Assembly: GCA_947561395.2 (NCBI GenBank)
Contig: OX387187.1
Span: 5,462,976 to 5,526,975, forward strand
Length of the DNA: 64,000 nucleotides
Direction: 5' to 3'
Source of the DNA: Buxus sempervirens
Taxonomy: Eukaryota; Streptophyta; Magnoliopsida; Buxales; Buxaceae
The notes beneath the pieces are model-generated. The model was not told the DNA's origin. It searched no databases and worked only from the letters and a program-made list of their open reading frames with translations. A program made the translations under genes and the position numbers. Positions within the stretch are counted from its first letter, which is position 1. The number at the start of each line of letters is the position of its first letter. Of the stretch, positions 1 to 64,000 are shown piece by piece.

Positions 1-2158
1 GTCACCACCATTCTTTTTAGGTGTGAATGGACACCAAAATCATCAAAATAAGCAAAAGGGCAATTCTAGAGTAAAAATAACTCCACTTGAAAATAAAATC
101 CAGAGATTGGTAAGGGGATTAGATTATGAACGGTGGAAGGTGTTAGGCACCCCCATTCACTCACACAAGGTGGTTTCCAAGTGTTGTTCATGCTCAAAAT
201 AAAGAAGGCTTGCTAAAGTAATAAAAAAATGCTTGCAAAAGATTAAACACATGTATGATTCCTCCACATGAGAAGTCCAATGAATCTTAAACTTTCTTTT
301 ATGGAAGTATCATTTCTGGGAAATCACTATTAAATGGAAATCAAAGCAAAACTTGAACAGAACCAAGTTAAGACAAATCTGGAAAATTCGATAAAAGATG
401 GAGCCATTTGACCATAAATCATTCAAATCAAATTCAAATTGAATCAAACCATATCCATTTGAAAGATTATGATAAATAGAAGACTCATGAAAAGTTTTAA
501 TTAAATCCGGTTAAAATCCTAAGAGTTATGCTTATTTGAAATCTGCTGTTGGAAATCAATAAAAGTAACAAGTGGGCAACTTTGGAAATTCATTTTCGGA
601 GATTGGCTCCATATAAATCCGTGAAAATTTGCATGAATGAAGTATGTATACCATATTTCAAATAAAATAGGCCTCACACCAAACTCCATTCGGATGTGAC
701 TTGTGTGACCTCACGAACATGCCCAGGGGATCACAGATCAGCACAGAATTGTGCAATAGGGCAGTTCTGAGTAAATCAGTCACACAGGACACAAATGAAA
801 TCAAAAACTTATGAAAGCAATGAGATTTGAAAGTAGACTCATAAAAGAAAATACCGAAATCAAAATCACTCAAATCGGACTTAAAACGAACAGATGGTGC
901 TCATTCAAAGTGACAGGTTCAGCAATCTGGACTGAACTGACCTATCAACTTCGATTGAATGATGTCAAAAATCCGCTCCATAAAAATTGATGAAATTTTC
1001 TAGACATGAACTAGACAGCCTCACCTTTCACATGTCTTTATAATCACTCCAAAATTCATCCGGATGATGAAGTTATGAGTGTCCGAAGTTAGGGTACAGA
1101 TGCTGTCCAGTTTTGTCATTTTTAAGTAAAATCAACCCAAAACAGTAATCAAGTGTGTGTAATCCATGCAATTCAAATGAAAATCATTTGAAAAGGTATT
1201 GAAAAACCTCTAGGAGGAAATAGGGCACGAGTTTGGCTCACCATTCTCTTCGATTGGAGAGAATATGCCAAAAACCCTAAAATAGAGCAAAAATGCCCAA
1301 AACCAAGAGGTTAGACCATGAGGTTTTCAATACTTAAAGATAACTTGCTTGAAATCATTTTGAAAATCATTAAGAGATATCCAAGAAATGCTTGGGGCTA
1401 TTTATTTCAGATCTATCATAATGAATACGATAGATCGGAAATACAAGCCGATTCCGACAAAACAAGTGCTATGTGTGCAAGTGTAAAAATCGCCTTAACA
1501 CATCATGACATATAGCATTCAAAGCATATCAATAAAATGGGGTTCTATCACTAGGGTTCCATTCCCATTCTCGTTTCCCTTAGTTCTCTCTCCACGTTTT
1601 ACGGTTTCGAGATAGTCTTGGGGTACTTTGAGTAAGAAATGGGGTTTCACACAATCATAGGCCATTCAAGAGGGTTCTAAGACTAAGGGTCAATTCCCAG
1701 TCTCGTTTCCCCTAGATCCCCCTTCACGTTTTACGGCTAGAGGGAGTCTCGAGGTACTTTGAGTAAGAAAAAGGGTTTCAAGCACAAAGAGTAGGCCATT
1801 ATTCTACAGAAAGGTAGAAGAAAGATCTAACCCTATAATGTAAAAACAGAAAAATAAAGAAGTTCCAGGCTTACTTGGGTTTCTGGGAGCAATGCGGCAG
1901 CGGTTCCCTTCTTCACTTGGAGCTTTTCAATCTTCAACTCTTGGCTCTAAAATTCTTGGCCATTTGCTTGAGGAGGGGCCTCCTATTTATAGGCAAAAGC
2001 TAGGGTTAGGGGGAACCTTAATGGTAGACACAAGGAAGTGTCTAGAATCCCCCAACTTAAACCCTAGGGCTATTTTCGAGATTTCCACTTCTTAAACAAA
2101 GGTAAAACAGTAAAAAAGTGAAAACTCTCGGAATTTTCTCATTTTTTGAGCAAAACAC

Positions 2159-2343
2159 TTGTATCCAACAACTCAGGTCGGATACAAACAAAACTCTTTG
2201 TATCCGATATTATCTGTCGGATACAATAAAGATCTTTTGTATCCGACATTATCTGTCGGATACAATAAAGATCTTTTGTATCCGACATTATTTGTCGAAT
2301 ACAATAAAGATGTTTTGTATCCGAACATTAACATCGGATACAA
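2159..2343. promoter_or_regulatory. Array of five dyads (TTGTATCCGACA / TGTCGGATACAA)
   Basis: Five successive dyads have arms of 8-12 bases, loops of mostly 5 bases (TTATC) and spacers of about 12 bases (TAAAGATCTTTT). The third is perfect over 12 bases per arm. The array lies between the LTR start (2920, minus strand) and the LTR TATA box (1984-1991), so it is in U3 upstream of the promoter. The arms differ from those of element B, but the arrangement is the same. Confidence 0.75.
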
Positions 2344-2381
2344 GGAAAGAAGCTTTTATCTGAATTTTAACATAGACAATA

Positions 2382-2486
2382 CTTATTTACATGTAATATC
2401 ATTTAAGTAAATGTCATCGTATTTTTTGATCTCCATTTACTTAAGATATTACATGTAAATAAGCAAACACCCCCCCCCCCCCCCCC
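2382..2486. repeat. Long foldback (about 30-base arms) followed by a 17-base poly-C run
   Basis: Arm 2382-2413 (starting CTTATTTACATGTAATATC) and arm 2434-2464 are almost exact reverse complements around a 20-base loop, with a two-base length difference in the middle. A run of 17 C follows at 2470-2486. Neither has a counterpart in the B LTRs, so this is an insertion or local expansion in this copy. It could be a very small foldback element. Confidence 0.7.
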
Positions 2487-2920
2487 AATTTGAATCCATT
2501 AAAAATAGTTCCAGACCCAAATTCCAAGTGAATAAAAAGTCAAATTTTCAGTTCAAGGCAAAATTCTGGTTTTTTAGGTTAGGTAAAAAGGTTCAATATG
2601 TTAATACCAAGGTATTCGTCAAGATTTAAAATCTCAAAAAATTCATTTATGCAATAACATTGCTAAAAACCTGATTACTGGGAAAAATTATCTTGAAATC
2701 TTGCTTTAAAAAATATTTCATTTTCTAGGGTCAAAAGTCAACAAAATTCAACCGGAAAAAGTTTGACTTTGCACGAAAGGTTGAATTCGGGCCTTTCCCT
2801 TTGTGGTTTTGGATTCAAATGAGTTAAGGATCTCAAACCCAATGCAAAGAATTGAAAATTCCAATAATATTTCTCTCCTTCAATATTTATCAAAAATCAT
2901 GCAATTTTGGAGTGTCTACA

Positions 2921-4211
2921 ATATGTCACTTTTTTTTTTATGTTCCATTGATTACTTGCTTGTTGTATACATGCATGGTTTGGCCGGCTGGACCGAAGCC
3001 TAGACCAACCGGGTCACTTCCTTTCCTCTCCCCATGGAGGAAGGAAGGGTGCTTCTATCAACAAAAAAGGGACACTTAAGGTCCCTGTTTGACTTGAGTT
3101 TTAACTTAAATAAGTGAGGGAGAGGCCCCAAGCCTTCTCCCTCCATTCACTTGGAATAAACATTTAAAGAAATGGGGGATATTGTGCTAACAATGGATTT
3201 GGGATAGCCCCTGTGGGTCAACACAGTGACCCACAGAGAGTGCAAGACCCATTGAGAAAAGGGGCCCCTGCTCCCCCCTGAAAAATCAAACTTTTAGGGT
3301 TTTCGGGTCCTACCCGTACACACAGGGTGGTTTGGCCCTGTCCGTATGTGTTATACGAGCAAGGCCAATCCGCACATAGTATACGAGCAGCACACAAAAA
3401 GTCCCAAAAATCTGATTTTTTGGTTTTACCAAGATTAATTCCAATTCTAATCAATTAACCTTAATCCAACTTCGTCTCTGGGTGACCAAAGACCTTCTCT
3501 TGGGATTTGGGCCCATCCTGGGCGCAATAAGGCTTCCATGTGGGCCTTCCAACGGGGCCCACGCCCATCTTACTTAAACCAAACCCATCCCAATGATGGA
3601 CTTTAAAGCAACTTGAATAAGTCCTTTGGGCTTGCTCCAAGCCCAATAGGCCCTTCTTAAAAATTAAAAACCAATTAAATAATCTTGCATGCTTAAATCA
3701 CTTCCAAATCAAAATAACCAAACCCAAAATGAGGTTATCCAACGTAACCCCCAAACGGGACTTGGGCTTGCCTTAAGCCCAAATTGGCTTACCTACAGGC
3801 CTTCCAACGGAGCCCACACCTGGCCCACATCACCTTTGAAATAAAAAAATAAAAAAAAGGGGACCCACATCACTCAGGTGGTCCCCACGCAGACTTGAAT
3901 CTAAGGATGCATATCGGATTAGGATTGGGTGAGTAGACCAAGATGTTGACTATAAACCAGGAAAACCCATGGAACCCGTCACCCGACGGGGCGGACCGGG
4001 GTGTTTACGGACTTCCCTGGACCGTAGCCGAGAGCTTAGACAGAATCTCAAGCCGCAGACCATCTAATAGACAAACATCAGGAACCTAGGTATCTACCTG
4101 CACCCCATCAGGCAGTGGCAACTCTGAAATCCCGAATTTCCCAAAAGAGAGGCACACACCCCCGTACACCTCGAGTCAGTAGTGCGATCTTGTGGATCGG
4201 ACATGCGCACA
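2921..4211 (+). repeat. 3' part of a family-A Tat LTR
   Basis: This matches the 3' half of element A's LTR. Shared blocks include CTTCCAACGG plus GCCCAC, the GACTTGAAT segment, the CGGGGTGTTTACGGACTTCC block, AATCTCAAGCCGCAGACC, CACCCCATCAGGCAGTGGC, and the end GCGCACA at 4211. The 5' half would lie left of the family-B LTR, outside the window. No primer site follows its end, so it is a solo LTR or a truncated end. It is strongly diverged from element A's LTR, so it is among the older pieces here. Confidence 0.7.
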
Positions 4212-4617
4212 GAATTGATCTTCATTATCTTTTAAATTTTTGTTAGAACTTTTTTGTGAAAGCAAAAGGAATAGAGACATATTCATTTTTTTAGCTTAAA
4301 GATAAATGAAGATATATGGTTGTCTTTGAAGTTTTTTGCTTGTATAAGATTGATAGAAGATATACATGTATTTATTTGAAGGGAGTCAAGATTATACAAT
4401 AACAACTTTTTTGTGAAAGCAAAGTTTCAGTTTTTCTTTCCTTGTTTGTCTATTTTCTCATGATTGATTTTATTATTCTTAGTAAAGAAAGTGCAGAAAT
4501 ATAGAAAAAAAGTACTCATGTTTAAGCTATGCTTTTTATAGATAAATATTTAGCATCCAATCTTCTCATTGGTTTATCTTGTCTATATATGTGTTACTCA
4601 TTGTTTCAGATTGAACA
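4212..4617. other. AT-rich upstream segment, no gene seen
   Basis: This AT-rich sequence lies between the family-A LTR end and the Myb/SANT-like pseudogene. It may hold the promoter and 5' untranslated region of that gene. I see no clear terminal inverted repeat, LTR similarity or reading frame. Confidence 0.4.
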
Positions 4618-5587
4618 ATGGATAATTCTCACATAGAAATATCTGAGATGAAGGAGAAAAATTACTTCAGTTGGACAGCAGAGATGGATGAATGTATGTT
4701 AGAAGGACTTATTGAATAGATGCAACTTGGACAAAAACCTGATAGGAGCTTTTCCAACACTGCATATATGAAGGTTGCAGGTATTTTGTCTCAAAGGTTT
4801 AATATCATTTGCATGGTACAACACTTGAAGAATCGTTTGAAAACTTTGAATTTTTTTTTTTGGAGTAGCTCATGACCTACTAAATGCTAGTAGATTTAGT
4901 CTTAACAGTGATGGGGTGGTTCAGGCAGATCCAGAAGGCTGGTCTAAATATTTACAAGTTTTGTATTTCTTTTAATATCTTTATATAATGTAGAATATGT
5001 ATTAACAGACTTCTAGCGTTTTCATTTATGGTACTTGATAGTCACATCCAGATGCAAAAAACTTCCAAACGAAGCCAATTTTTAGCTATGAAAATATGCA
5101 AACGCTCTTTGGAAAGGATAGAGCAACTAGTCAGCATGGTGAGACAGCGAAAGAAAGACGTTTATGTTATGAAAAGGAAGTAAGTGATATCAGTGCCAAC
5201 AATATGGACAACAATTTGGAGGATAATGATAGTGGGTTGTAGAACATGGTTGAGAGTATCATCAGCTAACCATCTGGAAGTAAGACTACTCCAAACAAAA
5301 ATCTTAAAGTAGTTGATTCATTGGGAAAAGAGTTAAAAGCACTTAAAAGTGCAACAGATGCAATTGCAAAGGCACTTGAGAAGGGCAATGCTTGCTCATA
5401 CACAGAAGAAGAATTGTTTAATGAAGTGATAAAAATAGAAGGTTTCGATGACGATTATCAAATGAGAGCATATGACTATATTGCTGGAAATATCATTAGA
5501 GCAAGATCTTTTATGAGAGTGCCACAAGAGCGACGCAAGCAGTGGTTAGAGATGAAGATGGGCAGCAATCATTCTACCTTGCCATAA
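4618..5587 (+). pseudogene. Myb/SANT-like domain protein pseudogene (L10-interacting or PIF/Harbinger ORF1 type)
   Basis: An ATG at 4618 opens a frame with a Trp-centred SANT-like start (FSWTAEMDECMLEGL) and conserved QHLKNRLKTL wording, as in plant Myb/SANT-like (Myb_DNA-bind_3) proteins. A second block before about 4960 reads DGVVQADPEGWSKY. After a probable short intron (about 4960-5040) the frame resumes with HPDAKNF and ends in an 88-residue stretch with YDYIAGNIIRARSFM at 5321-5587. Such C-termini are typical of L10-interacting MYB-like proteins and of the DNA-binding partner of PIF/Harbinger transposases. The gene is dead: an in-frame stop lies at 4717, the T-run near 4852-4861 shifts the frame, and more stops occur near 5240. 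Whether it was a host gene or transposon ORF1 is open; I saw no transposase. Confidence 0.7.
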
Positions 5588-6655
5588 TCAAACTTCTTGG
5601 TTTTATGACTCTTACTAGGCTTTAATTTATGACTTAGCCATGCAAACTTGGGTATAGGGTTTTTGGATTCTACTATCGGTACAATATATGCTTGGTATTT
5701 GGTAATGCTTGATTTATTTGTAAGGTTTTTGGATTCTTGTTTTTATGACTCTTTCTAGGCTTTAATTTATTTTTTAGGTCTTTGATGTTATATCTGATGC
5801 TACAGATCAATTATTTACCAGGTTTTTACAGTCTTTATGGTTGTGTGGCAAAATCTAGTTTGGTGTTTCAAACACCCATCAGAAATGAATTTATCACCAT
5901 GTGCTCAAAATGTGAACAAGTTATGGTGTTTGTTGCTGAAATTTCTAGTTAGATTGTCATGTGGGTCTACATTCTAACATGCTCTTAGCCTTAGCTTTCT
6001 CACATTTGTGTCAGGGTGCTACTTATAGGTTGCATTTGAATGTTAGGAACACATTTGGCCAAGTAGCATATTGTGCCTAAAGTTGAAGCATGAGAATGCT
6101 GAAAATTCTTGCCATTTTACATGTTTCAATGCCTTTTATTTTGCCCATTGCTTCATCAGGTTTCTGACAACTAAATCTCACTTGATTTTGAAGGTGAAGC
6201 AATGTGAGAGATATCTGCACCATCAAGATTCCAACTACTTAAATCATGGGTATCTCACTTGATGTTGAAGGTGAAGCAGTGTGATCCACTCCCATTATAC
6301 TTAGATGGTGCAAATATTAAATGCCATCATGTGAGAGATACCCATGATTTGTGCTTCATTATAACAAAGTAGGAGTGGATCACAAAACTCCCACAACGTT
6401 CCAAGAATTGCTAACATATTATACTCACAAAGCTCCCACAACGTTCCAACTAATATAACTCATGCTTGATTCTAATTAACTCATGAAAGTAGTGGTCCGT
6501 GTAATGCAAATATGAAAGTGTTTGGGCTAAAACTTGGTAAAATATGTCCAAGCTCATTTTTATGCAAACGGGTCAACCCGACCCACTTCTAACCTGGTAC
6601 AGTAGGTTTGGGTTTTGGTAGTGGCTATTCCTAGGCCCAACTACAAAAACATAAA
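5588..6655. other. Non-coding segment with rearranged short repeats
   Basis: No convincing gene. The sequence is AT-rich and may include the 3' untranslated region of the Myb-like pseudogene. At 6174-6385 it holds a direct repeat (ATCTCACTTGATTTTGAAGG, near-repeated at 6251) and two interleaved inverted pairs: ATCATGGGTATCTCAC against GTGAGAGATACCCATGAT, and GTGATCCACTCC against GGAGTGGATCAC. This looks like a scrambled MITE or a local inversion-duplication. Confidence 0.45.
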
Positions 6656-6880
6656 CATAAAAAAAATTTAATTATTTCATTTTCTCTACAAAGAACCAAA
6701 CATTAGAAAATGATTTCTAAAAATTTTCTTCTTTGTTTTCTCTAGCAAACCAAACAATAGAAAATTACATATTTTCCTTTCTTTTCTCTTTTTCTCTTTT
6801 CTTTTTGAGATTTCATTTCTTTTCTCCCTAAATCCAAGGCTCCAAACATAGCCTAAAACAGGGGAAAAAGGGGGAAGGAA
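6656..6880 (-). mobile_element. MITE-like remnant (GGCTATGTTTGG end)
   Basis: Read on the minus strand, the segment starts GGCTATGTTTGGAGCC and carries purine-rich AGAAAAGAAA runs with internal TTGTTTGG motifs. That is the usual look of plant Tourist/PIF-like or similar MITE ends. A matching terminal repeat at the other end is not clear, so the boundaries are approximate and the superfamily is uncertain. Confidence 0.35.
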
Positions 6881-7062
6881 AGACAATATAATGAAGACTG
6901 GAGAATCACCTCATCCCATTAGCAGATTCAGAAAAAAAAACCAAACACACAGGAGAAACCGCCCCATCTCTCTCACCGCTTCGGTTAAAATCAAATCCCG
7001 ACCAACTTAAGTGGGAAGAAACAGAGAAATCCGAAGAATATTAGAAGGAACAGATAATCAAT

Positions 7063-8885
7063 TGCAACGCCCCGAACCTAGGTCTATGCAAAACAAACAT
7101 CAAACCCGAATTCGAAGTGCTACTGGGCCCAAAGCAACTAATTATCAGACAATTAAATTCATAAAAATTTCTAATTAATATCAGAGTGCAGAAAATAAAC
7201 ATCAATATAACCAATAAGCGTGGATAAATGCATCATCCAAACCATCTCATAAAAAATAAAGTCATAAGTCTGGTAAAATGGGTTCTATCACTCTCACTCT
7301 CATAATCACCCAAAACATATAGTGGCCATAAAAGTAACATCTATATGAAATCTAATCAGTACAAGAATAATCCTTAGCACGGAAATCAGCAAATCCCTTT
7401 GTGCCAACCCCAATAATGCTCTCATGAGGATTAGCTAAAAACAAAACAAAACACGAATAAGATATGAATATCCCAGTAGGTAACACTATGCATGAATAAA
7501 CAGTTTTATATGTACATATAAGGAAATTAACATGCTTTCATGCTCGATAAAATAAACGAATAATGACGATACAATCAAACAATAAATCAGCACTCAAATA
7601 AAACAGTTCATCATATAAATACGATCTCTGATATGAGGATACTACCAATCATAAAAAATCACAACAACTATCCTAATAATGGGGTACTCAGCATACAAAC
7701 CAAATAAATTACTGTATGTGAAATATCAACAAAATATATATATATATATATATATATAAATCTCTAATGTGTGAACAAAACTTATAACTCAGACCATAAC
7801 AGATATTATAGGATTCATGAAGGAAAGAAGGCCTTTTAAAGATACTTATCATTCACTACTCCAACATGCGACTTATTGCACGAGAACTCACATACCATTA
7901 AACAAGATGATAATGCAGTATGAATCAATTCTATAAGTTTTTCCCAAACCAATACAAATATTCTTTTTCCAGAAACAATTTTTCATGTTATTCATGTCAT
8001 TTTAATACTTCTTTTGAAAACCGTTCTTGTCAAAACATGGCTAAACTGATTAATCAATCTCTTTTCTTTTAAAAGAAGTCATATCATTCATAATTAATAA
8101 TCAAACTCACCATCCAATAGTAGCATTCTCCCATGTAGGATGCAATCACGTAGTAATCACATCTCCCCCACATGAGGTATCTCTTCAGTAGGATGTAATC
8201 CCATCAGAACTACATCTCCCCCATAGAAGGTAACACATCTCTCCCGTAGGAGGTTACATCTCACCTGTAGGTGGTAATCACATATCTCCCACATGGGATG
8301 CAATCACATCAGGATTACATTTCCCTCAATAGGAGGTCACATCTCACCCGCAGGTGGTAATCACATATCTCCTCTGTAGGATGCAATCACATCTCATGTG
8401 GGAGATTACCACCCGCAGGTGGTAATCACATATCCCCAACAGGAGGTCACATCTCACTCGCAGGTGGTAATCACATATCTCTCATGTGAGATGCAATCCA
8501 ATCTGGACTACATCTCCCCCAACAGGAGGTCACATCTCACCTGCAGGTGGTAATCATATTCTCGTCTAATCAAATCAATTAGAAATAAATTAAAACACAG
8601 AAAACATGCAGTTCCTCCAGTTTTCAAGTGATTGCTACTTCCGCAATACGCGAAATCTATCTTCTTATTGAATCCAGAACTGAATCCAAATTTCTGTTAT
8701 TTTCACACCAACCTAGGGTTCTCCAAACAAGATCTCCACCGTTTAGATTGTAGCCCTACCAATCATGAACAAAAACTCCAAATTTGAGGTTGATCCAACA
8801 GTTGAGTCTCTCCCGATCTAACTTTGATAGGTGCTAGTCAGAGGTTTCTGCAACAGCTCATTTCTCTTGTAATCTTTTTATTTTC

Positions 8886-8916
<31 letters not shown>

Positions 8917-9528
8917 CTTCCCAAACGTGGAAGCTCCCTTTTTCTCTATATAATTTGATTAAAAGAAACCCTAAACCTTCTCTAATGTCTTGCTTAAATA
9001 GACTAACCTAATAGGAGTCCAATTAGGATTTGAAAACCTTCTAATTAATTCCATCTTTCTCTCCTCCTTCTAATTCTCTTTTTAGTACATTACCTATTAA
9101 ATCCCTTACAAAATAGACTCATACTTTTAATAAATTTTCGTCAATAGTTTATACCTATTTCTAAATATTACCTAAACACCCTGTTAAGTCACTTTTCTCC
9201 AAATTAAGGCCACTAATTAATTATAATTACTCAATTGCCCTTTTTCTTCTTTTAGGCCATAATTATTGCTATTTAACCTCAAACCCAACCTAACTAAATT
9301 AAAATTTCTATTTTCCAATTCTTGTAATTATTTAATTTACTAATTTGCTCTTTTGGAATTTACTGAATACCCTTTTATCCTCCTAGATTGATTTTCTGTA
9401 AAAATTCTCTTTTATTTTAAAATTATGTATTTAAATTATTAATCCTCTAAATTTCCACTTTATTTATACCCCTATTTTCTTTTATTTATTTATGCCTTAA
9501 TTATTATTCAAAAATTCGGGGTCTTACA
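7063..9528 (-). repeat. LTR of a third Ty3/gypsy-like family (TGTAAGACCCCG), solo
   Basis: On the minus strand the block opens TGTAAGACCCCGAATTTTT and closes with GGTTCGGGGCGTTGCA, so its ends form the imperfect inverted repeat typical of LTRs. It shares the segment GTGTTACCTACTGNGATATTC with 13786-16135, which lies in the opposite orientation. No primer site, polypurine tract or coding region adjoins it, so it reads as a solo LTR. Its 5-base flanks (TCAAT and AAAGT) do not match. Ends like these are common in chromovirus LTRs, but no pol is present to prove that. It holds an (AT)n run near 7737-7758 and a (TC)n run near 8888-8910. Confidence 0.6.
8120..8560. repeat. Degenerate tandem array with the palindrome CACCTGCAGGTG
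   Basis: Several imperfect units alternate ATCTCCC-type blocks with TCTCACCTGCAGGTGGTAATC-type blocks. The core palindrome varies (CCTGCAGG, CCCGCAGG, CTCGCAGG, CCTGTAGG) and most variants remain partly self-complementary. The array lies inside the LTR at 7063-9528. Confidence 0.6.
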
Positions 9529-10886
9529 AAAGTCAACTATTGTGAAACAAGGAAATTCACCTACGTGATTTCCTCCTCATTACAGGGGATTGACAAAAAT
9601 AAGGAGTCACCACCATTCAAGTTAAGGTGTGAATGAACACCAAAGGGATCATAAAAAGGGCGAAACAAAGTTAAAAGTAGCTCTAATTCATGGTTAAATC
9701 CAGAGATCAGGTAAGGGGATTAGGTTATGAGTAGGGAAGGGTGTTAGACACCCTTACTCATCCACACAAGGTGGTTGCCATATGTTGTTCATGCTCAAAT
9801 AATTGCTTGCAAACAAAACATTTAAAAAGTGCTTGAAAGAAGACAAACACATGTGAGATATTTCCACATGAGTAGTTCAATTGATCTTGGACTCTCTCTG
9901 TGGATGTATCCTTTCTAGGACTTCATGATCAAGTAGGAAATCGAAGTAAAAATTGGAGAAAATCAAACTAAAGCAAATCTGAAAAATCAACTCAATGTTA
10001 AACTGTTTAAGCTTGGAAAACTCAACCATCAATAAATCATTCAATTCAAATTCAATTTGAGCGAAATCAAAGCCATTTGAAAGCTTATATGAAGTATAAT
10101 ATTTAGTAAAAAAATTCAATCCAATTCAATCAAAATCAAGGAGAAAGGCTTGTTCAAATCTACTGTTCAAAATCTATAAAAGTGACAAGTAGGCATTTTT
10201 GAAAACCTATTTGTGGAGATTGGCTTCATATAAATCCTTGAAAATTTGCATGAATGAAGTATGATGTGCCATATTTCATATAAAATATGCCTCACACAAA
10301 ACTTCATCCATTTGTGGTGTGTGTGCCCTCTCAAACATGCCTTGAGAATCACAGATTGACTCTGTTATCTGCTACTAAGTAGTCCAGAGTCAATCAGACA
10401 CACAACACTCAAATCAAATCGAAAACTCTTGAAACCAATTGGATTTAAAATAGACTCATAAAGGAGAATTCAGAGATTGAAATCACTCAAATCGGAGTTC
10501 AAACGAGCCTTTGGTGCTCAATCAAAGTGACAAGTTCAGCAGTCTGATCAGAACTGACCTATCAACTTTAATCAGATGGTATCAAAAATCGGCTTCATAT
10601 AAATTGCTCAAATTTTACAAGATTATACTTGACATCTTTACCTATCATATGTCTTTGGAATTACTCAAAAATTCATCCGAATGATGAAATTATGAACAAT
10701 CCAAGACAGGGTACAGGTTCAGTCTAGATTTGAAAAGTGAGACAAAACAGTGAGTGTGATTCGATTGATCTGAATTGAAAACACTTTTAAAGAGTTGGAA
10801 AACATTCAAAACAACTTTAGGGTAAGGATTTGGCTCAAATCTCTCATTGATTGGAGAGGAGGAGCCAAATCTATCCACATTGAGGC

Positions 10887-12050
10887 TGTAAGTGTGAAAA
10901 CTCACACTCCTTATATGGCAAATGTTTGACAAATTATATCTTCTAATAATCTTCAAGATGTGCAGAATCAAAATGTAAGTTCTGTGAATTTAGTAAAGAG
11001 GAAGGTGATGCTGCCACACAGCTACCACTTCGCTGGTAGCTCAAGGAAATGTAAGGTTTTCTAAATAAAGAATATTTCGTAAAGGCACTTGCGAGGAACA
11101 ACGCCGCTACCACTCCGCTGGCAGTGCATAAGTGAAATAGCGCATTGAAAATAAAGAGCGCGCACCTGCGTTGTAAGGCAACGCTGATATGCCGCTGACA
11201 GCGCATGAGTCATGCAGTGCTTTGAAAGTAAAGAACGCGCACCTGCGTCGTAAGATGACGCCGACACGCCGCTGGTAGTGCAGAGCAAGATTGAAGAATC
11301 TAAAAATCAGTTGTGCACATGCCGCGTTCCCTCCCGGTAGCAGCGCACTGGCAGCGCGCCCTTAACTGGGTCAATTTGGATTTGAGCGGGACTTGAGTTT
11401 GCTTCCAGCCGTCTACCCTGATCGCAAGGCGACGCCACCAGCGCTCGATGCGATCTGAGTTTTTCTTCTTTAAATAGACGAGCTGTATTTTTTTAGAGAA
11501 GGACTTTTTCTTTTGATCAATTCGATTTGGATCTTGAGGTGTTCGAGATTCAATCAATTCATCTTTAGAGAGTCGGTGATCGAGTGAGGGGGAGATCTGA
11601 GAGAGATCTCCTGGAATTGAAGTTTGAGGATTCTTCTTCATTTCGGAACTTCACATGATCGTATGATCTCCTGGTTTGGTGATCGAGCTTGATGGATGCA
11701 TAGGTGGATTCCTATTGCATTGGATCATCTCAGTGGGCTCTGAGGTGATTTTTACGATCTGGATTGATCGTGAATTGCAGCTTGTGGATTCAAGTTGTGT
11801 TACAGTTCGTGGATTCGAGCTGTGGATTACTGTTGAGTGAGTTCAATTGTAAAGGTTAAGTGTGTTTTCCTTTGTAATTGCTTTTCATTTAATAGTGGAG
11901 ATTCTAAGGGTTAGTCGCCTCATATAGACTCGAGGTTTTTCCTGGATCTGGATTCAGGTTTCCTCGTATAAATTCTGTGTATGTTTCCGTATTGTTAAGA
12001 TCAAAATTGTTGTAGATCGAGGACCTGTAGAGTAGTCTCCTACTCTTTCA
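10887..12050 (+). mobile_element. Solo LTR, probably Ty1/copia, with GAGGC target duplication
   Basis: This 1164-base insertion interrupts the family-B LTR. It starts TGTAAGTGTG and ends CTCTTTCA, within exact 5-base direct repeats GAGGC (10882-10886 and 12051-12055). The surrounding LTR homology stops at one flank and resumes at the other. There is no interior, so it is a solo LTR. The downstream part (GAGGTTTTTCCTGG, then GGTTTCCTCGTATAAATTCTG) resembles the R/U5 border of plant Ty1/copia LTRs. The superfamily call is inference; the insertion and its flanks are seen directly. Confidence 0.8.
11090..11290. repeat. GC-rich tandem duplication inside the copia-type LTR
   Basis: Two to three diverged units of about 75-80 bases share AAAGAGCGCGCACCTGCGT / AAAGAACGCGCACCTGCGT and a GCCGCTGNNAGNGCA block, beside dyads such as GCTACCACTTCGCTGGTAGC just upstream (11026-11040). 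The GC content is well above the AT-rich surroundings, as in an enhancer-type LTR repeat. Confidence 0.55.
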
Positions 12051-12898
12051 GAGGCAAAAAGCCCAAAATGAAGAGTTTAGACTATGGGGTCTTCTCTTGA
12101 AGATGCAATCGCTTGAAAATAACTCATGAAATCCTAAGAGATTATTCTAAGGCCTTTGATCTTAGATCTACCATATTGAGCATGCTGGATCCAAGATCTA
12201 AGCCTACTTTGACAAAAATCAAGTGATACATGTATGGTTGTGTAGAAAATCATATTTTTAGGAGAAAATTGGGATCCAATGCTATAGAGCATGGATCCTT
12301 GTATTTTCTCCAGATTTTGAGATCAAAACACATTCAAATAACAAGCATATTAAAATCCACAAGCATATGCAAATGTAGCATTCAAAGGAGGATCTAAGTC
12401 TAAGGTTCCATTCCAACACTCGTTTCCCCTAGCTCTCTCTTCGCATTTTACGGCTAGAGAGGGTGCTTGAGGTACTTTGAATGTTATTTGGGGCTACAAA
12501 CACATCCAGTCCTTACACTACAGAAAGGTAGGAGATGAGAGTGCTTGTATTAAAGAAAAAAATGAAGAAAATGGTGTAGGAGCTTACCTTAAGTGCTTGA
12601 GAGACTTGAGCAAAGAATTGGGCAGAGCATCCTTTCTTCTTCAAGAGCCTTAGACCTTCAAAATTCCAGCCATTTTCTAGAGGAGGGGCCTTATATTTAT
12701 AGGCAAGAGTGGGGGTATAAAAGACCTAAGGGTAGACACAAAAGTGTGTCTAGAACCTTCCAACTCTTGTCTAAAGCATGAATTTGGGGAATTTGGCCAA
12801 TTTCGGAGGTCAAATTGGGGAATTCAGACATCCTAGATAGAGGTATGGCTGTATATAAGAGAGATCTCGTGAGGTTTTTCAAATTGAAGCAAAAACAG

Positions 12899-13175
12899 TA
12901 TAACCGAAAACACAGTTCGGTTATACCTTAAAACACTTATAACCGAAATATAATTTCGATTGTAAGTAAATTAAAGCTTAACCGAAATTAAACCTTGGTT
13001 CGAATTCTGCTATGCCCATGTACAAACAATGATGAGGCCTAACAAACAAATATTTGCCAGATCTTTTCAAAAAGAACCGAAATTAAACTTCAGTTAAATA
13101 GATATTACATATGGCCGAAATAGATCCTGGCTTATTCACAAAAACTTTATGACCGAAATAACATTTCGGTTACAC
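12899..13175. promoter_or_regulatory. Degenerating dyad array (AACCGAAA / TTTCGGTT)
   Basis: About six dyads lie between the LTR start (13226, minus strand) and the TATA box (12694-12701). The first has perfect 10-base arms TATAACCGAA and TTCGGTTATA. The second (AACCGAAAT / ATTTCGATT) and the sixth (TGACCGAAAT / ATTTCGGTTACA) are near-perfect, and the others are decayed. The position matches the arrays in the other family-B LTRs, with a different arm sequence. Confidence 0.65.
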
Positions 13176-13226
13176 ACGTTTAACACTTAGCCGAATTTCA
13201 AACTTGTGTAATTTGAGGTGTTTACA

Positions 13227-13785
13227 ACTGCCCCTCTTTGTTGGAATTGTAACACAATGAACAACAAAGAGTAGACATACCTCAATTAACACTCTTGCAG
13301 CTCATCCAGTCAAATGTGATTTGCTTTTCGAATAAAATTTTGGAAAATAATTTTGTGAAGATTTAACAAAAAGGCCCTAACTTTAAGGGGGTATTTCTTC
13401 AATTTGTCTTGAATTTCACGGAGCTTTCGTGGCTATGAGGTGAAATTCACGACCAAAATACAAAGAGAAAATTTTGATCTTATCAAATCATGTTTAAAAT
13501 TGATTTACCGAAGTGAAATCCAAAAATGTTTGGCATTTTGAAAAATAATGTAACCGGAATATTATTTTGATTACAAAAAATATATTTGTAACCAAGGAAA
13601 GATTTCGGGTATAAGTAAAAATACCTTGAATCGAAATTCTATTTGGGTTGCCTCCAGCCCGATATTAACTGCGCATGAGAGACGTTAGGTCACTTTTTGA
13701 CTTCGTCTTCTCCGGCAGCCACCTCCCATTTGAACATTCCTCTTCTCCGGTGACCGCCATACATTTCCAGCGACTTTCCTGCAAT
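13227..13785 (-). mobile_element. Interior remnant of element D with polypurine-tract stem-loop
   Basis: On the minus strand this is the stretch leading into D's 3' LTR. It keeps the purine tract CAACAAAGAGGGGCAGT next to the LTR and a stem-loop there: CTCTTTGTTG (13234-13243) pairs with CAACAAAGAG (13262-13271), with an inner stem ATTGT / ACAAT. Further in, at 13415-13440, it has the GGAGCTTTCGTGGCTATGAGG motif found twice in B. The interior stops at the next LTR, so the rest of D is missing. Confidence 0.7.
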
Positions 13786-16190
13786 TTTAAGACCCCGAAT
13801 TTTCCTAATTAATATAATTAATTAATAATTAATATTCTTGAGGGTTTTAATTGATAGAAATAATTTATTAATGTAGGTGATATCGTTAATAGTGGAGATC
13901 AGGAGTTTGGCGCAGATCCGACCGCCTGATCGTAAGATATCGAGGTATGATCAATATTTTAATTCTAATGAGTTATAATTGGGCAATGTGCATTGAGTTT
14001 TATGTAAGTGTGTTGCATGGGATAGGAGGTATATAAATACATTAAAAATAACCTAGAAGAATACGAATGGTATTCTAAGCATATTGCCTTCGTATTGATC
14101 AGCCGCAAACACCAAGAGCGCACGACTGAGTGACTAAAGAAGAAAGGAAGAAGAAGAAGAAGGAAAAGGGAGAGTGTTGCCTAGATTTTTGGTCTTCTAA
14201 GCATTGTCTTCGTGTCTGAGTGCTGCTGTTTAGAGAAGGAAGAGGAAACAATCGAAACAGAGGTAGGTAACGCACGGTTTTAACGTTCGCGTTTGTATTT
14301 CATGATTAACCGATTCGTTTGCATGTTTGTATGATGTATTAATATGTATTTAGTTTGTTAATCATCTTATATGTATGTTAGAGGCACATAGAGCATGAAA
14401 AATCGGATTTTTCACAGTCGGATTGACGTTTTCCGTAGAGCGTTGACCTCTCTGTACTCAACGTTCTTGAGCGCTGGTCGACGTTTGTTAAAAATTTTAA
14501 ATCGCCGTCAACCACTCACTAACAGGTAGTTAGCGCTTAATTTTGAACTATCGCTGACTCTAGAACGCCTGAGCGATCCTAGGCGATCCTGAGCACCTAG
14601 AGTAGAAAATCCAATTTTTACCAAATTTAACCCCTGATTCAATTCTAAACCATTTTAATCAATTTTAATAATTAAATAAGGTGTTTTAAGACCAAAATAA
14701 ATTACCAATTACCTGTTTTACAGAAAAATAAAAATAGGGAAGTATTTAGGGTATTAGTTGCAGAGTTTTGTAATTAATGAGAAAATCGAAGTTTATGACC
14801 AATAGACTTACAGATTTGGAATAAATAACTATGAGACATGTAAATTTATATATAAAGGATTTCCAGATCAGAATTTCAAACCCAGTTAACTTGATATTGA
14901 GAGAAATTACAGATTTACCCTCTTATATACTGCTAGGCACTATTATTTACAGAAATATTAGTCCTTAGGGATTTTTGGTGTCTAATGGGCATAGCTGGTT
15001 ATGGATCCATAGTTTTGGCTAAATAGCTAAGGGATATTTCATTTGGGTTGAGTTACTACCTTGTGCGAGCGCGCTTCCTTTGCAAGTTGGGTTGCTTTGG
15101 AGGGTCCTATGTCTGGAGGGAGACCCCGGTGCTCCGCTGGTGATTCCTTGTACATGTGGATCAGCGGCCATTTCCATGTATTGATTTCGATGTTGCATGC
15201 TGGTGGTTTATGCCAACTCTGTTGAGTCGTGTGCAATAAGTTAATGACTACGGCTCATATCTTAGGAGATGTCTCGGGTTTGAGTATCATTACTAGCGTC
15301 GCCCCTAAGCCGCACAGTGGTATAGCATATGGTTGAGAGTCATCTCAAACGTGTATCTTTCTTTGTGAGTCCTACAATGATACTGAGATCACAAACACTT
15401 ATTATTGATACTGTTCACATGCTAAAGGCATGTATTTGATACTATGGGTGGATGTGACTTTTTAGTACATCCTGGTTTTATATTGGATTTTGTTGTTGAA
15501 TTCTGAATCACGATCTTTGATATACATGATACTGTTCACTGATACTTAAATTGTTTTATATGCTGTTTTGTATTCGATGATCGATATGAATCTTTATACG
15601 AGCCTGTTTATTTGAAACTGCTTAATCGTGCATGAACATCTATTTTTGTATATATGAAGTGTTACCTACTGAGATATTCGTATCTCACCCTACTTCTCTT
15701 ATCTTATATTTTTTAGCTAATACGCGAGAGGGGGATCCTAGTGAGGATTTCCAGAGTGAGCTTGCTGATTTTTCACCGGAGGAGTACTATTATTTGGACG
15801 TGATCTGAGGTCAAGGAGAGATGATTTTATGAGACTGGATAGTTATTTTTATTTATTTGGTTTTGATGTATCTGGAGACAAAGAGACTGAGTGATTAGAA
15901 CCATTTGATTATTACTAGACTTGATCATTTGGATTGGATGGTTTATTTTATTTCTTATTATGATGATGTTAGGCTATACTTCCGCACATTGATGTTTCCG
16001 CACTCTGATAGTTATTAATAAATGGATTATTTGATTGTTCTAGTCTGGTTATTTGTGGTTATTTGTGGTTGATTGTATGGTATGGGCCCAGTAGCATCTC
16101 GAATTCGATTTTTGAGCTGGATTCGGGTTGTTACAATAACGAACCGGGTTTGGGTTGGGTGTCGGTTTTGCATTGACCCGGGTTCGGAGC
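13786..16190 (+). repeat. LTR of the TGTAAGACCCCG family, plus orientation, and a short flank
   Basis: The block opens with TAAGACCCCGAATTTTCC near 13788 and closes with GGATTCGGGTTGTTACA at 16135. It shares the GTGTTACCTACTGAGATATTCG segment with 7063-9528 in opposite orientation, but the two are quite diverged. No interior follows, so it looks like a solo LTR. Possible flanks (CAAT on both sides) are too weak to call a target duplication. The last 55 bases, up to the start of element A, hold nothing recognisable. Confidence 0.55.
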
Positions 16191-19100
16191 TGTAAGCACC
16201 TCATTTTTGCACCTCCCAAAATGCAGAAAATGAAAATTTTAATTGAAAAGTCAAACTTGAGAAAGTCAAAAAAGTTGACTTTTTTATCTGGTGCAAATCA
16301 GTCACCATGCTTCCCACCATTGGAAAGAGGATTCCGATACGATTCTAATGGAACAAAGTTTGCTCAAATCGGAGTCCAAATGAAGAAGTTATGGATTGGT
16401 CAAATCTGAGAAAAGCAGAAATTGACTTTCTGCTAAACCCCATATCAGCTACCCCATTTGATACCAGCAGAAAGAGCATCTTAACACGATTCCAACGCAA
16501 CTGAGTATGTTGGAATCGGAGTCTCGGATGAGGAAATATGAGCAAAATTGGCTCCGGGACGCGACCTGGCACTTCTGCTAAAAAAACTCGAATTTGCTAC
16601 TAAACTGAAGTTCAGTGGATAGGGAATGTCGCACTGATTCCAACGCTACTAAGTTTGTTAAAATCGGATGTCAGACGAGTGAGTGTTGGGCAGTTAAAGT
16701 TTCTGAAAATCTGCACACGTGGCAAACAGTGAAGAAAGAGCAGCAAAGTAAAAAGTTTTGAATTAAAAAATAATATTTTTTGCTAAAAATCAAATTAAAG
16801 TATTTAAAATAAAAGAAAAAGAAAATAAAAATTAAAAGATGCATGTGCATCCAAAACCCAAAACAAAAATCTTAATAAAATAATAACAAAAGCAAAATAT
16901 CTAATGAATTAAATAAACAAAAAAAAAAGAAAATGAAAAAAAATATAATTGAACGAATTCTCCCCATGGGAGAATTCGTTCAAACAAGCTTGGAGGCTAA
17001 GTTTACTTGGAGGTTAAGTTTTAAAGCCATCATTGGTTTTGTTTAAAAAAGGGGCATGAATTGAAAAGATGAAGGCTTTGGTCATGAAGTGCAAAAGTAA
17101 TTGCATTTTGGTCAAGCAATATAAAAGGCACTTTAGCCCATTTTGAAGGGGTCGGCTCATTTTTTGGGAGATCCCTCTCACCTCTCTCACTTCCTCCTTT
17201 CTCCTCCCTTGCTCTTCCTCCCTTCTCCCTTGGCCGAACCCTTTTCCCACTCCCTTTCTTCTCCTATCTTAAACCTAAAACCATACTAAAACCTTACTTG
17301 ATCCTTTCTTAATGCTTCTCTCTTCATTTCAAGCACCAAAAAAGACTTGTAGAATCTCTTGGCTAGAGTGGAAGTGCTGTCCAGCCTTACCTTGACTCCA
17401 AAGAAGACCCGGAAAGCTTCAACCTAGGTTTCAAGCCCAAGGTGAGCTCCCTTAGGTCATTTTCTTTCACATATGTAAATATTGATCCATTTGAAGCAAT
17501 AGGATTTTAATCATGTGATATGGTTTTTGTTATGGGTAGTATTTGTATCCGAATCAAAGATGTGTGCATGATTTCGAGTGTCTTAAAATCATTGTTTGTT
17601 TGATTTTAATATTTTTGTTATTTGTTTACAGGGGAGCATGTTTCCCTTTGTTCTAATCCAATGTATCCCTCTATGTAATCCCCCTTCTTTATCCTTTCTT
17701 TAGACATTTTTTTAGGCTAAATGAATATGTTACATGGATGTGATCATGTTATGGATTGTGTATGATGCATGTTGAGTTCTCTTTTCTTTTCTTATTTGTA
17801 CAGGGTTTCATCATTATTTTTGGTGTGCATGAGATCATCTATCGTGTAAAACATGTATGTCATCATTTTGAAATTATGAGAATAGTTTTTTTTACATATC
17901 CTACAAGTATGTTTATACTTTCACACATTAGAAGCATATCTAGCTGCTTTATATAGGTTACTGTTTAGTGTAGTTTGCATGCATATAAAACCTGTTTTTC
18001 AGCTCTTAATTGTGTGTCTTATTATCAAGCTTGGTTTTGACTTAAAGCATGCTTATTGAAGCCCTATGTTGCTTGATTTTCTTCTATGTATGTTAATGAT
18101 TGGTTTTCAATAAAAAGGAAACAAAATAGTGATATTTGAGTCCCTGTTTATTCATTGAATTGGCTAAGAAAAGGGAGAAGGCAATCCCTAACCCTTCCCT
18201 TCTTGTTGATTTTCAAAACCTCAAAGAAGAAGCAAGGTGGCTCTTCTCCGAACCACTGTGGGCTCACACAGGAGCCCACACAACCCCTGGAACACCCTGA
18301 GAGGCCCAGGAATCCAAGCCCAATGCCAAGATCCGAAAAAAAACCAAGTTTTTGGTTGATCCGGCAAGTTAGGCCGGATCAACAGAAACCCATTCGTAAC
18401 CGGCCAAAGGTGTCGGATACACTGTGTCCTGTGTGTAACCGGCATCTCAGGCTGGCTACACTGTCTGAATGTTAATTTTGCTGTTTTTGTGATCCTATGT
18501 CATTTTCTTAATTGTTTAAATCAAACCGGATGAACCAGTAGGGTTTCCGGGTCACCCGGAAACCCAAGATGGGCCATGGACCGACCCGGTCCAAATTGAT
18601 TCCCAGTGGGCCTTCCAACGGGGCCCACTAAGCCCGGAAAACTCATTTTGTTAAACAAAGATAAAATCAACCTGATTGAGTGGGCCAAACCCTGGGAGGC
18701 CCTCCAAAGCCCAACTTGGGAAGCATGTATGTTTAGATTTAGGCTTGGTTTGGCCAAGACCACGGGCAGGGCCTGTCGGGCCCATTAAGCCCATTGAACC
18801 TAACCAAGGTTAGGGTTTCCAAAACCCTAACTCAAGAAGCCTTGGGCTTTCAAGCCCAAGCCTAGGTAAAGGGCCCCAAGACCAAAACCTGGCCCATTTT
18901 GGCATAGTTAAGAAAGATAATCTGAAATCACTTGGCAACCCACAGTGTGGCCCACTCACGGGCCCACAAAGCAACCCAGACTCATTTTTTGCATGGAAAT
19001 CAAATTTAATCAAACTTAAACTTCAAATAAAAAATCAATTCATTTGAACCAAAGCCCAAAGGGCCTCTCAGGTTTAGACTGAGGCCCACCAAGGGGACAT

Positions 19101-19532
19101 ATGGGCCACACTTGGCCCACCAAGAGATCCGTGGGCCTTCCAACGGGGCCCACCCAATCAGACTCAGATCATCTTTAACTAAAAAGATAAAATCAAGTAA
19201 AGAGACCCACACCACTTTGGCGGTCCTGACAGACTTAATTAAATTGAATGCTGGAAATAGGAATCGGGTGAGTGAGAGACCAAAGTTGACTCAAACCAGG
19301 GAAACCTATGGGACCCGTCACTTGACAGGGTGGACTGGGGTGTCTACGGACTTCCCCAGACCGCAATCGAGAACCTACTTAGAATCTCAAGCCGCAGACC
19401 AAGCCTTAGTAGAAGAACTTAGGCACCCAGGTGTCTGCTTGCACCCCATCAGGCAGTGGCGACTCCGAACAAATCCCGAGGTACGCATCGTTTTGCGTGC
19501 GCTCGTCGTGCGACCAAAATCGGGTGCGCATA
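16191..19532 (+). repeat. 5' LTR of element A
   Basis: The LTR starts TGTAAGCACCTC and ends near GTGCGCATA, three bases before the primer site. Its first 2.57 kb match 52353-54918 closely. A TATA box (TATAAAAG) lies at 17120-17127, giving a U3 of roughly 950 bases and an R-U5 of over 2 kb. At 18350-18470 there are three dyads, the first with perfect 10-base arms TTGATCCGGC and GCCGGATCAA. A second copy of the primer-site word TGGCGACTC sits at 19457, inside the LTR. Confidence 0.85.
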
Positions 19533-19535
19533 GCC

Positions 19536-19554
19536 TGGCGACTCTGCTGGGGAC
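19536..19554 (+). other. Primer binding site of element A
   Basis: TGGCGACTCTGCTGGGGAC lies three bases after the LTR end. It begins with TGG, the complement of a tRNA CCA end. The same word follows the LTRs of B and C. It fits the tRNA-Arg type of site reported for Ogre/Tat elements; the exact tRNA is not proven here. Confidence 0.8.
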
Positions 19555-21654
19555 TTCTCAGCCCAATAGAACCCTTGGTTAGAATGAGTCAACCTAAGAG
19601 GGATTTAGTCGATTTTAGGGTTTTTTCTGCCTTGCTTAGTAAGATGTGGAATACACGCAATTGCGTATTCTGGGGAGTCCTGTCACAAGGACATGATAAT
19701 GTCCTAAGGAAAGTGGGTTTTAAGCGGTCCCCTGTGACCCCCCACTTACCTGGGGACTCTCCCGGAACGTCGTATTGCGTGCCAATTCTGTACCTTACTA
19801 TACGAGACAGTAAAAACTCCTTTGTCAACAAAATCCAGTCAAATCTCTCCCGATTAGACACAACACTTAGCCCAAATGCACATACGGGCACACCACCACA
19901 CCGTGGATGGATTTATTTTTCAGTTTTGTGATAAACTGCGTGGGGTGACACGCACGAGGGAGGATGCGTGAATGATCCGACCCTGTATGATTGAGTGAAT
20001 GCGGATATTGCTCTTCTCATCCAAAACGTAGACCTCTCTAGCAGCCTACCCTTCTGATTCCTATGAACTAACTCTTGGGATGGTATTAGCACCTACGCTC
20101 CCGTGGCTTGCCGGCGAAAGCAGGGTAAACCCATCCCCCCAGTTTTCTGGAGTCCGTTAGCACCACTGGTTTCTTGCCGTGGCACGCGAGGATCCAGTAC
20201 TGGTCCAGACCCTTGTAGGCGTATGTCTCGAGCTGGGTATCCTTCCCCACCTAGCGTTTCTGAATGAACCACGCGCTTGTGATTGTGAGGGAGTGTGATG
20301 TGAATGATGAAATAAGAAGAAAAAAATCAAATTAAAACCCAAGAGTCCATCAGGGGTAGCAACCCCCACTTTTTGCATCAAATGGAGTAAACCCTAGATC
20401 ATGGGCTACCTTGGCCTTAATTTAGGAAGCCAACCAAATTTTGATCAGGGGAACCACCCTAGATCCATGCATGGAGTCCTGCAAGCTATGGGCCTTGACC
20501 CATTGAGTCCACTGGAAGCACTCTGAGTCCGGGTCGGCCTTTTGAGCAGATGAAAGCCTGCCAGATCAGATAATCAGATGAAAGCATGCCAGATCAGAGT
20601 AGGGGCACCAAACCCTAGATTTAGGAATTTGGTTTACCCGCCTTGAAGCAAAATTGTATCCTTCCTTTTGGCTCCCAACAGCCCTAAGGATGAATCCTTT
20701 GCAAATTTTCTTGTGTGAATATCATGTAAATTTTTGCCCTCGTTGGCAAATTGTAAATTCTTTTGGGTCTGGCACCTAAAGGCAAAGGCAGATGGAAGAA
20801 CAGATGAAAGAAAGTAGACCGGGACTCGGATGTGCTTCCATACACAAGTGTGTCTAGGAGTCGTGCCCCGCGGGGCACCAACCTTTTTAGGGCTATGAAC
20901 ACACCCTTTTTAATGTAATTTTCTCATATTCAATTTTGGATATAGGTTTTCGAATGGTAATATCATTTAGCCTTGGCTTTAATTTTTTGCAAGCATCTTC
21001 ATGCATCAAGTGCACACACTTCGATATCACTTGCACAAACATTTTGATTAAATCATTTCCAAGGGAAAGAATGCAAAATTTTCCAAAATCAAAGCTACAC
21101 CGGGACTTGCTCCAATTCCCTGTGCCTTAATCAGCTTCGGCTTAATCAGAAAAATCGTTGGCTGTGAACTAGCCCAAAATAATAAGTCAAGAAAAATCAA
21201 GGGTGAGTCTGACCCTTGCTGATGACTATCAGCCAAATTGAAAAGACCAAGAAAAGAAGAAATTTCAAATCCAAGTAAAGACCGAATGGGTCAAAATATC
21301 AAATCTCAGTCGCGGCCATTTTGGTGCTTCTGCAACCCTAGGAAATCATTTCGTGTTTCCCTAAAAACGGGGGCTCTCCCAAACAGGGACTTCTTCCGAA
21401 AACCGGGACTTCTTCCCAAACAGGGACTTTCCCCAAAATCAGGAACTTTTGCCCCAGACAAGGACTTCTTCCGAAAACCGGGACTACCCCGAAAAAACTG
21501 GGACTCTTCCCGAACCGGGACTACCCCCAAAAAATCAGGGACTCTCCCCTTGCCCCCAGATGGCGGATAAAAAGAGATCAAAGTGAAAATTAATTCTTGC
21601 AAACTCCAAAAAATTTCAGAAATCAACTCTTGCAGTTTCTGGAACCAAAAACAG
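19555..21654 (+). other. Leader of element A, first part (conserved with element C)
   Basis: This untranslated leader has no convincing gene. The block at about 20030-20900 aligns well with the leader of C at about 57305-58150: CCTCTCTAGCAGCC, TGGTTTCTTGCCGTGG, GACCCTTGTAGGCGT, AAGAGTCCATCAGGGG and GTCTAGGAGTTGTGCC-type blocks in the same order. Near 21360-21550 there is a short degenerate tandem array of GGGACTTCTTCC / AAACCGGGAC units. Confidence 0.65.
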
Positions 21655-22856
21655 GGACTCTTCCCTGACCTCCGAAGTGGCGGTTAAAAAGAGATCAAAA
21701 TGAAAATCAACTCTAGCAATTTCCCAAAAATTTCATTCCTGCAGTTCCCCAAAATCAAAACAAAACCTTATCTCCTTACCTTCGAAGTGGCGGTTGAAAA
21801 AGATTAATATTCTTCCTTTACCGTCGAAGTGGCGGTCCAAAATCTTCTTCCTTTACCTCCGAAGTGGCGGTTAAAAGGAATCATACCTCTGAAGTGGTGG
21901 TTCAAAATCATCTTCTTCCTTTACCTCCGAAGTGGCGGTCCAAAATCTTCTTCCTTTACCTCCGAAGTGGCGGTTAAAAGGAATCATACCTCCGAAGTGG
22001 CGGTTAAAAATCATCTTCTTCCTTTACCTCCGAAGTGGCAGTTAAAAGGAATCTTACCTCCGAAGTGGCGGTCAAAATGAAACCTTACTTCCTTACCCCC
22101 GAAGTGGCGGTTAAAAGGAATCTTACCTCCGAAGTGGTGGTCAAAATGAAACCTTACTTCCTTACCCCCGAAGTGGCGGTCAAAGGAATCCAACCTTCGA
22201 AGTGGCGGTTCAAATCTTCTTCCTTTACCACCGAAGTGGCGGTTAAAGGAATCCAACCTCCGAAGTGGCGGTTCAAATCTTCTTCCTTTACCTCCGAAGT
22301 GGCGGTTAAAAGGAATCTTACCTCCGAAGTGGCGGTTCAAAATCATCTTCTTCCTTTACCTCCGAAGTGGCGGTCCAAAATCTTCTTCCTTTACCTCCGA
22401 AGTGGCGGTTAAAAGGAATCATACCTCCGAAGTGGCGGTTAAAAATCATCTTCTTCCTTTACCTCCGAAGTGGCGGTTAAAAGGAATCTTACCTCCGAAG
22501 TGGCGGTCAAAATGAAACCTTACTTCCTTACCCCTGAAGTGGCGGTCAAATGAATCCAACCTCCGAAGTGGCGGTTCAAATCTTCTTCCTTTACCTCTGA
22601 AGTGGCGGTTAAAGGAATCCAACCTCCGAAGTGGCGGTTCAAATCTTCTTCCTTTACCTCCGAAGTGGCGGTTAAAAGGAATCTTACCTCCGAAGTGGCG
22701 GTCCAAAATCTTCTTCCTTTACCTCCGAAGTGGCGGTCAAAATGAAACCTTACTTCCTTACCTCCGAAGTGGCGGTTAAAAGGAATCTTACCTCCGAAGT
22801 GGCGGTTGAGAGAAAATCATTACCTCCGAAGTGGCGGTTAAAAGAAACCTTCTTCC
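21655..22856 (+). repeat. Minisatellite in the leader of A (unit core ACCTCCGAAGTGGCGGTT)
   Basis: About 33 copies of an 18-base core are separated by short linkers (AAAAGGAATCTT, CAAAATCTTCTTCCTTT). One more copy lies just right of the inserted solo LTR (25014-25032). The core can pair ACCNCC with GGCGGT around the loop GAAGT, with one tolerated mismatch at the variable fourth base. The array ends about 165 bases before the gag start. It also creates misleading long open frames on both strands, which I do not count as genes. Confidence 0.85.
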
Positions 22857-22861
22857 CTAAC

Positions 22862-25008
22862 TGTACGCACCTAAAATCGGTCGCACGACGAGGCGCACGT
22901 GACGATGCGTGCCTCGGGACTATTTTGGAGTCGCCATTGCCTGAGAGGTGCAGGCAGACACAAGGGGTGCCTATACAGGTCTATTTTTACTGGTCTACGG
23001 CTTTTTAGAGATTCGAGGTAAGTTCTCGGTTACGTCCAGGGAAGTCCGAAGACACCCTGGCCCGCCCCGTCGATTTGACAGGTCCCTCGGGTCTCCCTAA
23101 TTTTGAGTCAACTTAATCTCACCCTTTTCCTATGCCAACATGCTTATTTTTGGTCTAGTGGGGACCATTGAAGGTGTAGGCCCCCTTTATTATTGATTTT
23201 ATCTTTTTAGCCTTTTGAGTGAAATGAGTCGGGTGTGGGCCCCGTTGGAAGGCCCACAGTGAATCAAATTGGACTGTCAAATCTAAGGTCTATTTTGGGT
23301 TTTTGGGGTTGCTTGAAATTGTGTGGGCCCCTGTGTGGGCCTACAGTGGTGCAATACTTAAAAAAAAAACCTTGTTGATCCCCTACCAATCAAACCAAGA
23401 AAAAAAAATGAAATGAAATGACAACATATTAAAAAGGGATTAAAGGGACTTAATAGGGGTATATTAGAACTTGAAGATGAGGAAGGGAACATGCTCCCTT
23501 TTTGAAAATAAAGAGAATGCTTTTGAATCACACTTTACCCCATACCATCGAATCATCTTTCTATCATGGTGACTTCTTTGTATATAGGAAAATGGGGAGA
23601 AAATCCAACACATTTGCTAGAACAAAAGTTAGTGATTCCTGAAGAATTTCATTGATAAAAGTAGCTCATCTTTTCATATTTGCAGTGAAAACTTACCAGA
23701 AGCTTACCTAGGATTGCTTGAAGGTGTTGAATCCCTTTGAAGCTCCTCTGGCAGCGTAACAACTCTATTTCAAGTTTGGGGAAAGAACTTTAGGCTTCTT
23801 TTGGGTTTGGAATGAAGGGGGGATGATGGAGAGGTTTTTTGGTATATTTGGACAGAACTTGGGGGCATTGGCAAGGTTCGAAAGAGGCTTTGGACAGCAT
23901 AACGGCTCTACTTCAAGCTCAAAAGGTGATTTCTAAACCTATCTTTGGTTTGTAAGAAAATAAAAGAGGTTTGGGTTTGACAGGGGTTGGCTGTAGCAGG
24001 GGTTTAGACAGGGAAGAGAGAGGGCAGAGAGGGGGCTAGCTTGCTTGAGGGGAGATCAAGGAGGAAGAGAGAAAGGGGAGAAGATAGGGGTTTTTTGCTT
24101 GGAATGGAATGGGGGGTGGCCCCCCCTTTTATAGTTGAAAAATTGTCATAAAATTGAATTTTAATCACCTTTCTTGACTGAATTTTAATTTCATAACCAA
24201 GGTAACTAAAATTTAATTTTCATCCTTATCCATCCAACACATCATTCTTATCCATATTATGAACATGTGGTTGTTATTTTTTGTTTATTTTTTATTTATT
24301 TTAATCTTAAGATTCTTTTAAGTTTTATCATTATTTTATTCTTAAGATTTGTTTGTTAGAAGACACTTGTGTTTTCTATTTTTTCATTTTATTTTTGATT
24401 TAGTTTAATTGTTAGATATTTACAAAATATTATTATTTTATTCTTAGATTTTTATTTTTTGTCCTTTCTTCAATCTTGCCACATGTGCAGATTTTCCGAG
24501 ATTTTTGACTGCTCATAACTTTCTCATTTGACATCCGATTTTAGCAAACTTGGTGGCGTTGGAATCAGGTTGAGATTCCCTATCCACTAAGCTAAAGGTT
24601 GGCAGCAAACTCGGGCTTTTTAGCAGAAGTGCAGACTCGCGTCCCGGAGCCAGTTTTGCTCATATCTCCTTATCCGGGACTCCGATTCCAGCAAACTCAG
24701 TTGCGTTGGAGTCGTGTCGATGCACCCTTTCTGCTGATATCCCATTGAGCAGCTAATTCGGAGTTCTGCAGAAAGCCAATTTCTGCTATTTCCAGATTTG
24801 ACCAGCCTATAACTTCTTCATCCGGACTCCGATTTGAGCAAACTCAGTGGCGTTAGAACCGTATCGGAATCCTCTTTCCAATGGTATGAAGTTTGGTGGT
24901 CAATTTGCATCTAATCAAAAAGTCAACTTTTTGAGCCCTTCAGGTTTGAATTTTTCAATTAGGGTTTTATTCTTTCATTTTTGGGGGTGCAAAAATGAGG
25001 TGCTGACA
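22862..25008 (-). mobile_element. Solo LTR of family A inserted in the minisatellite, CTAAC target duplication
   Basis: On the minus strand it opens TGTCAGCACCTCATTTTTGC, like element A's LTR, and closes with CGACCGATTTTAGGTGCGTACA-type sequence. Exact 5-base repeats CTAAC flank it (22857-22861 and 25009-25013), and minisatellite units resume on the right. A reverse TATA box (TATAAAAG) is at about 24127-24134. The TGGCGACTC word is again inside, near its U5 end (22929-22937). No interior remains, so it is a product of LTR-LTR recombination or of insertion followed by loss. Confidence 0.9.
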
Positions 25009-25013
25009 CTAAC

Positions 25014-25196
25014 CTCTGAAGTGGCGGTTAAAAGGGGAATCAAATAAAGAAAAATCAGCACAAATAATCAGCATAGACATGCAGTAAATTTCATTGTAAC
25101 ATGCATTCCTTATACTGACTTGTCTATTTTTAACACTAAGGTACCAAGATTGCGTATCGCAGCCCATACCTCCTATGTTCAAGAAGAAGATTACGG
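25014..25196 (+). other. End of element A's leader before gag
   Basis: One last minisatellite unit is followed by about 165 bases of leader ending at the gag ATG (25197). No ORF is supported. Its place matches the short gap between array and gag in elements B and C. Confidence 0.6.
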
Positions 25197-26180
25197 ATGG
25201 ATCCTGCTGAAGGACTCGAGCAAGCGCCACCTCTCCCACCTCACGGGCAAGAGGACTTGGAAGGCCACCCTGTGATCGCTGGCCTTAATCAGCAGATGGC
25301 CAACATGACCACCATGATGACTGCCATGATGCAGCAAATGGAGAGAATGCAAGCGCCACAGCAGCTTGTACAGCCACCACCGCCGGTACCTCCGCCACAG
25401 CAGCCGGCACCTCCGGTGCAACAGCCACAACTAGAGCAGCCACCACCAGTTCTCCCACAGTTGAACCTACAGCCGCCAGAACCACAAATCCAGCATCGTT
25501 TGCCAGCTCAACCAGAACAGCCGTTACAAATTCTGGCACCCTTGGCCGTACCACCACGGCAAGTAGTACCACAAGGAATGGGGCACGACGAAGAAGAGTG
25601 GTACCGAGCACAGGAAGCGGTAGGCATCACAGCCCAAATGCAAGCAGATCTACAGGCATTAAAGGAACAAATGCAAAATGTGAACCGGGGCCTTATGCCG
25701 AAGGAAGCCTCGCTGGATAGATTGAGATTCTTCCCCAATTTGCAACTACCACCCAAGTTCAAATGTCCGGACTTCGTGAAGTTTGATGGAAGTGGCTGTC
25801 CACTATCGCACCTGAGGGCATACTACGGGGATATGTGCCAATACGCCTATGATGAGAGAATTATGATCCAGTTCTTTCAGCGTTCATTGATAGGCTCAGC
25901 TCAGAAATGGTTTGCCAGTTTGGACAGGAACCAGATTAGGACTTGGGACGACCTAGCTAGCACATTCCTTGAACACTTCAAGTTCAACACAGAGGTCTTA
26001 CCCACTCGAATGGAGTTGCAAAAAATGACCAAGAAGAGCACTGAATCCATTCGTGAATATGCAAAGAGATGGCGAGAAATGGCCGGTATGGTGCAACCAC
26101 CCATGTTTGAGAAGGAAATGGTGACATTTTTCATCTCGACGCTGGGGCAGCCATACTACACTTTGCTGCTAGGGCAGTTC
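25197..26180 (+). pseudogene. gag of element A, part left of the B insertion
   Basis: The frame opens with a Pro/Gln-rich N-terminal part (residues 1-120, many PPPQQP runs), as in other Tat gags. It continues into the retrotransposon gag domain: CPDFVKFDGSGCPLSHLRAY, then FFQRSLIGSAQKWFASL, then MTKKSTESIREYAKRWREMA and TFFISTLGQPYY. The gag is the capsid protein of the element. The reading is cut by the 5' end of element B's insertion site (AGTTC, 26176-26180). The rest of the domain lies beyond B from 48954. The ATG at 25197 is the first in frame after the leader array. Confidence 0.8.
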
Positions 26181-28484
26181 TGTGAGACATGGGAAAAAAT
26201 CACCGGTGTGATCATCCCTCCGTCAACACACGGGCTCAACGCAAAAGTGGGAGAGTCGCCACCATTCATGATTTTGGGGTGAGAATGGACACCAAAGATT
26301 CAAAAGTAGGCAAAAATAGCCAAAAGACAAATTCTAGGATAAAACTAACCATACTTGAAAATCAAATCCAGAGATGGGTAAGGGGATTAGATTATGAACG
26401 GGGGAAGGTGTTAGGCACCCCCATTCATCCACACGAAGTGGTTGCCAAGTGTATGTTCATGCAAAAATAAAGTAAGAAGGCTTGCTAAAAATCATGAGAA
26501 ACCTTGAAAAGGGTCAAATGTATGATATCTTCACATGAGAATCCAAATGAATTTTGGGTTCTCCTCTTATGTCAATATCATTTCTGGAACATTAGAGAGG
26601 TGGAAATCAAAGCACAAGTTGATCAAAACCAAGTTAAATCAAATCCGGGAAGTTTGGTAAAAAGTATGCCATTTGTCTTGAAATCATTCAAATACAATTT
26701 TAAATCAAATCAAACCAAATCAATTTGAAAGATTATAGTAAATAAGGGTCTCCTGCAAAATTTCACTTCATTCCGATGAAAAATCTAGGAGTTATGCTCC
26801 TTTGAAGTTGCTGCTGGGGATTTTTAAAAGTGGTAAGTGGGCAAATTTGGAAAATTGTCTAGGAAAATCCACTACATAAAAGTCCACGAAATTTGGTGTG
26901 ATTGAAGTCTGTATGGCCATATTTCTAGAGAAACTAGCCTCATACAAAAATCCCTTCGGATGTGCCTTGGGTGGTCTCCCGAACAGGCCCCGAAGATCAC
27001 AGATTTACCCAGAAAAGTACAAATGAACAGTTCTGAGTAAATCGTCTACCAATAATTCAAATGGGATCCAAAAATTATGAAACTAACTGGATTTGAAAAT
27101 ATACTCATAAAGGAGTACTCAGAAATAAAAATCACTCGAATCGGACTTAAAACGAACACATGGCGGTCCGTCGAAGTGACAAGTTCTGTACTTGAACCTG
27201 AACTGTCCACTTAACTTCGACAGAGAGGTGTCAAAAATCCGCCAAATAGAAATTTGTGAAATTTGGTGGACATAAACTAAACAGCCTCACCTTTCCCATG
27301 GTTCTGGAATCGCCCCAAAATTCATCCAGATGATGAAGTTATGGGCGTCCGAAGTAGGGGTACAGGTGCTGTCCAGTTAGGCCACTTTTGAAGAAAATCA
27401 AATCCGAAAATTTATAAAGTGTGTGAGATTCGTGTGAGATGAATCCAAAACCTTTGAAAAACATTTAAAAACACTCCAGAATTTGATTGAGGCCATTTAT
27501 TAGAGATTTATCACAATGAATGTAATAAATCCCCAAATGTGAGCCTATTTACCGAAAAAAGTGTAATATGTGTGCAAGAGTGGAAAACCAAGTAAGATTA
27601 ATACAACCACATATCATGCATATAGATTCAACAAAATAGGTTCTAGCATAGCCTAGGGTTCCGTTCCATTATCGTTTCCCTCTGTTCTCTCTCCCCGTTA
27701 AACACGGATCTTCGAAATAATCAAGGGTACTTTGATTATAGAACGGTTTTCAATCATTCAAAAGCCTTATGCTACATGGGTTCTAGCACTAGGGTCAATC
27801 CCCAGTCTCGTTTCTCCTAGATCCGCCTTCACGTTTTACGGCTAGGGGAGTCTTGAGATACTTTGAGCCGGGGAAGGATTTCCACACATACAAACAAGGC
27901 TTTACACTACAGAAAGGTAGAAGAAGAGATCTAGATCTAGGAATGTAAAGACAGAAAATAAAAAGAAAAGTTGAGGCTTACCTGAGTTCTGGAGGCGATT
28001 CCACAGCGGTTTTCTTCTTCTCTTGGAGTTCTTCTTTGCGAGAATTCAAAACAAGAGTTGTGTGCCATTTGCTCAAGGAGGAGGCTCCTATTTATAGGCT
28101 AAGGCTAAGGTCATTGGTAGACACAAATTAATGTCTAGAACCCCCCCAACCTTAACCCTAAGGTTATTTCCGTGATTTCCCCTCATTTAATGAGGGACAT
28201 GATGGTAAAAGTGAAACGCTCTCGGAAAACCCTAATTTTGAGCAAACTTAAGGTATCCGGTATGTCAGACCGGATAAAAAAGGGCCTTAGGGTATCCGGT
28301 ACATGGTACCGGATACACTAAGGCTCACATGTATCCGGTATGAGTATCCGGATACGGGAAAGGGTACTTGTATCCGGCCTGAGTATCCGGATACAGGTAA
28401 AAATTTATTTTATTCAATTTCTGTGCTGGCTTTCCAGGAGATAATGATTTTTGATGATTGTTTGTGCAATTTGGGGTGTCTACA
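26181..28484 (-). repeat. 3' LTR of element B
   Basis: This 2304-base LTR is near-identical to 46646-48948. In element direction it starts at 28484. The U3 carries the dyad array (28253-28395) and a TATA box (TATAAATA, 28089-28096), so U3 is about 420 bases and R-U5 about 1.9 kb. The U5 end includes an internal TGGCGACTC copy (near 26252-26260). Several short frames in it are chance. Confidence 0.9.
28253..28395. promoter_or_regulatory. U3 dyad array, 3' LTR of B (GTATCCGG / CCGGATAC)
   Basis: There are four dyads. Arms are ATCCGGT / ACCGGAT (loop ATGTCAG), GTATCCGGTA / TACCGGATAC (perfect, short loop), and twice GTATCCGG / CCGGATAC with 9-base loops. They lie between the LTR start and its TATA box. 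Confidence 0.8.
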
Positions 28485-28530
28485 ACTGCCCCTCTTTGCG
28501 GGAGCTGCGAAGCAGTGAGTTGCAAAGAGT
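28485..28530 (-). other. Polypurine tract of B within a two-level stem-loop
   Basis: In element direction GCAAAGAGGGGCAGT abuts the 3' LTR and serves as the plus-strand primer. Its first half pairs with an upstream arm: CTCTTTGC at 28492-28499 with GCAAAGAG at 28522-28529. Inside is a second stem, CTGC / GCAG (28505-28508 and 28512-28515), with loop GAA. The same design is seen in A and D. Confidence 0.75.
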
Positions 28531-29057
28531 AGACAAGCCCAAATTGCATTCCCTTGAGCATGATTTGCTCGGTTCAATTCAATTTTGTAGAAAACAATTT
28601 TTGGGTGGAGATTTGCCAAAAAGCCCTCACTTTGAGGGGGCATCTCTCCAAGAGTTCTTAAATTCCACTGAGCTCTCGTGGCTATGAAGTGGATTTTAAG
28701 CCCAAAAATAGGATTTTTGAAAAACTGATTTTTTATCAAACCAAGTTGAAAATTGAGTGGATATCATCCTTTTGACCAGGCACATTCCCCAAGGTTGTCC
28801 CAAAATTCCACAGAGCTCTCGTGGCTGTGAGGTGGATTTCAAGACAACAATAGGATTTTGTGAGAAAATAGAAGTTGTAGCACAATTTTGCTCTTTCCTT
28901 TTCCTTCTCTTTTTTTTTCTTTTCTTTTCTCTTTTTTTTTTCCTTCTTTTTTTTTCTTTTTCTTTTCATTTCCTTTTCTTCTTCTTTTTTTTCATCTCCT
29001 TTTCTTCTCTCTTTTTTCTGTTTTTTTTTCTGCTTTTTGCTCTTTTTTTTTTTTTTG
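28531..29057 (-). other. 3' untranslated part of B with repeated motif and purine-rich tract
   Basis: No gene. A block around CCACNGAGCTCTCGTGGCT(A/G)TGA occurs twice (about 28670-28690 and 28810-28832) and once in D (13415-13440). It includes the dyad CCAC / GTGG around GAGCTC. From about 28890 to 29055 the minus strand is almost pure A/G, which produces a low-complexity Phe-rich frame on the plus strand that is not a gene. Confidence 0.6.
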
Positions 29058-29121
29058 GTATCCGGTATGTATATCCGGATAATCAAGGGTCTGAGGGTAT
29101 CTGGCCTGAGTATCCGGATCC
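29058..29121. promoter_or_regulatory. Two dyads upstream of the PMD gene
   Basis: GTATCCGG / CCGGATA with a 9-base loop is followed by a second, less perfect pair (GGGTATCTGG / CCGGATCC). They lie about 1.25 kb before the PMD start codon but only some tens of bases before its likely 5' untranslated exon, so they may be part of its promoter. Confidence 0.65.
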
Positions 29122-29149
29122 TCCAGGTTTACTTAAGTCGTGCGCGACC

Positions 29150-30371
29150 GCGACTTTTCATTTCTTTTCTTCTTGCTCCGATTACTCAGACCGGCCATCT
29201 ACTTCTTCTTCTTCACCCGACGGTTGCTCCCTTCTTCTCCGACGATTCCCTGAGCTCCGGTGGCTCCTGTTGCTGCCGGCGAGAGTCTGCACCTCCGGCG
29301 ACTTCGTGATTGCTCCTTGAAAGCCGTAGTCGAGCCCTAGCTCGATTTCTTCCAATTTTCGGTGGTTCCATCTAAGTTCCAGCAATCCCAGGTTATTCTT
29401 TTACTTCCTTGTTAATCAAACAGTGGTAGCTTGGCATTTTTAATCGAATCATGCTCCTGTTTAGCTTAAGCACCGAATGGCCACTTATTGTTTCTAATTT
29501 TTCTGCCGAAAATTTCTTTCTTGTAAACACTTGTATGCCAAAATTTTTTTGTCGAATGGCCATGCTCAGATTGAATAGCCCTTTTGTTCCCAACTTCAGA
29601 CAGTTGAGTTCGAGCATGGTTTGATGAATTTTTGCTCCTCAAATCTTGCATGATTTCCAGCATTTTTGCCATACACTATGCCGAATTGCCATGTTTGTGA
29701 TGCTTTGGTGCCTTAATTGACATTTGGCCTGACCATATGCTGACAATTGGTTATTTTTGTTTGCTTGAGGGGACCAATTTTGATCATCTCATCGGCTGCA
29801 TGCCTCTTGGTCTAAAAAAAATTTTTCTTTGAAGTACGCCCAAATTGACAGTGACCAAGCAGCCTGGGCTTGATGCCAGACTGAATTGCTTATTGTAAAT
29901 GCCATGCTGTGCTTCTTTTTTTTTTCTCTCTACAATTTGCTTTGGATGCCAACTCTTGCTGTCTTTAGATTGCCTGCCAATGGTTATACCATGCTACAAA
30001 AATTTGACTTGAATCCTGATTTGCATGCTGGTAGTGATCCGTTACTTGCATGTTTTCTAGCTTTAGTATTGCCGGGATTGAGAGCTTCCGCTCACTTTGC
30101 ATCCTGCTGTGATTTTCCTTAATTGGCTGTACAATCTGGATTTCTGTCATTCTGCCTGTCTTTGATACCTTGGCCTTTCCTCTTCTCATTTCCTGGCACC
30201 ATAATACACAAGAAATGTCAAGTACTATAGGAATCTTTTAGAAAATGCTTTTAGGATTAGAAACAGAAGTATTCCATAATTCACGATAATTTTGAAAAAT
30301 AATCATGTAAAATTGGATGTGAACTGTAAGCAAAGCCAACTTTGAAATTCGTAAAACCCTTCCCTGTGTAG
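29150..30371 (+). other. Likely 5' untranslated exon and leader intron of the PMD gene
   Basis: 29150-29391 is a C/T- and CCGGCGA-rich stretch of the kind common in plant 5' untranslated exons. It ends AATCCCAG followed by GTTATT, a possible donor. The sequence up to the ATG at 30372 is T-rich like a plant intron and ends TGTGTAG directly before the ATG, a good acceptor. This is inference from composition and splice signals. Confidence 0.45.
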
Positions 30372-33290
30372 ATGGCTAGGAGTCGTTCCCGAGTTAGAGA
30401 GGAGGCTGACCCTGCTGATCAGCCCTCTAGTTCGCGGGCTCGGACAAAGGCGAGCTCCAGCGCCACCTTGTCTGAGCCATTAGATGTCTCCAGGGAGAGC
30501 TCTGCTGAGGTAGGCTTTCAAAAATTTTCCTTTCTTTCTTTCTTCTATTCTCCTTTCCCACACAACCTTCACACCTTTCTCTTGAATTTTAGCCCGTGGT
30601 TGCACTGGCTCGGGGTCGAGGCAGAGGCAGAGGCAGAGTTCAGGATCAGGCCCCTGAGGGCGAGAGAGGTCGTGGCAGAGGCCGAGGCAGAGCCAGAGAT
30701 ACGGCTCAGGAGGGGGTTGCTGTGGCTCTGGCAGGGGTCTCTGAGGAGTTGAGGGCCTCTGTTCAGGATACAGAGCTCCTCCATGGCTTGGATAGCCACC
30801 CTTCCATGTGCATCAGGGCAGATGTGCCGCTTCCCTATCATTCCTCCCACTTACGAGGTAGCTGGGGCAGATTTAGCGAGTTAGCTCAGTCGCTTTCTCC
30901 GGCACTTAGGCGGGAGTTTGGGAGATGTCATCTGGACCATTTTCTTAGCATCCCATCCTTCAGAGCCGACCGTCCGCTTATTTTTGCCATGATGGAGAGA
31001 TATTTCCCAGAGACGCAGTCATTTCATCTGCCGGACGTGGAGCTGGGGATCCGCCCCTCCGATTTTGTGATGATTACTGGCATTCCTCTGACGGGGCGGA
31101 CCATTGTCTTGGAGCGGCCTTCTGCGGAGGATATCGGACTTCTCTTGGGATATCAGGCCCTGCCACCTGCTGCTTGGGATGGGCGGAGTGGCCGGCTCTC
31201 CATTAGCTGGCTGCGGGAGAGTCTGGCTCGTCATTTTGAGAGGAAGCACGAGACCGTCTCTGTGGAGGATGCAGCCTTTGCACCGATCTACCGACATGTT
31301 TTTCTGTTGATGCTTGGGAGCTGCTTTTTTCCGGAGGATACGACTGGCGTCAGTCCGCTCTTTTTGGACGCCTTGAGAGATTTCCATCAGACCCGCCAGT
31401 TAGCATGGGGTCGGCTCATCTATGGGACCATCCTGGCCGGGTTGTGCCGAGCGGTTCGAGGCCTGGCATCCCCGAGGGGTGATGGAGTCAGCAGCCGATT
31501 CTTCTGGCAGATTCTACAGGTATTGCATTCATCTGTCCGGTTTAATTCCTTAGGCCTTATCTTCTCTTGACTGATTTTTCTTTTGCTAGGTGTTCATGTA
31601 CACATATATGACCTTCTTCCGCCCCTCCCCGGTTCCTGAGGTTGCGGATTTCCCTGTGGCCCTGCGATGGTCGGCCCAGGTTCGAGATGCCGATAGGAGC
31701 CAGCCTCGTACTGCCCGGGTGCACTTAGACCGTGCCCGCCGATCTGATGTAAGCCTTCTATCTTTTCCTTTTCTTTTATTTCCTTTCCTGTATTTTGACT
31801 GTACCTGACAGTTTCCCTTTTTTGCAGCTCCTTCTGTCCCGATTTGATGACGTGGATGTTGGAGTGGCTCGTGAGATGGCGGTACAGGACGCCTTCGATA
31901 GAGATCGACGACGTCAGCCCTACCAGTGCTTCCTCGGGAGGCTTGGTAGGGTGATGTACTTAGGAGAGCGCCTGTACTTCCAGCACACCAGCGCACTTCG
32001 CATCCCCGTCCCTCCTCCTCCTGTGGGTCCCGACACACTCCTCCCGGGCTTTGATGTTGATCAGTTCGATCACTTCCTGGATGCGGAGGGGCTTACAGTA
32101 GCTGGAGATTATGACGAGTGGTTCCAAAGGGTGTCTATTGGATGCTTGATGGATCGACCCACTCGTGCCGGGGTGACTGAGATTGGCGGGATCCGTATCC
32201 GGATCCATGAGGACACAGTAAGTCTTGTACTTTTTATATTTTCATCTTTTCTTCCCTTATGTATTTCTGACCCTGCTTCTGTTCTTGTTGGCAGGTACAC
32301 GAGCTGAATACCATCCGGGACCGGTTTGAGAGTCAGCGGGCCGCGATCGATGATATGATCGCTGAGCACGATGCGGTCGTGGCCCAGCGGGATGCCCGGA
32401 TCAGGGAGCTGGAGGCCCTGGTTGCTGAGCTCCAGGCTAGACAGGTATCTGGCCTTCTTATATTTTCATTTCTTTTATTTTCCTGTTTCTGCTATTCTGA
32501 TATGCTTGTTTGACTTGTGCAGGGCCCGGTCCATGATCAGGATGCCTTGTTTGAGCATGATTTCCTCATTCCTGACCCATCTCCTGTTCGGGCTACTGAT
32601 CCTGTGGACGTCCCAGCTGCTGATCCTGGTGATGCTCTGCCTACTGATCCCATGGCGGATACTCCTGGTGAGTATAACTTTACTTCTTTGGTTTATCCTG
32701 ATATTTCCATTTCTGACTTTTCTGTTGACCAGATATTACAGCTCCTAGTCCTCCTGCTACTGCTGCCGAGCCTTCTGTGGCTGTAGGAGTTGAGGCTGTC
32801 GTGGTTGAGGATTCGGCTGTACCTGAGGCAGCCCCCCTGCCTGTCGAGACTGTCCCTGCAGGCTCTTCATCTCCTATGGTAGTTCCTGACCTTGCTCCTG
32901 AGGTCCTTGGTAAGTTTCTTTAATTCTTCCCTTTTTGGGTTTATCCGGGTACTTCAATGTTCTAATTTTTCTATTGACCCAGATATTTCTGCCCCGGGTC
33001 CTTCCTCTGATGCTGCTGGACCATTTGGATCTGCGGGAGTGGAGGCTACTGTAGCTGCGGGCCCGGTCGAGCCGGTTGCTGCGGAGCCAGAGGCTTCTTC
33101 TGATTCTGTCCCTGTCCCTTCCCCTGATACATCGGATTACTGCATCGAGTACCAGCTTCAGTCCTTCATAGGACGGAGACCACGCTACATGGCGGAGCGT
33201 CTACTGTCCTACTATAGGCGCCGATCATCTCGGGGGAGAGGTCGTAAAGGAGGACGAGGCAGAGGTCGCGGGGATGATCCTGCACAGTAG
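30372..33290 (+). CDS. Plant mobile domain (PMD) protein, 8 exons, carried antisense in element B
   Basis: Exons at 30372-30509, 30593-31519, 31590-31748, 31828-32217, 32295-32444, 32523-32667, 32733-32909 and 32983-33290 all have GT-AG borders and keep one frame to a TAG, giving about 797 residues. The gene looks whole. Order of parts: Arg/Gly-rich tract (RGRGRGRGR in exon 2), PMD domain over most of exons 2-4 (MMERYFPETQSFHLPDVEL, then FLLMLGSCFFPED, then QLAWGRLIYGTILAGLCR), a coiled coil in exon 5 (RIRELEALVAELQARQ), a Pro/Ala/Val-rich tail in exons 6-8 and a second basic RGRGRKGGRGRGRG end. In Arabidopsis the PMD proteins MAIN and MAIL1 act in the nucleus in gene expression and transposon silencing. 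Here a role for the element is inferred. Dyads lie upstream (29058) and downstream (33488). Confidence 0.8.
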
Positions 33291-33487
33291 CAGTAGATTA
33301 GGATTCCTGTTTTTTTCATTATCACTTGTACAAATGAGACTTATATATAAAAGAATATTTTTATTCATTCTCTCTTGTCTTGTACATCTTTTGTTTTCAA
33401 TTTCTTGCAAATATGACATGTAAGCAGGTAAAACAGGTAAAAAATTCGGATTTTTCATCCTTAGTTCATTTTTTTGCTGTTTTTCTT

Positions 33488-33630
33488 TGTATCCGGTCTG
33501 ACATACCGGATACATTGATTGGTCTTTGTATCCGGTATGTCATACCGGATACTCATGCCATCCTTTGTATCCGGTATACGTATCCGGATATTAATAAAGC
33601 CTTTGTATCCGGTCTGAGTTACCGGATACG
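33488..33630. promoter_or_regulatory. Four dyads between the two antisense genes, next to a TATA box
   Basis: Arms are TGTATCCGGT / ACCGGATACA (loop CTGACAT), GTATCCGGTAT / ATACCGGATA (loop GTC), GTATCCGG / CCGGATA and GTATCCGGT / ACCGGATAC. Each opens with TTTGTATCC. The array ends 11 bases before the TATA box of the downstream gene and about 200 bases after the PMD gene stop. Confidence 0.8.
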
Positions 33631-33641
33631 TTAAAAGATGC

Positions 33642-33648
33642 TATAAAT
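33642..33648 (+). promoter_or_regulatory. TATA box (TATAAAT) of the DUF7745-like gene
   Basis: TATAAAT in the context GCTATAAATGC lies 111 bases before the ATG at 33759 and directly after the dyad array. Spacing suits a transcription start near 33670. Confidence 0.6.
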
Positions 33649-33758
33649 GCAACCTGCCTCGGGATTTGAGCATTTTTTACGAGTTTTTGAGTTTAGAAAC
33701 CCCCTTTTTCGCCTTTTTCTTCCTCCTCTTGAGTTCTAGCTTGCTCCCATCACATCCA

Positions 33759-35451
33759 ATGGAATCCGGATCATTTTCTGCCCCATTATTGTCTGTCCAC
33801 ACTGCCTCCCCTGCAAAACAACCTTTTAGATCAAAACCCCCAAATCTCACTAGGTACAATCCTGTAGATTCCTTTTACACAAGGTGGGTTAACTCTATGA
33901 CCCTAGATGAGGAGAGGAGATGGGGTACTACCAATCTAGGCCATACCCTGCTCATTCCCAAGGTTCCCTTCAGGTGGGAGATTATAGAGGCCATGATTGG
34001 TCATTGGGTTCCTGATCTCAATTTGTTCCGTTTTGGGACCCATGAGATGACCCCAACCATTGAGGAGGTGGAAACTATCTTGGGCTTGAGGTTCGATGAG
34101 AAGGTGGTGAATCCACCTCTTAGGCCCAGTTACAAGAAGGAAGCTTCTACTTTTTTGGGCATAGGGAAGAAGGACTTGGGGGATTCTGACACCCTTTTGA
34201 CCCTATCTAAGGCTTTTTTGACTGAGAAGCTTTTGAGGGGGGAAGATAAGGAGGCCCGATTCAATGCGTTGACCCTGATAGTGGTCAACCAGTTGCTTTT
34301 CCCACGGGATGATGATGAGGTGGACTTGGCCTTGATTTCAGTGATATGCTAGGTTAGGGAGCGGGAGAGGTTGGCCCCCATGATTTTAGCTGGAATATAT
34401 CAAGCTTTGACTGACTGCTACAACAGGAAGTCAAAACGTTTCCTAGCATGTGCCCAGATCCTGCAGGTAAAAATTTTTTCTTTTTTTTTCTTGCTTTTTG
34501 GCTTTCTTTTTGCCTTTTTTGCTTTTTTTTTTTTTTTTTACAATATACTGAAATATCCCTTCTCCTTTGCAGCTTTGGTTACTTGATCATTTGAGCCAGA
34601 TTGAAGAGATTAATCGACACTTCTTCCCGAGTCTAAAAGTCCCCTTGTTGATGAGCAACAGGGGGTGCCCCGATATTCCAGGGGGCAAACAGGGCTGGTT
34701 CACTTTCTTGGGCTCACTTCAGGAGGACCAGGTGAGATGGCCTGGCACTTATCAGCCCAACGCAGCGACCATGATTAGCTTCCGTGACCGCAACTTTTTG
34801 ATCCTAGCGGGCCTGAAGCATGCAGTGTTGTATCTTCCTCTACGGGTCCTTCGTCAGTTCCGTGCGACCCAGGGGATTATCATCCCATGTGGATATGAGG
34901 ATCGTCTTGGGCCCCTTTCTATGAAGCTGAATGCCTGGTTGATGAAGGAGTGGTCCTATGTCCGCTTCATGCATGGTCCAGTCTTCTCGGAAGCCCATGT
35001 GAAGGATTATCTCTTCTAAATCAAGGAACAGATACAGACTCAGGCCCCGGTACCCGAAGATCCTCCTGTAGTCTTGGCTCCCACCTATGAGGACATTCTA
35101 GAGTCTGAGCGGGCTTCTCATAAGCGGCTTCAGCAGATATGGGTGCGGGAGGCCCAGGAGCTCAGGATACAAGGCGCTTATCTGGAGAGGCAGCTTGAGG
35201 AGCAGATCTCACGCCGTATTGCCGTGGAAGAGAAGCTGGAGGAGCAGAGGCAGGCCCGTTGCTTCGAGGTCCGTATGATGCGGCAGAAGTACCAGGATAC
35301 TTTGGCCAACCTTAGGAATATGAGGATCAAGCAGGCCCTTTCAGATGAGGTCATTTCCTTCCTGAGTGATCCCGCTGCAGAGGGGGCTTCAGGAGTTATT
35401 GCAGCTCAGGCAGCTCGGATTCGGGAGCTTGAGGAGCGGCTAGGAGACTAG
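33759..35451 (+). pseudogene. DUF7745-like / PMD-related gene carried antisense in element B, broken
   Basis: The ATG at 33759 (MESGSFSAP) opens a frame with FRWEIIEAMIGHWVPDLNLF and FGTHEMTPTIEEVETILGL. This is the pattern of plant proteins grouped as DUF7745, related in look to the plant mobile domain. One GT-AG intron lies at about 34467-34572. The later part reads LWLLDHLSQIEEINRHFFP and LGPLSMKLNAWLMKEW, then ends in a long coiled coil (LERQLEEQISRRIAVEEKLEEQ). Family members often end in such a coil. The gene has about two breaks and is probably inactive. It sits between a dyad array with TATA box and the 3' end of pol, which runs toward it on the other strand. Function is unknown. The domain name is from recall of sequence style. 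Confidence 0.6.
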
Positions 35452-36368
35452 CTTTATTTCCTGCACATTTTTCATACCTTTGTACAAAATTGAACTCCAA
35501 TAGTGGAAATACAAAGGATTTAATTCAAAATAAAGTTTTTATATTATTGGCCTCAGAATGCTCAGATGCTTGTAAAAACAAAGGTTTTGTGAAAAGTATT
35601 TGATTTCTCATCACTGGCCAAAGTATAATTTTTCCTTTTTATATTTTTTTTTGTATTTTTTGAAATTTGGTCCATGCACTTAATCACCTATAATCAAAGG
35701 AATTAAAACCAGGTTAAATAATGAAAAGGGTAGTCCACAAAATACTGAGGGATCAGAACCGTCCATCTTAGGACCTTTAGAGTCATCCCCAACTGCCAAA
35801 ACTGCCCCATTCTGCTCATGCCAACTTTGCTTAAGGCTCAGATCCCCATGATCAACTCAACCTCTGATTCTTTTTTGCCTTTTTGCCAATATTGCCCCTA
35901 GCGCCAGTTACGGTTTTCACTAGGGCCGGCTTCTGAATTCCGTCATCACCCATCTTACTTTGATATTTGAATGAACAAACTAAGATCACCGAGGGCTTAT
36001 CAATAGGACGAAATAAAGGCTAGGCTCAGTTTATGAAAGAAAGGGTATTAAAGGCCCAAAATTTTTCAAGTGCGGAGATAGGTCAACCGGATTTACAGTC
36101 ATGATAAATTTACCCATTTTTCCCCAAATTGCATTTTTTTGCATCTTTTTTTCACACTTGGCTTTCATTTGCCATTTCCATTGCTTTTCCTCTCTTTTTC
36201 TTTTTCTTTCCTTACTTTGCCCCAATTTGTTTTGCCCCAATTTAAGACTGTAAATCCGGTTTGGGTTTATCAAAGAAACGAACCGGCTCAACTTGGCTAG
36301 ACTAGGGATTAAAATTTTTGAAGGAAATAAAGAAAAATGGCCTCGGATCATTTCCCAGAAATATTCAC
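35452..36368. other. Convergent intergenic region with a 16-base inverted repeat
   Basis: This separates the ends of the DUF7745-like gene (plus) and pol (minus). It is AT-rich with no supported gene. AACCGGATTTACAGTC at 36085-36100 and its exact reverse complement at 36246-36261 flank 145 bases. The arms contain the CCGGAT core of the dyads. Confidence 0.6.
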
Positions 36369-39300
36369 TCAAGGGAAATACCTTTTTACCGCATCAGAGT
36401 TAACGGGCTCAAGAAAATCTGCCCCATCCATTTCTGCTAAGATGAGTGCTCCCCCTGATAGGACTTTATTGACGACATATGGGCCTTCCCAATTGGGCTT
36501 GAACTTACCACGAGGGTCTTCCAAAAATGGTAGAATTTTCTTTAGCACTAAGTTTCCTTCTTGGAAAGTTCTGGGCCTCACTTTCTTATTGTAAGCCCGA
36601 GCCATTCTCTTCTGGTACAACTGTCCATGGCAAAGCGCTTTCAACCGCTTTTCTTCTATCAGGTTAAGTTGATCATGTCTCGACTGGACCCATTCGGCTT
36701 CTTCTAGTTCTGCTTCCATGAGCACTCGGAGTGAGGGGATCTCTACTTCCACGGGCAAGACTGCTTCCATCCCATAGACTAGGGAGTATGGGGTTGCCCC
36801 AGTTGAAGTCCGGATCGAGGCTCTGTAGGCATGTAGAGCAAGTGGTAGCATTTCATGCCAATATTTGTAACTTACTACCATCTTCTGAATGATTTTCTTT
36901 ATATTCTTGTTGGCTGCTTCTACTGCCCCATTCATCTTTGGCCTATACGGAGCTGACTTGTGGTGGGTGATCTGAAACTGCTCACACATTTTCTTCATGT
37001 CCTTGTTCTTAATATTTGAAGCGTTGTCTGATACTATGGCACTTGGCAGTCCATAGCGACAAATGATATTGTGCTTCAAAAATTTAATAACATGGTTGCT
37101 TGTGATATTTGCATATGATGCTGCTTCCACCCATTTAGTGAAGTAATCAATCGCCACCAGGATGAATCTGTGCGCGTTCGATGCCTTAGGGGAGATCATG
37201 CCAATAACATCTATGCCCCACATAGAGAAGGGTCAGGGTGATGTCATGTTGTGCAGCTCACCCGGGGGTGCATGCTTATTATCTGCATAGATTTGGCATT
37301 GATGGCACCTCCTGACATGTGTACAGCAATCGTGCTCCATGGTCATCCAGTAGTATCCCAGCCTTAGGATCTTCTTAGCCAGCATGTGCCCACTCATATG
37401 GGGCCCACAGACTCCTCCATGTACCGTCTCGATCAACCTTTCCGATTCAGCCTTGGCTACACATCTTAGCAGAATGTCGTTATGTGACCTCTTGTACACA
37501 TGTCCACCACTTAGCAAAAACTGACCCGCCAATCTCTGTATTGTCCTCTTCTCAGTAGCAGTGGCATTTTCTGGCAAACTCTGATTGTTCAAGAAATTTT
37601 TGATATCTTGAAACCATGGTGTTTCTTCTTCTGGTGCTCCCTCTAGAACGAGACAGTAAGCCGGTTCATCTCTAACCTCAATTTCCAGCGGTCTGATGTC
37701 TACTCCTTCTGGTATGCTGACCATTGAAGCCAAGGTTGCTAGAGCATCTGCAAACTGATTCTTGGCCCTTGGCATATAGTTGAAGGAAATTCGAGTGAAA
37801 TTTGTGCTTATTTCTTCCAAATACTGGTGATAGGGGATCAATTTGTGATCCTTGGTTTTCCACTCCCCAGTTGTTTGGAAGATGATAAGACTCGAATCCC
37901 CGTATACGTCAAGTTCCTCTACTCCATGATCCATGGCTGCTTGCAATCCAATTATGCATGCTTCATATTCTGCTATGTTATTGGTGCACTGGAATCTCAG
38001 CTTTACTGCAATCGGGATGTGTGAACCATCTGGTTTAACCAAGACTGCCCCTATTCCTTTCCCATTCATATTGGCGGCCCCATCAAAGAACATCTGCCAA
38101 GAACCCTCACTGTCCTCCTCTTCAGTGTACAGAATTGCCTCATCTGGGAAGTTGGTCTTCAAGGGTTGATATTCTGGCAAAGGATGTGCAGCCAGGTGAT
38201 CAGCTATGGCTTGACCCTTGATCGCCTTCTGGGTGATGTATGTGAGGTCAAACTCAGACAGTAGCAGTTGCCACTTTGCCGTCCTGCCAGTCAGTGCCGG
38301 TTTCTCAAATAAATATTTCAGCGGGTCCATCCGGGATATCAATAGTGTGGAGTGACTAAGGAAGTAATGCCTTAGCCTCTGAGTGGCCCACACTAGAGCA
38401 CAACAAGTCTTTTCCAATGGTGAGTACTTGGCTTCATATTCCGTGAATTTTTTACTCAGATAGTAAATGGCCCTTTCCTTTCTACCAGTCTCATCATGCT
38501 GCCCCAAGACACATCCCATTGACGTTTCCAACACTGACAAGTACAGGATCAGTGGTCTTCCTGGAGTTGGTGGCACTAGCACAGGTGGGTTCAGCAAATA
38601 CCTCTTTATTGTGTCAAATGCCTGTTGGCAGTCCTCATTCCAGACCGTCGGGTTATCTTTCCTCAAAAGTTTGAAAATTGGTTCACAGATAGCAGTGAGC
38701 TGTGCTATGAACCGGCTTATGTATTGAATTCTTCCGAGAAAGCCCCTGACCTCCCTCTCGGTTCTGGGTGCTGGCATTTCAATTATGGCCTTGGCTTTAG
38801 CCGGGTCAATTTCGATTCCTCTTCGGCTCACTATAAACCCCAGTAACTTCCCTGATGTAGCCCCAAAGACGCACTTAGCCGGGTTAAGCCGTAGACTGTA
38901 CTTCCTGAGCCGATCAAACACTTTCTTCAGATTGATCAAGTGGTCTTCCTCTTTGCATGATTTGGCAATCATATCGTCCACGTAGACCTCCATCTCCTTA
39001 TGGATCATGTCATGAAATAGGGCAGTCCTGGCCCGCTGGTATGTTGCCCCAGCGTTTTTAAGCCCAAACGGCATGACTGTATAGTGGAATGTGCCCCAAG
39101 GTGTGATAAATGCTGTTTTCTCTTGATCCTCCTTAGCCATCTTGATCTGATTGTACCCCGAGAAACCATCCATGAAGGAAAACAGGCTATGTACCGCAGT
39201 ATTATCGACAAGAATGTCGATGTGTGGAAGCGGAAAATCGTCCTTTGGGCTTGTCCTGTTTAAGTCTCTATAATCCACGCACATTCGGACTTTTCCGTCC

Positions 39301-39660
39301 TTCTTGGGTACCGGCACTATATTTGCGAGCCATTCTGGGTATGTAGAGACTGCCAGAAATCCGGCTTGGAACTGTTTGACCACTTCGTCCTTGACCTTCA
39401 GAGTCCACTCAGGTTTCAATCTTCTCAGCTTCTGCTTAATCGTCTTAACCCCTGGCAAAATTGGCAACTTGTGCACCACCATGTCAGTGTCCAACCCCGG
39501 CATGTCTCGATATGACCAAGCGAACACATCTTTGTAGTCTGCCAAGAACTGTGACATTTCATTTTTCTGCACATCAGACAAGCATGACCCGATTTTCACA
39601 ATTTTTGGGTCATCTTTGGTCCCAAGGTTTATGGATATGGTCTCCTCAATATTAGGTTGG
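36369..39660 (-). pseudogene. pol of element B: RT, two RNase H domains, zinc finger, integrase
   Basis: In coding order: reverse transcriptase about 39350-38800 (PVPKKDGKVRMCVDYRDLN, MPFGLKNAGATYQ and EVYVDDMIAKS with the YVDD centre near 38980), the standard gypsy RNase H about 38650-38180 (ALVWATQRLRHYF), a second plant/archaeal-type RNase H about 38100-37690 (FDGAANMNGKGIGAVLV, NNIAEYEACIIGL, AKNQFADALATLASM), the HHCC zinc finger about 37400-37270, and the integrase core about 37215-36850 (IDYFTKWVEAASY, IVSDNASN, MNGAVEAANKNI). A second RNase H is diagnostic of the Tat lineage. The enzymes copy the element RNA and insert the DNA. The region is nearly open, with about one break. Confidence 0.9.
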
Positions 39661-40740
39661 ACCCCTTTTCATGACGTTCCAATTGGTATTCAATTTCTTT
39701 TGGAACGTCTTCTTCTTCGACCTCGGTCTCTTCTTCGACCCCCATGAGGTCAAAGTCGAGCTCAAGGTCGAAGTCATATTCAACCTGGTCCAATTCGGTC
39801 TGATTATATGGTTCATAAGTGGTTTGGACCTTTTTGAAAAATTTAAATTTTTTAGAAAAAATAGAAAAATCTTTTTGGGTTTTTTGCGGGCCTTCTAAAC
39901 ATAATTCCCCTGAAGACGAAGGCCCATTAGAACCTTCAGGGAAATGACATTCCACTATTGGAGTTTTTTTTTGAAGCCGCGTCAGTTTGCCACACAGACG
40001 CTGCTTCAAAGGTAAGGGGAGTTTCCTCTCAATTGTTCATTACAAAATTTTGGGGAGCAGGGGAAATAGGGAAAGCATGCTCCTCAAGCCCAGCATCCGA
40101 TGCCATCATCACCGGGTGGGTACTGCCCTTTTCTGCTACGGGGCCCAATCCAGAAATGACCTCTTCCGGAATCTTTACTGCGGCCCAGTCAATAAACGGC
40201 AGTTCCATGTCTGCCCCTGTCTTTTCGCCCTCAGTCATGGCGAAGAAACCACCAACATCTTCAGAAAAGTCCACCTGCTGCTCGGGCTGTGGTCCAGGCC
40301 CATCCACTGCTCCCAGTATTGGAGATGGTTTATAGGGTTGTAGGGCCGAAACAAAAGGCTTTTGGAATGGGTTGATGTTTCGGTATGGGGGCTTGGACTG
40401 GTCCATGGGAGGAGAAATTTGGATTATATAGGAGGGTTTTGGAAAGTTCACCCTTAGATGCGGGAGTTTTCCTCTGCTTCTGCTCTCTCCTTCTTCATAT
40501 TTCATTCTTCTCCAGCCTCTGGGCTTGAAGCCCAACCCTACCTTGGGGATCAGTTTCTTAGCCGTGATTGGCTCCACCATCCCCTGCAGATTGATCCCCA
40601 GGCCTTTCCCTGGGTGAAAGTGGTATTTCTCCATCACTTTTTTAACCATTTTTTTCTGCAGTGGTCCCCTTTTCCTTATTTTTCTCACACCCCCCAGGTA
40701 TGTAATTGACCGCCTCAAATTGGAATGAGTGGAATGCAAT
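39630..40740 (-). pseudogene. Protease-RT connecting region of element B with a G-patch-like motif
   Basis: The region between protease and RT reads as two overlapping-frame stretches. The first holds YHFHPGKGLGINLQGM and a second Gly-rich LIPKVGLGFKPRGW, resembling the G-patch-like motif seen in this place in Tat-type polyproteins. The second is very acidic (EEETEVEEEDVPKEIE). No enzymatic role can be assigned. In related Ogre elements an intron is known near this border; I cannot show one here. Confidence 0.6.
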
Positions 40741-42246
40741 CTTTTCGACAGTTAGGTCCACATTGATCAAGGGTACATCAGGTGACACGATGGGCGGCAC
40801 CAAGTTTTCGGCTAGGACTGTTATCACCCTTTGCCCTCTTATGTACTTCACTCTTTGGTGGAGCGTGGATGGTATTGCCCTAGCCGAGTGTATCCACAGC
40901 CTTCCTAGGAGCAGATTGAATGCTGCGGGTATATCCATCACTTCAAATGTGATGTTAAAGATATTCGGCCCAATTGTGACCGGCAGTTCAATCTCCCCTA
41001 GGGAGTGGGTCTTGGAGCTATCAAAAGCCCTTACTATCCGCCCATTTTGTTTGATCCTTGACTGGTCCAGACCCAGCTTGGTAAAAGTGATTAACGGGCA
41101 AACGTTTAATGCCGACCCGTTGTCAATTAAAACCCGTGCAACCATGCAGCCCTTACAAAGCACAGTGATGTGCAAAGGGTCCACATGATAACACCCACCT
41201 GGGCTGATCTCACCCTCTGAGAAACTTATCACATTATGTGACAAGATTTGACCAACCATTTTGCCAAGCTGGTCTGGATCAATGGTCTGGGATACGTGTG
41301 CACTCTGTAGCACCCTTAACAATGCATCCCTATGCTTTTCGGAATTCAGCAAAAGGCCTAGTATTGAAATCTGGGCCGGGACCTTGTTTAGCTGATCCAC
41401 AAGATTAAATTCACTCTTTTTTATTATTTTTATGAGGTCGGCTGCCTCATTTTCTGCACCCTGGGGGGTGTCTTCTCCTACTTTATTTTTTCCTTTTTGT
41501 TTTCTTTTTTCATTTTCTTTTTCTGTTTCTGTCTCCTTCTCCTTCTCTTCACCCCCTGCACATCTCCCTGACCTCGTCATGAGGTTCACCTCCTCCTGGT
41601 TCTGGTCCTTGACCACTGGAACCGTAGCCGTGATTCCCTCGCTATAGTTCCATGGTACAACGGCCTCTGAATAGGCTAATTTAGGGATGTTAACCACTAG
41701 TGGCTGGAGTTTGGACCGGGATGTATGGGCCGGTTTAGGGATAGTATCGGATGGCTGCACATTTACAACCAAGGGTTGAAGTTTGGAATTTGTGGGGACA
41801 GAAGAAGTGATGGAAGCAGTGGTGGGGTCAAGATTGATGACCAGTGGAGCCTTAGACGGCTTGGATGGTGAGCAAATGGATGGACTGCAATTGAAGACCA
41901 ATGGGGGCCTTGCAGTATTTATCTGGGCCATCAGAGAAGAGACCCGGTTTAAGGAGGAGCTTATGTCCTCAGCAGCAAGATTATTTTTTTGGGAGACCAT
42001 GTTGATCTCCTCTTCGTCCTCCTCTGGGAAAAATCGGACCTGGACTGTAGTCCTCACAGGTGCTATAAGCTGAGATGGGTCAAAGGCCCTTCTCGTGGTG
42101 GATATGGCAGTGATGGAATTGGATGGGCCTGCCCCATTGTGGTAAGGAAGAGGGTTCTGCCCAATATCATTCCCGGACGGGGCCGGTGCAGCAGTGTTGA
42201 ACACCAAGGCCTTCTGGTCCAACAAATCCTGGACTGCATGCTTCAA
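40642..42246 (-). pseudogene. gag C-terminal part and aspartic protease of element B
   Basis: This long frame has a Pro/Ser/Asn-rich spacer, a Glu/Lys-rich stretch, then the retropepsin-like domain: VARVLIDNGSALNVCPL with the D-N-G-S active-site wording usual in Tat/Ogre elements, and later FNLLLGRLWIHSARAIPS. The protease cuts the polyprotein. It overlaps gag upstream and the connecting region downstream. Confidence 0.85.
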
Positions 42247-43769
42247 TACCCAGCAGTTATCAGTAGAATGCCCCGTGCACCCATGTGGAAATCACAGGTG
42301 ACCGATGTGTCAAAATTTCTCCCCTTCGGGGCATTTGGGTTAGGCTCCTTCAGAGTCAAGTATTCCCCTTTCAGTAGGGTTGGCAGTAGTTGGGACAGAG
42401 ATATCGGGAGAGGAGTGAAGACTCGGTTTTTCCTTGCTGCGAACCAGGCATCCCGCTCCTCCTTAGTAAAGGTCCTCCTTGTGTTAGCTGGCACAGAGGG
42501 AGAGAAGTTGACATTTAGCGAGGTCTGGTACGACTGCTGGGCCTGCTGGGCCTGTTGGGGTGCAGAGATGTTGACGTGAAGTGGCTTCTTGGCTGGAGGA
42601 GCCTGGACTAGGTTCACCTCCCCTTCTTTTCGGGCCCCCGTCTTTTTAAATTCGGCCCCTTTCTTTTGGGCCATGGAGGCGGAGGAATCAGACTGCCCAG
42701 TTAGAGTAGAGTAGTCTATCAGCCTTCCTGACCTGACCCCTTCCTCAATCCGGTCCGCCACTTGTACCAGGGCTGCAAAGTTGGTGGTGATCTGACCCAC
42801 CAAATGGTTGTAAAAGGGCTGCCCTAGTGTGCCCATAAATGTGGAGATCATCTCCAGCTCTTGCATAGGTGGTCTGACCTGGGAGGCGGCCTCTCTCCAC
42901 CTCTTGGCGTATTGCCGTACTGGCTCATCCTTGCCCTTAGTCATCCTCATCATGTCGTACCGGTCTGGCACAATCTCCGAGTTGAACTTGTATTAGTCCA
43001 GGAAAGCGTCGGCTAGGTCCTTCCACCTCCTGATCCTTCCATGGTCTACTGTAGCGAACCACCGAAGGGCTGACCCGGTCAGACTCCTCTGGAAGAGCTG
43101 GATCAGTATGCCATCGTCCCGGCCAAATTGGCATAGGGCCCCGCAGTATAGTTTCAAATGGCTTAATGGGCAGCCCGTGCCATCAAATTTGTCGAAGTCT
43201 GGGCACCTGAACTTAGCCGGTAGACAGACGTCCGGGTACATGCACAGGTCTTCGAAGGTGGTGCCTGTATGGCTGCCTCCCCCCTTCACTTCCTTCAGCT
43301 CTGCCTGGATCCTCTCTATCCTCAGCAGCATTTTCTTTTCCATCTCATCCCTAGCCTTTTCTTTTTCCAGCTCTTTCTCAGACTCTACTGTATTTTCCCT
43401 GATCAGAATGGGCTCAGGGACTGGTTCAGAAATGGGCTCAGGCATGGGCTGAGCCGGAGGCGGTATGTAGGCCTGAGGTGGTGGTGCCTGATGGGAGGTA
43501 GAGGCCTGGTTTTGGGCTTGGGCCTGTTGGGCCTGCGCCGCCAGTAAGTCCCCCAGCATTTTGGCCAGACCGGCCACTTGCTCCTGCAGTTGAGTAAAGT
43601 CCTGAGCAGGGACAGTAGCTTGGGCTTGGTTCTCTTCAGTATTCATTGCTCTTGCTTTGGATCTGGTCACGGGAGCAATGACTGCAAATAAGTGCACCTG
43701 GGTTGAAAGTAAATGTACCTGAATAAGAAAAACAAAGACACAAGTCAGCTTCCATTTGATTTGAAACAC
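42243..43769 (-). pseudogene. gag of element B
   Basis: Starts from ATG at 43769 or, more likely, the in-frame MNTEENQAQATV about 120 bases on. A Gln/Pro-rich N-terminal part and a charged coiled stretch (ESEKELEKEKARDEMEKKM) lead to the gag domain: CPDFDKFDGTGCPLSHLKLY, FQRSLTGSALRWFATV, KDEPVRQYAKRWREAASQV and ISTFMGTLGQPFYNH. The order and wording match the gags of A and C. The capsid protein packages the element RNA in the cytoplasm. About one break. Confidence 0.85.
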
Positions 43770-43872
43770 ACCCCTATATATGTAAACCAGTAGGTTAGGT
43801 GAACACCAATCCAGATTTTTTTCTTTTCTTTTTTTTTGTTTTTTTTTATTTTTGTTTTTTTGATTTTGTGTT

Positions 43873-44785
43873 GAAATATTCTAGGGCTTCCAAGGGTCCC
43901 AACATTTTTTGATTTGATTGATAAAAATAACCAACCAAGGTTTTCATGGAATATTCTAGGGCTTCCAAGGGTCCCAAATTTTTTTTGATTTGATTGATAA
44001 AAATAACCAACCAGGGTTTTCATGGAATATTCCAGGGCTTCCAAGGGTCCCAAATTTTTTTTGATTTGATTGATAAAAATAATCAACCAGGGTTTTCATG
44101 GAATATTCTAGGGCTTCCAAGGGTCCCAATTTGTTTTTTTTTTGATTTGATTGATAAAAATAACCAACCAAGGTTTTCATGGAATATTCTAGGGCTTCCA
44201 AGGGTCCCAATTTTTTTTTTGATTTGATTGATAAAAATAACCAACCAAGGTTTTCATGGAATATTCTAGGGCTTCCAAGGGTCCCAAATTTTTGATTTGA
44301 TTGATAAAAATAACCAACCAAAGGTTTCTTGGAATATTCTAGGGCTTCCAAGTATCCCACAAATGTTTTGATTTGATTGATAAAAATAACCAACCAAAGG
44401 TTTCTTGGAATATTCTAGGGCTTCCAAGTATCCCACAAATGTTTTGATTTGATTGATAAAAATAACCAACCAAAGGTTTCTTGGAATATTCTAGGGCTTC
44501 CAAGTATCCCACAAATGTTTTGATTTGATTGATAAAAATAACCAACCAGGGTTTTCATGGAATATTCTAGGGCTTCCAAGGGTCCCAAAATTTTTTGATT
44601 TGATTGATAAAAATAACCAACCAAAGGTTTTCATGGAATATTCTAGGGCTTCCAAGGGTCCCAAATTTTTTGATTTGATTGATAAAAATAACCAACCAAA
44701 GGTTTTCATGGAATATTCTAGGGCTTCCAAGGGTCCCAAATTTTTGATTTGATTGATAAAAATAACCAACCAAAGGTTTTTTTCC
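43873..44785 (-). repeat. Minisatellite in the leader of B, about 12 units of 70-77 bases
   Basis: Units share GATTTGATTGATAAAAATAA, CCAACCAAGGTTTTC, ATGGAATATTCTAGGGC and TTCCAAGGGTCCCAAA. A middle group of three has TTCTTGG and AAGTATCCCACAAATG instead, showing sub-block spread. Small dyads (AACC / GGTT, GGG / CCC, TGGAA / TTCCA) recur. The array ends about 100 bases before the gag ATG. Open frames across it come from its period and are not genes. Confidence 0.9.
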
Positions 44786-46624
44786 TTTTCTGAATTTTCT
44801 CAGTTTTCAAGTTCAAAAGCTTGATTGACACATGTTTGAGTTGAGTTGGTGTCAAAAAATATGACACCTTGGTTTCCTCTTTGATTTTCAAACTTAGGTT
44901 AAATCCTGAAAGAATATTTCATTTTATTCTTTTTGTTTTTTTTTTTTGTATTTTTTTTTTGATTTTGTGTTTTTGGGAACATTTCTTATGTTCTTTTTGG
45001 GGTGCCTAAGGATTATCCACAGTGTTTTAGGCATTTTATTCTGAAAATTTGGGCTGAACAGCCAATTTGTGCATTTTTTGAACGTATCCGGTATAATATA
45101 CCGGATAAGAATATGCCTTATTGTATCCGGTCACCCTAACCGGATACACGCATGTCTTTGTATCCGGAAATACATACCGGATATGCATAGAGTTGTTATT
45201 AACCGGCCTGAGTTGCCGGTTATTGCCGGAATGGCCCTTTTTGACTCATTTTTTCCCCCGATTAGTTTTTTTTCATTCCCAATTGATGTTCACCTTAATT
45301 TGACCTTCAAAACTTGCCCCAAATTGGGCTTGGACATCATACTTGCAAAATTCCCCAAATTTAGGAAAAGAACATGGCTTTACCTTACCACCTTGTATTA
45401 CCTTCATTCAATATAGTATTCACATTATACCTTGGCCTGTAAAACATGCAAACGGCCTTCCCACATTTACACCCAATTCCCCAAACGCAATTGTGTGCTT
45501 TTAGCTGAAAACGTGTTTCTCCACCTTCAAGCGTATGGTTTTTGGGTTTTGGCTTAATTGGCAACTTAGAACTCAAGTCTAGCGATGCCCGGAATCGAAT
45601 CACAGATCCCATTGTCATCATATCATTGACCCAAATTCTAAGGTAAATGTTTTCACTTTCGCTTTCCGAAGTCACGACCTCGGTGCGCCAAGCTACACAC
45701 ATTCATGGTTCAACTTCCTAATAGGTATAGGGTAGGCTGTGCAAATTGTTTCAAGTGCTCAAGTGCAATTTTAAATTGTGGTAACATTCACAACGTCCCA
45801 GCCCCTTGCCACTCTTTTTCGTAGCCATGCATTCAATTTTAAGCCAAGGTACATATGACAAAAATAATGAAGCTAAATACAAGCAAGCAAGCACCAAAAC
45901 AACTAAATATGCACAAAAAAATTACATGCCCAAAAAGTGGTATACAAAACATGTTATTTGTACAAACAACAATTAAATCATGTAAGCATGCTTGAAACCC
46001 AAAAGCATTCCTAAAATTCCATATTTCATGCTCTTTTTCATGCTCCAAGTGTACCATTTCTACCCAAATTGAAGCCTAAAATTTTAACACTACTTGGCAT
46101 GGTTCAAAAGTGTTTCAATGAGGTCAAACATGCTTAAAAACCCCCAAATATACACTGAAATTTCCAGATTTTTTTTTTCAATTGGATGCTCAAGTGACAT
46201 GGTTTTATGCCCAAATCCAAGCCTAAAACCCAGAAGCTAACAATATGACATAAAAAGCTTTTAGCTTGGGAAACATATGCTTGAAAATCCCCAAAATTCC
46301 CACTAAGCATTTCAGATTTTTTTTCATTGTTTTCATGCTCAACTTATGTCATTCCATACCCCCAAGTTCAAATCATGGCATAAAACAACCATTAAGCACA
46401 AAAAGCATTATTCATGGGATGGCATAACAACTTAAATCAGAGCATGTCATCACAAAACACATCCAAATCATGTTTCAAAATAGGCTTTGGATCCATACAA
46501 ATTTCTAAGCATCCTAATCTGATTTGAAATATAACAATATGCACAAATGAAGTAAACAAAATAGCAAGCCTTCAAAAGTAGAGAAAAGCATGAACAAATA
46601 CACAAAAATGGCTTAAATCCACAA
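44786..46624 (-). other. Leader of element B
   Basis: Untranslated sequence between primer site and minisatellite, AT-rich, with no supported gene. It holds the dyad array at 45084-45222. A 105-codon minus frame at 45385-45702 has no recognisable domain and is probably chance. Confidence 0.6.
45084..45222. promoter_or_regulatory. Four dyads in the leader of B
   Basis: Arms are GTATCCGGTAT / ATACCGGATA (loop AAT), TGTATCCGGT / ACCGGATACA (loop CACCCTA), GTATCCGG / CCGGATA, and a variant TTAACCGG / CCGGTTA. The last shows a paired change in the outer arm bases relative to the others. Confidence 0.75.
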
Positions 46625-46643
46625 GTCCCCAGCAGAGTCGCCA
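46625..46643 (-). other. Primer binding site of element B
   Basis: On the minus strand TGGCGACTCTGCTGGGGAC begins two bases after the 5' LTR end. It is identical to the sites of A and C. Confidence 0.85.
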
Positions 46644-46645
46644 GT

Positions 46646-48948
46646 TGTGAGACATGGGAAAAATCACCGGCGTGATCATCCCTCCGTCAACACACGGGCT
46701 CAACGCAAAAGTGGGAGAGTCGCCACCATTCATGATTTTGGGGTGAGAATGGACACCAAAGATTCAAAAGTAGGCAAAAATAGCCAAAAGACAAATTCTA
46801 GGATAAAACTAACCCTACTTGAAAATCAAATCCAGAGATGGGTAAGGGGATTAGATTATGAACGGGGGAAGGTGTTAGGCACCCCCATTCATCCACACGA
46901 AGTGGTTGCCAAGTGTATGTTCATGCAAAAATAAAGTAAGAAGGCTTGCTAAAAATCATGAGAAACCTTGAAAAGGGTCAAATGTATGATATCTTCACAT
47001 GAGAATCCAAATGAATTTTGGGTTCTCCTCTTATGTCAATATCATTTCTGGAACATTAGAGAGGTGGAAATCAAAGCACAAGTTGATCAAAACCAAGTTA
47101 AATCAAATCCGGGAAGTTTGGTAAAAAGTATGCCATTTGTCTTGAAATCATTCAAATACAATTTTAAATCAAATCAAACCAAATCCATTTGAAAGATTAT
47201 AGTAAATAAGGGTCTCCTGCAAAATTTCACTTCATTCCGATGAAAAATCTAGGAGTTATGCTCCTTTGAAGTTGCTGCTGGGGATTTTTAAAAGTGGTAA
47301 GTGGGCAACTTTGGAAAATTATCTAGGAAAATCCACTAAATAAAAGTCCACGAAATTTGGTGTAATTGAAGTCTGTATGGCCATCTTTCCAGAGAAACTA
47401 GCCTCATAAAAAAAATCCCTTCGGATGTGCCTTGGGTGGTCTCCCGAACAGGCCCCGAAGATCACAGATTTACCCAGAAAAGTACAAATGAACAGTTCTG
47501 AGTAAATCGTCTACCAATAATTCAAATGGGATCCAAAAATTATGAAACCAACTGGATTTGAAAATATAATCATAAAGGAGTACTCAGAAATAAAAATCAC
47601 TCGAATCGGACTTAAAACGAACACATGGCGGTCCGTCGAAGTGACAAGTTCTGTACTTGAACCTGAACTGTCCACTTAACTTCGACAGAGAGGTGTCAAA
47701 AATCCGCTAAATAGAAATTTGTGAAATTTGGTGGACATAAACTAGACAGCCTCACCTTTCCCATGGTTTTGGAATTGCCCCAAAATTCATCCGGATGATG
47801 AAGTTATGGGCGTCCGAAGTAGGGGTACAGGTGCTGTCCAGTTAGGCCACTTTTGAAGAAAATCAAATCCGAAAATTTATAAAGTGTGTGAGATTCGTGT
47901 GAGATGAATCCAAAACCTTTGAAAAACATTTAAAAACACTCCAGAATTTGATTGAGGCCATTTATTAGAGATTTATCACAATGAATGTAATAAATCCCCA
48001 AATGTGAGCCTATTTACCAAAAAAAGTGTAATATGTGTGCAAGAGTGGAAAACCAAGTAAGATTAATACAACCACATATCATGCATATAGATTCAAAAAA
48101 ATAGGTTCTAGCATAGCCTAGGGTTCCGTTCCATTATCGTTTCCCTCTGTTCTCTCTCCCCGTTAAACACGGATCTTCGAAATAATCAAGGGTACTTTGA
48201 TTATAGAACGGTTTTCAATCATTCAAAAGCCTTATGCTACATGGGTTCTAGCACTAGGGTCAATCCCCAGTCTCGTTTCTCCTAGATCCGCCTTTACGTT
48301 TTACGGCTAGGGGAGTCTTGAGATACTTTGAGCCGGGGAAGGATTTCCACACATACAAACAAGGCTTTACACTACAGAAAGGTAGAAGAAGAGATCTAGA
48401 TCTAGGAATGTAAAGACAGAAAATAAAAAGAAAAGTTGAGGCTTACCTGAGTTCTGGAGGCGATTTCACAGCGGTTTTCTTCTTCTCTTGGAGTTCTTCT
48501 TTGCGAGAATTCAAAACAAGAGTTGTGTGCCATTTGCTCAAGGAGGAGGCTCCTATTTATAGGCAAAGGCTAAGGTCATTGGTAGACACAAATTAATGTC
48601 TAGAACCCCCCAACCTTAACCCTAAGGTTATTTCCGCGATTTCCCCTCATTTAATGAGGGACATGATGGTAAAAGTGAAAAGCTCTCGGAAAACCCTAAT
48701 TTTGAGCAAACTTAAGGTATCTGGTATGTCAGACCGGATAAAAAAGGGCCTTAGGGTATCCGGTACATGGTACCGGATACACTAAGGCTCACATGTATCC
48801 GGTATGAGTATCTGGATACGGGAAAGGGTACTTGTATCCGGCCTGAGTATCCAGATACAGGTAAAAATTTATTTTCTTCAATTTCTGTGCTGGCTTTCCA
48901 GGAGATAATGATTTTTGATGATTGTTTGTGCAATTTGGGGTGTCTACA
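46646..48948 (-). repeat. 5' LTR of element B
   Basis: This 2303-base LTR is near-identical to 26181-28484. In element direction it starts at 48948. The TATA box is at 48554-48561. The internal TGGCGACTC copy is at 46717-46725, 82 bases from the primer site. It drives transcription of gag-pol toward lower coordinates. Confidence 0.9.
48717..48859. promoter_or_regulatory. U3 dyad array, 5' LTR of B
   Basis: Same four dyads as at 28253-28395, upstream of the active-position TATA box. A few arm bases differ from the other LTR and are not compensated, consistent with recent decay after insertion. Confidence 0.75.
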
Positions 48949-48953
48949 AGTTC

Positions 48954-49545
48954 GCTGCAAGTTTTACTGATCTCGTTGTAGTTGCAGACAGAATAGAAGA
49001 TGGGGTGAAGTCTGGCAGAATGGCTGGCTTTGCGACCGAACAGAGAAGGACCCCTGTCACTGGAAGGGGCATGGATAGAAAGAGAGAGGATGAGGCCGTC
49101 AACTACGTCTAGCAGAATAGGCCCTTCCACTTTTCAGCACCCGACAGAAGAGAAAATCAGAATAGTGGTCAAGGGGCACAACCCGCATGGCAACCGAGAT
49201 GGACTAGGGAGGAATATCAAGCAAGGATGAACAGAGTGTTCACACCCCTACCTTATCCATTGTCAGAATTGCTGCCAACCCTACTGAAGAAGGGGTACTT
49301 ACAGAAGAGCAGTCCACTCAACAGCCATCCAACAGTCGCTCCTACAACCCCAATGAGTGCTGCGAGTATCATATGGGGGCTCCTGGACACCACACCCACC
49401 GTTGTTGGGATCTAAAGCACGATGTGCAAGACCTGATCAACAGCAAGCGCATCTCAGTCGATCCCCCGGTTTCGACTCGTCCTGCGGCCATTACCACGAA
49501 TCCTCTCCCTGACCACAATTGGGTGTCTTCGAGTGGCACCAGCTG
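48954..49545 (+). pseudogene. gag of element A, part right of the B insertion
   Basis: The stretch continues the gag pattern of A: FTDLVVVADRIEDGVKSGRM, then FTPLPYPLSELLPTLLKKGY, and a Cys/His segment near its end, as in the C-terminal parts of gags in B and C. It has several breaks, more than element B, in keeping with A being older and defective. It starts directly after the second AGTTC target repeat. Confidence 0.7.
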
Positions 49546-52308
49546 AACAAGTTGGTAAGACTGCAAGACAGACAGCAATCCTGAAATCCAAAATCTTCAA
49601 GTCTACCATGACCAGGATAAGTTGAACTTTGCTTTTTTGCACCAAGTATCCCTGGTAGGAGTATTTGTTTTGTAAATATTTTAAATGCTTTTTACTTTCG
49701 TGCAAACTTTGTAAAGAACCTTTTGAAAAACACAAAAAGAAAAGAAAATACCTTTTGAAAAAAAATACAAGTGAGCGGTCGGTGATGACACTGCTCTGAG
49801 ACCACACCCTTTTGGCAAGGACCACGATCATGGAAAAATGCCGAGTTGCTCGAAGGTGTCTTCAGCTGGGTGCAGTATACTGTCCCATGAGAACCTTGGC
49901 TGAGCTAAAGGCAATTCCTTCCTGATCCAGACCATGATTTTCTTCCTAAAAACCTACCTTTGCAATAGGGTAGGGCGATCCTTGAGAGAAAAGAAAAGGC
50001 AAGAGAGAAAGTGCAAGAACCAGTTAAGGGCCGAGGCCAGCTTTAACATCATGTCTCTAAGAAAGGATGAGAGGCCATCCTTCATGCATCCTAAAATTTT
50101 AAATCCGCTAGTCAAAACACTTTGGGCTTGATCGTATTATTCAGATACTCGTGTTGTGTCTAGCCACCCCACACTGAGGCAAAGCTACAAAAGAAAATGA
50201 AAAGGATAAATAGATTCTTGAATAAGTTTGCATGAGCATTCCAAGTCGTCACAACTTCTGCAAAAGGATTAAAGGCCATCCTTGCTTTATTTCCCCAGTT
50301 TTCAAAGTCATATCGCTAGTCAAACCACTTGAGCCTAATTTTCTTTTTTCTAACCCACTGAGTCATGAGCCCTAAATCTGACGCTGGGTAAAGAAGAGAA
50401 GACCTGAATGAGCAGAAACAAAGAAGAGAAAAAGAAAGCAGGAAATACACTGGGACTCGCTAATCAAAGCAAAAAGCAAAGTTGATCCCAGAGCAATGGA
50501 AAAGAAAGGCAAAAATGCCAGAATAAAAAACGAAGGTCACAAAAGACCTCCCAAAGAAAAATGAAGGAAAGAAAAAAGGCATTCGTAAAGCCCAAGCAGT
50601 CAAGAAAATGGCGGAACATGACTCGACCCATTTACAAAGAAACTTTGAGCCATATTTCCTTTCTTTCATGAACCAAAAACCTCAGCCTTCGTTTCGTCCC
50701 ATCAAAAGTCCTTTCTGATTGTAGAAAATGTGATGATGGAATTCATGCAAGTTAATGATGAAGGAATCTAAAAAGAAGAACGAGCTTTGGCAAGACACAG
50801 AGCAAAACCTGAAAATGAAGAGATAAGAATTTGGGCCTTATAACCCTTCATTTCTCAGATTTAAAACCAAGCCAATGTTTCATCCTAATATAAAGACCTC
50901 TCGGATCTATGGGACATGATGCACAAGTCGGCCAAAACCCGTAAACCGGGACTGGCACTAACCCAAGGGAAAAGAAAAAGGAGAAAACCTTCAATTGCAA
51001 AATCCTGAAACCACCCTGGAAAATTGGGTTAAGGTGAGAGAAAATCAAGACTAGGAAAGAGAGAACATCCCTCGAGATGCCCTTCATCTTTTAAGTCCCT
51101 GCCGGCACGAGTCGAGAATTTCATGGGAATCCGTGTCAAGCACACAGTCCCAAAGCCCTTTGAGTTGACAAGGCAACTTACCATGGTCATTGGTCGTGCC
51201 ATTTCTCTTAAAATCACTTGTATATATATTAAAAAATTAAAAAAAAAAAAAAAAAAACAACAACAAACAAAAAAAAACTACTTTTGAAAGAAAAAACTTC
51301 ATTTCAGTCATGGGCATTTGCACACAATAAGTCATAAGTGTCTGCACTTTAAACTTTAGATACCTCACTGCTCCGCGAGAATTTTACAGACCCAGGTGAG
51401 GCAAAAGAATCAAAAAGAAGTCCAGAAGCGCCTTGAAGTCAAGAACAGGAGAAAGGCAAAGATAGAATGAAGCCAATGCAGTAATATACTGACAGGGAAA
51501 CGGCAAAGACTTCCTTTCCTTTCCCCAGCAGAGCTTTCAAGCAACCTAAAGCAGCATGTCAAGACCGTGCCCAATCTGAAGAGGCTAGTTTTGCACAAGA
51601 GTGAAAAATCCAAGAAGGCTTCCACAAGCCCCCAATGAAGTAGTTACTTCTGAAGAAGCCCCAACACTGGCCTAAATGATGGCGTCCTCCCTGCAAGAAC
51701 AAGAGCAGAAGTCAAAAACTCTGGAGAAAAGAAACTCGTAGAGAAAAGTCTGATCAAAATCAGACAAATGGCCCTGCCAAAAGAAGGAAATGGCGGAAGA
51801 AAGAAGAGCAGAATGAAGAACTTTTGGGGCAAGTTGGCCCCATTTGTAAATTTTTGATTTCCCACTTTTGTAAATAGAATAGGACAGGTGTGCAAGCTCC
51901 CTTAAGGCACCGAGCAGCGCTGAGAGCACCTCCTCGCCAAGAGCATCTCCTCCTTCTTCATTCCTTCCAGTCCCTAATCCAATCCCTTGAAAAAAAAAAC
52001 TCAGTCTAAAATCTGAAATCAAGTCCCAAATCTGAAATCTAAAAACACCTAAAAGCTTTAATGGAACAAACAAGAAGAAAAGAAAATTGTTGAGTGCCTT
52101 GCATCAACGTCGGAACAAGTTGGTGAGCTTAAGTCCAACCCCATCCTTTTTAATCTGAATCAAAATCAGAAGTTGCTCCCAGAAGCCCGAAGTGGGTGAG
52201 CAAACTTCGAAATCTTAGTGGAAGCCATTGGGTGCTTCCCTTTCATTGAAAACATCAAAAGGACTAAGCTCATCAATCATGTCGGCAAAAATGAGGTTCT
52301 TTTTTATT
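49546..52308 (+). other. Non-coding 3' part of element A
   Basis: About 2.8 kb without a supported gene. No RT, RNase H or integrase words are seen in any frame given. It aligns in order with 61673-64000 of element C: TCCCTGGTAGGA, GATCATGGAAAAATGCCGAG, CATGTCT(C/T)TAAGAAAGGATGAG, CTTTGGGCTTGATCGTATTA, GTGTTGTGTCTAGC, AAAACGAAGGTCACAAAAGACC and more. Purine-rich runs are frequent. Confidence 0.7.
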
Positions 52309-52352
52309 CTTTGCCGTTCATCCCCAAGGTGACTTCGGCAAAGAGGGACTAC
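52309..52352 (+). other. Polypurine tract of A within a stem-loop
   Basis: CTTTGCCG (52309-52316) pairs exactly with CGGCAAAG (52336-52343), whose end begins the purine tract GGCAAAGAGGGACTAC next to the 3' LTR. Inside the loop TCATCC and GGTGA can pair. The layout is that of B and D, with different paired bases. Confidence 0.7.
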
Positions 52353-54918
52353 TATAAGCACCTCATTTTTGCACCTTCCAAAATGCAGAAAATGAAAATT
52401 TTAATTGAAAAGTCAAACTTGAGAAAGTCAAAAAGTTGACTTTTTTATCTGGTGCAAATCAATCACCATGCTTCCCACCATTGGAAAGAGGATTCCGATA
52501 CGATTCTAATGGAACAGAGTTTGCTCAAATCGGAGTCCAAATGAAGAAGTTATGGACTGGTCAAATCTGAGAAAAGCAGAAATTGACTTTCTGCTAAACC
52601 CCAGATCAGCTACCCCATTTGATACCAACAGAAAGAGCATCTCAACACGATTTCAACGCAACTGAGTATGTTGGAATCGGAGTCCCGGATGAGGAAATGT
52701 GAGCAAAATTGGCTCTGGGACGCGACCCGGCACTTCTGCTAAAAAACTCGAATTTGCTGCTAAACTGAAGTTCAGTGGATAGGGAATGTCGCACTGATTC
52801 CAACGCCACTAAGTTTGTTAAAATCGGACGTCAGACGAGTGAGTTGTGGGCAGTTAAAGTTTCTGAAAATCTGCACACGTGGCAAACAGTGAAGAAAGAG
52901 CAGCAAAGTAAAAAGTTTTGAATTAAAAAATAATATTTTTGCTAAAAATCTAATTAAAGTATTTAAAATAAAAGAAAAAGAAAATTAAAATTAAAAGATG
53001 CATGTGCATCCAAAACCCAAAACAAAAATCTTAATAAAATAATAACGAAAGCAAAATATCTAATGAATTAAATAAACAAAAAAAAAAGAAAATGAAAAAA
53101 TATAATTGAACGAATTCTCCCATGTGGAGAATTCGTTCAAGCAAGCTTGGAGGCTAAGTTTACTTGGAGGTTAAGTTTTAAAGCCATCATTGGTTTTGTT
53201 TAACAAAGGGGCATGAATTGAAAAGATGAAGGCTTTGGTCATGAAGTGCAAAAGTAATTGCATTTTGGTCAAGCAATATAAAAGGCACTTTAGCCCATTT
53301 TGAAGGGGTCGGCTCATTTTTGGGAGATCCCTCTCACCTCTCTCACTTCCTCCTTTCTCCTCCCTTGCTCTTCCTCCCTTCTCCCTTGGCCGAACCCTTT
53401 TCCCACTCCCTTTCTTCTCCTATCTTAAACCTAAAACCATACTAAAACCTTACTTGATCCTTTCTTAATGCTTCTCTCTTCATTTCAAGCACCAAAAAAG
53501 ACTTGTAGAATCTCTTGGCTTGAGTGGAAGTGCTGTCCAGCCTTACCTTGACTCCAAAGAAGACCCGGAAAGCTTCAACCTAGGTTTCAAGCCCAAGGTG
53601 AGCTCCCTTAGGTCATTTTCCTTCACATATGTAAATATTGATCCATTTGAAGCAATAGGATTTTAATCATGTGATATGGTTTTTGTTATGGGTAGTATTT
53701 GTATCTGAATCAAAGATGTGTGCATGATTTTGAGTGTCTTAAAATCATTGTTTGTTTGATTTTAATATTGTTGTTATTTGTTTACAGGGGAGCATGTTTC
53801 CCTTTGTTCTAATCCAATGTATCCCTCTATGTAATCCCCCTTCTTTATCCTTTCTTTAGACATTTTTTTAGGCTAAATGAATATGTTACATGGATGTGAT
53901 CATGTTATGGATTGTGTATGATGCATGTTGAGTTCTCTTTTCTTTTCTTATTTGTACAGGGTTTCATCATTATTTTTGGTGTGCATGAGATCATCTATCA
54001 TGTAAAACATGTATGTCATCATTTTGAGATTATGAGAATAGTTTTTTTTACATATCCTACAAGTATGTTTATACTTTCACACATTAGAAGCATATCTAGC
54101 TGCTTTATATAGGTTACTGTTTAGTGTAGTTTGCATGCATATAAAACCTGTTTTTCAGCTCTTAATTGTGTGTCTTATTATCAAGCTTGGTTTTGACTTA
54201 AAGCATGCTTATTGAAGCCCTATGTTGCTTGACTTTCTTCTATGTATGTTAATGATTGGTTTTCAATAAAAAGGAAACAAAATAGTGATATTTGAGTCCC
54301 TGTTTATTCATTGAATTGACTAAGAAAAGGGAGAAGGCAATCCCTAACCCTTCCCTTCTTGTTGATTTTCAAAACCTCAAAGAAGAAGCAAGGTGGCTCT
54401 TCTCCGAACCACTGTGGGCTCACACAGGAGCCCACACAACCCCTGGAACACCCTAAGAGGCCCAGGAATCCAAGCCCAATGCCAAGATCCGAAAAAAACC
54501 AAGTTTTTGGTTGATCCGGCAACTCAGGCCGGATCAACAGAAACCCATTCGTAACCGGCCAAAGGTGCCGGATACACTGTGTCCTGTGTGTAACCGGCAT
54601 TTCAGGCTGGCTACACTGTCTGAATGTTAATTTTGCTGTTTTTGTGATCCTATGTCATTTTCTTAATTGTTTAAATCAAACCGGATGAACCAGTAGGGTT
54701 TCCGGGTCACCCGGAAACCCAAGATGGGCCATGGACCGACCCGGTCCAAATTGATTCCCAGTGGGCATTCCAACGGGGCCCACTAAGCCCGAAAAACTCA
54801 TTTTGTAAAAAAAAGATAAAATCAACCTGATTGAGTGGGCCAAACCCTGGGAGGCGCTCCAAAGCCCAACTTGGGAAGCATGTATGTTTAGATCTAGGCT
54901 TGGTTTGGCCGAGACCAC
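52353..54918 (+). repeat. 3' LTR of element A, interrupted by element C
   Basis: Matches 16191-18762 at roughly 98% by eye, including TATA box 53277-53284 and the three dyads at about 54512-54620. It stops in mid-LTR at GAGACCAC, where C begins. The remaining 0.77 kb of the LTR should lie beyond element C outside the window. Confidence 0.88.
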
Positions 54919-56925
54919 TGTAAGCACCCAAATTTTGCTCAAACCCAAAAAGTGTTAAACACATTAAAACCCTAAGCAGGTCGAAACAAAGAGCTAAAAA
55001 TTTGTCATTTTGCCAAAAGCTGAATTGGCCAATAACTTTTGCACCATTGAAAAGAGGGCTTTAAAACGGTTGCAACGCAACTGAATTTGCGTGAATCAGA
55101 GTCCGGATTAAAAATTTACGGTCAAAACAATTTCGAGAGTAATTTTGGAAAAATATGTGGAAACTGCGCCACGTGGCAAGAATACACTTTGTTTTGCATT
55201 TTCCACATGGCAAACTAAAACAAAATCAGCAAAAAATAAAAATAAGAAAATAAAATTTGTTACTTAAATGATAACATGAAAAAACATAACTAAAAGAAAA
55301 AAAAAACAAAAAATTAAATTAAATAACAAAACAAGAAAAGTATAAAATAATAGAGATGGGAGTGGGTGGACGTCACCCACCCATCTCTTTCTTTTTAACA
55401 AGTAATTAAAAAGATCAAAAGTAAAGAAAAAAAAAAAAGGAATAAAATATAAAGGAGGTTCGTCCCCTCCTTAATTGTTATGGAAGAGGAAGAAGAGACC
55501 CACATGGGTCCCATGTGGGTGTCTCTTTCTCTCCCATCTGATTTCTCTTTGAAGGAACGAATAAAAAAACAAAACCGTGTAAAGGGGAGATGGGAGGGGA
55601 GAGGGGACCACGTGGGTCTGTCTCTCCCACTCCCATCTGCTTTCTCTCTTTAAGATGACGAACAGAAAGTCTGAGGAAGGGGGAAGAAGGAAGAAAAAAA
55701 CAGAGAAAAGAAGAGGGCTGTCTCTGGCATTCTCGGCTTTCATTCTCTAAGAAAAAAAAAACCTGAAACTAAAAGAAAGAAACTGGTAGGAAGAAGAGAA
55801 AGGGGACGGCTCACGATAAGGGAGCTCCAAAACCAAACTGTGGCTTATTCATTTATAGGTAATGTTGAGTTTTCTTTTGATTACAATAACATGTAATGAC
55901 AAATCTCAGTTCAGTTGCATGCTTTCTTTGAAGCTTTGAAATAGCGCTTTAAATCGGCATTCTTAAGGTGTCGTACCAGCTCGTTCAATACCTGCAAAAC
56001 AATATATATATATATATATATATATATGAAAGACCCTTGAAGAGAAAGTGATGAGAAACAGGTTCGGCTGTTGGCGGCTAAAACAGTCGAACCCAACTTC
56101 ATGAAATGGACGAACAGCCACAAAACGGCTGTTATTTGGTTTTATCTTTCATTCAAATAGAAGAAAGATAGATGCGATTGAGATGAAGAGAGGGGATCGA
56201 GTGATTTGCAGAAAAGAAACAAATATAAAAAAAAATTATCATATCACGGTTTGGGCGTATTGGTTTTGGGCTGATTTTTTGTGAATTCAAGAAGAGATGT
56301 GGGGTTTGTGTTATTTTAAGAGTTTGGGTATAAGAAAATTTTCTATTGTTTTTCTAGTTCCCTTAACTTTCAACATTCATTCCCAAAACCCCCTATTCGC
56401 ATTTTCTCACTCTATTTCTTCTTCTTACAAGTCTTTATGGGCTGAGTTTTTGTAGTGCTTCCTAACTTGGGACTATCGCATGAATGAATACTTAGTCGGA
56501 ATTTGTCCCACGGATGACTGTTTTGCCCTTGAAGAGAAACTAGGCGTTTAGATGGGCCTATGTGATAGCAAACCCTTGTGGGCTTTCTGATGAGCCCACA
56601 CAAGGAAAATCCAAAATACAGCAACCCATTGTTTTGACTTCATGTTAATGGTCTAGACTTTTGTTTTAGTTGGGTTACCTCACCTAAATTCTGATTCATG
56701 GGAACCTGCTATCTAGCGGGGTAACTCAAGGTGTCTACGGACTTCCTTGGGTTACGACCGAACCACTTATCCAAGATCTCTGGTACACCACCCAAACTTA
56801 AATCTAAAATCAAAAATTGGGTGACTGTTCACACCCTTAATAATGAACAGTGGCGACTCCCCAAAACCAACGAAAAACCCACGGAAAGCCGGGCATCCAA
56901 CAAAGTGCGCCCCCACGTGCGCACA
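54919..56925 (+). repeat. 5' LTR of element C
   Basis: Starts TGTAAGCACCCAAATTTTG and ends CACGTGCGCACA, three bases before the primer site. An AATATAAAGG TATA-like word is at about 55446-55455. An (AT)n run lies near 56003-56028. The TGGCGACTC word occurs inside at 56851. Confidence 0.8.
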
Positions 56926-56928
56926 GCT

Positions 56929-56947
56929 TGGCGACTCTGCTGGGGAC
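56929..56947 (+). other. Primer binding site of element C
   Basis: TGGCGACTCTGCTGGGGAC, identical to the sites in A and B, begins three bases after the LTR end. Confidence 0.85.
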
Positions 56948-58359
56948 TGGTTCAACCCAATTGGAGTTTAGACTGAGTTGACTCATTAGGATTCACATGT
57001 GCACACACGCACATGCACTTGTACACATGTGCACACACGCACATGCCCTTATACATGTGCACACATGCACATATTTGTACACATGTGCACACACGCACAC
57101 ACTGTTGCACATGCTTACACATACACAAACACTCCCACGTACACATGCACTTGTATATACACATGCAGCATGCCTTGTACTTCAGTTATCTATTTGCTTA
57201 TTCTATTTGCCTTCATTATATATGCGTGGGGTGACACGCGCGAGGGAGCCCGCGTGGGTGATCCGATTGAATGGCACATGTGTTACATCTTCTCAACCAA
57301 ACCCTAGACCTCTCTAGCAGCCACCCTTCTTAACCGTATAAACTACTTTTGGGATGATATTAGCCTCACACGCCTCTGGCTTGCCGGGGAAAAGTGAAGG
57401 TAAAACATCTCCCCAGGTTTCTGGATCCTTATAGCACCGCTGGTTTCTTGCCGTGGTACGCGAGGGATCTTGGACTTGGCACAGACCCTTGTAGGCGTTT
57501 GTCTCGGGCTGTGTACCATTTTCCCACCCAGCGTTCTGATACACCTTTGTGATGAATGTGATTGTGAATGATGATACAAGAGGAGTAAAATCAATCTAAA
57601 ATCTAAGAGTCCATCAGGGGCAGCAACCCCCTACCCTCTTTGCATCAAATTGAGTGGACCCTAGACTCTGGGCTATCTCAGCCCTAAATTAGGAAGCCTA
57701 CCTACCTTTGATCAGGGGAACCACCCCAGATCCATGCATTGAGTCCAGAGAGCCGTGGGCCTTGACCCATTGAGTCCGTTGGAAGCACACCAAAGTCCAG
57801 GTCAGTCTTCAAGCAGACGAAAGCCGGCCAGATCAGAAAAAGCAGATGAAAGCAAGCCAGATCAGAGCAGGGGCAGTGAAACCCTAGATCTAGGACTTTT
57901 CAGCCTACCCCTTTTGAAATCAATTGTATCCTGTCCTAGGGTTCCCAACAACCCTGGGATCGAACACTTTTCCAGCTTTTTAAGCTTTAAGTGATTTCGC
58001 CCTTGCTGGCAAGTTGTAAGCATTCCCTCAATCAAGTAGCAGAGAATCTTCAGATCAGATGAAAGACAAAGAATGATCTGGACTTAGATGTGCTTCCTCA
58101 CACAAGTACGTCTAGGAGTTGTGCCTTCGATGGCACCAACCCTTGTAGGGCTGCACACACATTTCAATTCTGTTTGTGTATTTTGCTTGGTACAATGTCA
58201 AAGGATGGTAAGCCGCACTACACTTGCTCTTACCTTCCTACACATGCATAAACCATTTGCACATCAAAATGCACTCACTTCAAAATCAAAAGCCACACCA
58301 ACACTTTTGGTCAAAATTGCTTTGGAAAAATGCACCATAAAGAATTTTCAAAATCCAAT
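56948..58359 (+). other. Leader of element C, first part
   Basis: No supported gene. A CACATGCAC-type microsatellite at about 56993-57150 gives false Cys/His-rich frames. From about 57305 to 58150 it is homologous to the leader of A at 20030-20900, block by block. The tandem hairpin arrays follow. Confidence 0.65.
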
Positions 58360-58570
58360 CGCCTTCAGGCGTACATCAAGCCGCCTCCCGAGGCGCACAT
58401 CCAAATGGATTTTTTAAGTGGCCTTTAAGCCTACATCAAAATCGTCTTTCAAGACGTACACTCATAAAAATCTCCCATGACTCACGATAAACCACTTCCC
58501 ATGGTTATATCAAGCTGTCATCCTTGAGAAACATCGAATTGCCCTTCTATGGGTATATTCTTTTCAATTG
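58360..58570 (+). repeat. Hairpin series with changing stems and a TACATCAA-type linker
   Basis: Successive inverted repeats are CGCCT / AGGCG (58360-58371), CGCCTC / GAGGCG (58382-58395), GGC / GCC (58420-58431) and CGTCTT / AAGACG (58443-58456), with loops of a few bases. Each is followed by a TACATC or TACACTC linker. Weaker members continue to about 58570. Stem bases change in complementary pairs between units. Confidence 0.65.
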
Positions 58571-58768
58571 AAGCAATGCCATCCACAGCATAACATGTGG
58601 AGCCAATTCCAATGGTCCCCAAACTTTGCTACTTTGTAGCACGAATTTAAAAACTTGCCAGTCACGGCATGATTTCAGATTTTGCCATCAAATGGCAAAA
58701 CCTTAGAAAATATTTCCAAAAAATAAAAAATAAAAAAAAATGTTTTAAACTGATTTTTCAAGATCCTT

Positions 58769-59890
58769 GTGCCACCCACGGCACAATCTTTTGTCTTCCA
58801 AAAACCACTGTGCCATCCACGGCACACCCACAAAATTTCAAAAGAATCATTGTGCCATGAACGGCACAATCCTACAGTTTTCAAGTTCACTGTGCCATCT
58901 ACGGCACAAATCATAAAGTTTTCAAACTCCTGCACCAACCACAGCGCAAAACAAAAGAAAATTCCAAAATTCACAGTGCCATTCACGGCACAATAAAGCT
59001 TTCAAGCACATGGTGCCATCCACGGCATTTCACTAGATTCTCAAAAAATCCATGTGCCATTTGTGGCACAAAACAAAACAAAGATTTCCAAAATGCATCT
59101 TGCCATCCACGGCATCATACACACAAGATATCACAGTCTTTCAAGAAGGCCATTCACGGCTACAGCACTATCCACAGTGCGAAACACTCTTTGCCATTCA
59201 GGGCATTCACTCTTGAGCTACCCTTCCCATTCACGGGATAGCACAGCTCACCCTCCGAGCTACCCTTCCCATTCACGGGATAGCACAGCTCACAAATAAG
59301 CTATACACAGCATTCCCTTTTCGAGCTACCCTTCCCATTCACGGGATAGCACAGCTCACCCTCGAGCTACCCTTCCTATACACAGGATAGCACAGCTCAC
59401 AAATCACCCTTGGGCTACCCTTCTCGTGTTCGAGATAGCACAGCTTCGGCTACCCTTCTCATACTCGGGATAGCACAGCTTTCAAGACGACCACCCTTGG
59501 GCTACCCTTGCCAATCCCCGGCATAGCACAACTTTCAAGACGACCACCCTTGGGCTACCCTTGCCAATCCCCGGCATAGCACAGCTTTCAAGAAGGCCAA
59601 ACACGGCACCCACCCTTGGGCTACCCTTGCCAATCCTCGGCATAGCACAGATTTCAAGAAGGCCAAACACGGCATCCACCCTTGCCAATCCTCGGCATAG
59701 CACAGCTTTCAAGATGTTTCTTTTTTCATGCATAGCCATTCACGGCGGTTGCCTTCCACGGCTGCAGCACTAACCACAGTGCGAAGATTCTTTTTGCCAC
59801 ACACGGCGGTTGCCTTCCACGGCTGCAGCACTAACCACAGTGCGAAGATTCTTTTTGCCATTCACTGCACTAGCGCTATACACAGCGCGA
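58769..59890 (+). repeat. Leader hairpin array of C: constant loop ATCCAC/ATTCAC, varying stems
   Basis: At 58769-59200 about ten units read GTGCC, loop ATCCAC or a near form, GGCAC. At 59165-59180 and twice at 59767-59843 the stem becomes GCACT / AGTGC, and at 59873-59888 GCGCT / AGCGC, with loops ATCCAC, AACCAC and ATACAC. At 59215-59715 larger units read GAGCTACCCTTCCC, loop ATTCAC, GGGATAGCACAGCTC, pairing TCCC / GGGA and GAGCT / AGCTC; later ones shift to CCTTGCC / CGGCAT. The array ends about 220 bases before the gag ATG. Confidence 0.8.
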
Positions 59891-60109
59891 AATTCACTTT
59901 TTGCTATAAACATCACTCACGCCAGCCATGGCACTCATTCCAATTTTGCCACACACGGCTGCCCTCGCACAGGAGCAAACCATTTTTGGAAGAAACTAAC
60001 ATGTCTTTTGTTTTGTTTTTCCTCCTTATTTTATTTTTATTTTAACTAGGTTGAAAGTGTTGCGGCCATAGCTCCCCGAAGTCCATATCTGTTAAGGTCC
60101 CGCACGAAG

Positions 60110-61672
60110 ATGAATCCGGAAGAGCCACCTGCGCCTCAGCCACCGGCACCACAGCCTCCCGCACCACAGCAACCTCTGCCACCTCGCAGAATTGAGGACG
60201 AGCCGGCAATCGTGCACTTAAACCAGCAAGTGGGGCAGATCACTGAGCTGCTCCAAAATCTCATCAGACAAATGCCACAGCCAGTGATCCCGCAGCCACG
60301 AGGAGAACCGCAAGCATTGCCGCAGGGATTGCAAGGGCCGCCACCGGCTCATATAATGCCTCCACCAGTCCTCCCTCCTCAAGTACCGCCTCCTGTCGTT
60401 CCACAAGCCCAGCAACCGCAGCAGATACCTCTTGATGACGCACTACATCTCCCACATATTCCAGAGATAAACCATGAAGAAGAAGAGGAGTGGTACAGAC
60501 AGAGAAATGAAGCGAGGGGCATCTCGCCCGAAGTCAGTGCCATGATCAATGACCTCAGAGCAGAATGGCAAGAACTGAGGAGAGGGGCAGTGCCAGGAAG
60601 GATGACAGTTGACAATTTCTGTTTCTTCCCAGACATACAACTCCCAGCAAAGTTCAGGTGTCCTGACTTTGAGAAATTTGACGGGACCGGATGCCCAACT
60701 GCACATCTCCGGTCATACTGCGGAGCCATGGTGGGATACAACAGGGATGAGCAGTTAATGATACAATTGTTCCAAAGGTCTCTGACAGGGCAAGCACACC
60801 GATGGTTTTCCACCCTGAACCCCACACAAATCCGCACTTGGCCTGACTTGGCACACCTCTTCACCGAACAGTTTAGGTTTAACACTGAGGTGATGCCAAC
60901 AAGAATGGAGCTGATGAGAATGAGCAAGAAGGCAGGCGAGGCAGTTCGAGATTATGCAAGGAGGTGGCGTGAACATGCAATGATGGTGCGCCCACCACTA
61001 ACGGAGGAAGAGATGGCCAGCCTATTCATCTCAACCCTGGGACAACCCTACTACTCCCACATGATTGGCCAGCAAACAACAAGCTTCAGCGCCCTGGTCC
61101 AGATAGCCGACAGGGTTGAAGGTGGCATTAAAGCAGGACTGATAGAGGCAGGCTCACCTGGGGCAATTTCAAGAAGGCCAGTGAACGGAGGGAAGAAGCC
61201 TGAAGGCTAGAAAGATGTGGCAAGCATTGAATCTGCACAGGGGCCACGACCACTCCACCTGCAAGGAGGATCTCATCCATATGGCGCGAGGCCCATGGGG
61301 TCGGCACCACTGCAGGGTGCGCAAAGGGAAGATAGAAGAAGCAGGGTATTCACACCACTTCCACACACGCCTGCCGAACTCCTCCCAACGCTGCTAAGGG
61401 GAGGCTACTTGAGGATGATTTCCCCTAACCCAAACGCGGCATTGGGTAGGAGCTATGACCCCAAAGCAATCTGTGAATATCACATGGGGCCACCGGGGCA
61501 CGCCACCAATCAGTGTTGGGCCCTTCGGCATGCGATCCAGGACCTAATTGACTCCAAAAGACTTACTGTGGATCCTCCTACCCCTACCACTACAACCAAC
61601 ACACCGGCCACAGGGGTTATGCAAAACCCTCTTCCAGATCACAAGGGGGCATCTTCTAGTGGGACCAGTTGA
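60110..61672 (+). pseudogene. gag of element C
   Basis: The ATG at 60110 opens a Pro-rich N-terminal part (PPAPQPPAPQ repeats, residues 1-130), then the gag domain: CPDFEKFDGTGCPTAHLRSY, IQLFQRSLTGQAHRWFSTL, MSKKAGEAVRDYARRWREHA and FISTLGQPYYSHMIGQQ. The C-terminal part has FTPLPHTPAELLPTLLRGGY and a Cys/His cluster (CEYHMGPPGHATNQCW) resembling a zinc knuckle. It is the best preserved gag of the gag-only pair, with about one break. The same parts in the same order occur in A and B. Confidence 0.85.
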
Positions 61673-64000
61673 AGGAAATCAAGCAAGGTTGCAAGGCGCA
61701 ACCCACTCCCACAAATCCAAAATCTTCACCGGACACGATCCCACGTCGAGTCCACCAGTCCCAGGCTAAGTTGAAATTTACTTTTGCACCGATCGTCCCT
61801 GGTAGGATTGGTCATTCTGTAAATATTTTACATGCTTCTACTTTCATGCAAACTTTTGTAAAAAAAAAAAAAAACCTTTTGAAAAAAAATAACAGTTGCT
61901 CGGTCGATGATGACATCATTCTGAGACCGCACCTTTTTGGCACGACCATGATCATGGAAAAATGCCGAGTTGCTTAAAGGGTTCTTCAGCAGGGTGCAAC
62001 ACAGTGCTCCCATGAGAACCTTAACTGAGCCAAAGGCAACCTTTTCCTGATCCTTGCCTTGATTTTCCTTCCAAACCTATCTTTACATCAGGGCAAAATG
62101 ATCCTTGAAAGAAAAGATAAGAAGAAAAAAAAGAGAGAAAGTGCCTAAACCAGCTAAGGGTCGAGGTCGACTTTAACATCATGTCTTTAAGAAAGGATGA
62201 GAGGCCATCCTTCATGCATCCTGAATTTTAAGAACCGCTAGTCAAAACACTTTGGGCTTGATCGTATTATTCAAATACCCGTGTTGTGTCTAGCTACCCC
62301 ACACTGGGGCAAAGCTGAAAAAGAAAATAAAACGGATGAATAGATTCCTGAATAAATTTGCATGAACATTTCAACCAAGTTGTCACAACTTCTGCAAAAG
62401 GATGAAAGGCCATCCTTGCTATATTTGCCCAGTTTCAGAGTCATATCTCTAGTCAAACCATTTTGAGCCTAACTTTCTCTCTTTTAACCCATTGAGTCAT
62501 GAGCCCTAAATATGAAGCTTGGTAAAGAAGAAAAGAGACATGGAAGAGCAAGAGCAAAGAAAAAGAAAAGAAAGCAGAAAATAAACTGGGGCATGCTAAT
62601 CAAAGCAAAAATCTAAGATGACCCCAGAATAAAGGAAAGGAAAAGCAAATATGCTAGAGAAAAAACGAAGGTCACAAAAGACCTCAAAAAGAAAAGAAAA
62701 GTAAAGGTACTGGCAAAGCCCAAGCAGTCAAGAAAATGGTAGAACATGACTCGACCCATTTACAAAAGACTTTGAGCCGTACTCCCTTTCTTTCATAAAC
62801 CAAAAAACCTCAGCCTATGTTTCGTCCCATAAGAAAGTCCTTTCTGATTGCAGAAAATGTGACAATTGGATCCATGCGGATCTATGATGAAGGAATCTAG
62901 AAAGAAGAATGAGCTTCGGCAAGACACAAAGTAAAACCTGGAAATGAAAAGATAAGAACTTGAGCCTTATATCCCATCATTTCTCAGACTGGAAACTAAG
63001 CCAATGTTTTGTCCTAATTTCAAGACCTCTCTGATCTATAGGACATGTTGCACAAAAGTCGGCCAAAGATCCTCAAACTGGGACAAGCACTAACCCAAAA
63101 GGAAAAAAAAAAAAACCATCAATTGCAAAATCCTAAAGCCACCCTAAATGGTTGGGTCAAGGTGAGAGAAACCAAAACTGGGGAAGGGAAAACACTCCTT
63201 GAGACGTCCCTCATCTTCTAAAGCTTTGCAGAACCTCTGAGAGCCAATGATGACACATGTCAAGAATCTAATGGGAGTACGTGTTGAGCACACCATCCAG
63301 AAACACTTCAAGCCAACAAGGCGATTCACCATGGTCGTTGGTCCTGCATTTTCTTTTTAGATCACTTGTACAAAATTTCTGAAAAAGCTTTTAAAATATT
63401 TCATTTTAGTCATGTGTACTCGCACACACAATAAAACCAAGTAAGCAATAAGCGCTTACAGCTTGAATTTCAGGTACCTCACTACTCTGTGAGAATTTTG
63501 CAGGCCTGGGCAAGGTAGAAAAATCAGAAGATATCAAGAAGCATCCTCAACCAGGAAGAAAAGAAAAAAAAAAGGAAAAGAAATGCAAAGCGGAGGAAAG
63601 CCAAGGCGGCAATCCAAAGCACGCCAACAAGAGAATTGCAGAGAGCTCACATGTCCCTTGCGGGTTCTTTCTCAAATAAAGAATCCATGCATCCTCAGTG
63701 GAGAACCATACGGAACAAAGCTCGAGGAAGCTCAAGAAAAGGAAAAGAGAAGGCGTATTTGGAAAAGATAAAGGGTAGAGAAGGCCCTCATGTGATTTTT
63801 GTTTACCCACTTTTGTAATGTAGGCTAGGACTTGGTCTTGGAGCTCCTTGATGTGCAGAACAGCAGTAGTCCTTCAAAACTTTCCAAAAGAAAGAAAACA
63901 AAAAAAACAAAAAAACAAAAAAAAAACAAAAAACAAAAAAAACAAAAACAAAAACAAAAAAATATATATATAGTAACAAAAACAAAAAAAAAACAAAAAA
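61673..64000 (+). other. Non-coding 3' part of element C
   Basis: No supported gene. It is homologous in order to 49546-52308 of element A. The last 100 bases are A-rich (AAAAACAAAA repeats with a short TATATATA), in the place where A has its own A-run at 51235-51280. The 3' LTR is not reached. Confidence 0.7.

Follow-up and report, generated by a model that had tools for sequence, protein, structure and literature searches.

Why should the same inverted repeat recur at both sense and antisense promoters of a single retrotransposon? The question is raised by a 64,000-nucleotide stretch of the Buxus sempervirens genome (the window hereafter), in which a first-pass annotation had noticed about 18 dyads in five clusters within one element, termed B, and had likened them to operators of a common DNA-binding protein. 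The answer that we favour, and hold to be somewhat on the probable side, is that the dyads are operators of a family-specific dimeric protein serving all promoters of the element, and that this reader is probably encoded by the element itself.

Element B and its dyad arrays

B comprises gag, RT, RNase H and an integrase core between its LTRs (PF00078, PF17917, PF13456 and PF00665 in a profile search, together with the antisense PF10536); on the minus strand, RT and RNase H precede the integrase, which is the Ty3/gypsy order. To place its ends, the aligned LTRs and the start TGTAGACACC were read by eye; the LTR pair shows 28 substitutions in 2295 alignment columns. Two genes run antisense to the others (Table 1). 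Gene 1 was divided by eye into eight exons with one open frame each, and an additional 5′ leader exon is likely; gene 2 contains two in-frame stops in the window copy.

Table 1. Features of element B and further dyad arrays (window coordinates; '.' denotes no strand).
Feature	Position	Strand	Remarks
LTR A array	2161..2341	.	Variant type GTATCCGA..TCGGATAC; B's period; same TATA side (1991)
LTR A′ U3 array	12900..13211	.	Type TAACCGAAAT..ATTTCGGTTA; TATA at 12701
A′ array just outside LTR, gene-1 side	13550..13651	.	A′ type
Array type C	18357-18459 and 54512-54614		
Element B	26181..48948	-	Ty3/gypsy LTR retrotransposon, long LTRs; RVT_1, RNase H, RVT_3, rve
3′ LTR of B	26181..28483	-	
TATA box, 3′ LTR	28090..28096	-	157 positions from array start
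Array, 3′ LTR U3	28253..28394	.	4 units, each 25 bp; period 39 bp
Array between 3′ LTR and gene 1	29058..29121	.	2 units
Gene 1	30372..33290 (ATG to stop)	+	PF10536, plant mobile domain (PMD), E 7.1e-14; antisense to gag-pol
Array, gene 2 promoter	33489..33629	.	4 units
TATA box of gene 2	33642..33648	+	12 bp past array end
Gene 2	33759..35451	+	Antisense; DUF7745/PMD-like, E 1.4e-10 / 3.1e-6
gag-pol region	36369..43880	-	
Array, untranslated gag leader	45084..45223	.	4 units, last is TTAACCGGC variant
5′ LTR of B	46646..48948	-	
TATA box, 5′ LTR	48555..48561	-	156 positions from array start
Array, 5′ LTR U3	48717..48858	.	4 units

The B dyad has the form GTATCCG-N11-CGGATAC, is 25 bp long and recurs with a period of mostly 39 bp. 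All five arrays first described are present, with 18 dyads that share a gap of 11, and they lie where they had been placed: in both U3 regions upstream of the LTR TATA box, ahead of gene 1, at the gene 2 promoter (where the array ends 12 bp before the TATA box, rather than the 11 given) and in the gag leader. No promoter is visible at the leader arrays, which counts against an operator reading.

A search of the whole window for half-site pairs (GTAWCCG/CGGWTAC, up to one mismatch allowed in each 7-bp half-site, gaps of 0–30) returned 32 pairs, 26 of them with a gap of exactly 11 and 18 of these 26 inside B; 100 dinucleotide shuffles of B gave a mean of 0.03 sites and a maximum of 1. The excess expected by the first-pass annotation over shuffled B is real but moderate when dyads are counted loosely (arms of 7, loop of 3–10): 28 loci, compared with 12.7 ± 3.4 in 200 shuffles (maximum 24), or 22 compared with 7.3 ± 2.7 (maximum 17) for arms with at least 40% GC. 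With the latter arms, the largest group in any 200-bp segment of B contains five dyads, versus at most three after shuffling. The loose count by itself is thus just moderately above chance; the distinctive features are the fixed form and the clustering. A motif-free scan of the whole window for periodic 25-bp dyads recovered four of the five B arrays and that of LTR A, and no others, missing the two-unit array at 29058; 20 resampled windows yielded none. At dyad lengths other than 25 bp, the scan additionally picks up A′ and C, along with a pair of repeats, near 56995 and near 58809, that are unrelated to the arrays.

The fixed 25-bp form, the 39-bp period and the arrays of LTRs A and A′, which have the geometry of B and different half-sites, go beyond what had first been noticed. 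The A′ U3 array has five units by rule, or seven including two placed by eye, and the A′ pre-gene array two weak units by rule, or three including one placed by eye. Type C follows a TATA-like sequence (by eye) at a distance of about 1.2 kb, and this downstream position counts against an operator reading; the family tests described below do not include it because a single array per element is known.

Constraint within families and concerted differences between them

The arrays of B agree in their arms (0.84–0.97), in contrast to their loops (0.32–0.54) and their 14-bp spacers or flanks (0.23–0.38). The U3 and pre-gene-1 arrays have partly common spacer sequence (10/14 in one spacer), so their sameness may partly reflect copying. 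Compared with the 3′ LTR, the 5′ LTR array shows CpG to TpG/CpA differences in three arms, and the CpG decay of the 5′ LTR arms in the window copy is on a par with that of the remaining LTR, which counts against an operator reading.

The source genome contains 30,971 dyad sites, compared with 47 for the reversed control. Among the 51 distinct sites listed out of these 30,971, the gap is 11 in 49, the other two bridging neighbouring units. Every one of the 51 is clustered, in two cases according to the three-mismatch list. Of 100 rows listed, 96 were typed; the four set aside were duplicates on the reverse strand (two) and rows with an odd gap (two). Four of the 18 internal-type sites among these matches have partners at both LTR distances (5.2–5.4 and 14.1–14.4 kb), two at the 3′ LTR only, three at the 5′ LTR only and nine at neither; in six of these nine, another site follows at a distance of 83 bp, and these six seem to represent a different subfamily.

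Twelve further B copies were taken from 150 places listed. All 12 carry the gene 2 array, whole or partial, and nine have the U3, pre-gene-1 and gene 2 arrays together. Random scatter in other copies, absence from the antisense promoters and equal frequency in shuffled sequence, the outcomes that the first-pass annotation had named as speaking against its reading, were none of them seen. Among B copies chosen by protein and not by dyad (eight loci chosen by a perfect dyad were excluded), diversity is 0.015 in the arms versus 0.105 in loops and spacers, about seven times lower (0 of 20,000 permutations). The arms are likewise less diverse than the flanks; at CpG columns, diversity is 0.039 in the arms versus 0.172 in the flanks.

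A second family, X, is 53% identical to B in gene 1 (taken from an array-bearing element) and 58% in gene 2 (taken from another X copy). Its dyad is TGCCCGTA..TACGGGCA, with a period of 27–28 bp, and its arrays occupy four places equivalent to those of B: U3, ahead of gene 1, the gene 2 promoter and the leader. The leader array (locus L288) was sought at an offset derived from B; it is absent there and present within the next 901 bases. The exact spacing CCG-N11-CGG is kept in 15 of 18 X units. The three units without it count against an operator reading, as does an arm agreement between X arrays of 0.69–0.78 (loops 0.25–0.35). In family A, locus L267 has CCGA in both U3 and leader where B has CCGG. 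Across four families, the nearest array belongs to the same family for 12 of 12 arrays (10 of 200,000 permutations), and same-place arrays of different families, at 0.672, are no closer than the remaining between-family pairs at 0.662. An earlier test with 11 arrays gave 4 of 100,000, and 76 of 100,000 without A′; the A′ pre-gene units are weak, and some were placed by eye. Aligned as DNA, the promoter flanks of B and X exceed shuffles only at the LTR start. The switching is family-wise: different families have different sites, changed in concert at their promoters. Together with the arm constraint, these concerted differences support the earlier claim of a shared, operator-like cis-element at sense and antisense promoters.

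A candidate reader and its rivals

In the mechanism that we propose, a dimer would bind two inverted half-sites with their CCG cores 11 bp apart, and several dimers would sit side by side on each array. One protein per family would act at the LTR promoter, both antisense gene promoters and the leader array, which would place genomic RNA and the protein's own synthesis under joint control. Its specificity would be private to the family, with the reader and all operators turning over together while the dimer geometry is kept. We infer an element-encoded reader, most likely one or both of the PMD-fold antisense proteins, which may activate or un-silence the element.

The PMD proteins of B are candidates for this role. 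Both contain coiled-coil-like stretches (by eye), which would fit a dimer: gene 1 has a coiled-coil-like exon and RG-rich ends, and the C-terminus of gene 2 is heptad-like. No known DNA-binding domain was detected in the scanned pieces of genes 1 and 2 (some short gene 1 exons left out), which speaks against the proposed mechanism, and the two pieces tried have no relatives in the PDB. Three PMD relatives of gene 1 were found in the protein database among the best 8000 candidates scored, a list perhaps crowded by RG-rich words, and none of gene 2 among 477 candidates. Nine stretches of viral contigs matched the pattern for PMD relatives, and none was confirmed. An AlphaFold model of the gene 1 domain from four sequences was too poor (mean pLDDT 46) and was discarded. 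As a bolder proposal, which we advance tentatively and consider possible rather than probable, the retrotransposon PMD fold might be a sequence-specific dimeric DNA-binding module, self-encoded and using private operators to drive the LTR and its own antisense genes. Readers that are paralogues and differ in specificity would then coexist within a genome, each activating or un-silencing only its own family.

Host proteins might do the same work if each family had recruited a host transcription factor, or a paralogue, for CCG-centred half-sites at all its promoters, a scenario that we find unlikely but not negligible. A-type half-sites contain CCGAC, which DREB proteins recognise as a core, and those of A′ resemble MYB cores; both count in its favour. 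Cis-regions of transposable elements are also often palindromic repeat arrays, as passages of PMC10760457 relate, and the Citrus Sirevirus box AATCCGGCTWRCCGGATT has an identical ATCCGG half-site (PMC2829016, Table 3). Yet one genome offers the same host proteins to all families, and four half-sites are found, each in two to four dispersed arrays; nor would unrelated recruits be expected to retain the 11-bp gap, whereas CCG-N11-CGG is retained. Reader-free concerted evolution, with arrays copied within the element by template switching or gene conversion as neutral tandem repeats, fits the family-specific period (39 or 27–28 bp) and the spacer partly common to the U3 and pre-gene-1 arrays of B. 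We judge it improbable: copying should bring loops and spacers along, and B spacers are near chance and X loops agree at 0.25–0.35; the roughly sevenfold lower arm diversity is not expected of neutral repeats; and the array places are the same in two families that are 53–58% identical at their genes.

The palindromes could also act as RNA stems, serving as small-RNA sources or triggers or as RNA signals, and in maize Sireviruses small RNAs are reported to map in excess to clusters of palindromes (Bousios 2016, cited in PMC10760457). This too seems improbable here, given that the arm sequence itself is conserved within B beyond pairing, that the gene 2 array is upstream of the TATA box and would lie outside the gene 2 mRNA, and that selection would hardly maintain a trigger of silencing at all promoters. 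It is harder still to believe that the arrays are CCGG-rich silencing platforms recruiting methylation or repressors, for host benefit or element restraint. The three CpG transitions in the 5′ relative to the 3′ LTR arms of the window copy suggest methylation, but arm CpG columns are less variable than flank CpG columns, and the X half-sites contain CCCGTA and no CCGG.

Comparison with known systems

The closest known systems are the palindromic boxes of Sireviruses and the VANDAL/VANC arrays. Sirevirus RM boxes (Ty1/copia) are CGG/CCG palindromes present in many copies in the LTR shortly upstream of the TATA box, which recur upstream of the accessory gene ENV and have element-specific versions (PMC2829016). 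The B palindromes are likewise many and precede the LTR TATA box and an accessory gene. As to the order CGG..CCG of the Sirevirus signature, the CCGG..CCGG arms of B contain it, and CCG..CGG is the sole order in the units of A, A′ and X. Unlike RM boxes, the B palindromes are carried by a Ty3/gypsy element, occur also at antisense PMD genes and in the leader, and form arrays with a fixed 11-bp gap and a fixed period; constraint within a family (B) and concerted difference between families (B, X, A and A′) have moreover been measured here. Sireviruses are not known to carry PMD genes; if they lack them, such boxes need no PMD reader.

For the anti-silencing system of the VANDAL elements, which are Arabidopsis MULE transposons, PMC5735166 and PMC10398659 describe non-coding motif arrays in the form of tandem repeats (YAGTATTAY or AGTTGTCC/AC) that differ between related families of one genome and are read by a self-encoded protein, which in this system binds the motif and strips methylation; in VANC21 arrays the motifs all point the same way (PMC5735166). 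The VANC analogy drawn at the outset therefore stands for evolution, B, X, A and A′ having family-specific arrays in non-coding element regions, and fails for site form, the B sites being dyads. Moreover, B is an LTR retrotransposon and not a MULE-type DNA transposon with VANA/VANC genes, and the reader is demonstrated in VANDAL but a candidate in B. VANC is not known to be a PMD protein.

B resembles Ogre/Tat elements in having RT, RNase H, a second RNase H-like domain, integrase and an antisense PMD; an Ogre-type ORF1 and an intron are further features of that lineage. Sections of PMC6317226 and PMC11963269 report a plant mobile domain in 57% of Ogre elements. For Retand, they describe TRP28 ORFs that run antisense and are predicted to bind DNA, about half of these being accompanied by tandem repeats located between pol and the 3′ LTR; in these sections we found no operator common to LTR and antisense promoters for either group. 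The Arabidopsis PMD proteins MAIN, MAIL1 and PP7L affect silencing and gene expression and are linked to a promoter motif, 'DOWN', while the relevant passages of PMC7156037 and PMC9899485 state their binding, and contact with chromatin, as not known. DOWN, which is CATGCAGTTT in the MORC1 promoter according to a passage of PMC9899485, has no dyad and is unlike the half-sites of B, A, A′ and X in a by-eye comparison of half-sites only.

Private operators that change in concert lend themselves to a direct assay, in which the reader should be recognisable by binding the dyads of B while leaving those of X unbound. Should it prove to be a PMD protein, the PMD fold would gain a function. Plant LTR retrotransposons would then have a regulator that they encode themselves and that is restricted to its family, with a logic comparable to that of VANC, possibly explaining how related families can multiply alongside each other within the same genome. 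Finally, the dyad pattern was matched in viral contigs (110 stretches) and genome contigs (at least 117), with all the matches listed in viral and prokaryote records; one of the 160 such stretches listed had two separate dyad matches.

Element B and its antisense genes

The LTRs of element B, the giant Ty3/gypsy retrotransposon of the window, differ by 28 substitutions over 2295 alignment columns. Its gag-pol region encodes a reverse transcriptase, two RNase H-type domains and an integrase core; the stretch from pol to the 3' LTR carries two plus-strand genes. Gene 1 encodes a plant mobile domain (PMD; PF10536, E 7.1e-14), with each exon open in the window copy. Gene 2 is DUF7745/PMD-like (E 1.4e-10 and 3.1e-6) and carries two in-frame stops in the window, its first exon having longer open frames in many other B copies. 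The genome matches to gene 2 that were scored (150 of 5651 candidates) all show 96-100% identity, mostly without inner stops; B is a recently amplified family in this genome. As read by eye, the nested insertions of window positions 9600-54919 have B breaking into the gag of element C, C adjoining A' sequence and the second C LTR being broken at about 54919 by another LTR (TGTAAGCACC).

Coordinates of element B and of repeated or coding features in the window
Feature	Position	Strand	Remarks
Three-unit array of related dyads (TGATCCGGC, GTAACCGGC)	18357-18459 and 54512-54614		C LTRs
Element B, Ty3/gypsy LTR retrotransposon	26181-48948	minus	2.3-kb LTRs
G-patch domain, PF01585, E 2.5e-7	40029-40751	minus	pol region of B
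76-bp tandem repeat, about 12 copies	43875-44780		gag leader of B

Geometry, position and conservation of the dyads

The first-pass annotation had noted about 18 dyads in five clusters of B and proposed them as operators at its sense and antisense promoters. Allowing each 7-bp half-site, or arm (GTAWCCG or CGGWTAC), no more than one mismatch, we counted pairs at gaps of 0-30: the window has 32, 26 of them at a gap of exactly 11, and 18 of these 26 fall in five arrays of B with a period of mostly 39 bp. Shuffled B contains 0.03 such dyads on average (maximum 1, 100 shuffles), and the looser count that the annotation had suggested is only moderately above chance (28 versus 12.7 +/- 3.4, maximum 24, in 200 shuffles). 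A motif-free scan of the window for periodic 25-bp dyads picked out LTR A and four B arrays, the two-unit array at 29058 being the one missed; nothing else matched, and 20 resampled windows gave zero arrays. At other dyad lengths, the scan also matched A', C and two unrelated repeats. In the whole Buxus genome (676.5 Mb), the exact-arm B pattern at gaps of 0-30 occurs 30,971 times and the reversed pattern 47 times. Among the matches listed, 49 of 51 distinct sites have a gap of 11, the other two having a gap of 24 that bridges neighbouring units, and all 51 are clustered (for two of them, the neighbour comes from the three-mismatch match list).

In B, the U3 arrays precede the LTR TATA boxes at 28096 and 48561, starting 157 and 156 positions upstream, respectively. 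The gene-2 array ends 12 bp ahead of the gene-2 TATA box (33642), the pre-gene-1 array is found in the space that separates the LTR from the likely first exon, and the remaining array is in the gag leader. The mapping in other copies bears out the proposed placement: the gene-2 array is present, whole or in part, in all 12 further B copies whose gene-2 surroundings were read (7.5 kb each, from 150 places listed), and nine of them combine the U3, pre-gene-1 and gene-2 arrays. The other three (L279, L280 and L285) are rearranged or without some parts within these 7.5 kb. At L279:4749-4890, an LTR related to that of B (96% over the TATA region) keeps the array arms with different loops and ends with the unit GTATCCGGCCTGAGTTGCCGGATAC.

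Between different B arrays, identity is 0.84-0.97 in arms, 0.32-0.54 in loops and 0.23-0.38 in spacers and flanks. Diversity was measured on copies picked for their protein similarity: gene 2 contributed 39 loci, U3 10 and pre-gene-1 eight, which together with the window gave 28, 11 and nine distinct sequences. Outside CpG, mean diversity is 0.015 over the 116 arm columns, 0.105 over the 170 columns of loops and spacers and 0.066 over the 559 flank columns, an arm difference matched by 0 of 20,000 permutations; at CpG columns it is 0.172 in flanks and 0.039 in arms. Three arms in the 5' LTR of the window copy show CpG decay, as expected for a silenced copy.

Half-site types of the other families

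LTR A carries GTATCCGA..TCGGATAC dyads, and a genome search with the A-type unit (at most three mismatches) gave 2690+2570 matches, against 0 for the reversed control. The A-type locus L267 has the A form in both its U3 and leader arrays, its last leader unit, TTAACCGACCTGAGTTGTCAGTTAA, corresponding to TTAACCGGCCTGAGTTGCCGGTTAT in B. In L266, from the same region (G000:C1:11606300-11628600), protease and gag pieces come within about 1.2 kb after an A-type U3 array, and no PMD gene was found in the 9.9 kb read; the locus has kept its array and is probably a derivative that is deleted or non-autonomous. The A' dyads (TAACCGAAAT..ATTTCGGTTA) occur in U3 and, as weak units, immediately beyond the LTR towards gene 1; a genome search with the A'-type unit, allowing up to three mismatches, gave 809+791 matches (control 0). 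The C arrays lie about 1.2 kb downstream, not upstream, of a TATA-like sequence.

A distant family, X, was first seen adjoining the B copy in L285 through a gene 2 of 58% identity. Its promoter array, TGCCCGTAA..TTACGG, gave 746+793 genome matches (control 0). Among the places listed are 18 internal-type sites; four of them are partnered at each of the two LTR distances (5.2-5.4 and 14.1-14.4 kb, much like B) and five more at only one. The element C1:12194309-12213782, assigned to X from its dyads and its gene-2 promoter, has four units in U3, four before gene 1, five at the gene-2 promoter and five in the leader, all four arrays being of X type with a 27-28-bp period and 15 of 18 units reading exactly CCG-N11-CGG; its gene 1 shows 53% identity over 164 aligned positions. 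In this X element, a different short repeat (in L288) occupies the region matching the 76-bp leader repeat of B.

We compared the bases flanking CCG in 12 arrays of four families. Units were positioned from their geometry, some of those in A' by eye. The nearest array belongs to the same family in 12 of 12 cases, the mean distance being 0.392 within families, 0.662 between families and 0.672 for the same place in another family. Permuting the labels reached this result 10 times in 200,000; before the X leader was included the figure was 4 in 100,000, and 76 in 100,000 with A' omitted too. The exact test of B against X gave 2 of 70, the smallest value possible.

Putative readers and known systems

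A dimeric protein would read both half-sites at the fixed 11-bp gap, and one predicted reader per family would serve all four places of that family. All families of one genome face a single set of host proteins, yet the four half-sites differ together on one geometry; readers travelling with the elements would fit these concerted types best. No extra genes other than 1 and 2 were recognised in B, and both stand under arrays themselves, so the reader would be autoregulated, with activation, anti-silencing or feedback repression as candidate effects.

Among the matches listed (titles and abstract starts, few subscription papers), no description was found of operators that the LTR and the antisense PMD promoters have in common. 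In the portions of the cited papers covered, PMD genes are known from Ogre elements (PMC6317226), Retand carries TRP28 ORFs in antisense, for which DNA binding is predicted (PMC11963269), and Sirevirus palindromes are linked with small RNAs (Bousios 2016, as reported in PMC10760457). VANDAL/VANC is closest in logic (PMC5735166, PMC10398659); VANC is raised as a model for extra ORFs of LTR retrotransposons in PMC12844716, whose covered portions hold no operator data. In anatomy, the closest likeness is to the Sirevirus RM boxes as described in the covered part of PMC2829016: the Citrus box shares the ATCCGG half-site, whereas Sireviruses have CGG..CCG as their signature and only CCG..CGG occurs in three of our four families.
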